Source: Levilactobacillus tongjiangensis (lineage in GTDB: Bacteria; Bacillota; Bacilli; Lactobacillales; Lactobacillaceae). From it: a DNA stretch of 64,000 nucleotides. Positions 1 to 64,000 of this stretch are shown piece by piece. The notes below the pieces were generated by a model. The model searched no databases, was not told the origin of the DNA, and saw only the letters and a list, made by a program, of their open reading frames with translations. The stretch spans positions 1-64,000 of the forward strand of contig NZ_RHNY01000012.1 in assembly GCF_003946345.1 (NCBI RefSeq). Reading direction: 5' to 3'. Both the position numbers and the translations under genes were made by a program. The number at the start of each line of letters is the position of its first letter. The stretch's first letter is position 1.

Positions 1-7
1 TTGGCAT
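1..7 (-). CDS. engB: Start of next gene after clpX, probably engB/ysxC (partial)
   Basis: Only the first codons are inside the window: an ATG at 7-5 on the minus strand followed by CCA. It is preceded at the usual distance (8 nt) by a strong GGAGGG. The gene identity is inferred only from the conserved lactobacillar order clpX-engB (ribosome-biogenesis GTPase YsxC/YihA); no protein motif can be seen. Confidence 0.5.
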
Positions 8-13
8 ACGAAA

Positions 14-70
14 ATCCCTCCGTCATTGTCAGATGAATTATATTATTTCATCTGACAACCACAGAGGGAT
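14..70 (-). promoter_or_regulatory. Two-tier hairpin covering the engB ribosome binding site
   Basis: Between the clpX stop and the next start codon the minus-strand RNA can form a perfect 12-bp inner stem (26-37 with 47-58, 9-nt loop) and, across a 5x5 internal loop, a 7-bp outer stem (14-20 with 64-70). The outer 3' arm is the GGAGGGAT Shine-Dalgarno itself. No T-run follows the hairpin, so it is not a normal terminator. Sequestration of the ribosome binding site is inferred from the pairing. Confidence 0.6.
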
Positions 71-95
71 CATAACATTCAGATAATTCTGTTAA

Positions 96-1358
96 TTAAG
101 ACGCCTTTTGATCCTTCAAAACCAATTCAGGTTCCGCATGATCAGTGACCGTTGCCGCCGTAATGACGACCTTAGCCACGTCGTTACGACTTGGCAAGTC
201 AAACATGATGTCACGCATCACATCTTCAATGATAGAGCGTAACCCACGAGCTCCAGTGTTCCGGGCAATCGCTAACTTCGCCATTTCACGCAAGGCTGCA
301 GGTTGGAACTCTAATTGAACGTTGTCCAATGATAAGAGCTTCTCATATTGCTTGACCAATGCGTTCTTGGGTTCCGTTAAGATCCGAACCAAATCGTTTT
401 CATCCAGCTTCTCTAAGGCTGTTAGGATTGGTAACCGCCCAATGAATTCAGGAATTAACCCAAATTGTAAGAGATCTTCTGGAATGACATGTTGCATCAA
501 GCTATCACCTGACGCCAACACATTTTGTTCCTTGGAATCCGCACCGAAACCAATCGTTTGATCACCCAAACGACGCTTAACGATGCCGTCGATACCATCG
601 AACGCTCCCCCAACAATGAAGAGGATGTTCGTGGTGTCGATTTGAATGAATTCCTGTTGTGGATGTTTCCGACCACCCTGAGGTGGCACGTTAGCAATCG
701 TCCCTTCAAGAATCTTCAACAGTGCTTGTTGAACACCTTCACCGGAAACGTCTCGCGTAATCGAAACATTCTCAGCCTTTTTGGCAATCTTATCGATTTC
801 ATCGATGTAGATGATTCCCTTTTCAGCACGGTCCACGTCGTAGTCAGCGTTCTGCAGTAACTTCAACAGAATGTTTTCCACGTCTTCACCCACGTAACCA
901 GCTTCGGTCAAAGTCGTCGCATCCGCAATTGCAAATGGCACGTTCAAGATCTTAGCCAGGCTTTGTGCCAGGTAGGTCTTCCCTGAACCAGTTGGTCCGA
1001 TAACAGCAATGTTACTCTTCTGTAATTCAGGACCTTCGTTGTCAGCTTGAGCCATTTCGTTAACTCGCTTGTAGTGGTTATAAACCGCTACGGACAACGT
1101 CCGCTTAGCCTCGTCTTGGCCAATAACGTACTGATCTAGCGTGTTTACGATGTCAGCAGGCGTTGGCACTTCCAACGTTTCTGGTGCAGCATCTTGGCTG
1201 ACTTCTTCGTCAATGATTTCTTTACAGAGGTCGATACATTCGTTACAGATGTAAACACCTGGGCCAGCAACGATCTTCTGAACTTGGTCTTGTGTTTTAC
1301 CACAGAATGAGCAGGTTACTGTGCCATTCGTATCGGTGTTTTCAAACAATAAACTCAC
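96..1358 (-). CDS. clpX: ATP-dependent Clp protease ATP-binding subunit ClpX
   Basis: AAA+ unfoldase that recognises tagged or unfolded proteins and threads them into ClpP in the cytoplasm. The 420-aa product has the family's usual length. It starts with the C4 zinc finger (CSFC near residues 16-19, CNEC near 38-41), followed by Walker A GPTGSGKT near 120, pore loop GYVGED, Walker [10 protein letters not shown] and the sensor region with EFIGRLP. The start is a GTG (AGT TTA TTG follows) 7 nt behind GGAG. It lies downstream of tig but has its own promoter, and the next gene is probably engB. Nothing is missing or unusual in the protein. Confidence 0.98.
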
Positions 1359-1445
1359 CCTTTCTCTCCAGGCTTAGAACTAATTAGTCAACGGTTCTTG
1401 GTCAGTAAGCCTGTCGAACTAACCAGATTCCCTATTCAATCGTGT

Positions 1446-1474
1446 ACTATACCACAGTTAACGGCATGTGAAAA
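1446..1474 (-). promoter_or_regulatory. Promoter for clpX
   Basis: On the minus strand TTTTCA, a 17-nt spacer and TATAGT with an upstream TG (extended -10), about 90 nt before the clpX start. No CtsR operator (GGTCAAA repeats) was seen. Confidence 0.55.
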
Positions 1475-1514
1475 TTAATTCGCCTCGCGGCTAGGAAAAC
1501 TGATTAAAAGATAG

Positions 1515-1547
1515 AAAAACCGGGACAACATCGCCTGTCATCCCGGT
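1515..1547 (-). terminator. Rho-independent terminator of tig
   Basis: Minus-strand stem ACCGGGATGACA / TGTTGTCCCGGT (two G-T wobbles), 5-nt loop, followed by TTTTT, directly after the tig stop codon. Confidence 0.85.
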
Positions 1548-1564
1548 CAAAACACTGTTAACGA

Positions 1565-2875
1565 TTATTCGTCGTCTTCAGCATCCTTCTTCTTGTCTTG
1601 CTTAGCAGAGTCAGCAATCAAGTCAACTGCACTCTTGATAGCAATGTCATGCTTCAACATATCGTCAGACAAAGCACTCCGTACGGCACTTTCTTCCATA
1701 CCATATTGGCTAGCCAAGTCCTTAACTTCAGCCTTAACTTCGTCTTCGCTAGGTTCGATCTTTTCGGCTTCAACAACGGCTTCAAGAACCAAGTTGGTCT
1801 TAACCCGCTTTTCAGCACCATCGGCGAATTGCTTACGCAAGTCGTCTTCGGTCGTCCCAGTCAATTGGAAGTACATCTTAGGTTCGATACCTTGTTGTTG
1901 CATGTTAGCCAGGTATTGGTCCATTTGACGGTTGATGTCTTCAGTCATCATAGCTTCTGGCACTTCGGCAATTTCAGAGTTGTCAACAGCAGTACTGATG
2001 GCTTCGTCTTCGATTGCTTCATGAGCAGCCGTCGTCTTTTGTTCCTTCAAACGATCCTTCGTCTTGGCTTGTAATTCTTCTAAGCTGTCAACATCTTCGT
2101 CAACGTCCTTAGCGAATTCATCATCCAATTCTGGTAATTGCTTTTCCTTAACTTCGTGAATGGTAACCTTGAAAGTGGCTTCCTTGTCACGTAAGTCTTC
2201 GGCTTGGTAATCCTTAGGGAAGGTTACCTTAACGTCCACGTTTTCGCCAGCCTTGTGACCAACTAATTGATCTTCAAAGCCAGGAATGAAGGAGTTAGAA
2301 CCTAATTCCAAGGAGTAGTTATCAGCCTTACCACCGTCGAATTGCTTGCCATCAACGTAACCGTCAAAGTCGATAACAACAGTATCGCCCTTAGCAGCGG
2401 CTTCGTCTTCCTTCAAGACTAATTCAGCTTGTTGTTGACGTTGCTTTTCTAATTCAGCGTCAATGTCCTTTTGGTAAACACGGGTGTTTTGCTTAGTTAC
2501 GCTAAGACCCTTGTATTCGCCCAACTTAACGTCTGGCTTAACCGTAACAACGGCCTTCAAGACCCAAGCCTTACCTTTGTCCATGGATTCAACATCCACT
2601 TGTGGTTGGTCAACTGGTTCGATACCAGCTTCTTTAATGGCAGCATCGTAAGCTTCTGGCAAGACGATGTTTAAAGCGTCTTGGTATAAAGCTTCTTCAC
2701 CATACATTTGGTTGAAGATTTGACGTGGAACCCGGCCCTTACGGAAACCTGGAACCGCTAAATTCTTTTTAGTACGTTGGAACGCTTTGTCTAAGCCTTC
2801 CTTAATCTTATCAGGAGCAATTTCAAAGGTCAGTTCGCCTTTAGTAGCTTCCTTTTTTTCCCACTTTGCAGCCAT
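1565..2875 (-). CDS. tig: Trigger factor, ribosome-associated chaperone / PPIase
   Basis: Binds at the ribosome exit tunnel and helps nascent chains fold, also acting as a peptidyl-prolyl isomerase. The 436-aa protein has the N-terminal ribosome-docking signature GFRKGRVP near residue 43, an FKBP-type PPIase domain around 160-245 ([22 protein letters not shown]) and the helical C-terminal arms. The C-terminus ends in an acidic/lysine tail ([12 protein letters not shown]). The ATG follows GGAGGG. It forms a single-gene unit between its own terminator and the tuf terminator. Confidence 0.98.
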
Positions 2876-3080
2876 TATTTTCCCTCCGAAATGAAAGATA
2901 TTACTATTTACAATTCTAGCAATTGCATACTATATTAGTGTACCTTACGCCACCGAAATTGTAAAATGATTTTTGCCGAAACACCGTGAATGACGCGGAT
3001 TCTTTGCGATTTTTCGATGAATAAACCGATTTTAAAAGGTCAACCAGCTTTCACCATCGTCACACGAAATCTAGCCACAA

Positions 3081-3116
3081 TAAAAGGGACCGAAAAGTTA
3101 AACTTTTCGACCCCTC
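3081..3116 (-). terminator. Terminator of tuf
   Basis: Long minus-strand stem (GGGGTCGAAAAGT pairing with ACTTTTCGGTCCC, with wobbles) followed by a short T-run, 30 nt after the tuf stop. The 2876-3080 gap upstream of tig otherwise holds only a possible -10 (TATAGT, 2929-2934). Confidence 0.8.
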
Positions 3117-3145
3117 TTACAGATACTTCTAATTAATCAGATTAA

Positions 3146-4336
3146 TTAGTCGTCAATTTCCGTAACGGTACCGGCACCAACGGTGTGGCCACCTTCACGA
3201 ACAGTGAACTTAGTACCCTTTTCAATGGCAGCTGGTTGGATCAGTTCAACAGTGAACGTCACGTTATCACCAGGCATAACCATTTCAACGCCATCAGGCA
3301 ATTCAATTACACCAGTGATATCAGTGGTGTGGAAGTAGAATTGTGGACGGTAGTTGGAGAAGAATGGCGTATGACGGCCACCTTCTTCTTTGCTCAAGAT
3401 GTAGACTTCACCCTTGAACTGCTTGTGCGTTTGGATCGAGCCTGGCTTAGCCAAAACTTGTCCACGTACAACTTGTTCACGGTTAACCCCACGGAGCAAG
3501 GCACCAACGTTATCCCCGGCTTCACCAAGGTCCAACGTCTTACGGAACATTTCAAGACCAGTAACAGTCGTCTTCAATACGTCGTCATGTAAACCAACGA
3601 TTTCAACTTCGTCACCAACCTTGACCATCCCACGGTCGATACGACCAGAAGCAACAGTCCCACGACCAGTGATCGTGAAGACGTCTTCAACTGGCATCAA
3701 GAAAGGCTTGTCGTTTTCACGTTCTGGAGTTGGGATGTAATCATCAACAACATCCATCAAGTGAAGGATAACCTTTTCTTGTTCTTCGTCGCCTTCAAGA
3801 GCCTTCAAAGCAGAACCGCGGATAACTGGAATATCGTCACCAGGGTAATCGTATTCTGAAAGCAATTCACGAACTTCCATTTCAACTAAGTCGACAAGTT
3901 CGTCGTCATCAACAAGGTCAGTCTTGTTTAAGAAGACGATGATGTATTCAACACCAACTTGGCGAGCAAGCAAAATGTGTTCACGAGTTTGTGGCATAGG
4001 ACCATCAGTAGCGGCAACAACCAAGATAGCACCGTCCATTTGGGCAGCACCAGTGATCATGTTCTTGATGTAGTCAGCATGTCCTGGGGCATCGATATGC
4101 GCATAGTGACGCTTTTCAGTTTCGTATTCAACGTGAGCAGTGTTGATCGTGATACCACGTTCACGTTCTTCTGGAGCTGCATCGATATCAGCGTAATCTT
4201 CGGCCTTTGCTAAACCTTTGCTAGCAAGTACCTTAGTGATTGCAGCAGTTAACGTCGTTTTCCCATGGTCAATATGGCCAATAGTACCAATATTTACATG
4301 GGGTTTAGTTCTTTCATAATGTTCTTTTTCAGCCAT
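3146..4336 (-). CDS. tuf: Translation elongation factor EF-Tu
   Basis: GTPase that delivers aminoacyl-tRNA to the ribosome. The 396-aa product begins [13 protein letters not shown]; this ATG is used because AGGAGGG lies 8 nt before it, whereas an upstream in-frame extension of 12 codons has no such site. G1 [11 protein letters not shown]3 DAPGHADY and G4 NKTD are intact, followed by the two beta-barrel domains ([27 protein letters not shown]). Here tuf is monocistronic, not in a str operon; this separation from fusA is the usual lactobacillar arrangement. Confidence 0.98.
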
Positions 4337-4397
4337 TAATGAAACCCTCCTGTATTTTATCGCTAAGGGCAATTAAATTAATCACCCTTTGCGTAAA

Positions 4398-4426
4398 ATT
4401 ATACTACTTCTTTTCAGAAAGGGAAA
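4398..4426 (-). promoter_or_regulatory. Probable tuf promoter
   Basis: Consensus TATAAT 60 nt before the tuf start, with a weak -35 (TTTCCC) at 17 nt spacing. The -10 is certain as a sequence match; the -35 is poor. Confidence 0.5.
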
Positions 4427-4440
4427 GCTGGAACCCTCCC

Positions 4441-4478
4441 AAAAAAGAATCCTTGACCAGTATATATGCTGAAGAATT
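4441..4478 (-). terminator. Probable terminator of the helical-repeat gene
   Basis: Minus-strand AATTCTTCAG ... CTG ... AAGGATT hairpin with one wobble, followed by CTTTTTT, just upstream of the tuf promoter. Confidence 0.5.
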
Positions 4479-4495
4479 ATTTGTAAACTAAAAAT

Positions 4496-5458
4496 TCACT
4501 CATTTTTCGGTTTTTCGGTATTTTCGCCACTTAAAGGTCCAAAAAGTTCAGCCAAATACCGGTTTAGGCGCTGTTGCCAAGTCAGGACATCTTTTAATTT
4601 TTCAGAATCCGCTTCGGATGGCGTGATTCCCCCCACTGCCTGAACCCATAAAACGGGTTGCGTTATAACTTTATCAATAAACGGATAGAGCATCATTAAC
4701 TGTAACGTAACCGTCTGTTGCAGATTGACCGCCAGCATCGGATCATTTTGACCTAGCTCTAGCTGCAAATAACTCTGAATGGCTCGTGCTGCTTGACTGG
4801 CTCCCACAGGCTTAAGATCTTTGGTGGCAACAGTATAGGTTTGGTCATCCAACCAGTGCAACTGCACCGACGTATCCGCCTTTAACCGTAAAAGTTCTTC
4901 CAACAGTGTCGCACGAATCAAAGGGTGTAAGAACGGGTCGACCAAAAGATATTGAACGCCTTTCATAAAAGTGACCAGTGGCAACTGTTTGGCACGCTCC
5001 AGCCGCTGGCGCTGCTCAGAAAATGAAACATCCCCCAAATGATAAAATTGCTTGGCAATCGTTTTTTGGGTCGCGGCCAGTGATTGTTCGGCTTCCTCTT
5101 CTCCCTGTCGAATCTTCTCAAGACCTGCCTCACGCCAGTTACGAGCATCCGGCAACTCACAGAATTCGCGGGCAAAAATAAACTGTTGATTCTGTAACGC
5201 CACGTCTAACCGCAAAGTAAACAAAGTTTCATCGGTCAAATAAATTTGGTCCTGTTCGGCCGCAATTTGTTCAGCTGCCAGATATTGTTGGTCATAGAAG
5301 AGACTCATCACCAAATAGCAGTTCAATTCAGGCGTCTGCTGGTCCTGATACAACGTTTGAAACGCCGAACTAGCTGCGGACCATTGCTGCTCCTCAAACG
5401 CCTTACGGGCCGCCTCAAAGGCTTTCTCGCGAGCGGCGGGACTCGAAAAATCTGCCAC
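4496..5458 (-). CDS. TPR-like / helical-repeat protein of unknown function
   Basis: A 320-aa cytoplasmic protein, almost entirely alpha-helical, with tetratricopeptide-like stretches at the N-terminus (AREKAFEAARKAFEEQQWSA, QYLAAEQIAAEQDQ). No catalytic motif or signal peptide was recognised. The start is taken as GTG at 5458 because AAGGGGG lies 8 nt upstream. In-frame ATGs further upstream (5488, 5509) fall inside the terminator hairpin of the preceding gene and have no ribosome binding site. It sits between rnjB and tuf in many lactobacilli; function unknown. Confidence 0.8.
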   Translation of the reverse strand: MADFSSPAAREKAFEAARKAFEEQQWSAASSAFQTLYQDQQTPELNCYLVMSLFYDQQYLAAEQIAAEQDQIYLTDETLFTLRLDVALQNQQFIFAREFCELPDARNWREAGLEKIRQGEEEAEQSLAATQKTIAKQFYHLGDVSFSEQRQRLERAKQLPLVTFMKGVQYLLVDPFLHPLIRATLLEELLRLKADTSVQLHWLDDQTYTVATKDLKPVGASQAARAIQSYLQLELGQNDPMLAVNLQQTVTLQLMMLYPFIDKVITQPVLWVQAVGGITPSEADSEKLKDVLTWQQRLNRYLAELFGPLSGENTEKPKNE

Positions 5459-5485
5459 AATTATTTCCCCCTTATTCTTTGCTGA

Positions 5486-5523
5486 CATAAAACGGACCGA
5501 ATGCCTCACTGGCTTCGGTCCGT
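5486..5523 (-). terminator. Terminator between rnjB and the helical-repeat gene
   Basis: Perfect 10-bp stem ACGGACCGAA / TTCGGTCCGT with an additional GCC/GGC pair in the loop, followed on the minus strand by TTTTAT, 5 nt after the rnjB stop. Readthrough must supply the downstream gene unless an unseen promoter exists. Confidence 0.85.
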
Positions 5524-5527
5524 CATC

Positions 5528-7393
5528 TTAATCTTTTTCGCTGGTCATACCTTCAGGCTTGCTTGCACGCCGCCGTTTACGGTTACGATGAGCCTTATGA
5601 TTTGGTTTAGCAGCAGCTGCCGCTGGCTTGCTAGCCTTGGCATTTTGCGCCTTAGCCGGTGCCTTCTTGGCACTAGGCTTAGATTGTGGCTGTTCACCCG
5701 GCTTGTCCTTGCCAGTGCTCCGCCGATGATGCTGGTTAACTTCCATAATCACTGGTAAGATAACTGGCCGCCGGTGCGTTTGCTCGAACAGGTAATGACT
5801 CAAGTGTTCTCTGACATCCTGCTTCAAGTGCCCCCAATCAAACTCTTTGTTGTCCAAATTATTTTGAACAGCCTTGCGAATGATTTGCGCACTTTCCTGC
5901 ATCAAGTCTTTGTTAGCCTTAACGTAGACGAACCCACGAGAGGTAATCTTAGGGTCAGCAACGATTTGTTTCTTTTTGCGATCAATAGTCACGACCGCAA
6001 TAAAGATACCGTCGTCTGCTAAGACTTTCCGGTCACGAAGAACAATGTTTCCAATGTCCCCGACACCGATACCATCAATCATGGTATCGCCGACTTCGAT
6101 TCCTTCACCAAGGCCCATCTCGCCCTTGTCATAGGTCAAGACATCACCCTTGGCCAAAATAAAGACGTGGTCGGCAGGCATACCGAGTTCCATCGCCGCA
6201 TTCGCATGGGCGTTCAATAACCGGTATTCACCTTGAATAGGTACCAAATACTTAGGTTTTAACAGATTCAACATCAATTGTAAGTCACGGATGTACGCAT
6301 GACCTGAAGAATTGAGTTCATCCGAAATAGCTTTAACTTCACCACCCGCCCGGTAGATCATGTCGCGGGTCTGAGCAACCGTCGTATCCATGGCGTGTGA
6401 AGGCGTCGTGGTAATGTAAACCAGGTCGCCTTCCTGGATGTTCAAATCTTTTTCTTGCTTATTAGCCATACGTTGGATGGCCTTAATTGGTTCACCCATC
6501 TTACCAGTCTGGAGAATAACTGTTTCAGCAGGACTCAAACTCTCCAATTGTTCTGGAGTAACCAGCAGATCGTCGTCAAAGTCCAACTTGCCCAGTTCCA
6601 TAGCAGTATTCACGATTTTTTCAAGATCCTGGCCAGTCAGGCAAACTTTACGCCCTGTCTCTTTAGCTGCATCAAAGACCTGTTGAATTCGCAGAATATT
6701 TGAGGCAACACAGGCAACGATGACCCGCCCTTCCTGGTAGTGAAAGGTTTCTTCAATGGATTCCGCAATAGTCTGTTCAGAGGCGTTCATGGCCGGGTTT
6801 TCTGCATTAGCAGAATCACTCAATACGGCCAAGACGCCATTTTGGCCGATTGACCCTAACCGTGCGTAGTCCGTTTGGTACCCAGGCTTAGCGGTTTGGT
6901 CGAATTTGAAATCACCAGTATAAATGATCTGACCTTCGTCAGTCTTTAAATCGATTCCCAGTGATTCAGGAATTGAGTGGGTCGTCGAGAAGAAGGAAAC
7001 TGTGACGTCACCGAAATCAATTTCTGTCTTTTCATCGATTACGTGGAAATCATCGTAATCCTTCACTTTTGGTTCAGCGCTAACCCCAATTTTAGCTAGG
7101 GCAATCGTCATTTCAGAACCAAATACGGGTACGTTGAACTCACTCAAGAAGTAAGGCAACGCCCCAATAGCATCCGCATGCCCGTGGGTCAAGAAGACCG
7201 CCACGATGCGATCCTTATTTTCACGCAAGTAAGCCCAGTCAGGAATGACCACGTCAATCCCTAATAATTCGTTTTCCGGGTACTTTAACCCACAATCTAA
7301 AATGTAAATGCCACCATTAACGTCAACGGCATACATGTTCTTACCGTTTTCGCGAACACCGCCAAACGGAATAATCTTTATTTTTGCACTCAT
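5528..7393 (-). CDS. rnjB: RNase J2-type metallo-beta-lactamase/beta-CASP ribonuclease
   Basis: Partner of RNase J1 in mRNA turnover and rRNA maturation. The 621-aa protein has a metallo-beta-lactamase core, a beta-CASP domain and a C-terminal domain. A Lys/Ala/Arg-rich tail follows (about residues 555-615, ending KAHRNRKRRR...), absent from the J1 copy in this window. Two metal/catalytic positions differ from J1: HGHADA (residues 70-75) replaces HGHEDH, and PIQGEYR replaces PIHGEYR. This matches the weakly active or structural J2 role. The ATG follows GAGGTG and overlaps a possible small upstream ORF. Confidence 0.92.
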   Translation of the reverse strand: MSAKIKIIPFGGVRENGKNMYAVDVNGGIYILDCGLKYPENELLGIDVVIPDWAYLRENKDRIVAVFLTHGHADAIGALPYFLSEFNVPVFGSEMTIALAKIGVSAEPKVKDYDDFHVIDEKTEIDFGDVTVSFFSTTHSIPESLGIDLKTDEGQIIYTGDFKFDQTAKPGYQTDYARLGSIGQNGVLAVLSDSANAENPAMNASEQTIAESIEETFHYQEGRVIVACVASNILRIQQVFDAAKETGRKVCLTGQDLEKIVNTAMELGKLDFDDDLLVTPEQLESLSPAETVILQTGKMGEPIKAIQRMANKQEKDLNIQEGDLVYITTTPSHAMDTTVAQTRDMIYRAGGEVKAISDELNSSGHAYIRDLQLMLNLLKPKYLVPIQGEYRLLNAHANAAMELGMPADHVFILAKGDVLTYDKGEMGLGEGIEVGDTMIDGIGVGDIGNIVLRDRKVLADDGIFIAVVTIDRKKKQIVADPKITSRGFVYVKANKDLMQESAQIIRKAVQNNLDNKEFDWGHLKQDVREHLSHYLFEQTHRRPVILPVIMEVNQHHRRSTGKDKPGEQPQSKPSAKKAPAKAQNAKASKPAAAAAKPNHKAHRNRKRRRASKPEGMTSEKD

Positions 7394-7494
7394 AAGTTCA
7401 CCTCAAGTATCTTTGATAGATTCAATTCAATCCCTGGCAAATCAATCGCCAGTGTTTTCTTATGGGCAACTTCAGCCCAAAATTCGTCCGTGAT
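7390..7494 (-). CDS. Possible 34-residue leader ORF with AUC start before rnjB
   Basis: An open frame of 34 codons runs from an ATC at 7494, placed 7 nt behind a strong GGAGG, to a TGA overlapping the rnjB ATG (ATGA). The peptide would read TDEFWAEVAHKKTLAIDLPG... No ATG, GTG or TTG is available near the ribosome binding site in this frame, so translation would need a rare AUC start. It resembles no family I know. It could equally be an untranslated leader. Confidence 0.25.
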   Translation of the reverse strand: MTDEFWAEVAHKKTLAIDLPGIELNLSKILEVNL

Positions 7495-7565
7495 TAAACT
7501 TCCTCCAGTTTACCATACTTTGATGGCATACAGAACTAAGATGGCTAATCTGTTTTAAAGGCAAA

Positions 7566-7600
7566 AAGAAAAGCCCATCTCCCAGCGGGAAATGGACCCA
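7566..7600 (-). terminator. Terminator of rpsO
   Basis: Minus-strand GGGTCCATTTCCC / GGGAGATGGGC hairpin with mismatches followed by TTTTCTTTTT, 15 nt after the rpsO stop. Confidence 0.75.
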
Positions 7601-7614
7601 TAAGTCGCGTAGAA

Positions 7615-7884
7615 TTAACGACGCAGACCTAAGCTCTTGATTAATTCACGGTAACGTTGAACATCAGTCTTCCGTAAGTAAGCCAAAAGGTTACGACGGT
7701 GACCGATCTTCTTCATCAACCCACGTTGTGAGTGGAAGTCCTTACGGTGTTGTTGCATATGAACGTTGATTTCGTTGATATCAGCGGTCAAAACGGCAAC
7801 TTGGACCTCAGTAGAACCCGTGTCACCTTCGTGACGGGCGTATTGCTTGATGATTTCGTTTTTCTTTGCTTGACTAATAGCCAT
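7615..7884 (-). CDS. rpsO: 30S ribosomal protein S15
   Basis: Primary binder of the 16S rRNA central domain. The 89-aa product begins [16 protein letters not shown] and ends IKSLGLRR, with the family signature [20 protein letters not shown] complete. The ATG is chosen because GGTGG lies about 10 nt upstream; an extension of seven codons would absorb that site. Monocistronic and divergent from rpsT. S15 autoregulates its mRNA in other bacteria, but no specific leader structure was assigned here. Confidence 0.97.
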
Positions 7885-8072
7885 GGTAAATATACCACCT
7901 TTCAAATAATTGCCCCAAACTGAGTAAGTCGACGGTGGCCGCCCGACAAACTAAGTTAGAGGTTTGTGCTTTTGCACAGTTATCAATCATACTGAACTTG
8001 CCTTGAAATAGCAAGCCTTTTCCTCTAAGTAGCTATCAAGTAAAATTACTTTACATTTATCGAGCCTAGCTA

Positions 8073-8101
8073 TTGCATTCAGTCGGTGCCTTCTGTATAA
8101 T
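8073..8101 (+). promoter_or_regulatory. Promoter of rpsT
   Basis: TTGCAT (8073-8078), 17-nt spacer, perfect TATAAT (8096-8101), 62 nt before the rpsT ATG. One of the best promoter matches in the window. Confidence 0.85.
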
Positions 8102-8162
8102 AACTTACGTTGAAATTAAGATTTCCGGTACAAAGGATTTCTCATTCGGAGGTGAAATTTTC

Positions 8163-8417
8163 ATGCCAATTATCAAATCAGCAATCGAACGTGCCAAGAC
8201 GAACGTGAAGGCAAACGAACGTAATTCTGCTCAATTGAGCACTATGCGGACTGCCGTTAAGCGTTTTGAAGCAGCTAAGACGGCTGGCGCCGACAACGCA
8301 GAAGAATTATACCGTGTTGCTAGTGCTGCAGTTGACAAGGCCGCTTCAAAGGGCTTGATCAAGCGTAACAAGGCTTCCCGTGACAAGTCACGGATGGCTG
8401 CACGTTTAGCTAAGTAA
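8163..8417 (+). CDS. rpsT: 30S ribosomal protein S20
   Basis: Early 16S rRNA binding protein. The 84-aa product starts [20 protein letters not shown], is very Lys/Arg/Ala-rich as expected, and carries the conserved [16 protein letters not shown] end. GGAGGTG lies 9 nt before the ATG. It is one of the few plus-strand genes in the first 26 kb, with its own promoter and terminator. Confidence 0.97.
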
Positions 8418-8450
8418 TCAATTAATCAACATGATTAGATGATGCAATCA

Positions 8451-8483
8451 GGGGGTCGACCAATTGGTCGACCCCCTTTTTTG
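8451..8483 (+). terminator. Terminator of rpsT, perfect palindrome
   Basis: A 26-nt perfect palindrome centred on AATT (GGGGGTCGACCA and its complement) followed by TTTTTTT. It separates rpsT from the convergent holA. Confidence 0.92.
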
Positions 8484-8499
8484 TCTACTTTTAAGATTT

Positions 8500-9531
8500 C
8501 TACGCTGGTACCTGAGCTGCAAACTGTGTCATGAAGAGTGAAAATAGCATCTCTGGTTCCATGGCCGTCGACTTCATCTGCTGTTCAACCCGAAATAACC
8601 CCAGATAAGCACGGTTCAAGTCAGTCAACTTAAATTTACGATGTGATTGCAAGGCTAGCTTAATTCTGTATGGATGAACTTTTAAGATGCTAGCAAGTTT
8701 TCCTTGACTATACCCCTGTTTGGCCAGAATTTTAGTTTGAATCAACAGTCGAAATTGTCCTTGCAGAATGGCATTGATTCGCAACGGCTCTTCCTTAGCC
8801 AACAGCAATTCACGATAAAGCGTCACCGCCCCTGCCGTATCCTTAGCCAAGACACGATTGACCAAATCAAAAACATTTTGAGTCAATGTCTGGCGAACCA
8901 GACCAGTCACAGCACTTAGCTGCACTTCCTTCGCCGGTAACGTGAAAAGTTCCAGCTTAGGTAGCTCACTCATCATCAGGGTTAAATCAGCATCCGTTCG
9001 TTGAATCAACTCATTTAACGCGTCGGGGGCCATGGTATACCCATCATGTTTCAATTGATCACCAATAAATTGTCGGACATCGCGTTCAGAAAAATTGCCG
9101 ATTTCAATCGTCGTGGCCGTTTTTTTCAGTTGCTTGACGACCTTCTTTCGACCATCCAATTTTTCATAGGGCGCAAAGAAAACGAGCACTGTGCTTGGCA
9201 TTGGTGACCCCAAGTACGTTTGAAGACTGTCAATATCGTGATCGACCTTCTGTTTCTTAGTTTCCCCCGTCAGAAATTGCGGGTTGTCAATGCAAACCAC
9301 GCGTCGCTCACCAAAGAATGGTGCCGCCATCGCATCATCCAACGCAACGGCCAGTGGAACCGTATCCATGTCATAACTGGCAAAATTCATTGTTTGTTCT
9401 TCAGCGGGCACACTATTTTTAAACCCAGCTTTTAACCTGCGCTGCAGATAATCTGCCTCGCCCAGAATCAAATAGACGTTTGCTAATTGGCCGCCTTTAC
9501 TCAATGTTTTTAAGAGTTCGTTAATCGTCAC
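8500..9531 (-). CDS. holA: DNA polymerase III subunit delta
   Basis: Clamp-loader subunit that opens the beta clamp during replication. At 343 aa it has the family's length and domain order: N-terminal AAA+-like fold without a Walker A (YLILGEADYLQRRLK), linker, and C-terminal collar domain (GYSQGKLASILKVHPYRIKLAL). The ATG overlaps the comEC stop by 4 nt (ATGA), giving translational coupling in the comEB-comEC-holA cluster, an arrangement common in Firmicutes. Confidence 0.95.
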   Translation of the reverse strand: MTINELLKTLSKGGQLANVYLILGEADYLQRRLKAGFKNSVPAEEQTMNFASYDMDTVPLAVALDDAMAAPFFGERRVVCIDNPQFLTGETKKQKVDHDIDSLQTYLGSPMPSTVLVFFAPYEKLDGRKKVVKQLKKTATTIEIGNFSERDVRQFIGDQLKHDGYTMAPDALNELIQRTDADLTLMMSELPKLELFTLPAKEVQLSAVTGLVRQTLTQNVFDLVNRVLAKDTAGAVTLYRELLLAKEEPLRINAILQGQFRLLIQTKILAKQGYSQGKLASILKVHPYRIKLALQSHRKFKLTDLNRAYLGLFRVEQQMKSTAMEPEMLFSLFMTQFAAQVPA

Positions 9532-11789
9532 GTCTCTTGGTCCCCTTTTAGTTTAGTTTGCCAAAAACCATGTGTTCCGTGATAGGAGTAGCGGATCATC
9601 CCACTTGTCTGAGTACTTACCGCTGGTATTTTTAAATCGGTGAGGGTTGCGAGGGTCTCCTGATTAGGATGGCCATAACGATTTTGCCGTCCCGCCGAAA
9701 TAATCGCCCACTGTGGTTTTGTTTGCGCCAAAAAAGCTGGCGCACTTGCCGTTTTGCTACCGTGATGTCCTAATTTTAACACGTCCGTCCGTAGCTGCGG
9801 GACCGCGTCCAATATTTTTTGTTCGCCAGAACGATCCAGGTCCCCCATGAACAGAAAATTATGACCACCAAAATTTCCTTGCAATGCCAAGGAGTTGGCA
9901 TTCTCAGCTGGAGCTGCCTCAAATGGATGCAACACTTTGAGCGGCATGACCGTCCCCACCTTAATGGGCTGGACAGGTACGTGGCTACCTCGGAGCAGAT
10001 ACTGCCAGCTCGGTTCCCGCTCCATCCCCGCCGGTACCAGAATTCGACCGACCCGCATGTCCCGCAAAAATGCCGGTAAATCGCCAATATGATCCGCATC
10101 GTGGTGGGTTAAGTAGAGATCATCAATACGCGTAATTCCACGGCTACGTAAGTAAGCTAAACTGGTCCGGGTAGCTGCGTATGTTGGGGGTAATCGTGGA
10201 ACCCAGTCCGGCTCACGAAACCCCAAATGACCACCAGTATCGATCAGAGAAACCCGCTGATTATATGGCTCACGAATCAATATACTGTCTCCTTGACCCA
10301 CGTCAAAGTAGGTAACTTCCCCAAAAAATGGTACGTGAATCATTCCGTACGCAATTCCATAGCTGGCTAGGAGCCCCAAAATCCACCGGCGTCGTTGAAC
10401 CACCGGACGGGTAAATAGCCACCAAGTAAGCGCCACCCACACCCACGTTAACCACCAGACCGGCTGACCAAAAGTCACGTTACCTGGAAGTCCTCCAAAC
10501 CACCCTAAAAGCCTGTCTAAACTACCCAAAACAGCTGCGGCCCACTGGCTGACTAGCGGCAAATAGTGACCGGTCAGCGTACCGACAACGGTGAGTGGCA
10601 AAATAACCGTGGGAAACAGCGGAACAATTACCCAATTCGCCACCAACGTCAAAAGGTGCCACTGAAAAACACCGCTTAGTAGACTAGACAGACTGAGCAG
10701 CGTTAAGCCCACTTGGCGCCAATGTTCACGTTCATTCGCTAACAAAATCAAGGCTAAGGATAGACCGTAGCTTAGTTGACCACCTAACTCAAATAGTAAA
10801 CCCGGATTTAGCACCAAACCACCTATAAGTGCACTCGCCCAGGCATCTAAAGTCCCGATTGGCCGGCCAATTCTTTTCCCAAAAAGTTGTAGTCCTCGCA
10901 TCAAGCAAGCCCGGAGAACACCACTACCGCCACCCGCTAAAATAAAGTAGCCAGGTAATCCCAATAATAACAGCCACTCCCAGTGCTCCCGAGCCAACCG
11001 TAAGTGTACCAATAGCCAGGTTAGCACACTCAAGAGCAAAGCAACGTGCATCCCCGAAATTGCAAAAAGATGTAGCAATCCCAACTGACGCATCCCCTGT
11101 AACTCTACAGCTGTCTCGGCCCGCTTCTGACCCGGAAATAGTCCCAAAGCATAGACACTCAAAGCGCCTGGTAGCCCCTCACAGTAGTGAATGAGCCTTG
11201 CCCGCCAACTATGCCACCAATCACCAAACCAGCCGTATAGCGTACTTTGAGTCGGCTGTTGAGTAGTTAACTCCGTGACGGCAATCGTTTTAACGATTCC
11301 TCGTCGTCGCCAGTACTTGGCGGCATCAAACTGCCCGAAATTGGTTGCTGGTAAAATCCCCTGCTGTTGTCCTTGGATCATCCACAGCTGAGGGGCTGAT
11401 ACCTGTTTTAAGGCCGCCAATTCACCAGCCGTTTTCACCCGACCACGAACTAATACTGGCTCGCCGGTCGTCTCCACCCTAGCAACCAGGTAGTAGGCCG
11501 CGCCACGTAATGAAATGGCATCTGGCTGGACCCGTAACCGCACGCTGACAGGTGAGGCATGCAAATAACTAAGTTCTCGCTGCTTAAGCTGCTGCTCCCG
11601 TAACGCCAAGTATCCAGCCATGAGAACCAGCACACCAACCATTACAACCAGGACACGCCATGAACGTAGTGTGACGACCCGCGCCACTGCAATCACCAGC
11701 AACAAACAGCCACCCCAGAAATGGCCGCCAACTATCACAGTATAGGCTGCCACGACCAAGCTGATAAGAAACCAATGGCCGGATGCCAC
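9528..11789 (-). CDS. comEC: DNA internalization competence protein ComEC/Rec2
   Basis: Membrane channel for import of single-stranded DNA. The 753-aa protein has N-terminal membrane segments, the ComEC/Rec2 competence domain with LFAISGMHVALLLSVL, further membrane segments, and a C-terminal metallo-beta-lactamase domain (DVGQGDSILI, LTHHDADHIG, LGHHGSKTA) thought to degrade the non-imported strand. The gene appears intact. The start is GTG sharing one base with the comEB stop (TAGTG), with no separate ribosome binding site, so coupling is likely. No ComK-type operator was seen. Confidence 0.95.
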   Translation of the reverse strand: MASGHWFLISLVVAAYTVIVGGHFWGGCLLLVIAVARVVTLRSWRVLVVMVGVLVLMAGYLALREQQLKQRELSYLHASPVSVRLRVQPDAISLRGAAYYLVARVETTGEPVLVRGRVKTAGELAALKQVSAPQLWMIQGQQQGILPATNFGQFDAAKYWRRRGIVKTIAVTELTTQQPTQSTLYGWFGDWWHSWRARLIHYCEGLPGALSVYALGLFPGQKRAETAVELQGMRQLGLLHLFAISGMHVALLLSVLTWLLVHLRLAREHWEWLLLLGLPGYFILAGGGSGVLRACLMRGLQLFGKRIGRPIGTLDAWASALIGGLVLNPGLLFELGGQLSYGLSLALILLANEREHWRQVGLTLLSLSSLLSGVFQWHLLTLVANWVIVPLFPTVILPLTVVGTLTGHYLPLVSQWAAAVLGSLDRLLGWFGGLPGNVTFGQPVWWLTWVWVALTWWLFTRPVVQRRRWILGLLASYGIAYGMIHVPFFGEVTYFDVGQGDSILIREPYNQRVSLIDTGGHLGFREPDWVPRLPPTYAATRTSLAYLRSRGITRIDDLYLTHHDADHIGDLPAFLRDMRVGRILVPAGMEREPSWQYLLRGSHVPVQPIKVGTVMPLKVLHPFEAAPAENANSLALQGNFGGHNFLFMGDLDRSGEQKILDAVPQLRTDVLKLGHHGSKTASAPAFLAQTKPQWAIISAGRQNRYGHPNQETLATLTDLKIPAVSTQTSGMIRYSYHGTHGFWQTKLKGDQET

Positions 11790-12274
11790 TAATCGTGTTT
11801 CGGTTGATCAAAGGATAAATGGGTCAACATTTCAGGCTCGACCGTCACTTGATTTAACGTGACACCCTTTAAGGCAATCAGCTTTTGCGCGTACGGGTCG
11901 TTATGATAGTTACGCATGTAAGTAATTTTACGAATTCCTGCTTGCAGTAACATCTTAGTACATTGCAAACAAGGGAAGTCAGTCACATAGATTTCAGCCC
12001 CATCAGTTGCTTCCCCAAATTTAGCACACTGCAATACTGCATTCATTTCGGCATGAATCGTGCGTACACAGTGTCCATCGACCAGGTAACAACCAGCATC
12101 TAAACAGTGGTCATCCCCCGAAACGGAGCCATTGTACCCTGCCGCAATGATTCGCTTGTCTCGGACAATCGTCGCCCCCACGGACAACCGATTACAGGTA
12201 CTCCGCGTAGAAATCACTAGCGCTTGCAACATAAAATACTGATCCCAAGGAATTCGTTCACGTTTCACAATCAT
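11789..12274 (-). CDS. comEB: ComE operon protein 2, dCMP deaminase family
   Basis: Zinc-dependent deoxycytidylate deaminase-like protein. The zinc site is complete: HAEMNA (His and catalytic Glu) and PCLQC (two Cys). Length 161 aa from ATG 12274. A GTG at 12268 (MKRERIPWDQYF) is better spaced, 8 nt behind GGGG, and may be the true start; a GTG further upstream has no site. Lies between comEA and comEC; a role in nucleotide supply, not uptake, is the usual view. Confidence 0.92.
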   Translation of the reverse strand: MIVKRERIPWDQYFMLQALVISTRSTCNRLSVGATIVRDKRIIAAGYNGSVSGDDHCLDAGCYLVDGHCVRTIHAEMNAVLQCAKFGEATDGAEIYVTDFPCLQCTKMLLQAGIRKITYMRNYHNDPYAQKLIALKGVTLNQVTVEPEMLTHLSFDQPKHD

Positions 12275-12315
12275 TACCCCATTTTCAAATTTTATTTTTA
12301 AGTATACCACGGTGC

Positions 12316-13026
12316 TTAAACAGTGAGTTGATCCTGCAAGTTGGCAACCGTCTTGTCGCCAAACCCCGGAACCTGGCTCAAATCCTTGACTGTCTTAAAG
12401 GAGCCATGTTCAGAGCGATAATCCACAATCTTTTGAGCCTTCTTCTCCCCAATTCCCGTTAACTGCTGAAGCTCCGTCACAGTCGCTGTATTCAAGTTAA
12501 TCACCGCAGCCGGCCCGCTACTGCCTTGCTTAGCTGCTGTACTGCCACTAGCCGCATTCACCGCTGAACTGGTAGCCTGTGCTGCCGGAGCTTTCTCACC
12601 ACGCAATGGAATATAAAGCTGTTGTTGATCCGTTAACTTAGTTGCTAAATTGACTTGCTGTCGATCAGCGCGGGCGGCCAATCCGCCGGCAGCCTTAATG
12701 GCATCTGCCACCCGCATCTCCGCTGAGAATTGATAAAGGCCAGGATGGTTAACACCGCCCTGAACGTCAACAAACACCCGCGTGTCATGGCTGCTAGCAG
12801 AACTGGCCTCACCACTCACATGCGCTGTACTCTCCCGAACAACGCCGGATTCACGCTGACTGCCTTGTGCTGCCGGCGGTACTGCAGCTGGTAGTGGGGC
12901 TGGCGTCGCAGGTTGGCGCAACAACCAGCCACCCACGATTCCCATAACGATCAATGCGACGACACCACCGATAAGCCACTTATCCCGTTGTGAACGATCC
13001 CACCACCAGGCCTTGATATTTTCCAA
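12316..13026 (-). CDS. comEA: Competence protein ComEA, DNA receptor
   Basis: Membrane-anchored double-stranded DNA receptor for transformation. One membrane segment (WLIGGVVALIVMGIVGGWLL) is followed by a Ser/Ala/Pro-rich linker, an SLBB domain (VFVDVQGGVNHPGLYQF), a second linker and a C-terminal helix-hairpin-helix DNA-binding domain (LQQLTGIGEKKAQKIVDYR). The start is likely TTG at 13026, 8 nt behind GGGGG, giving 236 aa; GTG at 13047 would add seven residues but is poorly spaced from its GGAG. Confidence 0.92.
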   Translation of the reverse strand: MENIKAWWWDRSQRDKWLIGGVVALIVMGIVGGWLLRQPATPAPLPAAVPPAAQGSQRESGVVRESTAHVSGEASSASSHDTRVFVDVQGGVNHPGLYQFSAEMRVADAIKAAGGLAARADRQQVNLATKLTDQQQLYIPLRGEKAPAAQATSSAVNAASGSTAAKQGSSGPAAVINLNTATVTELQQLTGIGEKKAQKIVDYRSEHGSFKTVKDLSQVPGFGDKTVANLQDQLTV

Positions 13027-13080
13027 ACTAATGACCCCCTTTCCCACTAACTCCGTATTTAAGTCGCGATTTTTTCCGCA

Positions 13081-13112
13081 AAATAAAAAAGCTTGAAAAA
13101 ATCCAAGCTTTT
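13081..13112 (-). terminator. Terminator between the sepM-like gene and comEA
   Basis: Minus-strand 9-bp stem AAAAGCTTG / CAAGCTTTT with 8-nt loop and trailing TTTTTT. It ends the ftsW-to-sepM cluster. Confidence 0.85.
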
Positions 13113-13118
13113 CGTCAT

Positions 13119-14165
13119 TTAATGGGTTTTCAAGTAATGCACCGCGTCATTAAAGTTTTTAACTGGGACAACTTTCATGTTGGGAGCATACTTCTTAGCT
13201 GTTGATTTAGCCAACTGGTAGTTCGTTTGGTGATGTTCTTCATACTTTAGCAGCAACTTGCTAGGCTTGACGTATGGGGCAAAGAAAACCGTAGCACCGG
13301 CGCGTTTCGCAGCAATGATTTTCTTATCAATACCACCAATTTCGCCGACATTGCCATCACCGTCCACTGTCCCCGTTCCGGCAATCTTCTTGCCGCGACG
13401 AAGATTTCGACCTGTTACCTGCGTGTAGACCTGTAAACTAAACATCAGTCCACCAGATGGACCACCAATATTACCAGCATCGATTGAAACCTTGGGCTTA
13501 GCGGTCACCTTCACGTTGTCCGTCAAAGTGATGCCAATCCCAGCTTTCTTCGTTGGTAGGCGCATAAGCTTAGCTGTTGCTTGTTTCGTCTTCCCTTTAT
13601 GTTTAAAGGTAATTGTTGCTTTTTGTCCGACTTTTTGCTTTTGAATATACTTCTGATAGCCAACCATCGAATCGAAGTGGCGACCATTGACTTTGGTAAC
13701 CGTATCACCGACCTTCAACGTTTTCGCAAATGGTGAGGTCTTATCTACGCTCACCACATAAATGCCGAGATACGTCCGTTTAACGGTCTTATTAGCTGCC
13801 TTATACGCCGTATAGATTGCTTCATTAATGGCATCCTGCATGTAGAAGTCTTGTACTCGGTCGTACGTCGCCGTGCTGACGCCACCCGTGGCTTCATCAA
13901 TACTCTCGATGGTGTCATAGGCGTGTAGACTGGCATACAGGTACGTTGCCGGCGTCGCTTGTGACTGCATGACCGACGTGATCATAAATTTTCCATTATG
14001 AGTATCAGCATGGCCTGGCATTTTGACAAATGACTTCAAGTCGTCTGCCTCGCCTGGCCCCTCGATATACTTAGGGAGTGGCAGGAAAAAGAATGCCAGC
14101 ACAGCAATTCCAATCGTAACCAGCAAAACTAATTGGCGCCATTGACGTCGCGTCCAATATCGCAT
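13119..14165 (-). CDS. SepM/YlbL-type PDZ domain, Lon-like serine protease
   Basis: Membrane-anchored extracytoplasmic protease. One N-terminal membrane segment (LVLLVTIGIAVLAFFFLPL) is followed by a PDZ domain (VSVDKTSPFAKTLKVGDTVTKVNGRHFDS) and a Lon (S16) catalytic domain with Ser in GGPSGGLMFSLQ and the Lys of DKKIIAAKRAGATVFF. The 348-aa length matches the family. Its ATG directly abuts the coaD stop. In streptococci SepM processes a competence peptide; whether that applies to this lactobacillus is unknown. Confidence 0.9.
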   Translation of the reverse strand: MRYWTRRQWRQLVLLVTIGIAVLAFFFLPLPKYIEGPGEADDLKSFVKMPGHADTHNGKFMITSVMQSQATPATYLYASLHAYDTIESIDEATGGVSTATYDRVQDFYMQDAINEAIYTAYKAANKTVKRTYLGIYVVSVDKTSPFAKTLKVGDTVTKVNGRHFDSMVGYQKYIQKQKVGQKATITFKHKGKTKQATAKLMRLPTKKAGIGITLTDNVKVTAKPKVSIDAGNIGGPSGGLMFSLQVYTQVTGRNLRRGKKIAGTGTVDGDGNVGEIGGIDKKIIAAKRAGATVFFAPYVKPSKLLLKYEEHHQTNYQLAKSTAKKYAPNMKVVPVKNFNDAVHYLKTH

Positions 14166-14651
14166 CTATTGATCACCCGCCAATCGCTGAGCTAATGCCT
14201 GTGCAACCGCTGTCGGGACTAAATTCGTCAAGTCACCGCCAAACCGCGCCACTTCTTTTAGCAAACTGGAAGAAACGAATTGATACTGTGGGTCCGTCAT
14301 GAGACAAACCGTGTCCAAATCTGGTGCTAGGGCTCGGTTCATCCCAGCAATTCCCTGTTCAAATTCAAAATCCGCACTATTTCTAAGACCCCGCACAAGG
14401 ACAGTGGCGTGAACAGACCGCAAAAAATCGACAGTCAAACCACTCTCTACCCGTACAGAAACGTTAGGTAGATCCGCTGTACTGGCCTCAATAAAAGCTA
14501 CCCGCTCAGCGGCCGTAAATAACCCCCGTTTGGCGGTATTTTGGCCAACGCCTACGATTAACTGGTCAAACATGCGGCTAGCCCGGGCAATTAAATCCAA
14601 ATGACCATTGGTCAACGGGTCAAAGCTCCCTGGAAAAACGGCAATTGTCAT
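14166..14651 (-). CDS. coaD: Phosphopantetheine adenylyltransferase
   Basis: Transfers AMP from ATP to 4'-phosphopantetheine, the penultimate step of coenzyme A synthesis. The 161-aa protein has the nucleotidyltransferase signature GSFDPLTNGHLDLI at residues 8-21 and the FVSSSLLKEVARFGGD segment. It overlaps rsmD by 4 nt (ATGA) and abuts the sepM-like gene, the classical rsmD-coaD-ylbL order of Bacillota. Confidence 0.97.
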   Translation of the reverse strand: MTIAVFPGSFDPLTNGHLDLIARASRMFDQLIVGVGQNTAKRGLFTAAERVAFIEASTADLPNVSVRVESGLTVDFLRSVHATVLVRGLRNSADFEFEQGIAGMNRALAPDLDTVCLMTDPQYQFVSSSLLKEVARFGGDLTNLVPTAVAQALAQRLAGDQ

Positions 14652-15211
14652 GCAACTTCACTCCCCACAGCATAAATCGTCAGCTCGGTAATACCATAAT
14701 CACGCCGCTCAATCAAATCAAATCCCGCAATTTCATCGGGTAACTGTGCATTCTGATCGGTCTCACAAACGACTCGGGCCGTGGCTGTCAGTAGGTTCAA
14801 CTCTCGCAAAACGCCCATCTGATCAACAATTTTCTGCTGCGCATATGGTGGATCAAAGAAAACTAAATCAAATTGATCCCCCCGGTCGCTCAATTCCTTA
14901 ACGGCTTTATTGGCATCGCGCTTAATAATTTCAAACCGATCGGGTGCCTTTGTCACTGCTACGTTATCCTTAATGGTCTTAATCGCCGCATATTGCCGAT
15001 CAATCAGAACCGCCTGCTCGATTCCTCGAGAAACGGCTTCAATACTCAGTCCGCCAGAACCCGCGAACAAGTCCAGACTACGGCCACCATCAAAGTATGG
15101 GCCAATAATGTTAAACAACGCTTCTTTGACCTTGTCAGTAGTTGGACGGGTTGCCATTCCGGGAACAGCCTTTAACCGTCGACCACCAAAGTCACCTGCG
15201 ACAATTCTCAT
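14648..15211 (-). CDS. rsmD: 16S rRNA (guanine-966 N2) methyltransferase
   Basis: SAM-dependent rRNA base methyltransferase. The 187-aa product contains the SAM-binding LDLFAGSGGLSIEAVSRG loop and the N6/N2 methylase motif FFDPPYA. It starts with MRIVAGDFGGRRLK, the family's typical N-terminus. Start and stop overlap the neighbours ylbG and coaD by 4 nt each. Confidence 0.95.
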   Translation of the reverse strand: MRIVAGDFGGRRLKAVPGMATRPTTDKVKEALFNIIGPYFDGGRSLDLFAGSGGLSIEAVSRGIEQAVLIDRQYAAIKTIKDNVAVTKAPDRFEIIKRDANKAVKELSDRGDQFDLVFFDPPYAQQKIVDQMGVLRELNLLTATARVVCETDQNAQLPDEIAGFDLIERRDYGITELTIYAVGSEVA

Positions 15212-15501
15212 TCCTCATCATCCTTCGTTTCATCTTCGGAATTTTCGGCGACCTCTTCGGCAACACCGTTAAAACTTTCGGTAATTTCTGGTCGTGAAGA
15301 GGCCACCACGCGCTTGACGAACCGAAGTTTGTTCAGTTGGTCCGTCAGACTTGTCACGTCCTTTTGGTCAACGTACAACACCACGTAGCGCATCTTCTTG
15401 GAGACGTACATAACGGTGCCATACCGTTTTAACTGCCGGGTCTGCTTCAGACTGTACGTGTAAACAATCAAGCTCTGCCGCGGTTGAATTTCAAATGCCA
15501 T
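15208..15501 (-). CDS. ylbG: YlbG family protein (DUF2129)
   Basis: A 97-aa cytoplasmic protein matching DUF2129: QPRQSLIVYTYSLKQTRQLKRYG at the start and MRYVVLYVD in the middle, then an acidic tail (EEVAENSEDETKDDEE). Molecular function is unknown. Position between ftsW and rsmD is conserved in Bacillota. Confidence 0.88.
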   Translation of the reverse strand: MAFEIQPRQSLIVYTYSLKQTRQLKRYGTVMYVSKKMRYVVLYVDQKDVTSLTDQLNKLRFVKRVVASSRPEITESFNGVAEEVAENSEDETKDDEE

Positions 15502-15518
15502 GTTCTGACCCCCTCTGC

Positions 15519-16673
15519 TTAATGTGTCGCCCGAAACCGTTTCTGCCGGGCGCTAATATTCATAACCGTTCCCATCACTAACGCTAAGGTCCAGGTGCTG
15601 GACCCCCCGTAACTGATGAATGGAAAAGTCACCCCGGTAATCGGCAGCATCCCCAGCACACCACCCAAGTTAAAGATCGATTGAATGGTCAAATAGGTCG
15701 CCACCCCATAGCAAATCAGGGATTGGTACGTGGAATTACTGCGAATCCCAACTAACAGGGTTCGCAAAATCAAGATAAACAGTAGGGTCACGACAGCCAG
15801 TGCCGTAATGAGTCCCAACTCTTCCGTTAAAATCGCCATAATAAAGTCAGTATTGGGTTCTGGTAAGTACCCCGTTTTCTGAATACTATTTCCCCAACCA
15901 ACGCCAAAGATTCCGCCGTTGCTCAGCGCATAATATGAGTTGACTAATTGCTGACCAACCCCCTGCGAATGGGCAAACGGGTGAACAAAGGCAACAATTC
16001 GTTGTAATTGGTAAACGTTCTTAGCAAAACCCATTTCTGAAATTTTGGTTAATAGTGGAAAAACGACCAAAACAACGCCCAATAGCGCCGCCCCAAAAAT
16101 TGACACGGACTTTTTGGTACTGATACCACTCGCCAACACCATCACAAAGATAATTGTGGCGTTGATAGTTGCCCCACCTAAGTCGGGTTGGACCAGAATT
16201 AGGCCCACGATCCCCGCACAAATAGCTAGTGGCCAACGCATGGTCACCCACCACCCATACAGTTCAATGTCATCCTGTCGCTGTGCAATGACGTTAGCCA
16301 GCCAAATAATCACGTAAAACTTTACGAATTCAGCGGGTTGAATGCTGATGGGCCCCACGTGGAACCATCCAGCCGCCCCATTAATGGTTTGCCCCATTAC
16401 TAGCAAGAGTAATAGTGACGCCAAAGCAACGTAACCAGCATACCGCAAAATATTCTTATCACGTAGTTTATTAATGTTCAACATAATCATGAAGCTCACA
16501 ATAATCAAACCCATGATCACGTAAATTGCTTGCTTGACCAGATAACTCCCGGGACTTCCCCCGTTTTGCGAACCGATGTCCGCACTCGCTGAGTACACCA
16601 TAACGATACCTAAGACACTCAAAATGAGGTAAGGCACCACTAGCCAATAATCTAAATATTTTAACTTCTGCAT
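15519..16673 (-). CDS. ftsW: FtsW/RodA/SpoVE family peptidoglycan glycosyltransferase
   Basis: SEDS-family membrane polymerase that builds septal peptidoglycan with a class B PBP. The sequence shows about ten membrane segments, the VMVYSAS motif near the N-terminus, and the ITGVTFPFISYGGSS family signature near the C-terminus. ATG at 16673 (MQKLKYLDYWL) gives 384 aa; an ATG at 16682 is 3 nt from GGAG and an upstream GTG at 16697 has no site. FtsW is favoured over RodA by the gene order ftsW-ylbG-rsmD-coaD. Confidence 0.9.
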   Translation of the reverse strand: MQKLKYLDYWLVVPYLILSVLGIVMVYSASADIGSQNGGSPGSYLVKQAIYVIMGLIIVSFMIMLNINKLRDKNILRYAGYVALASLLLLLVMGQTINGAAGWFHVGPISIQPAEFVKFYVIIWLANVIAQRQDDIELYGWWVTMRWPLAICAGIVGLILVQPDLGGATINATIIFVMVLASGISTKKSVSIFGAALLGVVLVVFPLLTKISEMGFAKNVYQLQRIVAFVHPFAHSQGVGQQLVNSYYALSNGGIFGVGWGNSIQKTGYLPEPNTDFIMAILTEELGLITALAVVTLLFILILRTLLVGIRSNSTYQSLICYGVATYLTIQSIFNLGGVLGMLPITGVTFPFISYGGSSTWTLALVMGTVMNISARQKRFRATH

Positions 16674-16725
16674 ACGATTCATTCGCTCCAAGTCCACCGT
16701 CCAACGACGGCAATCGAATGTTTAC

Positions 16726-16754
16726 ATTATAGCATAGCTGTTCGGGGTTCTGTC
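16726..16754 (-). promoter_or_regulatory. Promoter of the ftsW cluster
   Basis: Perfect TATAAT preceded by TGC (extended -10), with a weak -35 (GACAGA) at 17 nt, about 50 nt before ftsW and directly after the typA terminator. Confidence 0.6.
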
Positions 16755-16756
16755 GA

Positions 16757-16802
16757 CAAAAAAACCGGCAAGACGCGTGGTTTGCCCACTCACCTTGCCG
16801 GT
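16757..16802 (-). terminator. Terminator of typA
   Basis: 9-bp stem ACCGGCAAG / CTTGCCGGT with a 21-nt loop, followed on the minus strand by seven T. Confidence 0.9.
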
Positions 16803-16818
16803 AAAGATTCATTTAAAT

Positions 16819-18669
16819 TTACTTTTTAGCCTTAGACGCAGTCCGGCGCTTCTTAGCAGCCTTTTCACGTTCACCAGTGTTCAAGATTTGCTTACGCAAA
16901 CGAACGTGTTCTGGGGTGATTTCACAGTATTCATCTTCGTTGATGAATTCCAGTGATTCTTCCAGAGACATCTTCAATGGTGATTTAACCTTGGCAATAT
17001 CTTCAGAACCGGCAGCCCGGACGTTGGTTTGGTTACGGCCACGCGTGATGTTGACAGAGATGTCATTGTCACGGCTGTTTTGACCAACAATCATACCTTC
17101 GTAGACTTCAGTACCGGCATCGGTAAAGATAAGACCACGGTCTTGCACGGCCATGATAGCGTACGTCGTAACCTTACCAGAGTTGATTGAAACCAAAGTC
17201 CCGTTGTGACGACCAGGGTTCCAGTTTTTGATAACTGGCAAGTACTTAGCAAACGTATGGTTCATGATCCCGTATCCACGAGTTAATGACAAGAATTCAG
17301 TGGAGTAACCGATCAACCCACGTGAAGGTGCCAAGAAAGTCAAACGCGTTTGACCGTTCCCAACAGCTTCCATGTTCTTCATTTCACCCTTACGTTGAGA
17401 AAGCGTGTCAATGATTGAACCGGTGTATTCATCTGGCGTATCGATTTGAACGGATTCAAATGGTTCGCAACGAACGTTGTCCACGTTTCTGTAGATAACT
17501 TCTGGACGAGAAGCTTGCAATTCGTAGCCTTCACGGCGCATCGTTTCGATCAAGATGGACAAGTGAAGTTCACCACGACCAGAAACGACCCAGGCACCAG
17601 GATTGTCGGTGTCGTCAACCCGCAAGGAAACGTCGGTATGCAATTCACGCTTCAGACGTTCTTCGATTTGACGAGATGTCACAAACTTACCTTCACGACC
17701 AGCAAATGGTGAGTCGTTGGTCCGGAAAGTCATTTGCAGCGTTGGTTCATCGATCCGTAAGATTGGTAGTGGTTCCAACGTGTCAGGGGCCACAACAGTT
17801 TCCCCAACGTTGATTTCATCCATACCAGATACGGCAATCAAGTCACCAGCTTGGGCTTCATTGATTTCCAAACGCTTCAAACCAAAGAAACCAAATAACT
17901 TGGTAACCCGGAAGTTTTGCTTAGTACCATCAAGCTTCATAACAGTAACACTGTCGCCGACTTTAACCTTCCCACGGAAGATCCGGCCAATCCCAATACG
18001 ACCAACGAAGTCGTTGTAGTCCAACATAGCAACTTGGAACTGTAAAGGTTCGTCAGTGTTGTCAATTGGTGCTGGGATGTGCTTGATGATAGTGTCAAAG
18101 ACAGGCTTCATCGTGTGTTCTTGTGCTGAGATTTCTGGTTCATAACTAGAAGTCCCATTCATAGCAGATGCGTAGACCACTGGGAAGTCCAGTTGGTCTT
18201 CGTCAGCACCCAATTCGATGAAGAGGTCTAAGACTTCGTCAACAACTTCGGATGGACGGGCACCTTCACGGTCAACTTTGTTGATGACCACGATAGGTGT
18301 TAAGTGTTGATCCAAGGCCTTCTTCAAAACGAAACGGGTCTGTGGCATCGTACCTTCATAGGCATCGACAACCAGCAAAACGCCGTCGACCATGCGCATG
18401 ATCCGTTCAACTTCACCACCAAAATCGGCATGTCCTGGGGTATCCAAGATATTGATTTGCTTGTCGCCGTAACGAACAGCGGTGTTCTTGGACAGGATCG
18501 TGATGCCCCGTTCCTTTTCGATTGCGTTAGTATCCATGGCACGGTCGTCAATGGCCGTGTGTTCGTCTAACGTATCGGATTGTTTAAGCATTTCGTTAAC
18601 CAGGGTCGTCTTCCCGTGGTCAACGTGGGCAATGATGGCAATGTTACGGATATCATCTCTGAATTTCAA
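16819..18669 (-). CDS. typA: Ribosome-associated GTPase TypA/BipA
   Basis: Translational GTPase needed for ribosome assembly at low temperature and under stress. The 616-aa protein contains G1 [11 protein letters not shown]2 ERGITI, G3 [14 protein letters not shown] and G4 NKVD, then the EF-G-like domains III and V and the BipA-specific C-terminal domain, ending in a Lys-rich tail. It starts with TTG; GGAAG lies 8 nt upstream. Single-gene unit with its own terminator. Confidence 0.96.
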
Positions 18670-18787
18670 GTGTATTTCTTCCTTTCATGCTTGTTGAATT
18701 AGATGGATCACGGCATGCTTACATCTGTAAGTACGCTTTATTGTAGCGTCAATAACCGGTAAAGTCCATCCGTACTGACCGGTCGCA

Positions 18788-18813
18788 TAAAAAAACTGTG
18801 ACAGTGTCACAGT
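18788..18813 (-). terminator. Terminator overlapping the end of the inositol-monophosphatase gene
   Basis: Minus-strand ACTGTGACA / TGTCACAGT hairpin followed by a T-run. The stop codon of the upstream gene (18807-18809) lies inside the stem. Confidence 0.85.
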
Positions 18814-19598
18814 GAGACGTCATCTTCTTCAATTTGGAGAATATCACGTTGCGCTTTTTCCGTCGCTACTAGTACAAGGTTAGATGATAGCATATTGAGT
18901 GGTTTCCCGTCAATAGCAGACACCCGGACGCCCAACGTGTTCAGTAAAATTTGTCCGGCAGCAATATCCCATGGCTTGAGGTGAGAAATGTACCCCAGTG
19001 TTTTACCACGCATGATATTAATCATTTCAATACCGGCACTCCCGTAGACCCGCATCCCCGCGCTAACGTGGATGATCTTGTGCATTTGCGCCACGTCGTG
19101 AATCACTAAGGGACCACTGGCACCAATCAGCCCGTCAGCTAAAGCCAAGTTTGCTGGAGCACTGAGCCGCTCATCATTGGCCCAAACGCCCCCGAGCTGC
19201 GGCCCACCATAATAAAGGACATCGTTCATCACGTCGTCAATGTACCCAAGCTGTCCCTCACCATCCTGATAGATACCAATCATAATAGCAAAATTATCTC
19301 GTTGCTTGACGAAATTCATGGTGCCATCGATGGGATCGACAATCCACACGCGACCATCCAAGCTCTTCAAGTCATCGCCGAAGCCCTCCTCACCCAAAAT
19401 GTGAGCCGTGGGATCGATTCGTCGAATACCAGCAATTAAAAATTGTTCATTGCTTTTATCAACGTTAGTGACCAAATCTTTGCGATTAGTCTTTTCATTC
19501 ACTGTCAGTGGATCTGACATTTTCTCTAAAACGTTAGCCCGTGCTTCCTTAATTAAGGCTGTCACCTCATCGTTCAGCCGTTGCCAATCCTGACTCAT
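18807..19598 (-). CDS. Inositol monophosphatase family protein (SuhB-like)
   Basis: Mg2+-dependent phosphatase of the FIG superfamily. The 263-aa protein has all metal-binding motifs: GEEGFG, WIVDPIDGTMNF and KPWDIAAGQILL. The exact substrate (inositol phosphate, or another phosphomonoester such as NADP or PAP) cannot be told from the sequence. Its ATG overlaps the UPF0223 stop by one base (TAATG), so it is the last gene of a coupled three-gene unit read from the promoter at 20.85 kb. Confidence 0.92.
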   Translation of the reverse strand: MSQDWQRLNDEVTALIKEARANVLEKMSDPLTVNEKTNRKDLVTNVDKSNEQFLIAGIRRIDPTAHILGEEGFGDDLKSLDGRVWIVDPIDGTMNFVKQRDNFAIMIGIYQDGEGQLGYIDDVMNDVLYYGGPQLGGVWANDERLSAPANLALADGLIGASGPLVIHDVAQMHKIIHVSAGMRVYGSAGIEMINIMRGKTLGYISHLKPWDIAAGQILLNTLGVRVSAIDGKPLNMLSSNLVLVATEKAQRDILQIEEDDVSL

Positions 19599-19891
19599 TA
19601 TTTCGCCGTCCCCTCCATCTTGATTTGTCCGCTCGTTTGTCGAGCCAACTTCATTGTTCGGTAGATACTGTAGCCTGACGCTGTTTCAAATGCCTTATCC
19701 AGCTGTTTTTCTTCAAACTTCTGTGGGACAACCTGCTGAAAGGCCCGGTAAGCCGTCAATAAATCAGCACTCGCCACGCCCTGACTCTGTTCATAAGCAT
19801 CCTCTACCCGTTGATAAAGTGTGGTAACGGCCACAATGTCGGTCGTTGACCAATCCGGCTGTAAGGGATATTCATAATTATTTGCTTCCAT
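19598..19891 (-). CDS. UPF0223 family protein
   Basis: A 97-aa cytoplasmic protein matching the UPF0223/YktA family (YEYPLQPDWSTTDIVAV near the start, helical remainder with FEEKQLDKAFETASGYSIYRTMK). Function unknown. In Bacillota it commonly precedes the inositol-monophosphatase gene, as here. Its ribosome binding site GGAGGG lies in the tail of the preceding gene. Confidence 0.88.
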   Translation of the reverse strand: MEANNYEYPLQPDWSTTDIVAVTTLYQRVEDAYEQSQGVASADLLTAYRAFQQVVPQKFEEKQLDKAFETASGYSIYRTMKLARQTSGQIKMEGTAK

Positions 19892-19894
19892 ATT

Positions 19895-20803
19895 TTAGTT
19901 TCGTCCCTCCGTTTGGTGACTCTCAATTGCTTGAATTTGATCACGTAATCCTTGAATCTGTTCATCATAGGCCTGCTGTTCATCTTCAGACAGAACCAGA
20001 TTAGTCAAATGTTTAACGCCACTAGCATTTACCAGGACCGGCGTTGCGGCCGCATATACTGGCTCCTCAGCCTGAATATTGCTGACCGCCACAATGAGTG
20101 GTTGGTCGGCTAACACACCCCTTAGCAGGCGAATAAGCCCCATAAAACGCAAGGTAACTTGCTGTTCCGTTGCCTCACGGTGCAACCAGGTGGCCATTTT
20201 ACTCAAATCTTCGGCACTAAAACCGGCATCTTCATTGGCTAAATACATCAGAATGGGTGCCGGTCCGACATACGTTCTACTCCAAGCCACGATTGGATCC
20301 ACGGCCGTTCCCACGACTGCCGCCTGAATGGCGGTAGCGCCGACGCCGAGTCGTTCAGCCAACCGATAGGTCAGTAACCGGGTCAATGGATAGGTTCCCA
20401 GTCCCCAGATTTGATTAGGCTGCAGGCCCGAAAATTTCCACGCAAAGTACGTCATCAATTCATCTTGAGCACCACAGAAGATCAGTTGGCCCTTAAACCC
20501 ATTCTCCACAATTCTGTTCATCAACACCCGCAGTTCAGCCACGGAAGTCGTCGCCTCGGTCTCAGCTTCATAGCGGTCCAAAACGACTAACCAAGTAGCC
20601 TGGCCGTAATCCGCAGCCGTTCCAACCCGTACGCTCAGATGCGGACAGATGGCGCTGGCCACCACAAGCGGCTGATAACGGGGTGTATCGTCAGTCGTAT
20701 TTGGCATCACAACCACATCTAATGGCAGGTCGGTGATCAACAACTGCTGAATCAATTGACTAGCCTCTTCATAATTTCCTTGAATCATTAAAATCGGCTT
20801 CAT
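19895..20803 (-). CDS. LDH/MDH-fold protein lacking catalytic residues
   Basis: A 302-aa protein starting MKPILMIQGNYEEASQL, with GGGAGGG before the ATG. Its layout follows L-lactate dehydrogenase: an LFCxNPxDxxTY-like segment (KGQLIFCGAQDELMTYFAWK), then FSGLQPNQIWGLGT, an LAERLGV segment, VVGTAVDPIVAWS in place of the GEHGDS catalytic loop, and a C-terminal helix. The glycine-rich NAD loop is replaced (IQGNYEEA), the catalytic His is absent (VGTAVD) and the Asp of LDSAR is changed (PLTRL). It is therefore most likely a non-enzymatic paralogue. First gene of the UPF0223-phosphatase unit. Confidence 0.7.
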   Translation of the reverse strand: MKPILMIQGNYEEASQLIQQLLITDLPLDVVVMPNTTDDTPRYQPLVVASAICPHLSVRVGTAADYGQATWLVVLDRYEAETEATTSVAELRVLMNRIVENGFKGQLIFCGAQDELMTYFAWKFSGLQPNQIWGLGTYPLTRLLTYRLAERLGVGATAIQAAVVGTAVDPIVAWSRTYVGPAPILMYLANEDAGFSAEDLSKMATWLHREATEQQVTLRFMGLIRLLRGVLADQPLIVAVSNIQAEEPVYAAATPVLVNASGVKHLTNLVLSEDEQQAYDEQIQGLRDQIQAIESHQTEGRN

Positions 20804-20842
20804 GGTGACCCTCCCTTTTGACGAAAATGTAAACATGATTCC

Positions 20843-20870
20843 ATTATAAGTGAACCTACCGGGATAGCAA
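20843..20870 (-). promoter_or_regulatory. Promoter of the LDH-like/UPF0223/phosphatase unit
   Basis: TTGCTA, 16-nt spacer and perfect TATAAT, 40 nt before the LDH-like gene's start. The rest of 20871-21033 shows no recognisable feature. Confidence 0.75.
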
Positions 20871-21033
20871 GTTGTTACGCCCATTTTACCAAAGTGCTTA
20901 GCGGTGAAGACGGATTGACCATGTTACAACGACTACTCAGGTACCGGTCCTCTGTGTACAAAAACTTGTTCAACAGGCGTGCCCGACTGTCAACGTGTGA
21001 AAGAGTCCCCACATTGAAAACCAAACGAACCCA

Positions 21034-21066
21034 CGAAAAAGGACTGCCATCTCTGGCAGTCCCTTT
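21034..21066 (-). terminator. Terminator of the pdh operon
   Basis: 8-bp stem GGACTGCC / GGCAGTCC with 6-nt loop and five T on the minus strand, 28 nt after the lpd stop. Confidence 0.9.
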
Positions 21067-21093
21067 GTAACACATGTTTGTTTACCAAGAATC

Positions 21094-22521
21094 TTAGACG
21101 TGGGTTGGCAGACCCATGGCAATATCAGCAGATTCCTGAATAGGTTCGTTCAACGTTGGGTGTGGGTGAATGGTCAAAGCAACGTCTTCAACGTTCATAC
21201 CGTCGTTAACGATGATTGACATTTCACCAGCCATCGTGCTGGCTTCAGGGCCAACCGCTTCAGCACCAACGACGTTCTTGTTGTCATCATCCGTGTAGAT
21301 GAGACGGAAGAAACCATCAGGTGCATCCAATGAAACGGCACGGGCGTTCCCAGCAAATGGGAACTTAGCAGTCTTGACCTTGATACCCTTGTCCTTGGCA
21401 GCAGCTTCACTGTAACCAACCGTCGCAATTTCAGGGTCAGAGAAGCAAACAGCTGGAACACTTAACCAGTCGTTAGCAGTCTTTTCGCCAGAGATAGCAC
21501 CGGCAGCAGTCTTAGCTTCAGCAAAGGCCTTGTGAGCCAATGCAGCGCCAGGAACAACGTCACCAACAGCCCAGATATGTTCTGAGGCCGTCCGACCTTG
21601 GTTATCAACTTCAATCAAGCCACGATCGTTCAACTTAACCTTGGTGTATTCAAGACCCAAGGTATCAGTGTTAGGCTTGCGTCCAACGGTGACCATGCAG
21701 TAGTCAGCCTTGATCGTCGTTTCCTTGCCATCTACGGCATAGGTAACGCTAACACTCTTGTCATCCTGTTCGGACTTCTTAGCCATCGCATTCGTGATGA
21801 CGTCGACGCCCTTCTTCTTAAGCTTCTTAAGAACAACGGAAACCATGTCCTTAGCAAAGTTAGGCAGAATTGACTTCGTTCCTTCAATGATCGTTACGTG
21901 AGCGCCCAAGCTAGCGTATGCACCAGCAAGTTCAGTCCCAACGTATCCACCACCGATAACAACGAATTCCTTAGGGATTTCAGGCAAGTTCAAACCACCA
22001 GTTGAGTCCACGACCCGGCCTTCAAATTTGAAGTTAGGGATTTGGATTGGGTGACTCCCAGTAGCAATAATCAAGTTATTGTATTCGAAAGTCTGACCCG
22101 TATCAGTTGACATGAATTGCTTTTCACCCGTAGGCATAACCCGAAGTTGGGTGTCACTCAAGAAGACAGCTTCACCGTTAACCACGTCAACGTGATGCTT
22201 CTTCATTAACATTTGGACACCACTGGTCATCCGGTCAACAACCTTGGTTTGTTTCCATTCCTGGGTCTTCTTGAAGTCGATAGTAGCTGACTTCGTTGAA
22301 ATGCCGTAGGTTGAGCCGTCTTCAGCTTGTTCCAAACGGTGACCCGCTTGAATTAAGGCTTTGGAAGGAACACAGCCAACGTTCAGACATACCCCACCAA
22401 GGGTATCGGACTTTTCAATTAAAGTAACCTTTTGACCTAATTCAGAAGCCCGGATAGCGGCAACGTATCCGCCGGGGCCGGCACCAATGATGACGGTGTC
22501 CTTTTTTTCAACATCTGCCAT
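21094..22521 (-). CDS. pdhD: Dihydrolipoyl dehydrogenase, E3 of pyruvate dehydrogenase
   Basis: FAD flavoprotein that reoxidises dihydrolipoamide with NAD+. The 475-aa product has FAD-binding GAGPGGYVAAIRA, the redox disulfide in GGVCLNVGCVPSKA, the NAD-binding GGGYVGTE, the second FAD motif WAVGDV, and the C-terminal catalytic HPHPTLNE. ATG 22521 is preferred; ATG 22533 overlaps the pdhC stop (ATGA) and has no usable site. Last gene of pdhABCD. Confidence 0.95.
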   Translation of the reverse strand: MADVEKKDTVIIGAGPGGYVAAIRASELGQKVTLIEKSDTLGGVCLNVGCVPSKALIQAGHRLEQAEDGSTYGISTKSATIDFKKTQEWKQTKVVDRMTSGVQMLMKKHHVDVVNGEAVFLSDTQLRVMPTGEKQFMSTDTGQTFEYNNLIIATGSHPIQIPNFKFEGRVVDSTGGLNLPEIPKEFVVIGGGYVGTELAGAYASLGAHVTIIEGTKSILPNFAKDMVSVVLKKLKKKGVDVITNAMAKKSEQDDKSVSVTYAVDGKETTIKADYCMVTVGRKPNTDTLGLEYTKVKLNDRGLIEVDNQGRTASEHIWAVGDVVPGAALAHKAFAEAKTAAGAISGEKTANDWLSVPAVCFSDPEIATVGYSEAAAKDKGIKVKTAKFPFAGNARAVSLDAPDGFFRLIYTDDDNKNVVGAEAVGPEASTMAGEMSIIVNDGMNVEDVALTIHPHPTLNEPIQESADIAMGLPTHV

Positions 22522-22529
22522 ACTTTCTG

Positions 22530-23846
22530 TCATCCTTCCATTAACAGCATTTCTGGATCATGCAGCAATGCTTTGAATTTGTTTAAAACGTTTTGAGCTA
22601 AGGCACCATCGATTAAACGGTGATCGTAACTCAGGGAAATCTTCAGCATCCGACCAACTGCGATGTCGCCATCTTCATTGACGTAAGGTGCCTTTTCAAT
22701 CCGGCCAACACCCAAGATAGCAACTTCAGGTTGGTTGATAACTGGTGTGAACCAGCCACCACCGATGGACCCAACGTTACTGATGGTGATGGAACCACCG
22801 GACATTGAAGCTGGACTCAACTTGTTGTCGTAAGCAGCTTGTGAGTTTTCAGAGATTTCCTTAGCAATTTCAAACATACCCTTGGAATCAGCTGCCTTGA
22901 TGTTTGGTACGTAAAGACCATCATCAGTGTTGGTAGCGATACCAATATTGTAGTAGTGCTTGTAAACGATTTCTTGAGTCGTATCGTCAATCGATGCGTT
23001 CAATTCAGGGAATTCCTTCATAACGGCAACCAAAGCCTTAACCATGTATGGTAAGAAGGTTAAATGGATACCCTTATCAGCAGCGGCTTCCTTGTACTTC
23101 TTACGGTTAGCCATCAGAGCTGAAACTTCAACTTCATCAAATGAAGTTACATGAGGAGCAATGTCCTTAGAAGTCCGCATGCTCTTAGCGATGATCTTCC
23201 GCATTGCTGACATTGGTTCACGAGTTTCCAGGTCTGGATTGTCAGACTTCCAAGGCTTGATAGCTTGACCTGCAGTAGCTTTGCCAGCTGCTGGAGCAGC
23301 GGCTGCCGGTGCAGCAGCTGCAGCAGGTGCGGCAGCACCGTTAAAGTTATCAATATCAGCCTTCAGAATTTGACCGTGATTCCCGGTTGGAGCAACCTGG
23401 GTAATGTCGACACCTTTGTCACGAGCATATTGCCGAACAGAAGGCATTGCCATAACCAACTTGTTAGGATCTGAAGCAGCTGGAACACCGGTTGGTGCGG
23501 CAGCTGGAGCTGGGGCAGCATCTGCGGCTGGAGCAGCTTCTTCAGCGGGTGCAGCTTCTTCTGCAGGAGCAGCATCAGCAGCGCCACCTAAGTCAGCAGG
23601 TGTATCTGAACCGTCATCGATAACAATCAGTGGATCGCCGATTTCAACGGTGTCCCCTTCTTGTGCAACAATTTTTGAAATAGTGCCATCAACAGGTGAT
23701 GGTAATTCTGAAACAGACTTATCGTTTTGAATTTCGACTAACGTGTCGTCTTCCTTAACTGCGTCTCCTTCTTTAACAAGCCATGAAGAAATTTCGCCTT
23801 CGGCCATCCCTTCACCAAGCTCTGGGAGTTTGAACGTATAAGCCAT
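22530..23846 (-). CDS. pdhC: Dihydrolipoyllysine acetyltransferase, E2 of pyruvate dehydrogenase
   Basis: Core acetyltransferase of the PDH complex. The 438-aa protein has one N-terminal lipoyl domain (lipoylated Lys in QNDKSVSE, near residue 43), an Ala/Pro/Glu-rich swinging arm, the E1/E3-binding domain ([20 protein letters not shown]), a second Ala-rich linker and the catalytic domain ending in [11 protein letters not shown] single lipoyl domain is at the low end of the range for this family. A strong site AAGGAAG precedes the ATG. Confidence 0.96.
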
Positions 23847-23919
23847 GGGAAAACTTCCTTTCTATCTCCTAATGCAGGATGTCTCCCACATTGTTTTTTG
23901 TTTTTAATGTAAGTTTAAA

Positions 23920-24897
23920 TTAGTAGTTGAAAATTTCGCGCGCCTTAGCTTCGATATCGTCTGAGTTTGGAATCCAGTCGTTTTCAGCTTGGGCAAATGG
24001 GTAAACGCTATCTGGGGCAGCAACCCGGCCGATAGGTGCATCCAAGGACATGATCTTTTCTTCAGCAATGTCAGATGCAACAACTGCACCAACACCAGCC
24101 ATCCGTTGTGCTTCTTGGACGATAACGACCTTGTGAGTCTTATCAACGGAAGCAAAGATAGTATCCGTGTCAATTGGAGACAGTGAACGCAAGTCAATAA
24201 CTTCGGCAGAAATGTTGTCCTTTGCCAGAGTATCAGCAGCGGTCAAAGCTTCGTTAACTTCAGCACTGTAGGCAACGATAGTGATATCAGTACCTTCACG
24301 AACAACCTTGGCGGAGTCCAACGGAACCGTGTACTTTTCATCTGGAACTTCATCCTTCATTGAACGGTAAAGTTTCAAGTTTTCCATGAACAGAACTGGG
24401 TCGTCGCTTTCAACAGCGGAGATAACTAAGCCCTTAGCATCGTATGGGTTAGATGGGGTAACAACCCGCAGCCCAGGAGTGCTAGTGAAGTAGTTTTCCA
24501 AGTTATCGGCATGCATTTCAGCGGTATGAGTCCCACCACCAAATGGTGTCCGTACGGTAACAGGGAAGTTCTTTTGTCCACCAAACCGGTAGTGGTCACG
24601 AGCCAATTGACCAACAATCCCATCCATTGCTTCGAAAGTGAAGCCCATGAATTGGATTTCTGGAATTGGACGCCAGCCAGTTAAGGATAAACCAATAGCT
24701 AAACCAAGAATCCCAGATTCAGCTAATGGCGTATCGAATACCCGGTCTTCACCGTACTTGTCTTGCAAGTCAACAGTCGTCCGGAACACACCACCGTTTT
24801 TACCAACGTCTTCACCGAAGATCAGGGTCTTAGGATCGTCGCCTAAGACTTGATCCAATCCGGAAGTGATCGCTTTGATATACGTCATTTTAGCCAT
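23920..24897 (-). CDS. pdhB: Pyruvate dehydrogenase E1 component, beta subunit
   Basis: Together with PdhA forms the thiamine diphosphate-dependent E1 that decarboxylates pyruvate. The 325-aa product carries the transketolase-like pyrimidine-binding fold (TLIFGEDVGKNGGVFRTT with the conserved Glu) and C-terminal domain (IVQEAQRMAGVGAVVASDI). It begins 2 nt after the pdhA stop; GGAG within the pdhA end serves as ribosome binding site. Confidence 0.96.
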   Translation of the reverse strand: MAKMTYIKAITSGLDQVLGDDPKTLIFGEDVGKNGGVFRTTVDLQDKYGEDRVFDTPLAESGILGLAIGLSLTGWRPIPEIQFMGFTFEAMDGIVGQLARDHYRFGGQKNFPVTVRTPFGGGTHTAEMHADNLENYFTSTPGLRVVTPSNPYDAKGLVISAVESDDPVLFMENLKLYRSMKDEVPDEKYTVPLDSAKVVREGTDITIVAYSAEVNEALTAADTLAKDNISAEVIDLRSLSPIDTDTIFASVDKTHKVVIVQEAQRMAGVGAVVASDIAEEKIMSLDAPIGRVAAPDSVYPFAQAENDWIPNSDDIEAKAREIFNY

Positions 24898-24899
24898 GA

Positions 24900-26015
24900 T
24901 TACTTCGACTCCTTTGCTTCAAATTCTGCAATTTGTTTCTTAACTGCTGGAGTAGGAACGTTGTAAGTCCACTTCAAGAAGTCAGAGACCTTTTGTGCAG
25001 GAGCTGCTTCAGCTTCCTTCATTGCTTCCTTGAATTCGTCTTTGTATTGATCAACTAACTTGTCTTCGTCAGCTTGTGACCAAAGACCCTTGTCAGAAAG
25101 AACTTTACGGAAACGAATCAATGGATCAGCATCGAACCAAGGCTTTTCTTCTTCCTTAGTCCGGTAACGCGAAGGATCATCACCGGCAGATGAGTGCGCA
25201 CCGAAACGGTAAGTTAACGTTTCAATAACGACAGGCCCATTACCAGCAGCAGCGTATTCCCGAGCAGCTTCAGCAACTTCGTGAACCGCAATGATATCCA
25301 TCCCATCAACTTGGACGGAAGGAACACCCATGGCAACAGCTTTTTGTGCCAAAGTTTCGGCAGCCGTTTGCTTGCGACGAGGAACTGAAATTGCCCAGCC
25401 GTTGTTTTGAACAAAGAAGACAGCGGGTGCTTGGTAGGCACTGGCGAAGTTAACCCCTTCATACCAGTCCCCTTGTGAAGTACCACCATCACCGGTGTAA
25501 GCAAAGGCGACACGATCTTCGTCCTTGTTCTTCTTAATACCTAAAGCAACACCGGCAGTTTCAACATATTGTGCCCCAATAATGATTTGTGGGAATAACA
25601 TGTTAGGATTTTCATGTTGATTACCTTCAACATGACCCTTGGACCATAAGAAACCTTTTGCAACGGTAGTACCGTGTTGAATCATTTGTGGTAAATCACG
25701 GTAAGCAGGTAACAGGAAGTCTTGTTCCTTAAATGCAGAAACACTTCCCATTTCACTGGCTTCCTCACCGGCGGTTGGAGCATAGAAACCGAGACGACCC
25801 TGACGGGAGAAGTTCATTGTTTGTTCGTGTAACGTACGCTCCCAAACCATTTTCTTCATGAAGTCGACAAGTTGGTCATCTGAATATTTTGCCAACGTGT
25901 CTGGATCGACGACCTTACCTTCACGATCGATGACTTGAACCGGGTGCTTGTATGGGTCGGCCATCGTAGCTTTGATCTTGGCAAAGTCTACAATCTGTTT
26001 GCTTCCATTAGCCAT
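24900..26015 (-). CDS. pdhA: Pyruvate dehydrogenase E1 component, alpha subunit
   Basis: ThDP-binding subunit of E1. The 371-aa protein has the ThDP motif GDGGTSQGDWYEGVNFA...QNN and the phosphorylation-loop-like RFGAHSSAGDDPSRYR. ATG 26015 (MANGSKQ) is chosen because AAAGGAAAG stands about 8 nt upstream. First gene of the pdhABCD operon, which feeds acetyl-CoA synthesis under aerobic or acceptor-supplied conditions. Two cre-like sites lie upstream. Confidence 0.96.
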   Translation of the reverse strand: MANGSKQIVDFAKIKATMADPYKHPVQVIDREGKVVDPDTLAKYSDDQLVDFMKKMVWERTLHEQTMNFSRQGRLGFYAPTAGEEASEMGSVSAFKEQDFLLPAYRDLPQMIQHGTTVAKGFLWSKGHVEGNQHENPNMLFPQIIIGAQYVETAGVALGIKKNKDEDRVAFAYTGDGGTSQGDWYEGVNFASAYQAPAVFFVQNNGWAISVPRRKQTAAETLAQKAVAMGVPSVQVDGMDIIAVHEVAEAAREYAAAGNGPVVIETLTYRFGAHSSAGDDPSRYRTKEEEKPWFDADPLIRFRKVLSDKGLWSQADEDKLVDQYKDEFKEAMKEAEAAPAQKVSDFLKWTYNVPTPAVKKQIAEFEAKESK

Positions 26016-26093
26016 AAGTAACACTTTCCTTTCACTTAAATATGAAATTGTTAACTAAAGTGAGTCAACGTTGCGTTTCCTGACTACGGTTAT

Positions 26094-26122
26094 AAAGTAC
26101 CATTTTTTCAGAATCCATGCAA
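26094..26122 (-). promoter_or_regulatory. Possible pdh operon promoter
   Basis: TTGCAT, 17-nt spacer and TACTTT, about 80 nt before pdhA. The -10 is weak (3 of 6). Confidence 0.4.
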
Positions 26123-26177
26123 GCCCTTTCATAGTGATTAATAAAGGCGTGAGGTGAAATCCCTTGTGGGACTTGCA

Positions 26178-26219
26178 GTTAAACGTTTTCGCTTTTTTTG
26201 AAAAAAGAAAGCGTTTTCT
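26178..26219. promoter_or_regulatory. Two cre-like sites in the pdhA-def intergenic region
   Basis: AGAAAGCGTTTTCT at 26206-26219 matches 12 of 14 positions of the CcpA consensus TGWAANCGNTNWCA and is nearly palindromic. GTTAAACGTTTTCG at 26178-26191 matches 11 of 14. Both sit upstream of the possible pdh -35 and near the def promoter, so CcpA control of one or both is plausible. Confidence 0.45.
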
Positions 26220-26245
26220 TTTCATTTCATGTTTTTTTCGTGTTA

Positions 26246-26254
26246 TGTTACAAT
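26246..26254 (+). promoter_or_regulatory. Extended -10 promoter of def
   Basis: TG-T-TACAAT, 38 nt before the def start; no good -35 in front of it, as expected for an extended -10 type. Confidence 0.5.
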
Positions 26255-26292
26255 GTAGAATATCTAGATTTTATTAGCGGAGGTAATTGCTC

Positions 26293-26853
26293 TTGTTTCT
26301 CATGAAAGATATCGTCCGTGACGGTGACCCCGTCTTACGGCAAGAAGCTGCAGATGTTAAATTTCCGCTCTCAGCGGAAGACCAACAACTTGCAAAAGAC
26401 TTAATGGAATACTTAGTTGTTTCGCAAGATCCAGAACAATGTAAGAAATACGGGTTGCGGGCTGGTGTCGGCTTAGCCGCTCCCCAAGTCGGTGTCTCTG
26501 AGAAGATGGCGTCCGTTCTGGTCCCTGCCCCCGAAGGCAGCGACAAATCGCCCTTCACTGATGTCATCATTAATCCAGTGATCATCTCAGAATCCGTTCA
26601 AGCGGGTGCCCTGACTGAAGGCGAAGGTTGCCTGTCCGTGGATAAAGACGTTCCTGGCTTTGTTCCTCGACATGACCGCATCACCCTTCGTTACTACGAC
26701 GTTAATGGTGAAAAGCATCAGGTTCGCCTAAAGAACTACCCCGCCATCGTGTGCCAACATGAAATTGACCACCTCCACGGGACCCTCTTCTACGACCACA
26801 TCAGTAAGGATGAACCCTTCGGCCGTGACGAAGACATGATTATGATTGAGTAG
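26293..26853 (+). CDS. def: Peptide deformylase
   Basis: Fe2+/Zn2+ hydrolase that removes the N-formyl group from new proteins. The three motifs are complete: [15 protein letters not shown] (metal Cys) and HEIDH. The start is probably TTG at 26293, 9 nt behind GGAGG, giving 186 aa ([15 protein letters not shown]); ATG 26302 is too far from the site. Plus-strand single gene, divergent from pdhA. Confidence 0.95.
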
Positions 26854-26871
26854 TTTCTATAAAGTATGTGC

Positions 26872-26910
26872 AAAAAAGGTGCAACCGGAAAATTCGGTCG
26901 CACCTTTTTT
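26872..26910. terminator. Bidirectional terminator between def and the next minus-strand gene
   Basis: AAAAAAGGTGC ... GCACCTTTTTT with an inner ACCG/CGGT pair. A-run on one side and T-run on the other make it usable from both directions. Confidence 0.9.
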
Positions 26911-26987
26911 GACGCTATAATGCCATCATTTCACAGTTTGCCTTGCTCACTAACGAACAAAATAATCCTATTTCTTCCATATTATAA

Positions 26988-27482
26988 CTAGTGATCTGAA
27001 TCACCCAATTTTTTTAAATCTTTGAGGTACTCCACCGTTGATTCATTCATCAAATAGGCTACATCGATATGTAACCGATCTTCGTACACCCAAATATCAC
27101 TGACCACGAAGGCTGAGCCGGTAACCACGGATTTAATCTGATGATCTGCACTAAAGCTAGCTAAAGCATCATTGAAGGCCTGCTCCAATTCCGGTAACCG
27201 CCGTTCGACATCCATTCCAATGGGCATCGCATACTCAAACGCCATGACGCCGCGGCCCCAGACATCTGCCACCGTTTCAGCCGAGCTGATTTGACACTCT
27301 TCCTCCGTCAGCACATCTTCATTGACCAATCGCTGTAACGCGGCCTTAAACGCCACGTCAGTCTCATTCTGAGCCGAATAACGAACCATCCGAGTTGCCC
27401 GTTGGACAATCATGTGGTGAATCATTTCATAAATAATGAGGGCAATGACAATGCCGATAATTATTTCCACTGTTAGTGCCAT
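26988..27482 (-). CDS. Conserved hypothetical protein with N-terminal membrane anchor
   Basis: A 164-aa protein starting MALTVEIIIGIVIALIIYEM, one N-terminal membrane segment, followed by a soluble domain of mixed helix and strand (EDRLHIDVAYLMNESTVEYL near the C-terminus). GGAGGAG precedes the ATG. I recognise no domain. Likely anchored on the cytoplasmic or outer membrane face; orientation cannot be fixed. Single-gene unit facing the bidirectional terminator. Confidence 0.75.
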   Translation of the reverse strand: MALTVEIIIGIVIALIIYEMIHHMIVQRATRMVRYSAQNETDVAFKAALQRLVNEDVLTEEECQISSAETVADVWGRGVMAFEYAMPIGMDVERRLPELEQAFNDALASFSADHQIKSVVTGSAFVVSDIWVYEDRLHIDVAYLMNESTVEYLKDLKKLGDSDH

Positions 27483-27567
27483 GGCGTCTCCTCCGTTCAC
27501 TTCATGCTAGTTTAATCATAGCATGTTTTAACGTCTAGGGGTAATTCTATACAATCGGCCCAAACTA

Positions 27568-27576
27568 TGCTAAAAT
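27568..27576 (+). promoter_or_regulatory. Candidate extended -10 for rpoY-rnjA
   Basis: TGC-TAAAAT about 110 nt before rpoY. A second -10-like TACAAT lies at 27631-27636. Neither has a clear -35. Confidence 0.35.
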
Positions 27577-27684
27577 TGTGCTAATTGTTGTGTAAGCAAC
27601 CCGCAGTTCGGAAGGACATTCATGATTCGCTACAATAGTGTCAACCTGGCGGATTAAATCGTTTAAATTAAAGGAGTTTTGTTA

Positions 27685-27903
27685 GTGATTTACAAAGTAT
27701 ATTACCAGAACGATAACAAGCGGAATCCTAAGCGCGAGGATACCCACTCTCTCTACTTAGACGCCCCAACGGAAGTTGAAGCACGGGCGTTGGTAGAAGA
27801 ACACACGGATCACAATATCGAATTCATTGAAGCCATTGAGGGTAAAACCTTGGCTTACGAGCAAGAGAATCCGAATTACAAATTAACGGAGTTCGGTGAA
27901 TGA
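27685..27903 (+). CDS. rpoY: RNA polymerase epsilon subunit
   Basis: Small RNA polymerase accessory subunit of Bacillota (formerly DUF1447/YkzG). The 72-aa product begins [18 protein letters not shown] and contains the [27 protein letters not shown] end typical of the family. The start is GTG at 27685, 8 nt behind AAGGAG; an in-frame TTG at 27679 is too close. The stop overlaps the rnjA ATG (ATGA), the standard linkage of these genes. Confidence 0.93.
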
Positions 27904-29579
27904 ACAAGTTAAACGTCAAAAATAACGAGACTGCTATCTTTGGCGTGGGTGGACTTGGTGAAATTGGGAAGAACACTTATGGCATCCAATTTCAGGACGA
28001 AATTATTCTGATTGATGCCGGAATCAAATTCCCGGAAGACGAACTATTAGGAATCGATTATGTGATTCCTGATTATCAATACCTCGTTGAAAACCAATCC
28101 AAGATCAAGGCGCTAGTGATCACCCACGGCCATGAAGACCATATTGGCGGTATCCCGTATTTGCTCAAGGCTTTAAACGTTCCTGTTTACGCAGGACCCC
28201 TGGCCTTGGCACTGATTAAGAACAAACTTGAAGAACACGGATTACTTAAATCGACTGAACTACACACAATTGATGACGACACTGTGCTCAAGTTCCGAAA
28301 GATGAGTGTCACCTTCTTCCGGACGACCCACTCAATTCCTGATACTTTGGGGATTGCTGTTCATACGCCGGTTGGGACAATTGTGGAAACGGGTGACTAT
28401 AAGTTCGACTTAACACCCGTTACGAACCAGCCGCCTGATCTTCAAAAGATGGCCAAGCTTGGTGCTGACGGTGTTCTATGTCTCATGTCGGATAGTACCA
28501 ACGCGGAACGCCCAATTTGGACGAAGTCAGAAAAATGGGTAGGTAAATCTATCCGGAAGATTTTTGACCAAGTTGAGGGTCGGGTCATCTTTGCAACATT
28601 TGCTTCAAACATTTCACGGATCGAAACGGCCTGCGAGACGGCCCTCGCCCACGGGCGTAAGATTGCTGTCTTCGGTCGTTCCATGGAAGCTGCGATTGTT
28701 AACGGTCGGGAATTGGGTTACCTCAATATTCCGGACGACGCTCTGGTTGATGCCAACACGATTCGCTCAATGCCTGCTGACAAAGTTATGATTCTTTGTA
28801 CCGGGTCACAGGGTGAACCCATGGCGGCCCTTTCACGGATTGCCAACGGAACCCACCGGCAAATCGCCATTCAACCTGGCGATACGGTGGTCTTCTCCAG
28901 TAACCCAATCCCCGGGAACACAATTTCTGTGAACCGGGTGATCAACGAGCTGGAAGAAGCTGGTGCCAACGTTATTCATGGTAAGGTCAACAACATCCAT
29001 ACGTCTGGTCATGGTGGTCAAGAAGAACAGAAACTGATGCTTCGGCTGATGCAACCTAAATTCTTCATGCCAATTCATGGTGAATACCGGATGTTAAAGA
29101 TCCATACTGAACTTGCTGAACAATGTGGTGTCCCACTTGATCATAGCTTCATCCTCCAAAATGGGGATGTCTTGGCATTGACCAAGGACTCTGCTCGAGT
29201 GGCGGGTCACTTCGCCGCTGGTGACGTATACATCGACGGTTCTGGTATCGGTGATATCGGTAACGTTGTGTTACGCGATCGGCAATTACTTTCTGAAGAA
29301 GGATTAGTTGTCGTCGTAGCCACCATTGACCTAAAGAATCAGGAAATCAAGGCTGGCCCTGACCTTCTCTCTCGTGGATTCGTCTACATGCGTGAATCTG
29401 GCGAGTTGTTAAACGAAGGCCGTCGTCGTGTCTTCCAAACGATTCGGCGGGCAATGCGCAATCCGAAGGCTACCGAAGCTTCCATTCGCAACGCTGTCAT
29501 TGATGATCTTCAGAACTTCTTATTCGAGAAGACTGAACGGCATCCAATGATTTTACCAATGTTTATTATGACCAAGTAA
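27900..29579 (+). CDS. rnjA: Ribonuclease J1
   Basis: 5'-3' exo- and endoribonuclease of mRNA decay. The 559-aa protein keeps the full metal site: HGHEDHIGG (H76, H78, D80, H81) and PIHGEYR, in contrast to the J2 copy at 5.5 kb. It has the beta-CASP domain ([17 protein letters not shown]) and no basic tail. Translationally coupled to rpoY. Confidence 0.96.
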
Positions 29580-29587
29580 ATTTCATG

Positions 29588-29617
29588 AGGTGATTGGCTA
29601 ATGCCAATCACCTTTTT
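29588..29617 (+). terminator. Terminator of rpoY-rnjA
   Basis: Perfect 11-bp stem AGGTGATTGGC / GCCAATCACCT with TAAT loop, then TTTTT. Confidence 0.92.
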
Positions 29618-29633
29618 AGTGCACTGAACCATC

Positions 29634-29693
29634 CCAAAAAAGACTCGCAGACGACTTCCTTGTAGCTTACCCAAAGGAGTCTGATTGCGAGTC
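29634..29693 (-). terminator. Long-stem terminator of the SnoaL-like gene
   Basis: Minus-strand GACTCGCA / TGCGAGTC enclosing CAGAC ... GTCTG and TCCTT ... AAGGA pairs, followed by TTTTTT. It lies 60 nt beyond the gene's stop. Confidence 0.75.
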
Positions 29694-29752
29694 AATCAAA
29701 TCAGTTCTTTCAATTTATTAGCAGTCCGCTTAGAAACTGTCACGCAGAACCA

Positions 29753-30115
29753 TTAGGCATCAATCACTACCTGTAGAAAGCTTATTTTATTGTTTTGATC
29801 AAACGTATAGGTATCGGTCCCGTGAAATGCAAATAGTCGTCCCGTCTGCTTACGTCCAGCAACTGCCCACTCCGCCTGATAGCCATTCTTTGTGGCAACG
29901 ACGTGGCAGAGATGTCGCAGTTCTTGATTATCTTTGAAAAAGTTCTCAAAAAAACGAGCAATTCCAGTTGGTGTCTCAACCGTCATGCCATTCGCGCTCT
30001 TAACGACCGCTTTAGTCGAAAAAAGCGAGATTATCGCACTTAATGCCTGAGAATCATTAGACGCCAGGTCTGAAAGTTGAAAATACTGCTTAACTATTTC
30101 CGCTCTTGTATCCAT
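29753..30115 (-). CDS. SnoaL / NTF2-like small protein
   Basis: A 120-aa cytoplasmic protein with the cone-shaped NTF2-like pattern: helical start (AEIVKQYFQLSDLASNDSQAL), FSTKAVV strand, GIARFFENFF helix and alternating strands to the end (GRLFAFHGTDTYTFDQ). Such proteins may bind small ligands or catalyse isomerisation; nothing fixes the activity. GGAGGGGGG precedes the ATG. Confidence 0.7.
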   Translation of the reverse strand: MDTRAEIVKQYFQLSDLASNDSQALSAIISLFSTKAVVKSANGMTVETPTGIARFFENFFKDNQELRHLCHVVATKNGYQAEWAVAGRKQTGRLFAFHGTDTYTFDQNNKISFLQVVIDA

Positions 30116-30594
30116 ACAGATCCCCCCTCCTTAATCACTTAGTTTAGGCAAAACCGGCAAGAAGTAAAGAAAACTAAAGATTGAAAAACAAACTGGATTA
30201 GGCCGTAAAATAGTACCTTAGCTGTTGTCATTTTCTAGGAGAAACACTCGGCAAGTGAAGCTAAGTCTCCGCCAATCCAAACCAAGCTTCGTCGCTTCAA
30301 CTGCCTAAAACGTCCCCAAATCCGTATAGTTGCGTGATACATCTTGTTCAGTACTAAGCCCCTATCAAGGCATCTTGTATATAACAACCTACAGTTTCTT
30401 TGATGCTAATTGATTCATGGGTTAAGCCAGCTCTATATCGTGACCGTTCAGTGCTCAGAACCGACCACTACAAAGATTTTAAACATCCATTATGGCCATT
30501 TCTTATAACAAAGGAAAGTTCCTCCGGAATTACTAGGCACCATTGACGTTTTCGTTTATAATGAAATGGACTAAAAATTGAGAGGAGCAGTACG
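30116..30594. other. 480-bp intergenic stretch without a recognised gene
   Basis: I see no supported ORF or RNA motif. A TATAAT at 30557-30562, 33 nt before the diacylglycerol-kinase gene, is a likely -10 with a poor -35; a TTGACG at 30543 is too close to pair with it. A GTCTCCGCC at 30268-30276 faintly resembles the end of the structured elements described elsewhere, but no stem supports this. Confidence 0.4.
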
Positions 30595-31554
30595 GTGAGT
30601 GTCCAGTTCTATATCATCTTAAACGAACATGCGGGAAGTGGCCACGCCGGAACACTTTGGCCTCAGATTAAAGAGCGTCTCGATGCTGCTCAGGTCTCCT
30701 ACCAAGTAGCAGTTTCGGAGTACCCCCACCACACCGTGTTATTAAGCGAGCAATTCGGTAAGCAGTTACCGGATGAACCGCATCAAGGATGGGTCGTCCT
30801 CGCCGTTGGTGGCGATGGCACCCTCCACGAGGCCATCAACGGTCTCACGCAGCTTCACCGTGAATATCCCATTCCCGTAGCTTACATTCCAATTGGCTCA
30901 GGGAACGATTTTGCCCGTGGTGCCGGCATGGCACTTAACTGGCACGAAGCGTTGAATCAAGTGATCCAGTGTACCCATGCAACAAACTATGACATTGGAA
31001 CCTACAACGAAACGATCAAGCAGGAACGTGGTGTTTTCACTAACAATCTTGGTATCGGTTTCGACGCCGCCATCATTTCGCAAGCGAACCAGTCGCGGGC
31101 AAAAGTTTGGCTCAATAAACATCACCTGGGGTCCCTTTCATATCTGGCCTCTGCGCTGAGTGTGTACTACAACCAAACGGGCTTCACCTTGACCGTGCAC
31201 GTTGGCAATCGACGAGATATCTACCCGCACGCCTTCTTGGTGACCACGACCAATCACCCCTACTTTGGGGGCGGCGTTGGTATTGCACCCAACGCCAAAA
31301 TCACCGATCACAAACTTCACCTAGTCGTTATTGAAAAACCAAATTTCTTCAAATTGCTCTGGCTAGCTTTACGCCTTGTATTTAAGCGCCATTTGACGTC
31401 TAAGGCCGTTCACTACTATCAGGCATCACGAGTCCACCTAACCGTCCCAGCCATCGAATATGGCCAGTTAGACGGCGAGGAGATGGGTGGCCGCTTCTTC
31501 GACGTTTATGCTGGCGTTGAACAGTACCCATTTTGGTTTGATATCACGATTTAG
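30595..31554 (+). CDS. Diacylglycerol kinase family lipid kinase (DgkB/YegS-like)
   Basis: Soluble lipid kinase that recycles diacylglycerol to phosphatidic acid. The 319-aa product has NEHAGSG near residue 9, the ATP motif GGDGTLHEAINGL, PIGSGNDFARG, and the C-terminal LDGE in YGQLDGEEM. The start is GTG behind AGAGGAG. Plus-strand single gene with a good terminator. DgkB is likely but other substrates of this family cannot be excluded. Confidence 0.9.
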   Translation: MSVQFYIILNEHAGSGHAGTLWPQIKERLDAAQVSYQVAVSEYPHHTVLLSEQFGKQLPDEPHQGWVVLAVGGDGTLHEAINGLTQLHREYPIPVAYIPIGSGNDFARGAGMALNWHEALNQVIQCTHATNYDIGTYNETIKQERGVFTNNLGIGFDAAIISQANQSRAKVWLNKHHLGSLSYLASALSVYYNQTGFTLTVHVGNRRDIYPHAFLVTTTNHPYFGGGVGIAPNAKITDHKLHLVVIEKPNFFKLLWLALRLVFKRHLTSKAVHYYQASRVHLTVPAIEYGQLDGEEMGGRFFDVYAGVEQYPFWFDITI

Positions 31555-31557
31555 CCA

Positions 31558-31599
31558 CAAAAAAAGCCGTACCATCAATCGTTGATGGTGCGGCTTTTG
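31558..31599. terminator. Bidirectional terminator after the diacylglycerol-kinase gene
   Basis: GCCGTACCATCAA / TTGATGGTGCGGC (one wobble) with AAAAA before and TTTT after; serves the kinase gene and the convergent small gene at 31.6 kb. Confidence 0.9.
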
Positions 31600-31629
31600 T
31601 GAGTTGTTTGCACGACTCACGGGTTTAAT

Positions 31630-31836
31630 TTAGTCTTCAGAAGCTTCCATGGCTTCCAGAATCATGTCCAGCTGAGCGCACTTATTGGACAAGTCATTCA
31701 TTTCTTTCCCAAACTGGGGTTCAATTAGAACCGTGTCAGCGCTAGAATGAACACTTTCGGATTCCTTCCGTTTTAACGTAGCCAGCTGTGAATTAGCCCG
31801 CCGATACTCTTCCAGAATCTCAATTCGATTACTCAC
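31630..31836 (-). CDS. Small conserved hypothetical, coiled-coil-like
   Basis: A 68-aa, charged, helical protein (SNRIEILEEYRRANSQLATL ... DLSNKCAQLDMILEAMEASED) with a probable coiled coil and no membrane segment. The start is GTG at 31836, 9 nt behind GGAG. Its leader contains a nested inverted repeat. Function unknown. Confidence 0.7.
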   Translation of the reverse strand: MSNRIEILEEYRRANSQLATLKRKESESVHSSADTVLIEPQFGKEMNDLSNKCAQLDMILEAMEASED

Positions 31837-31860
31837 CTTTAACAACTCCTCTTGATTTAA

Positions 31861-31943
31861 TGATATTGTGGTTCAGTCTCTCACCTCGTGGTAGAAACTT
31901 AAACATCTTTACTGAACCGTAATTCGATGTCACTACAATATCA
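31861..31943 (-). repeat. Nested inverted repeat upstream of the small coiled-coil gene
   Basis: TGATATTGTGGTTCAGT (31861-31877) pairs in two parts: its first 9 nt with ACAATATCA at 31935-31943 and its last 8 nt with ACTGAACC at 31911-31918. The right arm carries a 16-nt insertion between the parts. It lies 25 nt before the GTG start. Could be a leader structure or paired operators. Confidence 0.55.
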
Positions 31944-31968
31944 CCAAACATTTGGATTTGCAAGAAGA

Positions 31969-32043
31969 TTGTGAAAAGTTTTTTGCCCCACATCTTGCGG
32001 AGTGTTGCGCCTTAAGTTGCCTTCAAATGAACTTTTTTCACAA
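31969..32043 (-). repeat. Imperfect inverted repeat after the LysM/P60 gene
   Basis: TTGTGAAAAGTT at 31969-31980 faces AACTTTTTTCACAA at 32030-32043, 40 nt beyond the P60 gene's stop. It may act as that gene's terminator on the minus strand, although the T-run is short and inside the stem. Confidence 0.4.
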
Positions 32044-32082
32044 CCGGCTGATTCTCAGAAATAGTCGCCTTCCTGAAAACGA

Positions 32083-33654
32083 TTACTTGACCGTCCCAGC
32101 AAAGGATGGCATGAAGTACTTGCTAAGGGACTGAACCTTTACATTTTGACCAGGAGCTGGTGCGTGAACGTATTGGTTGTTCCCTAAGTAGATAGCGTCG
32201 TGGTAACTAGCACCCTTGCTCCCCCAGAATAAGATATCACCTGGTTGGGCGTTAGCCACAGAGTGCGTTGAGACACGGCTTTCTTGTGAAACGGTGTTAT
32301 GTGGCAGGCTAACCCCATTCGCATGGGCGTAAACGTAAGCCACTAAGCCAGAACAATCCATTCCACTTAATGAAGAACCGCCCCAAACGTAAGGAATGCT
32401 AGCGGTGGACAGCTTCAAAGCTAAGCTCGTAACGGAGCCTGAAGTCAAACCAGCAGTGCTGGCCTGCTTCGTGCTACTAGAAGTCTTAACTGCGGCCGTT
32501 GAACGACTACTTTGCGTGGTCGTCGAGCTACTGGACGTTGCTGCTGGTTGTGCCACAGCTGAACGGGTAGTCGTCTTGATCCGCTTCTTTGTCGTTTTAG
32601 TCGATTGCGCTGAAGTCGTAGCCGTCGCATTTTGACTACCAGTCTGCGTGGTAGCACTCGAGGTTGCAGCTGACCGACTGGTTGATGACACGGCTGCCGC
32701 ACGCGTCGTCTTTGGTGCGACAGCCGTGGATGCCTGGGTCGACTGCTGACTAGTGGCGGATGATTGTACGCTAGCCTGCGTCGTTGACTTTTGTGGCGTT
32801 GATTGACTCGTTGCCGTAGCGCTTGAACCTGAAGAAGCAACTGACTGGCTTTGCGTCGTGGCTGGCTGGCTCTGACTCTGGCTTACAGTCGCTGACTGGC
32901 TAGCACTAGAACTTGGTGCCGCCTTCGTCACGGATGCCCGTGAAGGCGTCTGAGTAGCTGATGACGCTGGCGCTTGTTGATGCTTGTACGTGCTAGAACT
33001 ATTGGATTGCGTAGACGATTGCGTCTGACTAGAAGTCTGGCTCTGTGACTGTGACGAGGAACCGGCTACATAACTGGCACTGGAAGTCTTGGTATTAGAA
33101 CTACCAGTCGTAGCAGGTGCCTGCTTTTGTTGTTGCTTGCTAGCAGCCGCCTGCTGTGCGGCAACAATTTGGGCTTGAACGGCAGCGGCCTTTTGAGTCG
33201 TTTGCCGCGTTGCACTAGGCGTGGCTGGAGTACTTGAGTTAGATTGCGTGCTCTTAGTAGCACCAGCTGGAATGATCAATTTTTGACCAACGCTTAACGT
33301 GTCACCTGACAACCCGTTGGCCTTCTGTAATTGTGCGACTGTTAAGTGGTAAGTCTGTGCAAGATCCCAGAGGGTGTCCCCAGACTTTACCGTGTATGAT
33401 TGCTGACTATTCTTTGCTGATTTTACCTGTAACCGTTGCCCGACAAAAATCAGGTCAGTCTTAGCGTCGATTGAATTCTGTTGTTCTAAATCCGAAATTG
33501 AGACATTGTACTTTTGAGAAAGGTCCCAAACGGTGTCCCCTTGTTGAACTTTGATGCTATCTGCGTTTGCGGTGATTGTAGCCCCAGCGGCAAATGCGCC
33601 AATGGCACCGACGACCCCAACGACTGCTTTAGTTGTTCGTTGTCCTGTACTCAT
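32083..33654 (-). CDS. Secreted LysM / NlpC-P60 peptidoglycan hydrolase
   Basis: Cell-wall endopeptidase, probably cutting peptide stems during cell separation. The 523-aa product has a signal peptide (AVVGVVGAIGAFAAGATITANA), two LysM domains at about 37-80 and 90-133 (VQQGDTVWDLSQKYNVS; VKSGDTLWDLAQTYHLT), a Ser/Thr/Gln/Ala-rich low-complexity linker of roughly 270 residues, and a C-terminal NlpC/P60 domain with catalytic Cys in GMDCSGLV and His in YHDAIYLG. ATG 33654 is used; a nearby TTG at 33663 is closer to AAGGA but lies before a poorer N-terminus. Confidence 0.93.
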   Translation of the reverse strand: MSTGQRTTKAVVGVVGAIGAFAAGATITANADSIKVQQGDTVWDLSQKYNVSISDLEQQNSIDAKTDLIFVGQRLQVKSAKNSQQSYTVKSGDTLWDLAQTYHLTVAQLQKANGLSGDTLSVGQKLIIPAGATKSTQSNSSTPATPSATRQTTQKAAAVQAQIVAAQQAAASKQQQKQAPATTGSSNTKTSSASYVAGSSSQSQSQTSSQTQSSTQSNSSSTYKHQQAPASSATQTPSRASVTKAAPSSSASQSATVSQSQSQPATTQSQSVASSGSSATATSQSTPQKSTTQASVQSSATSQQSTQASTAVAPKTTRAAAVSSTSRSAATSSATTQTGSQNATATTSAQSTKTTKKRIKTTTRSAVAQPAATSSSSTTTQSSRSTAAVKTSSSTKQASTAGLTSGSVTSLALKLSTASIPYVWGGSSLSGMDCSGLVAYVYAHANGVSLPHNTVSQESRVSTHSVANAQPGDILFWGSKGASYHDAIYLGNNQYVHAPAPGQNVKVQSLSKYFMPSFAGTVK

Positions 33655-33886
33655 CTTTACCAACACGTCCTTTTATGACTTTAGATTTCAAAAACAGCGT
33701 GAATGACAACTGCCCATCAATCATGCGACAGTCACGTTCGTTCATACTCAATACGAATCACAAATTCATATTACCACACGTTTTCCCAGTTTCTTGTGAA
33801 TTATTAAGGAAATATTAACGGATTTCGGGTCAAGAACATGCATTCCCCGTAATCGTTTTCATGAGCTTATTATCTTTTAAAAGCCT

Positions 33887-33895
33887 ATTATATCA
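33887..33895 (-). promoter_or_regulatory. Extended -10 promoter for the LysM/P60 gene
   Basis: TGA-TATAAT on the minus strand, about 230 nt before the start codon, with a weak -35 (AGAAAG). This implies a long leader. The remainder of the gap up to 34087 shows nothing else I can name. Confidence 0.5.
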
Positions 33896-34087
33896 GGGAA
33901 CTATTTTGGCTTTCTGACGAACATTGGTTCTTTTGTCTAATGAATCCAAACACAATTATTTAGTTGACAGCGACAGCGTTTCCATCCGGTCCATCAAATT
34001 GCAAAATACAAGTTGTTCTTAATGTCGCTTTCTGTACATTACAACTAAATCATTCCAACTAGACTTTGTGAAATAAAATTTTCTACA

Positions 34088-34116
34088 CAAAAAAACGGAC
34101 GTCTTTACGCCCGTTT
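34088..34116 (-). terminator. Terminator of the DUF1002 gene
   Basis: 10-bp stem AAACGGGCGT / ACGTCCGTTT (one wobble), AAAG loop, then a T-run, 28 nt after the stop. Confidence 0.88.
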
Positions 34117-34144
34117 ATTAGTTATCTCACCGTTCCGGTGACTT

Positions 34145-35182
34145 TTAATTGCCTAATCCTTTGAAGAAATTAACGATACTGTTCCAAATTCTCACAATGA
34201 AATTCTCAGCTTTTTGGGCATCGGCACTGTTAGCAAAGTCCTTCACACCCGCCATTTTATTCCCAATACTGTTAGCTAGACTATTTGCCACATTTGTTAC
34301 ATTGGTGACGTAGCTCTTACTCGTAGAAACTGGGGCTTGTTGAACCTTGCTCAAAGCCACTGCAATGTTGGTAATCTGTGTTGAACTAGTATTGTCCGAA
34401 ATTCCACGTTTAGCCAAAGCCTTGTTCAGCATGTCTTCGATATCGGACTTGGTTGCCAAGTCGTTACCATTCTGGCGCTGTTTAGCCAGATCAGAGGAAA
34501 CATCCCCCACAGCAGCCATCAGTTTCCCAGGGTACTTCTTGTCACTGTTGTTCGAATCGATAGCTGGTTGGGTGGCATCCAGCACACCGTTAGCTGCTTG
34601 GGTGTTTTCTGAATTCAGTGTTAAGCCATCGGCAGCCAGTGCTTTATAAACCCCTGTCAGGGCAGATTCCCCAGAAACCGACTTATCAGCCGTGACCGTG
34701 ATAATCACGTCCTTAACACCGGCCATCGTGGCAACCATCGCGTATTGCTGGGAGGTCACCTCAGTAATGTTATTACTCCCATTGTAATTAGCAATGTTGA
34801 CCTTGACGCCAGTCCCCGGGTCAGCTGGTGCTAACGCCACAGAACTGATCATACTAGCATCGGTCGTCCCAGCTGAATTCAGATACTTCGCGTAATCACT
34901 TCCGGAAGCGGTCAGTGACGTGTAATTAGACTTGACGCCCAACGCACTCGAAACGGTATCCTTATCCTCGCTAGCCAATCCAGCACCATACACCACGTAG
35001 GCCTTTGAGAGTGCCTTGGTCTGAACCGTGCTGCCACTATCAGACGAAGTGCTGTCACCAGTGGTACTGCTCGTCGTGTCCGTAGTGTCTGCCGTATCAG
35101 CGTGGACCCGAACGGTACTTCCACCAATTCCCACAGCCAAGACAGCTGCTGCAAGTCCTAAAATAACGTGTTTGAGTTTCAT
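34145..35182 (-). CDS. Secreted DUF1002 family protein
   Basis: A 345-aa exported protein: signal peptide (VILGLAAAVLAVGIGGSTVRVHA) followed by a Ser/Thr/Asp-rich segment and the DUF1002 domain (AYVVYGAGLASEDKDTVSSA ... YAMVATMAGVKDVIITVTAD). The C-terminal end has a short amphipathic stretch (IWNSIVNFFKGLGN). Function unknown. ATG 35182 is favoured over the adjacent ATG 35185 by spacing to AGGG. Confidence 0.88.
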   Translation of the reverse strand: MKLKHVILGLAAAVLAVGIGGSTVRVHADTADTTDTTSSTTGDSTSSDSGSTVQTKALSKAYVVYGAGLASEDKDTVSSALGVKSNYTSLTASGSDYAKYLNSAGTTDASMISSVALAPADPGTGVKVNIANYNGSNNITEVTSQQYAMVATMAGVKDVIITVTADKSVSGESALTGVYKALAADGLTLNSENTQAANGVLDATQPAIDSNNSDKKYPGKLMAAVGDVSSDLAKQRQNGNDLATKSDIEDMLNKALAKRGISDNTSSTQITNIAVALSKVQQAPVSTSKSYVTNVTNVANSLANSIGNKMAGVKDFANSADAQKAENFIVRIWNSIVNFFKGLGN

Positions 35183-35230
35183 CATGATCCCTCTCTTTTC
35201 ACTATTTTGTTAATCGATTCCCTTAAGCTG

Positions 35231-35239
35231 AGTATAGCA
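35231..35239 (-). promoter_or_regulatory. Extended -10 promoter of the DUF1002 gene
   Basis: TGC-TATACT about 50 nt before the start; -35 not convincing. Confidence 0.5.
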
Positions 35240-35298
35240 TGTGCTGTGTAGCTGGCCGCATTTCAGCCCAGACCTTAGAGAATTCTTCAGACTTGAAA

Positions 35299-36192
35299 TT
35301 ATTGCCAGAACCGCCGTGCACCAGCATATTCAGCTGCAAATTTCGGTGTTGTCAGAGAGGTTAACCGGACGCTTTCACCCGGCTTAGGTGCGTGTAAAAC
35401 CTGCCCACTACCTGCGTAGAGTCCAACGTGGTGAATAGCCCCCGTACCGTGTTCCCGGGCAAAGAAGACCAAGTCCCCAGCCGCCAACGCCTCTGGTGCA
35501 ATAGGATAACCATTCGCAAACTGATCTTGAGCGTCTCGCGGTACCGAGTATCCTAGCGCACGATGTAAGGCGTAAACCAAGCCTGAACAGTCAAACCCTT
35601 GTGGGGTGATGCCCCCCCATAGATATGGCGTATCAATGAACTGTTTGCCTAGTGTTAATAACCGACTCCCATCATCGGCACCAGTAACGCCCAGCTTAGC
35701 TGCATTCGCTGAAATCCAGCCGCTACCTAAGGGTGTCACAACTTGAATCCACTCCGCATCCTGACCAGTGGTTGTCAGAATCGCGCCCAATGGTAACTGC
35801 GCAATGGGCTGACGGTCAGCGTCTAGTAAAGGCGTCTCAGGTTGAACGAGCCGGACCGTAGTCGTGGGATATTCCAGTTCCTCATCGTCAGCCGTCATCT
35901 GTGCTAACGGTAACCAGCCTGGGTACCCCCGCCGTTCTTGACGATTATCTTGGCGCTTAACAAAGACATGGGCCCAGTCACCTTCAACGCGATCCAACAC
36001 GACGCGGTCGTTGAATAACGCCTCGGTCACAATACAGTCTTGATCAGATAAGCGCTCTTGATCTGCGGGCTGCAAGCTCGCTAACCATTTAGTCAAATCG
36101 CCATCTTGTATGTAGTCTTGATCCACTTCAGTTACAGCAGTCGGCGCTGACCAAACTAGCGCCGTCGGAACCTTGATCCGTCTAATCTCCAT
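35299..36192 (-). CDS. NlpC/P60 cysteine peptidase with SH3-like domains, no signal peptide
   Basis: A 297-aa protein with two bacterial SH3-like segments (about 5-80 and 95-170) and a C-terminal NlpC/P60 domain: WGGITPQGFDCSGLV (catalytic Cys), AAGDLVFFA and HHVGLYAGSG (His). The lack of a signal peptide and the architecture fit YkfC-type gamma-D-glutamyl-L-diamino acid endopeptidases, which act on imported muropeptides in the cytoplasm. ATG 36192 lies 9 nt behind GGAGGCG. Its neighbours are cell-wall and sugar genes; murQ, another recycling gene, is 6 kb away. Confidence 0.85.
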   Translation of the reverse strand: MEIRRIKVPTALVWSAPTAVTEVDQDYIQDGDLTKWLASLQPADQERLSDQDCIVTEALFNDRVVLDRVEGDWAHVFVKRQDNRQERRGYPGWLPLAQMTADDEELEYPTTTVRLVQPETPLLDADRQPIAQLPLGAILTTTGQDAEWIQVVTPLGSGWISANAAKLGVTGADDGSRLLTLGKQFIDTPYLWGGITPQGFDCSGLVYALHRALGYSVPRDAQDQFANGYPIAPEALAAGDLVFFAREHGTGAIHHVGLYAGSGQVLHAPKPGESVRLTSLTTPKFAAEYAGARRFWQ

Positions 36193-36281
36193 TAAAACCG
36201 CCTCCAGTGTCTTTACGTCCAATATACCAATAATTTCGAGAACTTACTAGTTGAGGACGTGACTTTCTTTAAATCCGGCTG

Positions 36282-36320
36282 AAAAAAAGAGCATCCGGCT
36301 CTCAGTCACAGATGCTCTTT
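36282..36320 (-). terminator. Terminator of tkt
   Basis: 10-bp stem AAAGAGCATC / GATGCTCTTT followed by seven T on the minus strand. Confidence 0.92.
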
Positions 36321-36325
36321 CCAAG

Positions 36326-38350
36326 TTACTTCAGTTGTAGGTAAGCTTGTACGACGGCATCTGGGGTAAAACCAGCCATTTTCATCACGGCTGAACCATT
36401 ACCGCTCGCACCAAACTGTTCCTGTAATAAAGCGGTTCCATCGAGGCCAATGTACCTATACCAATCACCACCACTAGCCATTTCAATCGCTACCCGGCGA
36501 CGAAGATGGGCCGGCAACACACTCTCACGGTAGTCTGCTGACTGAGCATTGAAGGTCGCCATCCCCGGCATGGAAACGACCCGTACATCGTGGCCCAACG
36601 CTAATAGTTTTTCCTGTGCTTGTAAGGCTAACTGCACTTCAGACCCAGAAGCCATCAGAATCCCCTCTGCCTCATCCTGAGCATCGGCAACCACGTACGC
36701 GCCCCGCTTAACACCGCTCCGAACACGAGCAGCTGGCTTAGGCAACGTTGGTAACCCCTGACGGGTCAGCACAATCGCCGTTGGATGATCAGTCGCTAGC
36801 AACGCTTCCCGCCAAGCAGCGACGGTCTCATTGCCATCGGCTGGCCGATATACGGCGAGCCCCGGAATCGACCGTAATGCTGCCAATTGTTCCACTGGTT
36901 CATGAGTCGGGCCATCCTCACCCACGGCTAATGAGTCATGGGTAAAGACGTAAATTACGGGTAGTTGTTGCAAAGCCGCCAAACGAATAGCTGGCTTCAT
37001 GTAGTCCGAGAAGACAAAGAACGTCGACCCGTAAACTCGGGTACCACCGTGTAACGCAATCCCGTTCATCGCTGCGGCTTCGGCAAACTCCCGTACACCA
37101 AACCACAGGTTGCGACCAGTTAGATTATCTGGCGCAAACCGTTCTTCATCATTGACGGCTGTCTTGTTGGAGCTAAAGAGGTCGGCAGACCCACCCCACA
37201 GGTTTGGACACTGGGCACTCAGTTGTTGTAAGACCTCATGACCGCTAGCTCGTGAAGCCAGTGCATCCTTTTTATAATAAGTGGGTAATTGCTGGTCCAA
37301 GTCAGCTGGAACGGCCTTACTAATGCCTTTAGCAAACTGAGCTGCTAATTCAGGTTCTTCATTTGAATACCGGGCAATGAGGTTAGACCACTCCTGATGG
37401 CTTGCCCAGCCACGCGACTTGATGGTGGTCATGAACCGTTCGTGAACCGCTGCTGGCACCGTGAACGGATCGGCATTCCAGTGATAAAATTCCCGGGTTG
37501 CTGTCAAGTCCTCATCATTCAGTGGCGCACCGTGAACTTTGTTTGTGCCGGCATTCGGACTACCCGCCCCAATTTCAGTCTTCACTTCAATCAAGGTTGG
37601 ACCATCCACGTTGGCCTTAGCTGCTTCAATGGCCCGGTTAATCGCTACTAGGTCGTTGCCATCTTCGACCAACCAGTAGTTCCACCCGTAACTAGTAAAA
37701 CGCTGACCAACGTTGTCATGACTTGCATTAGCCAGGGGACCATCGAGTGAAATATCGTTTGAATCATACAGTACAATTAGTTTGTTTAAGTTTAACTGAC
37801 CCGCTAGGCTAGCAGACTCCGCCGCTACCCCTTCCAGCAGGTCACCGTCCCCACATAGTGCGTAAGTATAGTGATCGACAACGTCAAAGCCATCCTGGTT
37901 GTAGTCCCCGCGCAGATGAGCTTCTGCCATGGCCATCCCCACGGCCATGCCAATTCCTTGCCCAAGTGGACCCGTTGTGGCATCAACACCAGGGGTAACC
38001 CCGTACTCCGGATGACCAGGCGTTTTGCTACCCAATTGCCGAAAATTCATCAAATCGTCTCGACTCAGTGTGAAGCCACTGAGGTGTAGAAGACTGTACA
38101 GCATCGCGGATCCATGCCCGGCGGATAAAACAAACCGATCGCGGTTAAACCACTGTGGGAATGAGGGATCCACCCGTAAGTGCCGTGAAAATAGAACGTA
38201 GGCCATAGGTGCTGCCCCCAATGGCAACCCGGGGTGACCGGAATGAGCCCGAGAAATCATATCCATGCTCAGCATACGAACGGCATTAACCGCTTGCTGA
38301 TCAGTTTCATCAAAATTAGTCGATTCGGAACGTGTAGCTGTATTCAACAT
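36326..38350 (-). CDS. tkt: Transketolase
   Basis: ThDP enzyme moving two-carbon units between pentose phosphate sugars. The 674-aa protein contains [31 protein letters not shown], the ThDP motif [19 protein letters not shown] and the C-terminal pyrimidine domain with [23 protein letters not shown] 38350 lies 8 nt behind TGAGGT. Followed on the same strand after terminators by rbsK upstream, consistent with ribose/pentose use. Confidence 0.96.
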
Positions 38351-38449
38351 CACAAATAACCTCACTTAATCCGGCCGGACTGACCACGGCCAATCATTTT
38401 CGTTATACCAAAGTACAACCTGGTTGGTGGGTAACTACCAACTTTCATA

Positions 38450-38478
38450 ACTATACCAATTAAACAATTGTAATGCAA
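38450..38478 (-). promoter_or_regulatory. Promoter of tkt
   Basis: TTGCAT, exact 17-nt spacer and TATAGT, 100 nt before tkt. Confidence 0.75.
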
Positions 38479-38582
38479 CCAGTTTTATAAAGGCCTATCT
38501 ATAGACATTTGTTAGTTGTACACTAGTGTATATTGAAATATACCGATTTGATAATGTTGCAACCGGTTGTCAAAAATTCCAC

Positions 38583-38627
38583 AAAAAAACGACCATCTTT
38601 CCGAAAAGTAATCGAAAGATAGTCGTT
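38583..38627 (-). terminator. Terminator of rbsK
   Basis: 13-bp stem ACGACTATCTTTC / GAAAGATGGTCGT (wobbles) followed by seven T. Confidence 0.9.
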
Positions 38628-38647
38628 TGTTAAGTTGTTTTCTGAAA

Positions 38648-39571
38648 CTAGCCTTTGGCGTTTGCAGCTTGAACTTGATCAAACGTTGGAATCGATGGCA
38701 TAGCACCTAAACCTTGGACCGTTAAGGAACTGGCCCGTTGCGCGAAGACTAAAGCCGTGGCAATGTTACTCAGATCTGGCAGCAGTTGTGAACTCAGTGC
38801 ACCAATGAACGTGTCACCAGCGGCCGTCGTATCCACTGCCTTGACCTTGAAGGCTGGAACGAAACCATTTTCTTTTTCAGTTGCGTAGTAAGCACCCTTA
38901 CTCCCAACCGTAATAATCAGGTTCTTAACACCCATTTCACGGAATTTTTTGGCATTTGCATCCATGGATGCAACGTCGGTCACTTCAATACCAGTTAATT
39001 CTGCACTTTCAGTCTCGTTAGGCACCACTAAGTCGGTCACCTTTAAGATTTCAGGGTCGATCTTAGCGGCCGGAGCTGGATTTAAAATCGTGGTAACGTC
39101 ATGTTGCTTAGCTACCTTAAATGCAGCTAACGTGGCCGCCTGTGGCGTTTCAAACTGAGTGATCAGGAAATCAGCCTTGGCAATTTCACTTTCGCGTGCA
39201 ATCACTTCTGCCGCCTCAATTTGTTGGTTGGAACCACCGTAAACCAAAATACTGTTTTGGCCCGCTTCATCTAATAGAATGAAGGCAGAGCCGGTACCCA
39301 CCGTCTTGTCCGTGATAATGGCACTGGTGTCAATGTTATCGTTATTCAGAGATTCAACCATGAAACGACCGGCGTCATCGTTGCCGACCTTCCCGATAAA
39401 GTTAGTCTGTGCGCCAGCCCGGGCAGCAGCAACCGCCTGGTTCGCACCCTTCCCACCAGCAGCACTCGTCTTGTTTTCAGTAGACAGCGTTTCCCCTGGT
39501 TGGGGCATCCGTGCAACTCGTAGCGTCGTATCAACGTTGAGACTTCCCAGAACCGTAACTTTGTTTGACAT
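38648..39571 (-). CDS. rbsK: Ribokinase
   Basis: PfkB-family kinase making ribose 5-phosphate. The 307-aa product has the N-terminal GSLNVDTTLRV, the ribokinase signature GGKGANQAVAAARAGA, and the anion-hole/catalytic DTTAAGDTFIGAL with the catalytic Asp. AAGGAG precedes the ATG. It is controlled from a promoter overlapped by a LacI-type operator, next to its likely regulator. No rbsD or ribose transporter is adjacent. Confidence 0.94.
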   Translation of the reverse strand: MSNKVTVLGSLNVDTTLRVARMPQPGETLSTENKTSAAGGKGANQAVAAARAGAQTNFIGKVGNDDAGRFMVESLNNDNIDTSAIITDKTVGTGSAFILLDEAGQNSILVYGGSNQQIEAAEVIARESEIAKADFLITQFETPQAATLAAFKVAKQHDVTTILNPAPAAKIDPEILKVTDLVVPNETESAELTGIEVTDVASMDANAKKFREMGVKNLIITVGSKGAYYATEKENGFVPAFKVKAVDTTAAGDTFIGALSSQLLPDLSNIATALVFAQRASSLTVQGLGAMPSIPTFDQVQAANAKG

Positions 39572-39603
39572 AATTAACCTTCACTCCTTAAGCAGAATCG
39601 TTT

Positions 39604-39617
39604 GTAAAACGTTTTAC
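39604..39617. promoter_or_regulatory. LacI-family operator in the rbsK promoter
   Basis: Perfect 14-bp palindrome GTAAAACGTTTTAC with central CG, covering the rbsK -10. It fits an RbsR or CcpA (cre) target; the adjacent regulator gene makes RbsR the first choice. Confidence 0.7.
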
Positions 39618-39639
39618 GTATTGCCGACACACTGGGCAA
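39611..39639 (-). promoter_or_regulatory. Promoter of rbsK
   Basis: TTGCCC, 17-nt spacer, TAAAAC; the -10 lies inside the palindromic operator, so binding would block transcription directly. Confidence 0.6.
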
Positions 39640-39700
39640 CCCGTTTTGAATAACCCTAGCGTATCATGTTTCGAAAAGGCTTACAAGAACTAAATGAAAT

Positions 39701-40708
39701 TTATTTCACCGGTCCCGTGCTTTCACGGTCCCGAAGTTCAACTGGCAAATTGACCAGTTGCTCTGGTTGGCGTTGGTCCTGGATTCGATTGATCAACAGC
39801 GTCGTTGCCTGCTGCCCCATCGTCACAACTGGTTGATGAATCGTACTCAACTTAGGAACGACGTACTCATCCAAGTCAATGTCATCGTAACCCAGCACCG
39901 AAATATCCTCGGGAACCCTGAGTCCCTGTTCGTGTAACCCACGAATCAGGCCCAGAGCCGTCTCATCGTTAATCGCAAAGACTGCCGTTGGTTTCTGAGC
40001 TAAGACCGCCGAGGTAGCCTGATAGCCCCCTAATTTTGTCATGGCTGCCGTCACAACCGCCGTGCTGGCCAATTGTACACCCAACTCAGCCAATTGCTTA
40101 CGAAATCCATCCAGCCGAATCAGCAAGTTTTGGGTGGGGTGCTCAGGCATCACGACAGCAATGCGTTGATGTCCCAATGCCACTAAATGTTGTGCGGCTA
40201 ACTGTCCCCCCTGTTGATCATCAATTCGGACCCGGTCAACGCTGGGACCGCCGTTCTGATCAATCAACAGGTAAGGGATCCCATTTTTCTTTAGGATATT
40301 ATCAATGGCTTCGCCCGTGATGGAGGCACTCGCAATAATCAGGCCATCCACCGCACGTTTGATCAATTCCTGGAGGTAATAACTTTCTAGCTTTTCATCA
40401 TGGTTAGCGCCAAAAATCAACGGGATGAAGTGCCGGTCCCGACTGGTCTGTTGCACACCGCGAATGAACATACTGAAGAAAGGGTTCCCCAGGTTTGGCA
40501 CCAACACACCAATCGTCTGTGCGGACTTCATGATTAAATTACGGGCGTTGAAATCCGGTACGTAGCCCATCTCTTCTTGTAGTTGATGGACCCGCCGACG
40601 CGTATCCAGGCTAAAACGTTCGCCCTTGCCATTCAGAATCTGTGAAACTGTCGTGACCGAGACGCCCGCCGCTTCTGCAAGGTCCCGAATCGTTACTTTA
40701 CGTGTCAT
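39701..40708 (-). CDS. rbsR: LacI family transcriptional regulator, probable RbsR
   Basis: DNA-binding repressor with N-terminal helix-turn-helix (VTIRDLAEAAGVSVTTVSQI) and a periplasmic-binding-protein-like sensor domain (TIGVLVPNLGNPFFS; VLGYDDIDLDEYVVP). Length 335 aa from ATG 40708, 5 nt behind GGAGG; codons upstream fall over the -10. The position just before rbsK and the palindrome at the rbsK promoter suggest it senses ribose or a ribose phosphate. The ligand is inferred, not shown. Confidence 0.85.
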   Translation of the reverse strand: MTRKVTIRDLAEAAGVSVTTVSQILNGKGERFSLDTRRRVHQLQEEMGYVPDFNARNLIMKSAQTIGVLVPNLGNPFFSMFIRGVQQTSRDRHFIPLIFGANHDEKLESYYLQELIKRAVDGLIIASASITGEAIDNILKKNGIPYLLIDQNGGPSVDRVRIDDQQGGQLAAQHLVALGHQRIAVVMPEHPTQNLLIRLDGFRKQLAELGVQLASTAVVTAAMTKLGGYQATSAVLAQKPTAVFAINDETALGLIRGLHEQGLRVPEDISVLGYDDIDLDEYVVPKLSTIHQPVVTMGQQATTLLINRIQDQRQPEQLVNLPVELRDRESTGPVK

Positions 40709-40742
40709 AGCAACCTCCATCATTTCCTTTAAACCTGTACCC

Positions 40743-40748
40743 ATTATA
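40743..40748 (-). promoter_or_regulatory. -10 box of the rbsR-like gene
   Basis: Perfect TATAAT 35 nt before the start, with a weak -35 (ACATAA, 40766-40771). Its position places the neighbouring structured element outside the mRNA. Confidence 0.55.
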
Positions 40749-40810
40749 CCCCACGCCTGGACAAATTATGTGACCAATTTTGATTAATCATCTAATGCGT
40801 CAGATTCTCT

Positions 40811-41008
40811 CAATCCGTCGTCTCCGGCGGTCAAAGCGAGGGCCAGATGTGGGGACCAGAGAAAGCCAAGGAACGGTCTTTCTCCTCGACTTGAAGCCTC
40901 GGTAAATCGCCGAGGCCCCAAGCTCGTCCCACGATATCACTTGGCCGACCCACCAAGTGATATCGTCTGCACTGCTGCCCCCCGCTGTGGCCGCCTCCGA
41001 CTACATTG
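40811..41008 (-). repeat. Structured intergenic element, copy A (subfamily 1)
   Basis: About 198 nt lying between the terminator of the aldo/keto reductase gene and the rbsR promoter. Read on the minus strand: GGAGGCGGCC, a 5' stem arm, a 14-bp perfect hairpin (40931-40966), GGGACGAGCT (40921-40930), hairpin 2, AGTCGAGGA (about 40883-40890), hairpin 3 with AGACCG, TGGTCCCCAC (40849-40858), the 3' stem arm and CGGAGACGAC. It shares all these motifs with copies B and C. Function unknown. Confidence 0.7.
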
Positions 41009-41037
41009 GTGAATGAATTTTTAAAACCCGATTAGAC

Positions 41038-41070
41038 AAAAAAATGGCTATCAAGTTGCGACAGCCATTT
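41038..41070 (-). terminator. Terminator of the aldo/keto reductase gene
   Basis: 8-bp stem AAATGGCT / AGCCATTT with a short inner pair, followed by seven T on the minus strand. Confidence 0.85.
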
Positions 41071-41088
41071 CGAATATTCCAATTTAAA

Positions 41089-42078
41089 TTAAGCTTTTAA
41101 AATTTTATCGATAGCCGCTAATTGCTCTGGATCGAATTCTAAGTTTTGAACCGCCTTGATATTTTCCAGCAAGTGTTCAGGCTTAGATGCCCCAGTAATC
41201 ACGCTAGTAATCACTGGGTTGTGCAACAGCCACGCCAATGCCATATGCGACAACTTTTGACCCCGACTCTGTGCAATCTGATTCAAACCTAATAGCTTTT
41301 GATAAAGCTTGTCGCGGCCCTGCTTCAAGATGTATTCACTAGACCAGTGAATGTCAACGTCTTCAGGAATCCCATCCAAGTATTTGTCAGTCAATAAGCC
41401 CTCACATAAGGGACCGTACGCAATCGCACCGGCATTGTTTTCCCGTAACCGATCGAATAACCCGTCGTCTGCAGCGGACTGATTCAACATGTTGTAAGAA
41501 ACTTGGTCGACCACAAATGGTGTATGCAAGTCTTTAAAGATTTTGATCATTGCTAGAGCTTGTGGCGCCGTGTAGTTCGAAATACCAACATACAAAGTCT
41601 TGCCCTGCTTCACCAAATTATCCAAAGCAACCGCCGTTTCCTCTGGATCCGTCTCTGGGTCAAAACGGTGACTGTAGAAAATGTCAACGTAGTCCAAACC
41701 CATGGCTTGAAGTGACCGATCTAATGAGGCGGTCAATGCCTTACGCGAACTCATTTGTCCGTAAGGTCCTGGCCACATGTGGAAGCCCGCCTTACTACTG
41801 ATGATCAATTCATCACGATAGGGCTTCAATTCTCGTTCCAGAACTTGACCAAACAGCCGCTCTGCCTCGTAAGAACCAGGACCATAGTTGGCGGCTAAAT
41901 CAAAGCTAAAGATACCGGCGTCAAACGCCTTGAGGATGATGTCGCGGGTGTCACCGTAATTCGCGTTCTCCCCAAAACTATGCCACATGCCAAAAGAAAT
42001 AGCCGGTAACTGAAAACCCGTGTTACCAGCCCGCCGAATCGGCATTTTTTCATAACGATGTTCATCTGCAAGAAACAT
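41089..42078 (-). CDS. Aldo/keto reductase, YghZ/MgrA-like
   Basis: NADPH-dependent carbonyl reductase of the AKR14/Kv-beta group. The 329-aa protein has the catalytic tetrad: Asp in FDLAANYG, Tyr in NYGPG, Lys in SSKAGF and His in YSHRFD. YghZ relatives reduce L-glyceraldehyde 3-phosphate or methylglyoxal; the substrate here is not known. AAGGAAAG lies before the ATG. It has its own promoter, so it is separate from murQ. Confidence 0.9.
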   Translation of the reverse strand: MFLADEHRYEKMPIRRAGNTGFQLPAISFGMWHSFGENANYGDTRDIILKAFDAGIFSFDLAANYGPGSYEAERLFGQVLERELKPYRDELIISSKAGFHMWPGPYGQMSSRKALTASLDRSLQAMGLDYVDIFYSHRFDPETDPEETAVALDNLVKQGKTLYVGISNYTAPQALAMIKIFKDLHTPFVVDQVSYNMLNQSAADDGLFDRLRENNAGAIAYGPLCEGLLTDKYLDGIPEDVDIHWSSEYILKQGRDKLYQKLLGLNQIAQSRGQKLSHMALAWLLHNPVITSVITGASKPEHLLENIKAVQNLEFDPEQLAAIDKILKA

Positions 42079-42113
42079 TTTGCCACTTTCCTTTCCTCTT
42101 ATACCTAGTCTAA

Positions 42114-42142
42114 AGTATAGAGAATTGGTGTGGACCAGTCAA
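42114..42142 (-). promoter_or_regulatory. Promoter of the aldo/keto reductase gene
   Basis: TTGACT, 17-nt spacer, TATACT, 36 nt before the start. Strong match. Confidence 0.85.
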
Positions 42143-42151
42143 TCCATGACG

Positions 42152-43060
42152 TTACTGTTGATCGTCATTTAACTTGACCGCTTGTGACACGTGACCACCG
42201 GTAGCTGCCAACAAACTCTTGGCCTCGGCGATGGTTCCCTTCGTTTCAATCAGCACGATGGCTAAAGGAACGTTGTTACCCGCCCGATCTAAGGCCCGTT
42301 CTGCAGCTATCATGGACGTCTGAGTGGCTTCAGCAATGATCTTCTTGGCCCGTTCAAACGTCTTGCCATTGGTTGGCACCACGTTGATCATCAGGTTTTG
42401 ATAGACCTTCCCGGACTTAACCATGATTCCCGTGGACAGCATGTTCAGCACCATCTTTTCTGCGGTCCCCGCCTTTAAAAGCGTGGCCCCCGTGATGATT
42501 TCAGGACCAACGACCGGCGTAATTGGGTAGTCCGCCAGCTCAGCCAAGGGACTACCTTCAATGCAGGAAAAACCAATGCCTAAGGCACCTTGTTTCTGTG
42601 CATAGTCCAGGGCAGCTAGTGTGTATGGCGTTTGGCCGGAAGCAGCGCTCGCCACCACTACGTCCTGCGCCGTTAAATTGACTGCTGCTAAATCGTCGTG
42701 GGCTAGTTCCGGCGAATCTTCAGCCGATTGCACCGTATGCGTCAGTGCGTCAGCTCCACCGGCAATCAAGCCAAAAGTCTGTTCAGCCGTCAACCCATAA
42801 GTTGGTTGTAGTTCAGTGGCATCGATCACGCCTAACCGACCAGAAGTCCCGGCACCAATATAAATCAACCGGCCACCTTGATCAAACTTGGGGTAGGCAG
42901 CGTCAATCGCCGCCGCAATTTGAGGCAATTCCTTCTGTACCGCCCTAGCTACCCGGTGGTCCTCCCGGTTAATCGTTGCTACCATTTCTAACGTGGATTC
43001 CCGATCAATGTGCGTCGACCGGTGATTACGTTGCTCTGTTAGTAAGTCGTCAAATTGCAT
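42152..43060 (-). CDS. murQ: N-acetylmuramic acid 6-phosphate etherase
   Basis: Removes the lactyl ether from MurNAc 6-phosphate, giving GlcNAc 6-phosphate for peptidoglycan recycling. The 302-aa product shows the SIS fold with YIGAGTSGRLGVIDATELQPT and the C-terminal family motif NVVPTNGKTFERAKKII. GGAGG lies about 9 nt before the ATG. A MurNAc transporter or regulator is not adjacent. Confidence 0.94.
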   Translation of the reverse strand: MQFDDLLTEQRNHRSTHIDRESTLEMVATINREDHRVARAVQKELPQIAAAIDAAYPKFDQGGRLIYIGAGTSGRLGVIDATELQPTYGLTAEQTFGLIAGGADALTHTVQSAEDSPELAHDDLAAVNLTAQDVVVASAASGQTPYTLAALDYAQKQGALGIGFSCIEGSPLAELADYPITPVVGPEIITGATLLKAGTAEKMVLNMLSTGIMVKSGKVYQNLMINVVPTNGKTFERAKKIIAEATQTSMIAAERALDRAGNNVPLAIVLIETKGTIAEAKSLLAATGGHVSQAVKLNDDQQ

Positions 43061-43121
43061 AGTGTTCTGCCTCCAGCTCCGTGAATTGTCTTATGTATTC
43101 GCTTTCATAAGTCTTACTCTA

Positions 43122-43150
43122 GGTATAACATGTTTCATACGCAATTTCAA
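43122..43150 (-). promoter_or_regulatory. Promoter of murQ
   Basis: TTGAAA, 17-nt spacer, TATACC, about 60 nt before murQ. Upstream of it a short inverted repeat (TCTCAATT 43152-43159, AATTGAGA 43195-43202) could be an operator. The rest of the 43061-43310 gap is featureless. Confidence 0.55.
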
Positions 43151-43310
43151 TTCTCAATTAAAATCAGCCGGGAGTTTCGCTGGTCACCAGTCAAAATTGA
43201 GAGACACTTCACCTACAGCAAAAGTTTTCTGAAACGGCGCGATTATCTTGGCTCATTTACCGTTTAGCCACCTGGTTTTTCAAATTGAGGGGACGGCTTG
43301 AATCCAAAAT

Positions 43311-43342
43311 AAAAAAAACGTACGGAATTTTCATTCCGTACG
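43311..43342 (-). terminator. Terminator of the amidase-oppA unit
   Basis: Perfect 10-bp stem CGTACGGAAT / ATTCCGTACG with a 4-nt loop and eight T on the minus strand. Confidence 0.92.
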
Positions 43343-43355
43343 CCTACTGACATGA

Positions 43356-45002
43356 CTATTTTTTCAATTCCATCCATTGGTACCCACGACTCATCCCCGC
43401 TGGGTTCCAAACATAACCCGAAACCTTAGGATTCCACATCTCAACCGTAGCTGGTTGATACAGAGGTACCAGGCCTTGTTGCGTCATCAGCCGCTTTTCA
43501 GCTCTAACTAAGTCTTGGTAACGAGCAGTTGGATTGTTGGCATCCTGATTCTCAGACTTTTTAACATCGCTATCGTACTTGGCGTCGGAAAAACCACCAT
43601 TGTTATTGGTGTTACCAGTACTCATCAACGATAAGAAGTTGATTGGATCAGCAAAGTCGGCGCCCCAACTTGAAATAACTAAATCAAAGTTCCCCGCATT
43701 CGACCGACTTAACCGAGTCTTGTACGGCAACGTATTAATAGAAACCTTCACGTTCGGTAGCTTCTGCAACTCTGCTTGAATGTACTGGGCAACCGTCTTC
43801 GTGACACTGGTATCATCAGCCATCAGCGTTAAGTCCAATTGCTTCGTACCAGATGCCTTCAGACCGGCCTTCATCAATTTTTTGGCCGCGGTCAAGTTGT
43901 AAGCAACCCCATCCTTGACGTAAGCATCCTTAGCAAAGTCAGCCTTAGTCTTAGGGTTCTGCGTCAAATTCTCGGACACAAAGCCCAGTGGTGCCTTGGA
44001 CCCATCCCGCAACACGCTCTTTGCCAATTGTTTCTTATCAATTGCTAATGACAGAGCTTGACGAACTTTCAGATTTTTCAGCGCCTTGACCCGCTTTTGA
44101 TTCATTTGCATGTAATAGGTCGTTCCGCCGACAAAGGTTTTCATGTCACTGTTGTTCTTCAGGTTCGCAACCTGTGTCCCATCCAAAGTCGTGGCATCCA
44201 GTTCCTTCTTTTGATACAAGTTCAAGCCCGTCGATGGGTCAGCCACAACCTGGAAGTTTAACTTCTTTAAAGTAATGGCCTTTTTGTCCCAAAATTGCGG
44301 ATTCTTTACCAACGTCCAGCTCTGATCGGTCCCCTGCCATTTAGTCATGACAAATGGGCCATCGTAAGCTGTCTTGTCACTGGAATGACCGTAGTCGCTA
44401 CCATACTTCTCCACGACACTCTGTTCCTGTGGGAAGAAGGTTGGAAAGGCCAACAACAATTTAAAGTAGGCCACTGGTTTGCTCAAAGTTACCTGTAATG
44501 TTGACTTATTCAGAGCTTTCACACCCAGTTGGCTAGGCGCCAATTTGCCACTTTGAACGGCGCTGTAGTTTTTAATTCCTGCCATCAGGTAGGCGTATTC
44601 AGCCGCTGTCTTAGGTGCGGCCGTCCGCCGCCAAGAATAAACGAAGTCCTGGGCAGTGACCGCCTTACCGTCGTTCCAGTGGTTATTCTTCCGCAGGTTA
44701 AAGACGTAGGTCTTCCCACCGTTTGAAACCGTGGTCTTCGTCGCCAATGCATTAATTAATTTTTCCTTTTTACCTAACCGATACAAGCCCTCTTGGGTGT
44801 GGTATAGCTGGGTCAAACTGGTCGAGTCCGCCGCTTTAGATACATCCAGCGTGGTGACCTCGGATTTAGTCGAGAGCTTGACGTCTTGCTTAGCCGCCAA
44901 TTGTCCCGAATTGTTTGAAGACGTTGACTTACCACAGGCAGCCAATCCCCCGGCTACCAATAGTGTCGCTCCGATTAAAAGTCCTAACTGTTTTCCCTTC
45001 AA
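43356..45002 (-). CDS. Peptide ABC transporter substrate-binding lipoprotein (OppA-like)
   Basis: Surface lipoprotein that binds peptides, solute-binding family 5. The 548-aa precursor has a lipobox (GGLAACGKS) with Cys near residue 23, and the family's TYVFNLRKNNHWNDGKAVTAQDFVYSWRR segment. The start is TTG 8 nt behind GGAG. No permease or ATPase gene is adjacent; such orphan binding proteins usually share an Opp transporter or act in peptide sensing. It follows the amidase by 12 nt. Confidence 0.9.
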   Translation of the reverse strand: MKGKQLGLLIGATLLVAGGLAACGKSTSSNNSGQLAAKQDVKLSTKSEVTTLDVSKAADSTSLTQLYHTQEGLYRLGKKEKLINALATKTTVSNGGKTYVFNLRKNNHWNDGKAVTAQDFVYSWRRTAAPKTAAEYAYLMAGIKNYSAVQSGKLAPSQLGVKALNKSTLQVTLSKPVAYFKLLLAFPTFFPQEQSVVEKYGSDYGHSSDKTAYDGPFVMTKWQGTDQSWTLVKNPQFWDKKAITLKKLNFQVVADPSTGLNLYQKKELDATTLDGTQVANLKNNSDMKTFVGGTTYYMQMNQKRVKALKNLKVRQALSLAIDKKQLAKSVLRDGSKAPLGFVSENLTQNPKTKADFAKDAYVKDGVAYNLTAAKKLMKAGLKASGTKQLDLTLMADDTSVTKTVAQYIQAELQKLPNVKVSINTLPYKTRLSRSNAGNFDLVISSWGADFADPINFLSLMSTGNTNNNGGFSDAKYDSDVKKSENQDANNPTARYQDLVRAEKRLMTQQGLVPLYQPATVEMWNPKVSGYVWNPAGMSRGYQWMELKK

Positions 45003-45014
45003 AACGTTCGCTCC

Positions 45015-46502
45015 TCAATCCAATTTAGTTGCATGTAACCATTTTAACCGTCCTGCCCGTTCAAATAAAGCGCCAAGTCTCAAAAGCCGCAATTCTTCTC
45101 CCTTAGCGGCATTAAATTGAATGCCCAGAGGTAAGCTGCCGGCCGTAATTGCGGTCGGCAGACTAATGGCCGGTTCACCAGTAAGATTGGCCTGTTGCGT
45201 AAATGGTGAGCGCGTTAGTGCGGGTAGCCATTGGTCATAGATCAACTGTTTCTGCGCAGCCGCAGACAATCCCACAATATCAGCCATTTTGGCTGCATTT
45301 TCAGGCGAGACCAGTGAATCTCCCACCTTAGGCGCTGGCCAAGCTGTCGTCGGCGTCAGCACCACCGGATATTTCGCATGTAATTGGGCCATCTGCCAAG
45401 CAGCCTGGTCCCATTTGCCCAGTGCTAAGCTGTAATCAGCGGCAGTCGTTTTCAGCCCCGTCTGATAAAGGGCCCAGGTCAGCAGCTCCATGTCATTGGC
45501 CTGCAGCGGCCGTCCAAGCCCCGCGGCCAGTTCACTCATAAAGGCTGCGGTCTCACCTGCATTCATGGTGTAGTAGCTTTCCATGAGCGCAACGCCATCG
45601 ATCGGGTTAGGCACCTCTTCCACGTCAAATCCTTGCTCCGTTAGAAAACTAACGGCCGCCATTACCGCTTGGACAGCATCGGAACTGACTGGCGTCCCCA
45701 CCGGTGACTCAGTGGTATAACCAATCACGCTAGGTTGAACCGGTTGTTCTAACTGAGCGGTGAAACTTGGCCGAACTAAGGGCGTTTGAAAGACTGCGGC
45801 GGGCTGTAAGACCTGCAAGCTGTCCAGTAGAGCTGCCGTGTCCTTAATGGAGCGAGTCAGTCCAAAATCAATCGCCGCCCCCTGCCAAGACCGCCAGTCG
45901 CCGGGCCCCACGGGAACTCGACCACGCGTGGGCTTTAACCCAATCGTACCGGACCAGGAAGACGGAATCCGAATTGAACCGCCCCCATCACTCCCAGCCG
46001 CGATGGGGACCAGACCAGCCGCAACGGCAGCGCCAGCCCCACCAGAGGAACCACCCGGTTGGTAGTCTAGATTCCAGGGATTATGAGCATCCCCATATAG
46101 TTGTGAATCCGTAATATTTTTAAAGCCAAATTCAGGATAATTGGTCTGACCAATCACAATAAAACCGGCTCGTCGTAAAGCTTCAACAAAAAAACTGGTT
46201 TGTGAAGCCACGTTAGCTTTCAATAATTGAGAGCCACTGGTACTTGGCAGGCCCTGCAACTGTTGGCCCAACCCCTTCAATAGTAAAGGAACTCCCAGGA
46301 AGGGTTGACCGGTATCAACTTGTTCAGCGGCTTCCTGTAACGCCTGTTCCTTACGCGTAGAAATAACCGCGTTCAACTGCGGATTCTGCCGATTGATTTC
46401 TGTAAACGCTGCTTCAACTAACTCCTGACTAGTGACCTCACCGTCACGCACCCGTTGGCCCCACGTTAATGCGGGTGTACCAATCCAATCGTTCAGTCCC
46501 AA
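45015..46502 (-). CDS. Amidase signature family hydrolase
   Basis: Amide hydrolase with a Ser-cisSer-Lys triad: Lys in LLLKGLGQ, Ser in GGSSGGAGAAVAAG and Ser in GSDGGGSIRIPSSW. Length 495 aa. The start is TTG, 8 nt behind GGAGG. It does not belong to a GatCAB set (no gatC/gatB nearby); substrate unknown. Co-transcription with an OppA-like lipoprotein suggests a link to peptide or amino-acid amide use, an inference from position only. Confidence 0.9.
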   Translation of the reverse strand: MGLNDWIGTPALTWGQRVRDGEVTSQELVEAAFTEINRQNPQLNAVISTRKEQALQEAAEQVDTGQPFLGVPLLLKGLGQQLQGLPSTSGSQLLKANVASQTSFFVEALRRAGFIVIGQTNYPEFGFKNITDSQLYGDAHNPWNLDYQPGGSSGGAGAAVAAGLVPIAAGSDGGGSIRIPSSWSGTIGLKPTRGRVPVGPGDWRSWQGAAIDFGLTRSIKDTAALLDSLQVLQPAAVFQTPLVRPSFTAQLEQPVQPSVIGYTTESPVGTPVSSDAVQAVMAAVSFLTEQGFDVEEVPNPIDGVALMESYYTMNAGETAAFMSELAAGLGRPLQANDMELLTWALYQTGLKTTAADYSLALGKWDQAAWQMAQLHAKYPVVLTPTTAWPAPKVGDSLVSPENAAKMADIVGLSAAAQKQLIYDQWLPALTRSPFTQQANLTGEPAISLPTAITAGSLPLGIQFNAAKGEELRLLRLGALFERAGRLKWLHATKLD

Positions 46503-46542
46503 ACGGACCGCCTCCTCAGTTTCAATGTAAAAATAAATTCAT

Positions 46543-46833
46543 TACGCTTGGTGCTAGTTGGATTAGCTTGCCACTCTGGTTGGCCCAGAATCGGCTGTCG
46601 TTAACTAACAAGAACTAAAGGATTAACAATTGATTATTTTAAGCACAGTTGTTTAGCCGAGAGGTTGGATTCTAAAATGCTCAGCCGTGTCGTTGGCCTT
46701 AGTGCGTGTGTTTTTCTCGGACTGAGGCCAAGGTCAGTTTTGAAGACCGCTGTTTGACTTCAAAATGGCCCATGGCGTTCCAGCTTTTTAAAATCTAACC
46801 GGTAGACGTCAATTCCAACTAGCACCAAGCGTA
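46543..46833. repeat. 20-bp perfect inverted repeats bracketing element D
   Basis: TACGCTTGGTGCTAGTTGGA at 46543-46562 has its exact reverse complement at 46814-46833, 251 nt apart. The pair encloses structured element D and about 90 nt to its left. It looks like the ends of a small mobile unit or a very long hairpin; no target duplication was clear. Confidence 0.75.
46653..46808 (+). repeat. Structured intergenic element, copy D (subfamily 2)
   Basis: Begins AGCCGAGAGGTTGG, then a stem arm that pairs with AAAATCTAACC at 46790-46800, GCTCAGCCGTG, hairpin 2 (TTGGCCTTAG / CTGAGGCCAA), hairpin 3 (TTTTGAAGACCG ... CTTCAAAA), GGCGTTCCAGC and AACCGGTAGACG. These landmarks match copy E in order. 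Lies between amidase and prs. Confidence 0.65.
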
Positions 46834-46992
46834 TTCATTATGACCGCACAAAGTAAGTAAATGTTATATGACAGAAGGCAGTTAGCTAGTGAGCATCAGC
46901 GTCGTGCGTCGAAAGATCCTGACCCTGCGTTGTTTTCAAAGTAAAGCTAGCCTACCTTCTAACGCGCATTTCAGCAAAGTAAGCTGAAAGCT

Positions 46993-47035
46993 AAAAAAAG
47001 AGGATGAGACTTCTGCCTCACTCCCCCTTAACGCT
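46993..47035 (-). terminator. Probable terminator of prs
   Basis: Minus-strand GAGTGAG ... CTCATCCTC imperfect hairpin followed by TTTTTTT, 15-50 nt after the prs stop. A small TTTCAGC/GCTGAAA hairpin follows at 46970-46989. Confidence 0.5.
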
Positions 47036-47045
47036 TGCTTTAAGT

Positions 47046-48032
47046 CTATTGTTTTTGTCGCTTAACCACCGGGTGGAACAATGAATCGACTGGTTCTTCA
47101 TGGTAAATCAAGTCGATAGCCTTCCCGAACAACTCACCCACGGACATCACAACAAACTTGTCGATCTGCTTTCTTTCGGGTAGTTGAATGGAGTCGGTAA
47201 TGACGACCTTCTTCAACACAGACTTTTCGATTCGCTCTGGCGCATCGCCAGACAGTACGGCATGCGTCGCACAGGCATAAACATCGTCCGCACCAGCTGC
47301 CTTCAGCGCATCCGCAGATACCGTGATTCGAATAGCCGTGTCAATAATATCATCAACCAGGATACAGTGCTTACCGCGCACATCCCCAATCACGGCTTCC
47401 GGATGAGCCACACTTTCCGTGTCCGTTCGGTTATCAATGATGGCAATCGGTGCACCAAGAATTTCGGCTAACCGCCGGGCCCGACTCACACCGGCATGAT
47501 CTGGCGCCACGACAACGATATCCTCATCGGCCAAACTCGTGCTGTCTTCAAACCAACTCGTCAACAGTTGGTCACTTTGTAAGTGATCGACTGGAATGTC
47601 AAAGAAACCTTGTAACTGTGCTGCATGGAGGTCCAGGGCAATCACCCGGTTGACCCCATCCATCTGCATCAGTGACGCAATTAATTTGGCCGTAATTGGT
47701 TCCCGTGAACGAGCTTTACGGTCAGCCCGTGAATATCCGTAGTATGGAATAACCACGTTGATCTTGGCAGCACTCGCCCGCCGAGCGGCATCTACCATGA
47801 TCAAGAGTTCCATCAAATTGGTGTTAACGGGATCGGATACGGATTGAATCAAGAAGAGCTCGTCGCCCCGAATACTTTCATCGATACTGATCTGAATTTC
47901 GCCATCACTAAAGTGCTTAATTGTTGCTTTACCTAATTCAACGCCTGCCGCCTTTGCAATCTTTTCAGCAAGCGGCCGATTAGAATTTAACGCAAAGACT
48001 TTCATTCTGCCAGCTTCGACGTGTTCTGCCAT
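47046..48032 (-). CDS. prs: Ribose-phosphate pyrophosphokinase (PRPP synthetase)
   Basis: Makes PRPP from ribose 5-phosphate and ATP for nucleotide, His and Trp synthesis. The 328-aa product includes the class I motifs [38 protein letters not shown] and the PRPP loop [19 protein letters not shown] precedes the ATG. Length is slightly above the usual 315-320 because of a short N-terminal extension (MAEHVEAGR). Confidence 0.96.
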
Positions 48033-48125
48033 AACAGCCTCCCAGTGGGTTCACCACAATCTTAGTTTTTACTGTCTACATTATCGCAATCTTTTTTCAG
48101 AAACGCAACGCTTGTGCCACCAAAT

Positions 48126-50645
48126 TTAAGCTGATGGCATAAATTGTTGCGGTGTAACGCCTTGCATGCCAATCATCGGGTCCACTTTACCTGCCAAAAT
48201 CAGCTCAGAAGTCAACCGATAATCTGGTGGCGTGGTCGATGTCTCCTGCTCAGACGCAACCGGTGTGTCTGCCACAGTCACGGTCTCACCGGAACCAGTT
48301 GCCTCCGGTTGACGCGATGTCGCCTCCGATTGCTTTGTCGGTTGCGCCTCATCAGGTGCCAATACCGACTGAATCCGAGTTGTCAGGGTCGTATTCCGAT
48401 TGACCGACAAATTCGTGACACAGGCTTCAAAGGCCCGCGGTTCCCCCAATAAAATAAGCATATCAGCTGCTCGCGTCACCGCCGTGTACAGCAAGTTACG
48501 CTGGAGCATCCGGTTGTACTGACTCACCATCGGCAGAATCACCAATTTAAACTCTGACCCCTGCGCCTTGTGAATCGACATGCAGTAAGCCAAGGTCAAA
48601 CGAATCCAATCGTTCCGAGCGTAGGTGACTTCCGTCTGTTCAAAGGCAATGGTCAGTTGGTCACTTTTAACCTTGCTATTCTTATCACTGGCCAAGTCGA
48701 TCCCCGTAATCGTCCCAATGTCACCGTTAAACACGTTATTTTCAGGACTATTGACGAGGTGTAAAACTTTATCACCAATCCGAAAATGCTGATTGCGGAA
48801 TTCAACTTCCTTGGTCCGTTCACTCTTCTTGGGATTTAAAATCTCTTGAAGAATCACATTTAATTGATCAATACCAGCGGCCCCACGGTACATGGGTGCC
48901 AGCACCTGAATATCGCTAGCCGAGAAGCCCTTGGCGTGCGCCTTAGCCACAATTTGGTCAATGACCTCGGCCACCTGGTTTGCTCGACAAGGGATAAACG
49001 AGCGATCCGGCTGATTCTTAGTGAAATCAGCTGGGAGGGTCCCTCGCTTAATTGCATGGGCCAAGGGGATGATTGACGACCCGTCCCCTTGACGGTAAAT
49101 GGTATCCAGCTGAATTTTGGCCAATTGATCACTAGCCAGCAGGTCGTGGAAAACCTGACCAGGTCCCACTGAAGGGAGTTGATCTTTATCTCCAACCAGA
49201 ATCACCTGCATCCCCTCGGGGACCGCCCGGAGCAACGTCTTCATCAGGTAGACGTCCACCATGGACACCTCGTCGATGATTAGCAGGCCACCTTCTAAGT
49301 CCTTCGTGGCCGCCTCGTCGGGATTGGCCTCTCGACCAGTCAAGCCCAGTAGTCGGTGAATTGTACTAGCCGGCAAACCGGTCGACTCACTCATCCGTTT
49401 AGCTGCTCGTCCAGTCGGCGCCGCTAACAGAATGGGAAATGGCTTATCCTTGTATTCATTGATGTCTAAGGAGACATCATGTAGCCGGGCGTAAAGGTTG
49501 ACCAATCCCCGAATAATTGTGGTTTTCCCGGTTCCAGGCCCCCCCGTTAGTAACATAATTTTAGCTCGCACAGCCGCAGATAACGCCGCGGTTTGTGAGT
49601 CATCGTAAACAATGTCGCCCTGCTTCTCAACGATCCGAATTTGCTTACGAATGGCCTCGTCGTCAAATTTGTCACCTACACCATCAGCGTTGAGCAACCG
49701 TTGCAAGTGTTCCGCAATTTGCCACTCGGCATCGTATAGACCCTTGAGATAGATTCGCTGGTCATCACCTACAACTTTTTGTTGTTTGGCCAACTCTAGG
49801 AGTTGATCCGCCAACTTTTGTGGGTCCAATCGAACGTTACGCGAATTTTCCAAGAGTCGCAGTGAATTTCCGAGAAGCGGTTTAGCCGTGGTGAAGGTGT
49901 CCCCGTTCGACACTGACAGGTCGGCCAGCGTTTGTAACAGTCCCGCCTGCAATCGTTCGGGACGGTCGGCCTCGTAACCCAACTGCGTTGCAATCTGATC
50001 GGCTCGTTTGAAACTGACCCCTTGAATGTCTTCCGCCAACTGGTAAGGATTCTCGTGAATGACATCCAACGTTTTCTCTTGATACCGGTTATAAATGGCG
50101 GCCGCCAGTGAACTCCCAAAGCCATAGCCGTTCAAACCAATGATGATTTGCTCCATCCCATTGTTGGTCTGTAGCTGGCTAACTAAGGTCGCCACAACTT
50201 TAGGAGATAGCTGTAGCGGCGTGAGGATCGAGCTGTCATTGAGAATCGCCTCGATGGCGTTGGTCCCTAGTGCATCCACAATCTTCTCGGCTGTCTTTTT
50301 CCCGAGTCCAGGAAAATCGTCGCCACTTAAATAAGCAACCACCCCAGCCCGAGAAGTCGGCGTTTCGTTTTGATAATTTTTCGCTTGAAACTGGACACCG
50401 TACTTCGGGTGCTCGACCCGCTTTCCCGTAAAACGGTAGGTAACGTCATCCTTGATGTCCGCGAAGTTCCCGGTCACCACAATTTCATCCTCATGCCAGT
50501 CCAAACTGGTCTCAGACACCTTGACCAGCATGACCTTATAGAAACTGTCCTGACTGGCGAAGAAGACCGCACTGACAGTACCGACCACGTAATCGGCTTT
50601 CGTCGTGTTCTCACCTGCAAATAAATCTAGTGATTCGGTTGCCAT
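48126..50645 (-). CDS. recD2: RecD2 family ATP-dependent 5'-3' DNA helicase
   Basis: SF1B helicase of the RecBC-independent RecD2 type, linked to replication and repair. The 839-aa protein has an OB-like N-terminus, helix-hairpin-helix segments (FPGLGKKTAEKIVDALG), Walker A GGPGTGKTTIIRGLV, Walker B LLIIDEVSMVD, and the UvrD-like C-terminal MSIHKAQGSE and LYTAVTRA. A Pro/Thr/Glu-rich, poorly conserved stretch precedes a short end. GGAGGAG lies before the ATG. It follows the TPR gene by 15 nt. Confidence 0.94.
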   Translation of the reverse strand: MATESLDLFAGENTTKADYVVGTVSAVFFASQDSFYKVMLVKVSETSLDWHEDEIVVTGNFADIKDDVTYRFTGKRVEHPKYGVQFQAKNYQNETPTSRAGVVAYLSGDDFPGLGKKTAEKIVDALGTNAIEAILNDSSILTPLQLSPKVVATLVSQLQTNNGMEQIIIGLNGYGFGSSLAAAIYNRYQEKTLDVIHENPYQLAEDIQGVSFKRADQIATQLGYEADRPERLQAGLLQTLADLSVSNGDTFTTAKPLLGNSLRLLENSRNVRLDPQKLADQLLELAKQQKVVGDDQRIYLKGLYDAEWQIAEHLQRLLNADGVGDKFDDEAIRKQIRIVEKQGDIVYDDSQTAALSAAVRAKIMLLTGGPGTGKTTIIRGLVNLYARLHDVSLDINEYKDKPFPILLAAPTGRAAKRMSESTGLPASTIHRLLGLTGREANPDEAATKDLEGGLLIIDEVSMVDVYLMKTLLRAVPEGMQVILVGDKDQLPSVGPGQVFHDLLASDQLAKIQLDTIYRQGDGSSIIPLAHAIKRGTLPADFTKNQPDRSFIPCRANQVAEVIDQIVAKAHAKGFSASDIQVLAPMYRGAAGIDQLNVILQEILNPKKSERTKEVEFRNQHFRIGDKVLHLVNSPENNVFNGDIGTITGIDLASDKNSKVKSDQLTIAFEQTEVTYARNDWIRLTLAYCMSIHKAQGSEFKLVILPMVSQYNRMLQRNLLYTAVTRAADMLILLGEPRAFEACVTNLSVNRNTTLTTRIQSVLAPDEAQPTKQSEATSRQPEATGSGETVTVADTPVASEQETSTTPPDYRLTSELILAGKVDPMIGMQGVTPQQFMPSA

Positions 50646-50660
50646 CCGCTCGTCTCCTCC

Positions 50661-51344
50661 TTACTTGGTGTCGTGGCCGCCCTGAGTTTGAATGAATTTT
50701 TCAATATCAGCGAGGCGCTTCTGCCCCTGTTGAAAGTACTGTGGGTCTAATTGTTCTGCTCGCTTAAAGTAATCGGCATAGGGCGTACCCTGAACCATCG
50801 CCACTAAACCGCGATCAAATGTGGCTCGGCCATTCTGGTTGTCCAGCGTTAAGACTTGATCATAGTACGTAGCTGCTTGCGTAAAGTTGCCCACTGCCAG
50901 GAGGTTTTCTGCGACGACCTGCAGCGTCGCCACATCTTGTGGTTGACTCGTCAACGCCGTCAATGCAAAGGCTAACGCGCGCTTGTGATCCCCATTAGCC
51001 ATGTAGCTTTGCGCCAACATTAAGTAACCGGCACCTTTCCATTTCGGACCTAATTGGTCAAATTGTTGAATCGCCTTAGTATAATCCTGAGCAGCGTAGT
51101 AAACGTTGCCAAGCCCATAGTGAAGTTTCTCCACCGTTTCTGGTTGGGCCCCAAATAGACCGAGCGATTTCATCAATAGTTCCTCCGCCTGGGCAAACGA
51201 ATTCAAATCAACTAGCGCTGTAGCCAGTTCATAGTAAGCATCGGCATCCCCTGGATTCCGGTCAATTTGTTGAACCAATTTGTGGACCAATTGTTCTGAG
51301 CGCTGTTTGCTAGCTGCTCTATCTGTTGTTTGTTTTTCAGTCAT
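50661..51344 (-). CDS. Tetratricopeptide repeat protein
   Basis: A 227-aa cytoplasmic protein made of about five TPR units (DADAYYELATALVDLNSFAQ; EKLHYGLGNVYYAAQDYTKA; GYLMLAQSYMANGDHKRALA; LQVVAENLLAVGNFTQA). It probably mediates protein-protein contacts; partner unknown. GAGGTAG precedes the ATG, 9 nt after the upstream stop. Linkage to recD2 is common in lactobacilli. Confidence 0.88.
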   Translation of the reverse strand: MTEKQTTDRAASKQRSEQLVHKLVQQIDRNPGDADAYYELATALVDLNSFAQAEELLMKSLGLFGAQPETVEKLHYGLGNVYYAAQDYTKAIQQFDQLGPKWKGAGYLMLAQSYMANGDHKRALAFALTALTSQPQDVATLQVVAENLLAVGNFTQAATYYDQVLTLDNQNGRATFDRGLVAMVQGTPYADYFKRAEQLDPQYFQQGQKRLADIEKFIQTQGGHDTK

Positions 51345-51353
51345 TTTCTACCT

Positions 51354-52010
51354 CTAAATCGTATCGGTTGGCTTGGCCGTTGCTGTCAAAAAGCTGGTGT
51401 TGTTCCAGTCAATCAACTCGAAGTTCTGACCGTCACTGGTCTCAAGTACCGTCACACTGGTATTCCGTAGGCCACCCCGTTTCCGTAGGTCAGCTAGTGG
51501 CGTGCCTAACAGCGCGTTAATCTCAGCGTTAAGGGCAGCGCCGTGGCTGAATACCAGAACGTTGTCGCTGGGGTTGGAATTAGCTGCCACGATGGCCTGG
51601 ATACCCGGTGTCATGCGGTCAATGACCTCAGTAAAGGTCTCTCCGCCAACTCGACTGGTGTCATATTGATCGGGATGATTCCGAAAACCATCCAGCTCAG
51701 CGGGATATTTAGTCTTCACATCATCGAAGGCCATACCCTCTAACTGACCCAAATGAAATTCTTCTAGTCGACTCATCAGTGTCAGCGGGACGTGTTGATG
51801 CAGTTCCCTAACCACGTGTTGCGCCGTGATTCGAGCCCGTTTGATGGGACTTGAATACGCATGTTGAAAAGGAATTCCCTTCAGATAACGGCCAACTTGG
51901 ACCATTTGCTGGTAGCTTTCAGTTAACAGCGGTGAATCACCGCCGGCCCCCTGAAACCGCCCCTCCAAATTCCACTGTGTTTTACCGTGGCGAATAAAGT
52001 ATAATTTCAC
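51354..52010 (-). CDS. Histidine phosphatase family (phosphoglycerate-mutase-like)
   Basis: A 218-aa phosphohistidine enzyme with RHGKTQWNLEGRFQGAGGDSPL at the N-terminus (catalytic His and Arg) and FSHGAALNAEINALLG (second His). More likely a broad phosphatase than a glycolytic mutase, as its size and the surrounding repair genes do not suggest glycolysis. Start is GTG; AAGGA lies 12 nt upstream. First gene of the unit with the TPR gene and recD2. Confidence 0.88.
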   Translation of the reverse strand: MKLYFIRHGKTQWNLEGRFQGAGGDSPLLTESYQQMVQVGRYLKGIPFQHAYSSPIKRARITAQHVVRELHQHVPLTLMSRLEEFHLGQLEGMAFDDVKTKYPAELDGFRNHPDQYDTSRVGGETFTEVIDRMTPGIQAIVAANSNPSDNVLVFSHGAALNAEINALLGTPLADLRKRGGLRNTSVTVLETSDGQNFELIDWNNTSFLTATAKPTDTI

Positions 52011-52049
52011 TGATTATTGCCGTCCTTTCCGTCTAGTCACATAACCTAT

Positions 52050-52077
52050 ATTATGCCAGTTTTTCATGAGTTTTCAA
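52050..52077 (-). promoter_or_regulatory. Promoter of the phosphatase-TPR-recD2 unit
   Basis: TTGAAA, 16-nt spacer and CATAAT with an upstream TG, 40 nt before the start. Confidence 0.6.
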
Positions 52078-52139
52078 AGAAACTCCTTCAGAAAAGCCGG
52101 AATAATTCCCGCGAACTGCCGTCTACCCCCATTATACCG

Positions 52140-52180
52140 AAAAAGTCCCACCCAACCGGTCAAACCGGCTCGGTGGGACT
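52140..52180 (-). terminator. Terminator downstream of mnmA and element B
   Basis: 9-bp stem AGTCCCACC / GGTGGGACT with inner CCGGT/ACCGG pairs and TTTTT on the minus strand. It is the first clear terminator after mnmA, 360 nt beyond its stop, so mnmA readthrough would include element B in antisense. Confidence 0.85.
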
Positions 52181-52328
52181 TATTAATATTTTGATTATGG
52201 TTGTTGGCTAAACGCTTGCACCACCAAGAAAAGTGATGCAACCCTGCTCCCATTTTTCAATGACACCCTCAACACTACATGGCTGACCAATGAACCAGAT
52301 TAACTGAGCTTCAATTCAGCTTCGTAGC

Positions 52329-52515
52329 TGGAGGTTGGCAAAGATGGTGTCGGTTGTGTCGATGGCGTTAGCTTGGGTGATTTATCCCAAGCTTAGGCCA
52401 TGGGACGAGCTGGGAGACTCAATGAACTTCTGAGGCTTCCAGTCGAGGAGCAAGACCGCACTACGGCTTGCTCCGGTCCCCACAACAGACGTCATCTTTG
52501 CCAATCGGAGGCATC
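52329..52515 (+). repeat. Structured intergenic element, copy B (subfamily 1)
   Basis: GGAGGTTGGC at 52330-52339; stem arm TTGGCAAAGATG pairs with CATCTTTGCCAA at 52493-52504; hairpin 1 GCTTGGG/CCCAAGC; GGGACGAGCT (52402-52411); hairpin 2 CTGG ... CCAG; AGTCGAGGA (52441-52449); hairpin 3 GAGCAAG ... CTTGCTC; CGGTCCCCAC (52474-52483); end ATCGGAGGC. Lies between the phosphatase gene and mnmA, antisense to both. Confidence 0.7.
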
Positions 52516-52543
52516 AATTGCGGACAGTAAATCAAAGACAAAC

Positions 52544-53740
<1,197 letters not shown>

Positions 53741-53843
53741 CTAGTTTACCCATTCTCAAGCCGTTTTGCAAGCCTGGCGTATCCTTTCACTATTTTGCTC
53801 ACTATGAAAACGACTGAGTGGGTAATTCGCCCACTGATGGTCT

Positions 53844-53868
53844 AAAAAAAGCAGCCACTTTCGACTAC
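53844..53868 (-). terminator. Possible terminator of the acetyltransferase pair
   Basis: GTAGTC / GGCTGC stem (wobbles) followed by seven T on the minus strand, just after the stop. A second hairpin, AGTGGG/CCCACT, follows. Confidence 0.5.
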
Positions 53869-53884
53869 GCACCGATGACTCAGT

Positions 53885-54724
53885 TCAAGACTCCCGCAAA
53901 GATTCCTGCAACATCGCCGTAGTCAACGGCTGTGGTTCATAGGTCGACAGGTCTGCCTGAGCCACTAATGTTGCTACCTGACTAATAAATTCTTTAATGG
54001 GGCCAGCCGCTTGCACACCGTGAAACTTGGCAAAATCGTACTGCCACCATCTGAAATCTAAGAGGTCGTCAATCGTTTTAAAGTCAAACCGGTACTTAAT
54101 CACCCGGGCCGGCCAGCCGGCCACAACTGCGTAAGGCGGCACGTCACGGGTTACCAGACTCCCCGCCGCAATCACCGCCCCGTCACTCACGACGATACCG
54201 CCATTGCCAAAGACCACGTCATCCCCAACCATCACGTCGTTACCAATTACCACTGGCTTCACCGTTGCCTCTGGATTAGCTACCGTCTGAAAGTCCGACC
54301 GCTCATTCTCCAAGTGATCCTGATACGCCTGAATATGGCTATCAAAACTCACACTAGACGTTGTGAACCGTTGTAACGGGTGATTGTGGCCCATTTGGCG
54401 AACACGGCTACCAATGGACGTGTAGCGACCCACTAGGGTATTCACCGGCAACTGACTCCAAGAATAGCTAAACGCACCCATGGTAAAAAAATGTCGCCCT
54501 GAACCAAAGGTGGTAAACGGTTCGATCGCCACGTTCTGGCCCACTCTGATTCTGTCAGCATTGAGACTGAAGCGTTGGTCCGCTGAATTAAAACGCGTAT
54601 AAACGTGACGGTGCCGCAAGCAGTCAGCTACTTCAGTCTGAAAAGGTAATGTGACTGCCCGTGGCCGCGACTGGAGACTGATTTCTTTTTGAAAAAACGT
54701 ATTGTGTCGAATCACAGTTGCCAT
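53885..54724 (-). CDS. CatB-related acetyltransferase, left-handed beta-helix (copy 2)
   Basis: A 279-aa transferase of the xenobiotic/Vat (CatB) hexapeptide group. The core shows [32 protein letters not shown]-type repeats, the loop [18 protein letters not shown] with the probable catalytic His, and [20 protein letters not shown] followed by [21 protein letters not shown]. Acceptor unknown; wall or capsule sugars are as likely as antibiotics. It abuts its paralogue with no gap. Confidence 0.85.
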
Positions 54725-55573
54725 CTACTCATCCTCCCGTTTCGCTGCCGCCTGAATCATTGCTAACGTTAAGGGTGTCGGCACGTAAGGTGTGAGTTGG
54801 CCTCGGTTCTCAAGTGTCCGTACTTTTTGAATGAAACTGCCGATCTCTTCCTTAACTTCGATTCCTTGAAACTGCCCAAAGTCATACTGCCACCACTTCA
54901 GCCGCATCAACTCGTGAATGGTCGCAAAATCAAACCGAAACTTGATTACTTTTGCTGGCCAACCGCCCACAACTGCGTACGGGGGCACGTCTTTCGTGAC
55001 CAATGACCCGGCCGCAACGACCGCCCCATCGTTCACAACAATCCCTTTATTACCAAACACACAGCCCTTACCGATCCAGACGTCATTCCCAATCACGACA
55101 GGCTTGATGCGGTACATGCCATCCTGACCGACCGTATCAAACGACAACTCGGGATGGTCCGTCAAATAGTCCTTGAACGGCTGATGATAGCTGTCAAACG
55201 TGAGGCTCGAGGTCGTAAAGTGGTGTAGCGCGTGATCCACATTCATCACACTCGACCCGACCGCAACCGAAGAATAACGACCCATAACAGTATTCACCGG
55301 CAAATTGCTCCAAGAATAACTGAACGCGCCCATGGAATGAATGACGCGTCCTCGGCCAAATGCTGCATAAGGCTCAATAACCGCATGATTCCCCACAATA
55401 ATCTTATCCTGACCAACTTTAAACCGGGGTTCCTGTGACTTAATTTCCGAATACACCCGTTGCTTTCGGAATAACGTGTTTACCGGTTTAGAATAGAGAA
55501 TTTCTTGGCGATGTCGATTCTCCTGATAGGTCAATTCTTGCTGAAAAAAGGTGACGCCCGCTATCTCGGTCAT
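54725..55573 (-). CDS. CatB-related acetyltransferase, left-handed beta-helix (copy 1)
   Basis: A 282-aa paralogue of the next gene with the same domain order: [37 protein letters not shown] (probable catalytic His), [41 protein letters not shown] and the C-terminal LKWWQYDFGQFQGI helix. The two clearly arose by tandem duplication and diverged. First gene of the pair, served by the strong promoter at 55.67 kb. Confidence 0.87.
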   Translation of the reverse strand: MTEIAGVTFFQQELTYQENRHRQEILYSKPVNTLFRKQRVYSEIKSQEPRFKVGQDKIIVGNHAVIEPYAAFGRGRVIHSMGAFSYSWSNLPVNTVMGRYSSVAVGSSVMNVDHALHHFTTSSLTFDSYHQPFKDYLTDHPELSFDTVGQDGMYRIKPVVIGNDVWIGKGCVFGNKGIVVNDGAVVAAGSLVTKDVPPYAVVGGWPAKVIKFRFDFATIHELMRLKWWQYDFGQFQGIEVKEEIGSFIQKVRTLENRGQLTPYVPTPLTLAMIQAAAKREDE

Positions 55574-55662
55574 AACTGTCTCTCCCGTCGTTACGTGAAT
55601 TTCAAAGGCTAAATTGGCAAGGCCAAAGGATTAAGTTCTTTCTTCTGATAATCAATAACTTC

Positions 55663-55691
55663 ATCTTAGCGCCTTTAATTATTATCGTCAA
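55663..55691 (-). promoter_or_regulatory. Promoter of the acetyltransferase pair
   Basis: TTGACG, exact 17-nt spacer and TAAGAT, 90 nt before the start. Confidence 0.75.
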
Positions 55692-55819
55692 CGGTTAATA
55701 TAATGCTTTAAATTACCGGGTGCTATCCAGCTAGGTAGCAGCTCAGATATCACCCCACATTATTGAATGTGTCACTATCGTTGCAACCAAAATCGTGCCG
55801 CGCTGACTTCTCGTTCTAC

Positions 55820-55850
55820 AAAAAAAGTGGCCCTCCCTGAGGAAAGCCAC
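55820..55850 (-). terminator. Terminator of the csp-to-DUF1831 operon
   Basis: GTGGC ... GCCAC hairpin with inner TTCC/GGGA pairs and a seven-T run, 8 nt after the DUF1831 stop. Confidence 0.85.
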
Positions 55851-55857
55851 CACGTAA

Positions 55858-56199
55858 TTACTTCTTTTGTAAAATCTCACGGTCAATCAAGTTTTGCAGA
55901 ATAAAGTGATATTGTTCCACATTGCCCTCGGCATGGGCACCCTTGAAAATATTGACCCGCGCGTTGCCAGACGCATTGGTCGTGGACATCTTGAAGCCAC
56001 TCAAATCCTTAGCAACAATCACCTTTAACATTTGGTTCTTATTGTAGGGTGACGTGGGATCAACGGAGCGTTCGAGTGTGTAGTTCCCCGCGTTGGAGAC
56101 TTGGAACCCGACGTCCTTCAGTGCGTATGGCTTCACGTTAGGGTGGAGTTCATACGTATCCGTATCACCATCAACCTGCATTGTCTTTTCAAATAACAT
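55858..56199 (-). CDS. DUF1831 family protein
   Basis: A 113-aa cytoplasmic protein of the lactobacillar DUF1831 family (MLFEKTMQVDGDTDTYELHP; GNVEQYHFILQNLIDREIL). It follows the cysteine desulfurase gene by 1 nt, the usual place of this family. A role in sulfur transfer is guessed from position only. Confidence 0.82.
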   Translation of the reverse strand: MLFEKTMQVDGDTDTYELHPNVKPYALKDVGFQVSNAGNYTLERSVDPTSPYNKNQMLKVIVAKDLSGFKMSTTNASGNARVNIFKGAHAEGNVEQYHFILQNLIDREILQKK

Positions 56200-56200
56200 C

Positions 56201-57397
56201 CTACTTCACCTCACTGTGGGATAGGCGCTTCACAATGGCGCTCACATTTTTAACAAACGCATCAATCTCTGAACTCGTCGTCTGCTGACCAAATGACAAC
56301 CGAATCGATTCAGCAATCCGGGGACTGTCCTCACCAAACATAGCAGTCAGCACGTGCGATGGCTCGATTGAACCAGCGGTACATGCGGAACCACCAGAAA
56401 CGGCGATGCCAGCCAGATCAAGGTTCGTTTGCATCACATAAGTCGAAATACCCTTGATCCAGATATTCAATACGTGTTCCAAGTTTTCACCTTCCAGAGA
56501 ACCGTTGATATCGAAGTCAACGCCATTGGCGGTCAACCCTTTCACAACCTGTTCCTTGAAGCCGTGGAAACGGACGCGTTTTTCTTCTTTAGCGGCTGGC
56601 GTCAAGAGTTCAACGGCCTTGGCAAAGCCGGCAATAGCTGGGACGTTTTCCGTACCGGCCCGCCGCTTTTCCTCTTGGTCGCCACCCTTGATCAGACTAG
56701 GGAAGTTGACCCCTTCCCGTTTGTACAGGAAACCAATCATCTTAGGACCATTGATTTTGTGGGCGGACGTCGACAGTAAGTCAATGTGATCTGCCTGCAC
56801 GTCAATGTCCAACGAACCATACGCCTGAACAGCATCCGTGTGGAACCAAGCTTGATGATCCTTTAAGATCTCACCAATCTCGTGAATCGGCATCCGACTT
56901 CCCACTTCATTGTTCCCCATCATGATAGTCACCAGAATGGTGTCATCACGGAGAGCCGCCTTGAAATCGTCCAAACTGATTCGACCCTGTTCATCAACGG
57001 GCAGATACGTGACCTCAAACCCTTTTTCCTCCAACGCATGCAGTGGTCGTAACACGGCTTCGTGTTCCACTGCGGTCGAGATGATGTGTTTGCCTAAGGA
57101 CTGGCGGGTCAACGCCGTCTGAGTAATAGCGGTGTTATCGCCCTCACTTCCGCCACTAGTGAAGATGATCTCTTCATCGTGGGCAGCATTGATGCTGTTG
57201 GCAATTACTTGCCGACTATTTTCCATCAGGGTGTGGGCTTGCCGCCCTAACCCATACAACGTCGAGGCGTTGCCGTAGACGTTGGCCATCTTATCCGTCA
57301 TCTCTGCCAAGACCTCTGGGGCCATTGGTGTCGTGGCGGCGTTGTCCAGGTAGATTTCCTGGACAGCATTACTATTACTTACATGAACCTCTTGCAC
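56201..57397 (-). CDS. Cysteine desulfurase (NifS/IscS family)
   Basis: PLP enzyme releasing sulfur from cysteine as a persulfide. The 398-aa product has YLDNAATTPMAPEVL, the PLP Lys in STSAHKINGPK, and the active Cys in SGGSACTAGS. The start is GTG, 8 nt behind GGAGG. Without suf or isc genes nearby but close to mnmA, it is likely to feed tRNA thiolation. Confidence 0.92.
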   Translation of the reverse strand: MQEVHVSNSNAVQEIYLDNAATTPMAPEVLAEMTDKMANVYGNASTLYGLGRQAHTLMENSRQVIANSINAAHDEEIIFTSGGSEGDNTAITQTALTRQSLGKHIISTAVEHEAVLRPLHALEEKGFEVTYLPVDEQGRISLDDFKAALRDDTILVTIMMGNNEVGSRMPIHEIGEILKDHQAWFHTDAVQAYGSLDIDVQADHIDLLSTSAHKINGPKMIGFLYKREGVNFPSLIKGGDQEEKRRAGTENVPAIAGFAKAVELLTPAAKEEKRVRFHGFKEQVVKGLTANGVDFDINGSLEGENLEHVLNIWIKGISTYVMQTNLDLAGIAVSGGSACTAGSIEPSHVLTAMFGEDSPRIAESIRLSFGQQTTSSEIDAFVKNVSAIVKRLSHSEVK

Positions 57398-57424
57398 CCT
57401 AAAAACCTCCTGAATAAACCTGAA

Positions 57425-58117
57425 CTAGTCCTGTGCGGCTAGCAGGTCCAGTAACATTTGTGCGGAACGGTGGCCCGCATCAACAATAAAGTCATCAAAA
57501 TTAACACCAGAATCATTGTCGGCGTTGTCAGACATTGCCCGAACCACCACGTAAGGGACGTCAAATTGGTGAGCAACTTGACCCACAGCGGCCCCTTCCA
57601 TTTCACCAGATAATGCATCTGGGAAGTGCCCCATGATGTCCTTAATGGTTGCCGGACTGTTTAAGAACTGGTCGCCAGACACGATCAAGCCCAGCTTCGT
57701 CTTCAAGCCTGTGTCAGCAGCAGCGGCCACAATCTTTTGACCCCACTCCTTGGAGGCAACAAACCGCGCTGGTTGTTGTGGTAATTGGCCGTATTCGTAC
57801 CCAAAAGCCCGCGCATCAGCGTCGTGGTAGGCCGTTTCAGTCGAGACCACCACGTCACCAATATTTAGGTCAGGCGCCAAGGCCCCGGCAGAACCAGAGT
57901 TGATCACAATATCCACGTTGAACTGAGTAATCAACAGGGCCGTCGTCAAGCCAGCTTCAACCTTACCAATACCGGAACGCACCAACACGACTTGTTGACC
58001 GTGAATCGTTCCTTGATAAAATCCCAACCCGTGAACGTCAATCGTTTGACCGTCTTCCAAGGCATCGTGCAGTTCTTTAATTTCTTCTTCCATGGCGCAG
58101 AGAATTCCAAATGTCAT
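57425..58117 (-). CDS. mtnN: 5'-methylthioadenosine/S-adenosylhomocysteine nucleosidase
   Basis: Cleaves MTA and SAH to adenine and thioribose or S-ribosylhomocysteine, the step before LuxS. The 230-aa protein contains GIGKVEAGLTTALL, SGSAGAL, VVSTETAYHDAD and VVRAMSDNAD with the catalytic Asp. GGAG lies some 13 nt before the ATG. It is in a methyl/sulfur-linked operon with a cysteine desulfurase. Confidence 0.95.
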   Translation of the reverse strand: MTFGILCAMEEEIKELHDALEDGQTIDVHGLGFYQGTIHGQQVVLVRSGIGKVEAGLTTALLITQFNVDIVINSGSAGALAPDLNIGDVVVSTETAYHDADARAFGYEYGQLPQQPARFVASKEWGQKIVAAAADTGLKTKLGLIVSGDQFLNSPATIKDIMGHFPDALSGEMEGAAVGQVAHQFDVPYVVVRAMSDNADNDSGVNFDDFIVDAGHRSAQMLLDLLAAQD

Positions 58118-58134
58118 GTGCTGTGTTCCACTCC

Positions 58135-58434
58135 TTAAATTTCAACAAAAAATAGTATTACATAAACGATAATGATTAAAACTGATAGCCAAAAAATGGC
58201 CCAATTTAAGCGGTGGCCCAACCGTTTTTGCTTACTTTCAGTTGGGTTGACTCGCTGTTCCTCAGGACGTTCATCATTGGCCGGCTCATTGCCATGCCGT
58301 CGCGCGTATTCCTTTTCTACCTGAACCCGTTTTCGGTCCCGTTCTTGAAATTCCTGCTCGGCTTGTTCCTGTTCACGACGATAGTCTGCCCGGGTTTTTG
58401 GCCGGTCACTAGTTTCTCGCTCGTCTGAATGCAT
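58135..58434 (-). CDS. Small hypothetical protein with C-terminal membrane anchor
   Basis: A 99-aa protein: strongly charged, Glu/Arg/Gln-rich N-terminal three quarters (YRREQEQAEQEFQERDRKRV, likely coiled coil) followed by one membrane segment (WAIFWLSVLIIIVYVILFF). ATG 58434 lies 5 nt behind AGGTGA; a GTG at 58443 lacks a site. Function unknown. Confidence 0.75.
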   Translation of the reverse strand: MHSDERETSDRPKTRADYRREQEQAEQEFQERDRKRVQVEKEYARRHGNEPANDERPEEQRVNPTESKQKRLGHRLNWAIFWLSVLIIIVYVILFFVEI

Positions 58435-58443
58435 CGCTGTCAC

Positions 58444-58986
58444 CTACTTCTGTAATAGCCAGTAATAGATGGCCGTAATTGTCTTGGCATCGTTGATCTC
58501 GCCACTTTCAATCATGGCTTGCGCTTGTTCCTTGGTTACCGTCAGCAATTCCAGGTTTTCACCCTTGTCACGGGGCAACTCGGTTTGAACGGGCTGCAAG
58601 TCCGTGGCCAAGAACAGCGTCATGTACTCATCCGAGAACCCAACGCTGGAATAGAAACCGGTAATTCGTTTTAACTGCCCTGGTTGCATCCGAATTTCTT
58701 CGTTTAACTCCCGCTTAACGGCGTGTTCAACGTTATCAGCATCCCGGCTGTCCAATTTACCAGCTGGAATTTCCAAGGTCACTGCCGCAACCGGCGCGCG
58801 CCACTGCTTTTCCAAAATCATTTGGTTATCCGCCGTCAGGGCTAAAATACCCACCGCACCGGAATGCCGCACGATTTCTCGAAATGCTTGTTTACCATCG
58901 GGTAACCGCACTTCTTGACGTTCTAATTTTAAAATGGCACCGTCGTAAATCTCTTCGGTATTCTCAACGTGTTCTTCTAAGTCCAT
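58444..58986 (-). CDS. NUDIX hydrolase, probable ADP-ribose pyrophosphatase
   Basis: A 180-aa housecleaning hydrolase similar to NudF/YqkG. The Nudix box GKLDSRDADNVEHAVKRELN EEIR is present but departs from consensus: two extra residues, Asp for the first Glu, and Arg for the terminal Gly; the catalytic REL.EE core is intact. The FYSSVGFSDEYMTLFLA segment is typical of ADP-ribose enzymes. Its ATG comes 1 nt after the csp stop. Confidence 0.88.
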   Translation of the reverse strand: MDLEEHVENTEEIYDGAILKLERQEVRLPDGKQAFREIVRHSGAVGILALTADNQMILEKQWRAPVAAVTLEIPAGKLDSRDADNVEHAVKRELNEEIRMQPGQLKRITGFYSSVGFSDEYMTLFLATDLQPVQTELPRDKGENLELLTVTKEQAQAMIESGEINDAKTITAIYYWLLQK

Positions 58987-58987
58987 G

Positions 58988-59212
58988 TTAAGCCTCCTCA
59001 GTGGAGCCCGTCACAACGGGTGTTACTTTAGCCGCTTGGAGGCCACGCAACCCTTGGACAACAACAAATTGTACCGTTTGACCAACTTCCAGCTTCTTGA
59101 AGCCTTCACCAACGATGGCCGTGTAGTAGACGAAAATGTCGCCGTCTGCGGGTGTCGTAATGAATCCAAAGCCGCGTTGTTCACTGTAACTCTTTACTTT
59201 TCCGGTTAACAT
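58988..59212 (-). CDS. Cold-shock-domain protein (atypical)
   Basis: A 74-aa single-stranded nucleic-acid binding protein starting MLTGKVKSYSEQRGFGFITT. RNP1 is close to consensus (RGFGFI), but RNP2 reads IFVYYTAI instead of VFVHFSAI, and the C-terminus carries extra residues (VVTGSTEEA). It leads the nudix operon instead of standing alone, so it may not be the major cold-shock protein. GGGAGGG precedes the ATG. Confidence 0.88.
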   Translation of the reverse strand: MLTGKVKSYSEQRGFGFITTPADGDIFVYYTAIVGEGFKKLEVGQTVQFVVVQGLRGLQAAKVTPVVTGSTEEA

Positions 59213-59237
59213 GGTATCCCTCCCATACATAGCACAA

Positions 59238-59266
59238 ATTATACTCGCTTGCGTTGACGACCGCAA
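59238..59266 (-). promoter_or_regulatory. Promoter of the csp operon
   Basis: TTGCGG, 17-nt spacer and perfect TATAAT, 26 nt before the csp start; the mRNA leader is therefore very short. A second TATAAT lies at about 59287-59294. Confidence 0.75.
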
Positions 59267-59321
59267 ACCGGGGCACTTATTGTGGCATTATATTCGGCAT
59301 CACAACTAATTTGACACACAA

Positions 59322-59380
59322 AAGAAGTGCTACGCCAACCACCCCTCCCAATGAACGAGGTGGTTCTCATAGCACTTCTT
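59322..59380. terminator. Long bidirectional terminator between csp and elements F/C
   Basis: 11-bp stem AAGAAGTGCTA / TAGCACTTCTT with inner AACCACC / GGTGGTT. T-runs on both sides (TTTT on minus, ATTTTTT on plus). It is the first terminator downstream of ileS, 400 nt beyond the stop. Confidence 0.85.
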
Positions 59381-59404
59381 ATTTTTTAGCTAAATTCGAA
59401 ATTC

Positions 59405-59520
59405 AGCGTAGTCAGTCGCCTTGCCGGCCGCCAGGTATGGGCTGGAACGGCAGAGCGTCCTCCGGTTGATAGTGATCAACCTCGTAATTACTCGGTAGCC
59501 ATTACACAACCTAAAACAAA
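59405..59520 (-). repeat. Structured intergenic element, partial copy F
   Basis: Its 3' part on the minus strand, CCGTTCCAGC (59438-59447 region) followed by TGGCGGCCGGCAAGGCGA, matches the 3' part of copy E (TGGCGACCGGTAAGGCGA) with two changes. A hairpin GGTTGA/TCAACC and AGCCATTAC/GTATGGGCT pairing are present, but several middle motifs are missing, so it looks shortened or decayed. Confidence 0.5.
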
Positions 59521-59569
59521 TGTTGAACATAGTGATACCTACCGAATGGCCGATAAAAGTTATCCGTTT

Positions 59570-59750
59570 CGGAGGTTGGCCGGGTCAGCACCAGCCGTGT
59601 AGGTGTTAGTTGCCTGTGATTTCCAGGTAACTAACACGGGACGAGCTTGAAGACACGGTGACTTTCCGCGGCTTCAAGTCGAGGAACAAGACCGCTTTCT
59701 GGCTTGTTCCGGTCCCCACGGCAGGTGCTGACCCGGTCAACCGGAGACGC
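59570..59750 (+). repeat. Structured intergenic element, copy C (subfamily 1)
   Basis: GGAGGTTGGCC at 59571; stem arm CCGGGTCAGCACC pairs with GGTGCTGACCCGG (59724-59736); hairpin 1 GTGTTAGTT / AACTAACAC; GGGACGAGCT (59638-59647); hairpin 2 CTTGAAG / CTTCAAG; AGTCGAGGA (about 59677-59685); hairpin 3 GAACAAG ... CTTGTTC; CGGTCCCCAC (59710-59719); end AACCGGAGACG. Sits 27 nt after the ileS stop, antisense to ileS. Confidence 0.72.
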
Positions 59751-59776
59751 CATGACCAGTTCAATCAGCTAACTGA

Positions 59777-62587
59777 TTACTTTTCTTCGAAACCTTCAGT
59801 AGCAGTTTCAGGGAAGTTTTGACGAACGATTGCGGCACAACGCGCACAGAAGTGTGGGTAGTCCGTATCGCTGCCAACGTCTTCCTTAACCAACCGACAA
59901 CGGTCACAAACATCACCAGCAGCTGGCGTTACCTTAACAGCAACGTGATCAAAGCTCAATGCATCAGCTGGTGCTTGGTCTAACGCAGCAACATCTAAGC
60001 CAGAAACCAGCAAGATTTGTTGCACGTTGATCGCCAGCTTGTCTAACATTGCTTGCGTTTCATCGTCAACGTATAAGTCGAGGTGGGCTTCGGCAGCCTT
60101 CCCAATCAACTTAGCATCCCGAGCTTCTTCCAAAGCCTTCAAGACGTGGCTCCGCAGCTTCATGAAGTGATTCCAGGCTGACTTTTCATCATCCCCGGCA
60201 ACTTCAGTAGCATCGTCCATGTCCAGGACCTTTGGCATTTCAGCCAATTGAACGAAGTCTTCTGGTTCCTTCAAGAAGTCCCAGATCTCTTCAGCCGTGT
60301 GTGGCAAGATTGGTGTAATCAACTTCGTCAACGTAACAGCGATTTGATAGAAGACCGTTTGCATTGACCGACGAGCCTGACTGTCTTCGGCTTCGATGTA
60401 GAGAACATCTTTGGCGAAGTCCAGGTAGAAAGCTGACAGATCAGTGATGACAAAGTTCGTGAGTTCCTTGTAGATGTTCAGGAAGTCATAGTCTTCGTAG
60501 TGGGCCAAGATGCTCTTGGTGAAGGCGTTCAACTTGTACAACATGTGACGGTCAACCGTCTCTAACTGGTCAAATGCCACGCCGTTGGTCTCAGGATCGA
60601 AATCACTGGTGTTAGCCAACAAGTAACGCATCGTGTTCCGTAGCTTCTTGTAGCTGTCAGAGATCTTCACGAAGGCTTCGGTTGACACCCGCACGTCGGC
60701 AGATGAATCCACAGAAGTAACCCAGAGACGAACGATGTCGGCCCCCATCTTCTTGATGATTTCATCCGGTGCAATCGTGTTACCAAGGGACTTAGACATC
60801 TTGTGACCATCTTTGTCCAACGTGAATCCTTGGGAAACGACTTGCTTGTAAGGGGCTTTGCCGGTTGCGGCAACACTCGTAATTAAACTAGAGTTGAACC
60901 AGCCACGGTATTGGTCTGAACCTTCCAGGTACAAATCAGCTGGGAATTCAAGGTTATCCCGTTCAGCTAAGACACCTTGGTGTGAAGAACCTGAATCGAA
61001 CCAAACGTCCATGATATCAGTTTCCTTAGTGAACTCACCGTTTGGCGAATGTTCACTGGTAAAGCCTTCAGGTAATAAGTCTTTGGCTTCACGCTTGAAC
61101 CATTCGTTAGACCCAAACTTTTCAAAGATATCAGCAACGTGGCTGACCGTTTCTGGCGTGATGATAGCTTCACCATCTTCACCATAGAAGATAGGCAATG
61201 GCACACCCCAGACCCGTTGACGAGAGATAACCCAGTCGCCACGATCTTTGATCATGTTGGCCAAACGACGTTGACCCCAGTCTGGCTTGAACTTAACGTC
61301 CTTCAAGTTAGCCAGGATTTCGTCACGAATCTTGTCTACGGACGCAAACCATTGTGGCGTCGCCCGGAAGATAACGGGCTTCTTGGTCCGCCAATCAAAT
61401 GGGTAACTGTGTTCGTAAGGCATGTACTTGAGCAAAGCATTCGTTTCCTTCAGCTTGTTCAAAGCAATGTCATTGGCATCTTCGTAGAAAACACCATCAA
61501 AGTCGGGACCAGCTTCAGCGGTCATAAACCCTTGGTCGTTGACTGGTACAATGACTGGCAAGCCATACTGCATCCCAACGTTAAAGTCATCTTCCCCTAA
61601 GCCTGGCGCGGTATGAACCAAACCGGTACCAGTCTCATCAGTAACGAAATCACCCAGCATAACCAGTAATTTCCGGTCCATAAATGGGTGTTGCGCCGTA
61701 ATCTTTTCGAGGTCTTGACCCTTGATAGTTTGTAAGACCTTGACGTCTTCCCAACCAAACAATTTAGCGTCTTCGTCAATCAACGTGCTAGCTAAAACAA
61801 ATTTACGGTCTTCACCAGCTGGTTGAACAACTTGGTATTCCAACCCTGCGTCAATGGTAATCCCTTCAGAAGCGGGCACCGTCCAAGGCGTCGTCGTCCA
61901 GACAACCAAGTACGTGTCGTTATCCAAAACACCCTTGCCGTCAACGACCTTCAACCCATAGTAAGCAGAAGGTGACGTCACATCGTGGTATTCAACTTCG
62001 GCTTCAGCCATGGCTGATTCAGAGGACCATGACCAGTAAACTGGCTTCTTCCCCTTGTAGATCAGACCACGCTTAGCCATTTCACCGAAGACCCGAACTT
62101 CTTGGGCTTCGAATTCTGGATTCAACGTCAAGTATGGCTTATCCCATTCGCCGGCAACCCCTAGACGCTTGAAACCTTCGCGTTGTTGGTCAACTTGCTT
62201 CAAAGCGTATTCACGACAAAGGTCACGGAAGTCCGCGGTTGACATCTTCTTCCGGTCGTAGCCGGCCTTGGTCAATTGTTGTTCAATTGGCAAACCATGA
62301 GTATCCCAACCAGGAACGTAAGGTGCCCGGAACCCATTCATTGATTTGTAGCGAATGATGATATCCTTTGAAATTTTGTTTAACGCGTGACCCATGTGAA
62401 TGGGACCGTTAGCGTATGGAGGCCCATCGTGCAAAATAAAGCTGGGCTTCCCTTCATTTAATTTTTGACGGGCTTCGTAAACTTTGTTATCGGCCCAGGC
62501 CTTTTGCCGGTCAACTTCTTTGACTGGTAAGTTCCCGCGCATCTTAAACTTAGTCTTACCCAAGTTCAGTGTGTCTTTCACTCGCAT
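59777..62587 (-). CDS. ileS: Isoleucyl-tRNA synthetase
   Basis: Class I aminoacyl-tRNA synthetase charging tRNA-Ile, with editing activity. The 936-aa protein has HIGH-type [14 protein letters not shown], the CP1 editing domain ([12 protein letters not shown]), KMSKS in [11 protein letters not shown], and a C-terminal Cys4 zinc knot (CDRCR ... CARC). GGAGG lies 8 nt before the ATG. Regulated by a T-box about 480 nt upstream. Confidence 0.97.
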
Positions 62588-62615
62588 ACCGTTTTCCTCC
62601 TTGATTTTTGTTACT

Positions 62616-62677
62616 CGGTTGGTGAACCGGTGAGCTCAAACTGCTTGGCAGTCTCAGCTCTCCGGTCAACCCGACCG
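62616..62677 (-). repeat. Long hairpin directly before ileS
   Basis: CGGT/ACCG, ACCGG/CCGGT, GAGCT/AGCTC and ACTGC/GCAGT pair in order around a tiny loop, ending about 30 nt before the ileS start codon. Its 5' arm (TTGACCGGAGA on minus) resembles the end motif of the structured element family, so it may be a remnant. Confidence 0.6.
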
Positions 62678-62699
62678 TTAGTTTCCCTCACCATCTTTT

Positions 62700-62887
62700 G
62701 GGTAGTGGTGAGTGTTTTTCGCCTTACCGGTCGCCAGCCAGGTGCCGGAACGCTGTGCGCGCGTTTGGGAGCCAAAGTACGGTCTCCCAAGCCGGCGTTG
62801 CCTAACCACGGAAAACCACCGTGATAAGGCAATTCCACGGCTGAGCCCCTGGCTGGCTCCCTCTCGGCTAACATTCACCACTCACCC
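62700..62887 (-). repeat. Structured intergenic element, copy E (subfamily 2)
   Basis: Closed by GGGTGAGTGGTGAATGTT facing AACACTCACCACTACCC. On the minus strand AGCCGAGAGG, CCAGCCAGG pairing with CCTGGCTGG, GGCTCAGCCGTG, hairpin 2 (62798-62832, TTGCCT/AGGCAA), hairpin 3 (62765-62790, TTGGGAGACCG ... CTCCCAA), GCGTTCCGGC and ACCGGTAAGGCG. Matches copy D in order. Lies between the T-box terminator and ileS. Confidence 0.68.
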
Positions 62888-63060
62888 AATATTCTTCACC
62901 CGTCTTTGTTTACATGTGTTAAACCGGCTCAGAATATTGTGCTTGATTACTGACAATAAAACCTTGTTCACAACCAGCCACTTCACCCCATGAAAATCCG
63001 TTTAGCCCAATTCAGCTAACCAAATCTTCAACACCACAACTACCTTAACGCAAGACAAAC

Positions 63061-63093
63061 AAAAAACGACCCGTCGCAAGGGACGAAGTCGTT
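63061..63093 (-). terminator. T-box intrinsic terminator of the ileS leader
   Basis: ACGAC/GTCGT and CGTC/GACG stem followed by TTTTTT on the minus strand, immediately after the T-box sequence whose bases it competes for. Confidence 0.88.
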
Positions 63094-63295
63094 CGTGGTA
63101 CCACCCAAATTCGGCAGACAACGGTGACGTTGCCTACCCTCAGATGCCGTTATCGGGGCGATCCGCCATAGCTTACTACGCGTTCAGCTGTGGAACTTGG
63201 GAGAATGATACCTGTTAAAAAGAGCGGGTTGTTAGCCTTCCACCATCGCTAACTCGCTAGTACCATCTTTTTAATCGGCTCGTTTCTCTGGCCGT
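63061..63295 (-). promoter_or_regulatory. T-box riboswitch for isoleucine
   Basis: tRNA-sensing leader. The T-box core GGGTGGTACCACG is at 63094-63106 (minus), followed by the competing terminator. Stem I lies at about 63165-63295 with the AGAGAAACG box at its base and an AUC (Ile) specifier at 63207-63209. Uncharged tRNA-Ile should favour antitermination and ileS expression. The specifier assignment is inferred from position and from the downstream gene. Confidence 0.9.
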
Positions 63296-63301
63296 ATTTA
63301 T

Positions 63302-64000
63302 CTAGTTTTTATCGTATTGTTGTTGGTCATTGTCCGGGAAAATGACAACCGTTTCGCCGTTGTCATCGCCGGAATCCGTGACAGGTGCCTCCGCAACCGG
63401 AGCTTCTTCGGCTGGTTGCGATGCTACTGAGTTTACGCCCTGGGCAGCTTCATTGTCAAGTCGGTCACCAACGACCTTCTTGATTTCTTCGTAGCTGGAC
63501 ATGGAGCCTTCCTTCAGCAAACGATCCCAATCGTTGGATTTAACCACTTCTAACTGGCTTTCCAGCATAACTTGGAGCCGTTGCCGGAAGACCCGGGTAC
63601 TCTTCTTCAAGTCATCGGTCTCAACCGCCAACTTCTTGGCCCGTTGGGAAGCTTCCGCCATAATCTGGTTACCCTTGTTCGTGGCTTCGGAAACGATATC
63701 GGAGCTTTGTTTTTGGGCTTCGCGGATAATAATTTCAGATTCCTTTTGTGAGTTGGCCTTGACCTTGTCAGCAGCCTCTTGAGCAACCAGAATGGATTGG
63801 TTCAAGGAATCCTTCAAGTCATTGAAATACTTGAGTTTCCCGTTCGCAGCATCCAGTTGTTCCTCTAATTCTTTGTTGTGATTCAACGTGATTTGGTAAT
63901 CCTTGATTACCTGATCTAAGAAATCATTGACCTCATCAACGTTGTAACCACGCATCTTCGTACCAAACTCTTTATTATGAATATCTAATGGACTAAGTAC
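63302..64000 (-). CDS. divIVA: Cell division protein DivIVA (start outside the window)
   Basis: Membrane-curvature-sensing scaffold at septum and poles. The visible 232 residues start VLSPLDIHNKEFGTKMRGYNV, so only the initiating Met codon is likely missing. The N-terminal lipid-binding domain is followed by coiled coils (about 35-165) and an acidic, Pro/Ala-rich tail ending DNDQQQYDKN. In lactobacilli divIVA precedes ileS, as here. Confidence 0.95.
   Translation of the reverse strand, partial: VLSPLDIHNKEFGTKMRGYNVDEVNDFLDQVIKDYQITLNHNKELEEQLDAANGKLKYFNDLKDSLNQSILVAQEAADKVKANSQKESEIIIREAQKQSSDIVSEATNKGNQIMAEASQRAKKLAVETDDLKKSTRVFRQRLQVMLESQLEVVKSNDWDRLLKEGSMSSYEEIKKVVGDRLDNEAAQGVNSVASQPAEEAPVAEAPVTDSGDDNGETVVIFPDNDQQQYDKN

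What the first reader, a model, noticed from the sequence alone, without database searches (positions are those of the whole stretch)
40811..62887. A dispersed family of structured intergenic elements, at least five copies in 64 kb
Copies A (40811-41008), B (52329-52515), C (59570-59750), D (46653-46808) and E (62700-62887) share short motifs in the same order, while the stems between motifs differ in sequence yet stay complementary. In A-C: GGAGG start, GGGACGAGCT, AGTCGAGGA, AGACCG in hairpin 3, GGTCCCCAC, end CGGAG. GGGAC can pair with GTCCC, enclosing hairpins 2 and 3. D and E share AGCCGAGAGG, GCTCAGCCGTG, AGACCG, GCGTTCC and ACCGGTA. The AGACCG hairpin and the ends (AACCGGAGACG in C, AACCGGTAGACG in D) join both groups. 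Complementary change at many stem positions indicates selection on RNA or single-stranded DNA structure. I cannot name the family.
Basis: partly seen in the sequence, partly recalled or inferred. Interest (0 to 1): 0.85.

Follow-up and report, generated by a model that had tools for sequence, protein, structure and literature searches.

The report
Widely dispersed gene-facing structured RNA repeats
Between the genes of this lactic acid bacterium lie well over a hundred copies of a roughly 190-base element that matches no catalogued RNA family, whose folded RNA shape is kept by evolution and which as a rule points its tail at the neighbouring gene, hinting at an unrecognised way of marking gene borders.

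Summary
Copies A-C (type I) and D-E (type II) lie at the stated places; A and E are on the minus strand. A covariance model from 17 type I copies gives 113 matches in the 821 kb of this genome that I held (30%); by proportion 350-400 per genome. It hits 33 of 35 Levilactobacillus genomes (own included) and 11 of 40 sampled Lactobacillaceae genera. No Rfam family fits. Of 68 base pairs, 60 change on both sides in some copy (shuffles 42.7). Between orthologues in a sister species, stems change at 3.5% and unpaired bases at 10.9%; stem changes favour G-U over A-C (45:14), with no such bias in the flanks. So copies appear to be selected in place, as RNA, in one fixed direction. Position is polar: within 100 bp of a stop codon 101 copies are antisense and 1 sense (two species pooled); next to start codons mostly sense. 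The 3' end faces the gene. Some copies ride in MITE-like elements; losses are internal deletions. Best mechanism, inferred only: a mobile-derived cis-acting RNA boundary signal on transcripts entering genes from intergenic DNA. Closest known kinds: pneumococcal BOX and REP/BIME repeats.

The parts
40816..41004 (-). Copy A, type I element; its 3' end faces the LacI-family gene 39701-40744 (-) about 70 bp away
   Evidence: model R1 170.5 bits; present in L. yonginensis, truncated in G028; gene by Pfam
52324..52516 (+). Copy B, type I element; its 3' end lies 28 bp from the stop codon of the antisense gene 52544-53671 (-), tRNA_Me_trans family
   Evidence: 181.7 bits; in place in G010 and in G028 (L184:15335-15527, within the alignment); spacing
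59565..59752 (+). Copy C, type I element; its 3' end lies 25 bp from the stop codon of the antisense IleRS-like gene 59777-62587 (-)
   Evidence: 177.0 bits; in place in G010 and in G028 (L184:8053-8239, within the alignment); spacing
46653..46811 (+). Copy D, type II element inside a TIR-bounded insertion
   Evidence: 35.7 bits; insertion absent in G028
46544..46562 (+). Left terminal inverted repeat of the insertion carrying D (ACGCTTGGTGCTAGTTGGA); ATTCATT precedes it
   Evidence: read from the own/G028 alignment
46814..46832 (-). Right terminal inverted repeat of the insertion carrying D; ATTCATT follows it (putative target duplication)
   Evidence: read from the sequence
62717..62871 (-). 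Copy E, type II element in the leader between a T-box and the IleRS-like gene; its interior is of another subtype in G028
   Evidence: 53.3 bits; three-species alignment
62700..62714 (+). Arm of an inverted repeat that flanks E
   Evidence: sequence
62872..62887 (-). Second arm of the inverted repeat that flanks E
   Evidence: sequence
63076..63301 (-). T-box leader upstream of E and the IleRS-like gene (context, not a family member)
   Evidence: RF00230, 69.8 bits, below the gathering score of 93

Best explanation
This is a family of about 155-195 nt multi-helix elements (at least four subtypes), present in nearly all Levilactobacillus genomes tested, that were spread as, or inside, small mobile DNA elements and are now selected copy by copy as RNA read in one fixed direction. 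An outer stem P1 with a symmetric GGA/GGA (type I) or GAGA/GGTAA (type II) internal loop encloses hairpin P2 and, in type I, a GGGAC/GTCCC helix holding two hairpins, one with the near-invariant AGACCG...GGCT loop. Copies sit at gene borders with the 3' end toward the gene: antisense next to stop codons, mostly sense upstream of start codons. The mechanism I think most likely is inferred: a cis-acting processing or decay signal on RNAs that leave intergenic DNA and are about to enter a gene, such as read-through from a convergent neighbour, antisense RNA, or upstream read-in. It would separate them from the gene's own mRNA. A signal of this kind just after a gene's own stop codon would strip the message of its 3' end, which would explain why sense copies are missing there. 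Shown: family, structure, in-place RNA-strand constraint, polarity, losses by deletion. Inferred: transcription, processing, benefit to the host.
For: Covariation: 60 of 68 pairs with both-side changes (shuffles 42.7), 92.6% of cells paired against 35-43% when slid. In-place constraint, 38 orthologous pairs with L. yonginensis: stems 160/4564 (3.5%), unpaired 258/2377 (10.9%); single-side changes 99 kept and 34 broken; 13 double changes (9 kept) against 2.8 expected; 100-bp flanks 15.6% upstream and 6.9% downstream. Stems are about as constrained in all three gene contexts. Strand: WC to G-U 45, WC to A-C 14 (A>G 19, T>C 1), flanks unbiased. Polarity, two species pooled with shared copies counted twice: within 100 bp of a stop, antisense 101 and sense 1; within 200 bp of a start, sense 48 and antisense 7. 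Neighbours under 700 bp apart: own 32 divergent, 9 tandem, 0 convergent; L. yonginensis 39, 6, 0. In convergent intergenic regions a sense element goes with fewer intrinsic terminators, 44 of 84 against 72% matched. No Rho over the cut-off in 35 of 35 genomes. The neighbouring genes looked at are diverse.
Against: No transcript or cleavage was seen; no RNA data were available. No promoter enrichment upstream of the elements. Copies are dispensable, since several were lost by internal deletion in one of two sister species. Two of 35 Levilactobacillus genomes have none, and 29 of 40 sampled genera gave no hit, though under strict filters and with 10 candidates scored per genome. The G-U/A-C asymmetry is weaker among the best-scoring type I copies (16:9 at 140 bits or more, 29:5 below). 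In co-directional intergenic regions the sense element does not go with fewer terminators (33 of 50 against 62% matched). Enrichment between convergent genes is also the mark of merely tolerated repeats (PMC3049150, passage).
Confidence: 0.37

Rival explanations
1. Selfish BOX- or MITE-like repeats without host function: the structure is needed for mobility (as RNA or single-stranded DNA) and copies persist where they do least harm.
For: A 595-bp MITE-like element with TIR CTAAAGGTTGAAAG carries a divergent pair of elements, at 13 full or deleted loci in the own DNA held. D sits in a TIR-bounded insertion absent from G028. Two paired units lie inverted in place in the sister species. Elements are in 22 of 47 convergent but 7 of 52 divergent intergenic regions over 250 bp (own; L. 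yonginensis 32 of 51 and 8 of 53). Copies are lost by deletion.
Against: Static orthologous copies show stem constraint and G-U/A-C asymmetry, which selection for mobility cannot impose on copies that do not move. The 101:1 polarity at stop codons needs a further cause.
Confidence: 0.3
2. The sense RNA is an unusual transcription terminator that insulates genes in bacteria without Rho.
For: No Rho; fewer intrinsic terminators before sense elements in convergent regions; strong GC-rich fold.
Against: Only 1 sense against 101 antisense copies within 100 bp after stop codons, where terminators belong. No U tract in the 3' flank consensus. Of 41 sense copies 45-220 nt before a start codon, 12 end 45-62 nt before it, several with a Shine-Dalgarno-like site and little room for a promoter, though one orthologous pair has a -10-like site there and start codons are uncertain. 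E lies between the T-box and the IleRS-like gene.
Confidence: 0.12
3. Stem complementarity is kept by mutation, not selection: template switching at DNA hairpins corrects quasi-palindromes.
For: Both-side changes and long near-perfect stems; several hairpin-interior deletions.
Against: It does not predict the strand asymmetry (WC to G-U 45, to A-C 14, flanks unbiased), the invariant unpaired motifs, or the low substitution rate of stems.
Confidence: 0.08
4. A family of independently expressed small RNAs, one gene per copy.
For: RNA-strand selection; riboswitch-like conserved core.
Against: No promoter enrichment upstream and few sense terminators downstream (13 within 150 bp at 171 copies); very many copies next to unrelated genes.
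Confidence: 0.08

Closest known systems
BOX elements of Streptococcus pneumoniae (with RUP and SPRITE; PMC3049150)
   Different: No sequence relation was tested directly. This family has a multi-branched fold with near-invariant loops, extends over at least 11 Lactobacillaceae genera, has a strong 3'-end-to-gene polarity, and shows in-place RNA-strand constraint.
REP/BIME elements of enterobacteria (recalled)
   Same: Next to stop codons, in inverted pairs, hundreds of copies.
   Different: REPs are short single hairpins tied to RAYT Y1 transposases (recalled); here the element is 155-195 nt with several helices, and Y1 transposases do not track its presence.
Bacterial MITEs
   Same: Some copies lie in TIR-bounded, non-coding, repeated units with putative short target duplications.
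   Different: Most type I copies have no recognisable TIR (10 of 55 above the 95% control), and orthologous copies are conserved in place for structure.
Lacto-usp, Lacto-rpoB, L17 downstream element and other Lactobacillales RNA motifs (PMC2864571, table seen by passage)
   Same: Structured RNAs of Lactobacillales.
   Different: No Rfam family matches the elements in the window or the loci of other genera tested; those motifs are not dispersed in hundreds of copies (recalled).

Membership tests
Any Rfam family (release 15) | covariance-model match at gathering score, or a plausible weaker one | tested here: not met
   0 matches in the window at gathering level; at E<=10 only a T-box outside the elements; at E<=1 in 12 loci of other genera only tRNAs in L262 and three weak sub-threshold rows
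MITE | terminal inverted repeats | tested here: inconclusive
   met for the 595-bp compound element and the D insertion; flank complementarity is above the 95% control for 10 of 55 own copies of 120 bits or more, 1 of 22, 5 of 28, and 10 of 55 in L. yonginensis
MITE | target site duplication | tested here: inconclusive
   ATTCATT around D, and approximate 7-9 bp repeats by eye around several compound copies
MITE | autonomous partner with the same TIR | tested here: not met
   inverted TIR pairs in the DNA held span 198-595 bp, none transposon-sized; most of each genome was not searched; no match of the 596-bp unit in the plasmid or phage collections
REP/BIME | co-occurrence with a Y1 (RAYT-like) transposase | tested here: not met
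   Y1_Tnp in 23 of 35 Levilactobacillus; genomes without it (G002, G012, G030) fill all 44 scored candidates, and G022 and G031 with it have none
BOX | boxA-boxB-boxC module sequence | not tested
   no BOX sequence was fetched for comparison
Intrinsic terminator | stem followed by a U tract on the functional strand | tested here: not met
   3' end consensus CCGGAGGCGGCC then ATTTAAG and A-rich; few sense terminators downstream
Intrinsic terminator | sense position shortly after stop codons | tested here: not met
   1 sense against 101 antisense within 100 bp
Riboswitch or leader of a regulon | sense, upstream of related genes | tested here: not met
   the neighbours looked at are unrelated (Fur family, ABC transporter, IleRS-like, histidine phosphatase and others) and most copies near stop codons are antisense

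The most novel reading that the evidence does not exclude
Lactobacillaceae that lack Rho carry a genome-wide RNA border system: several hundred domesticated, mobile-derived structured RNA signals, placed at gene borders with the 3' end to the gene, that cut, stop or tag antisense and read-in transcripts and so do the policing that Rho does elsewhere.
Probability: 0.15. Interest if true: 0.92.

Novelty: new variant of a known kind. Interest (0 to 1): 0.74.

Why it matters
Bacterial interspersed repeats are usually regarded as tolerated debris. Here is a family, abundant in food bacteria, whose copies are conserved in place as RNA and set with a strong polarity relative to genes. That makes a long-standing question, whether such repeats work for the host, directly testable by RNA-seq and single-copy deletion. 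If they act on antisense or read-in RNA, they would also suggest how Rho-less Firmicutes keep transcripts apart.

Tried and rejected
IS1182 lead: one search was meant to search the MITE-like unit but named the wrong locus (L162 in place of L163), so its two hits, one beside an IS1182 transposase on a Levilactobacillus brevis plasmid, concern another stretch. The model finds nothing at that plasmid site up to E 10. The right unit (L163:5582-6177) has no match in plasmids or phages.

Viral carriage: 29 IMG/VR stretches matched a loose pattern, but the model gives nothing better than 14 bits in them. Copy C has no match in the phage or plasmid collections. Plasmid searches with elements of other genera gave no match for L242, L239 and L244; L251 hit two L. 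brevis plasmids.

Y1 transposase as mobiliser: presence does not track the elements. Rho: the matches to the Rho model reach 39 bits at most against a cut-off of 509.

Own promoters: no enrichment upstream. Promoter between sense element and start codon: not decidable by scan. Element as substitute for the terminator of the gene it abuts: 0 of 59 genes have a terminator before an antisense copy within 30 nt of the stop, but so short a stretch can hardly hold one; without a sense copy further on, such genes have a terminator somewhere in the intergenic region in 21 of 29 cases, against 153 of 197 genes without any element. So that idea is not supported, and pair selection is on the other strand even for abutting copies.

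Literature: searches listed no description of this family in the open-access library; subscription papers and bioRxiv are not held there.

Weak points: genes are mechanical ORFs of 100 codons or more (90), so start codons are uncertain. The own and L. yonginensis sets share orthologous copies and are not independent. Alignment A7 was fitted to the model's structure. Alignments A5 and A6 were capped at 150 of 161 and 150 of 152 matches. Of the 113 own matches, 3 are shorter than 120 nt, 8 score under 45 bits and one pair overlaps.
Full report
The observation. The pattern GGGACGAGCT-N20-45-AGTCGAGGA occurs 18 times in the 2.72-Mb genome and 0 times in the backward control; a type II pattern occurs 4 times against 0. 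RNAalifold on 17 type I copies gives 68 pairs, 39 with a compensatory change.

Size and spread. A covariance model R1 scored 150 of 1022 candidates in the own genome, the cap, and all 150 matched at E below 3e-14. In the 821 kb that I held (30% of the genome) 113 matches at E<=0.001 remain after overlapping antisense ones are removed; by proportion that is about 370 per genome, which is an extrapolation. Of 35 Levilactobacillus genomes (own included) 33 have matches at E<=1e-6, one of them only 4, and 0 of 23 genomes of other families of the order do. Of 251 Lactobacillaceae genomes drawn, 58 match, in 11 of 40 genera, under stricter filters. Of 14 such genomes scored more deeply, 6 have 92-143 matches among 150 candidates and 8 have 6-36. 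The genus is named because genome G010 shares contig lengths with L. yonginensis JCM 18023; one further named hit is Furfurilactobacillus milii. Rfam has no match.

Architecture. P1, the outer stem, begins GCC-GGA-GG and ends CC-GGA-GGC in type I. It encloses P2 and a GGGAC/GTCCC helix that holds two hairpins, the second with AGACCG...GGCT. Types II (D, E), III (in the MITE) and IV (at site E in G028, and near C41:91000) share the ends and some loops but differ inside. On 76 aligned copies 92.6% of cells pair against 35-43% when slid; 60 of 68 pairs change on both sides in some copy against 42.7 in shuffles; 949 such cells against 247. That alignment was fitted to the model, so the MAFFT-based count is the less biased one.

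Selection on RNA, in place. Of 58 own copies with a syntenic projection in L. yonginensis (fetched parts only), 49 were given a partner and 9 were not; some pairings are wrong or flipped, and the 38 with at least 85% identity and a row in the model alignment were used. Stems differ at 160 of 4564 sites, unpaired sites at 258 of 2377. Single-side changes keep the pair 99 times and break it 34 times; double changes number 13, against 2.8 expected, and 9 are kept. From Watson-Crick pairs, 45 changes give G-U and 14 give A-C (A>G 19, T>C 1; C>T 26, G>A 13), while the flanks are unbiased (T>C 116, A>G 116, G>A 107, C>T 102). Upstream flanks differ at 15.6% and downstream at 6.9%. Stems are similarly constrained next to start codons (3.3%), within 30 nt of stop codons (3.8%) and further from them (3.6%); the asymmetry is weaker in the copies of 140 bits or more (16:9) than below (29:5). 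Across copies G-U exceeds A-C in each context. A symmetric DNA-level process would not make this strand difference, so the element strand seems to work as RNA.

Polarity. Neighbours closer than 700 bp are divergent 32 times, tandem 9 times, convergent never in the own DNA held, and 39, 6 and 0 times in L. yonginensis; eight divergent pairs are visible among the listed hits of genome G277 of another genus. Next to stop codons within 100 bp, 101 copies are antisense to the gene and 1 is sense (own 40:1, L. yonginensis 61:0); within 200 bp of start codons 48 are sense and 7 antisense (copies shared by the two species count twice). In intergenic regions with a single copy the 3' end is the nearer one in 30 of 39 (own) and 36 of 43 (L. 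yonginensis). 59 genes have an antisense copy within 30 nt of their stop, and of 73 genes with the copy 31-200 nt away 46 have a terminator in between. In convergent regions with a sense copy 44 of 84 have an intrinsic terminator before it, against a matched 72% (0 of 400 resamplings as low); in co-directional regions 33 of 50 against 62%, no difference.

Mobility and turnover. A 595-bp element with TIR CTAAAGGTTGAAAG carries a type III copy and a type I-like copy in divergent order with a spacer of about 76 bp, at 13 full or deleted loci in the own DNA held. Two paired units, at C41:1398 and C41:84623, lie inverted in place in L. yonginensis: each copy matches the partner of the opposite position at 89-91%. 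D lies in a TIR-bounded insertion missing from G028; in G010 1.7 kb stands there instead. Type I copies are mostly shared by the sister species; where one is missing, arms or ends usually remain, so it was lost by internal deletion. At E the outer ends are the same in three species, while in G028 the interior and both inner P1 arms are of another subtype, which suggests recombination between subtypes.

Mechanism. Facts to satisfy: RNA in the sense direction is selected; sense copies are absent just after stop codons; some sense copies end 45-62 nt before a start codon (12 of 41) and one lies in the leader between a T-box and an IleRS-like gene (E); copies abut stop codons in antisense; divergent promoter regions are avoided. 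A terminator fails on the second and third facts. A processing or decay signal for RNA that enters a gene from intergenic DNA satisfies all of them, and the absence of Rho gives such a signal a reason. This is inference; no RNA data were at hand.

What is known. BOX repeats of pneumococcus are the nearest described kind: structured, interspersed, enriched between convergent genes, one forming a composite with two T-box riboswitches, slow in current mobility (PMC3049150, passages). REP/BIME resemble it in location and inverted pairing (recalled). I found no description of the present family (searches; listings only, apart from passages of PMC3049150, PMC2267715 and PMC2864571).

Noticed in passing
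window 63076-63301 (-) and 59777-62587 (-): A T-box leader (69.8 bits, under its gathering score) upstream of an IleRS-like gene, with copy E inserted in the leader between them.
   Followed up: partly
L163:5582-6177 (C23:185582-186177), C23:63648-64235, C34:91868-92440 and others (own genome): A 595-bp MITE-like family with 14-bp TIR CTAAAGGTTGAAAG; no autonomous partner in the DNA held; no match in plasmids or phages.
   Followed up: partly
C41:1398-1830 and C41:84623-85015 (L164, L168): Two divergent element pairs lie inverted in place between the own genome and L. yonginensis.
   Followed up: partly
window 46544-46832: A 289-bp insertion with 19-bp TIR carrying D; absent in G028, with 1.7 kb in its place in L. 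yonginensis.
   Followed up: partly
L172-L182 (G028:C1:1-220000): No match to the model (E<=0.001) in the first 220 kb of this chromosome, although copies follow from about 225 kb on.
   Followed up: no
all 35 Levilactobacillus genomes held: No protein over the cut-off of the Rho model; the best match is 39 bits against 509.
   Followed up: partly
L269, L270 (Levilactobacillus brevis plasmids NZ_CP021461.1, NZ_CP103392.1), about 2501-2613: A type II-like copy about 45 bp from the stop codon of an S8 peptidase gene, with the same polarity as in the chromosome.
   Followed up: partly
L013/L014 and L051: Tandem copies in head-to-tail order, one with a repeat unit of about 166 bp that includes part of the flank.
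   Followed up: no
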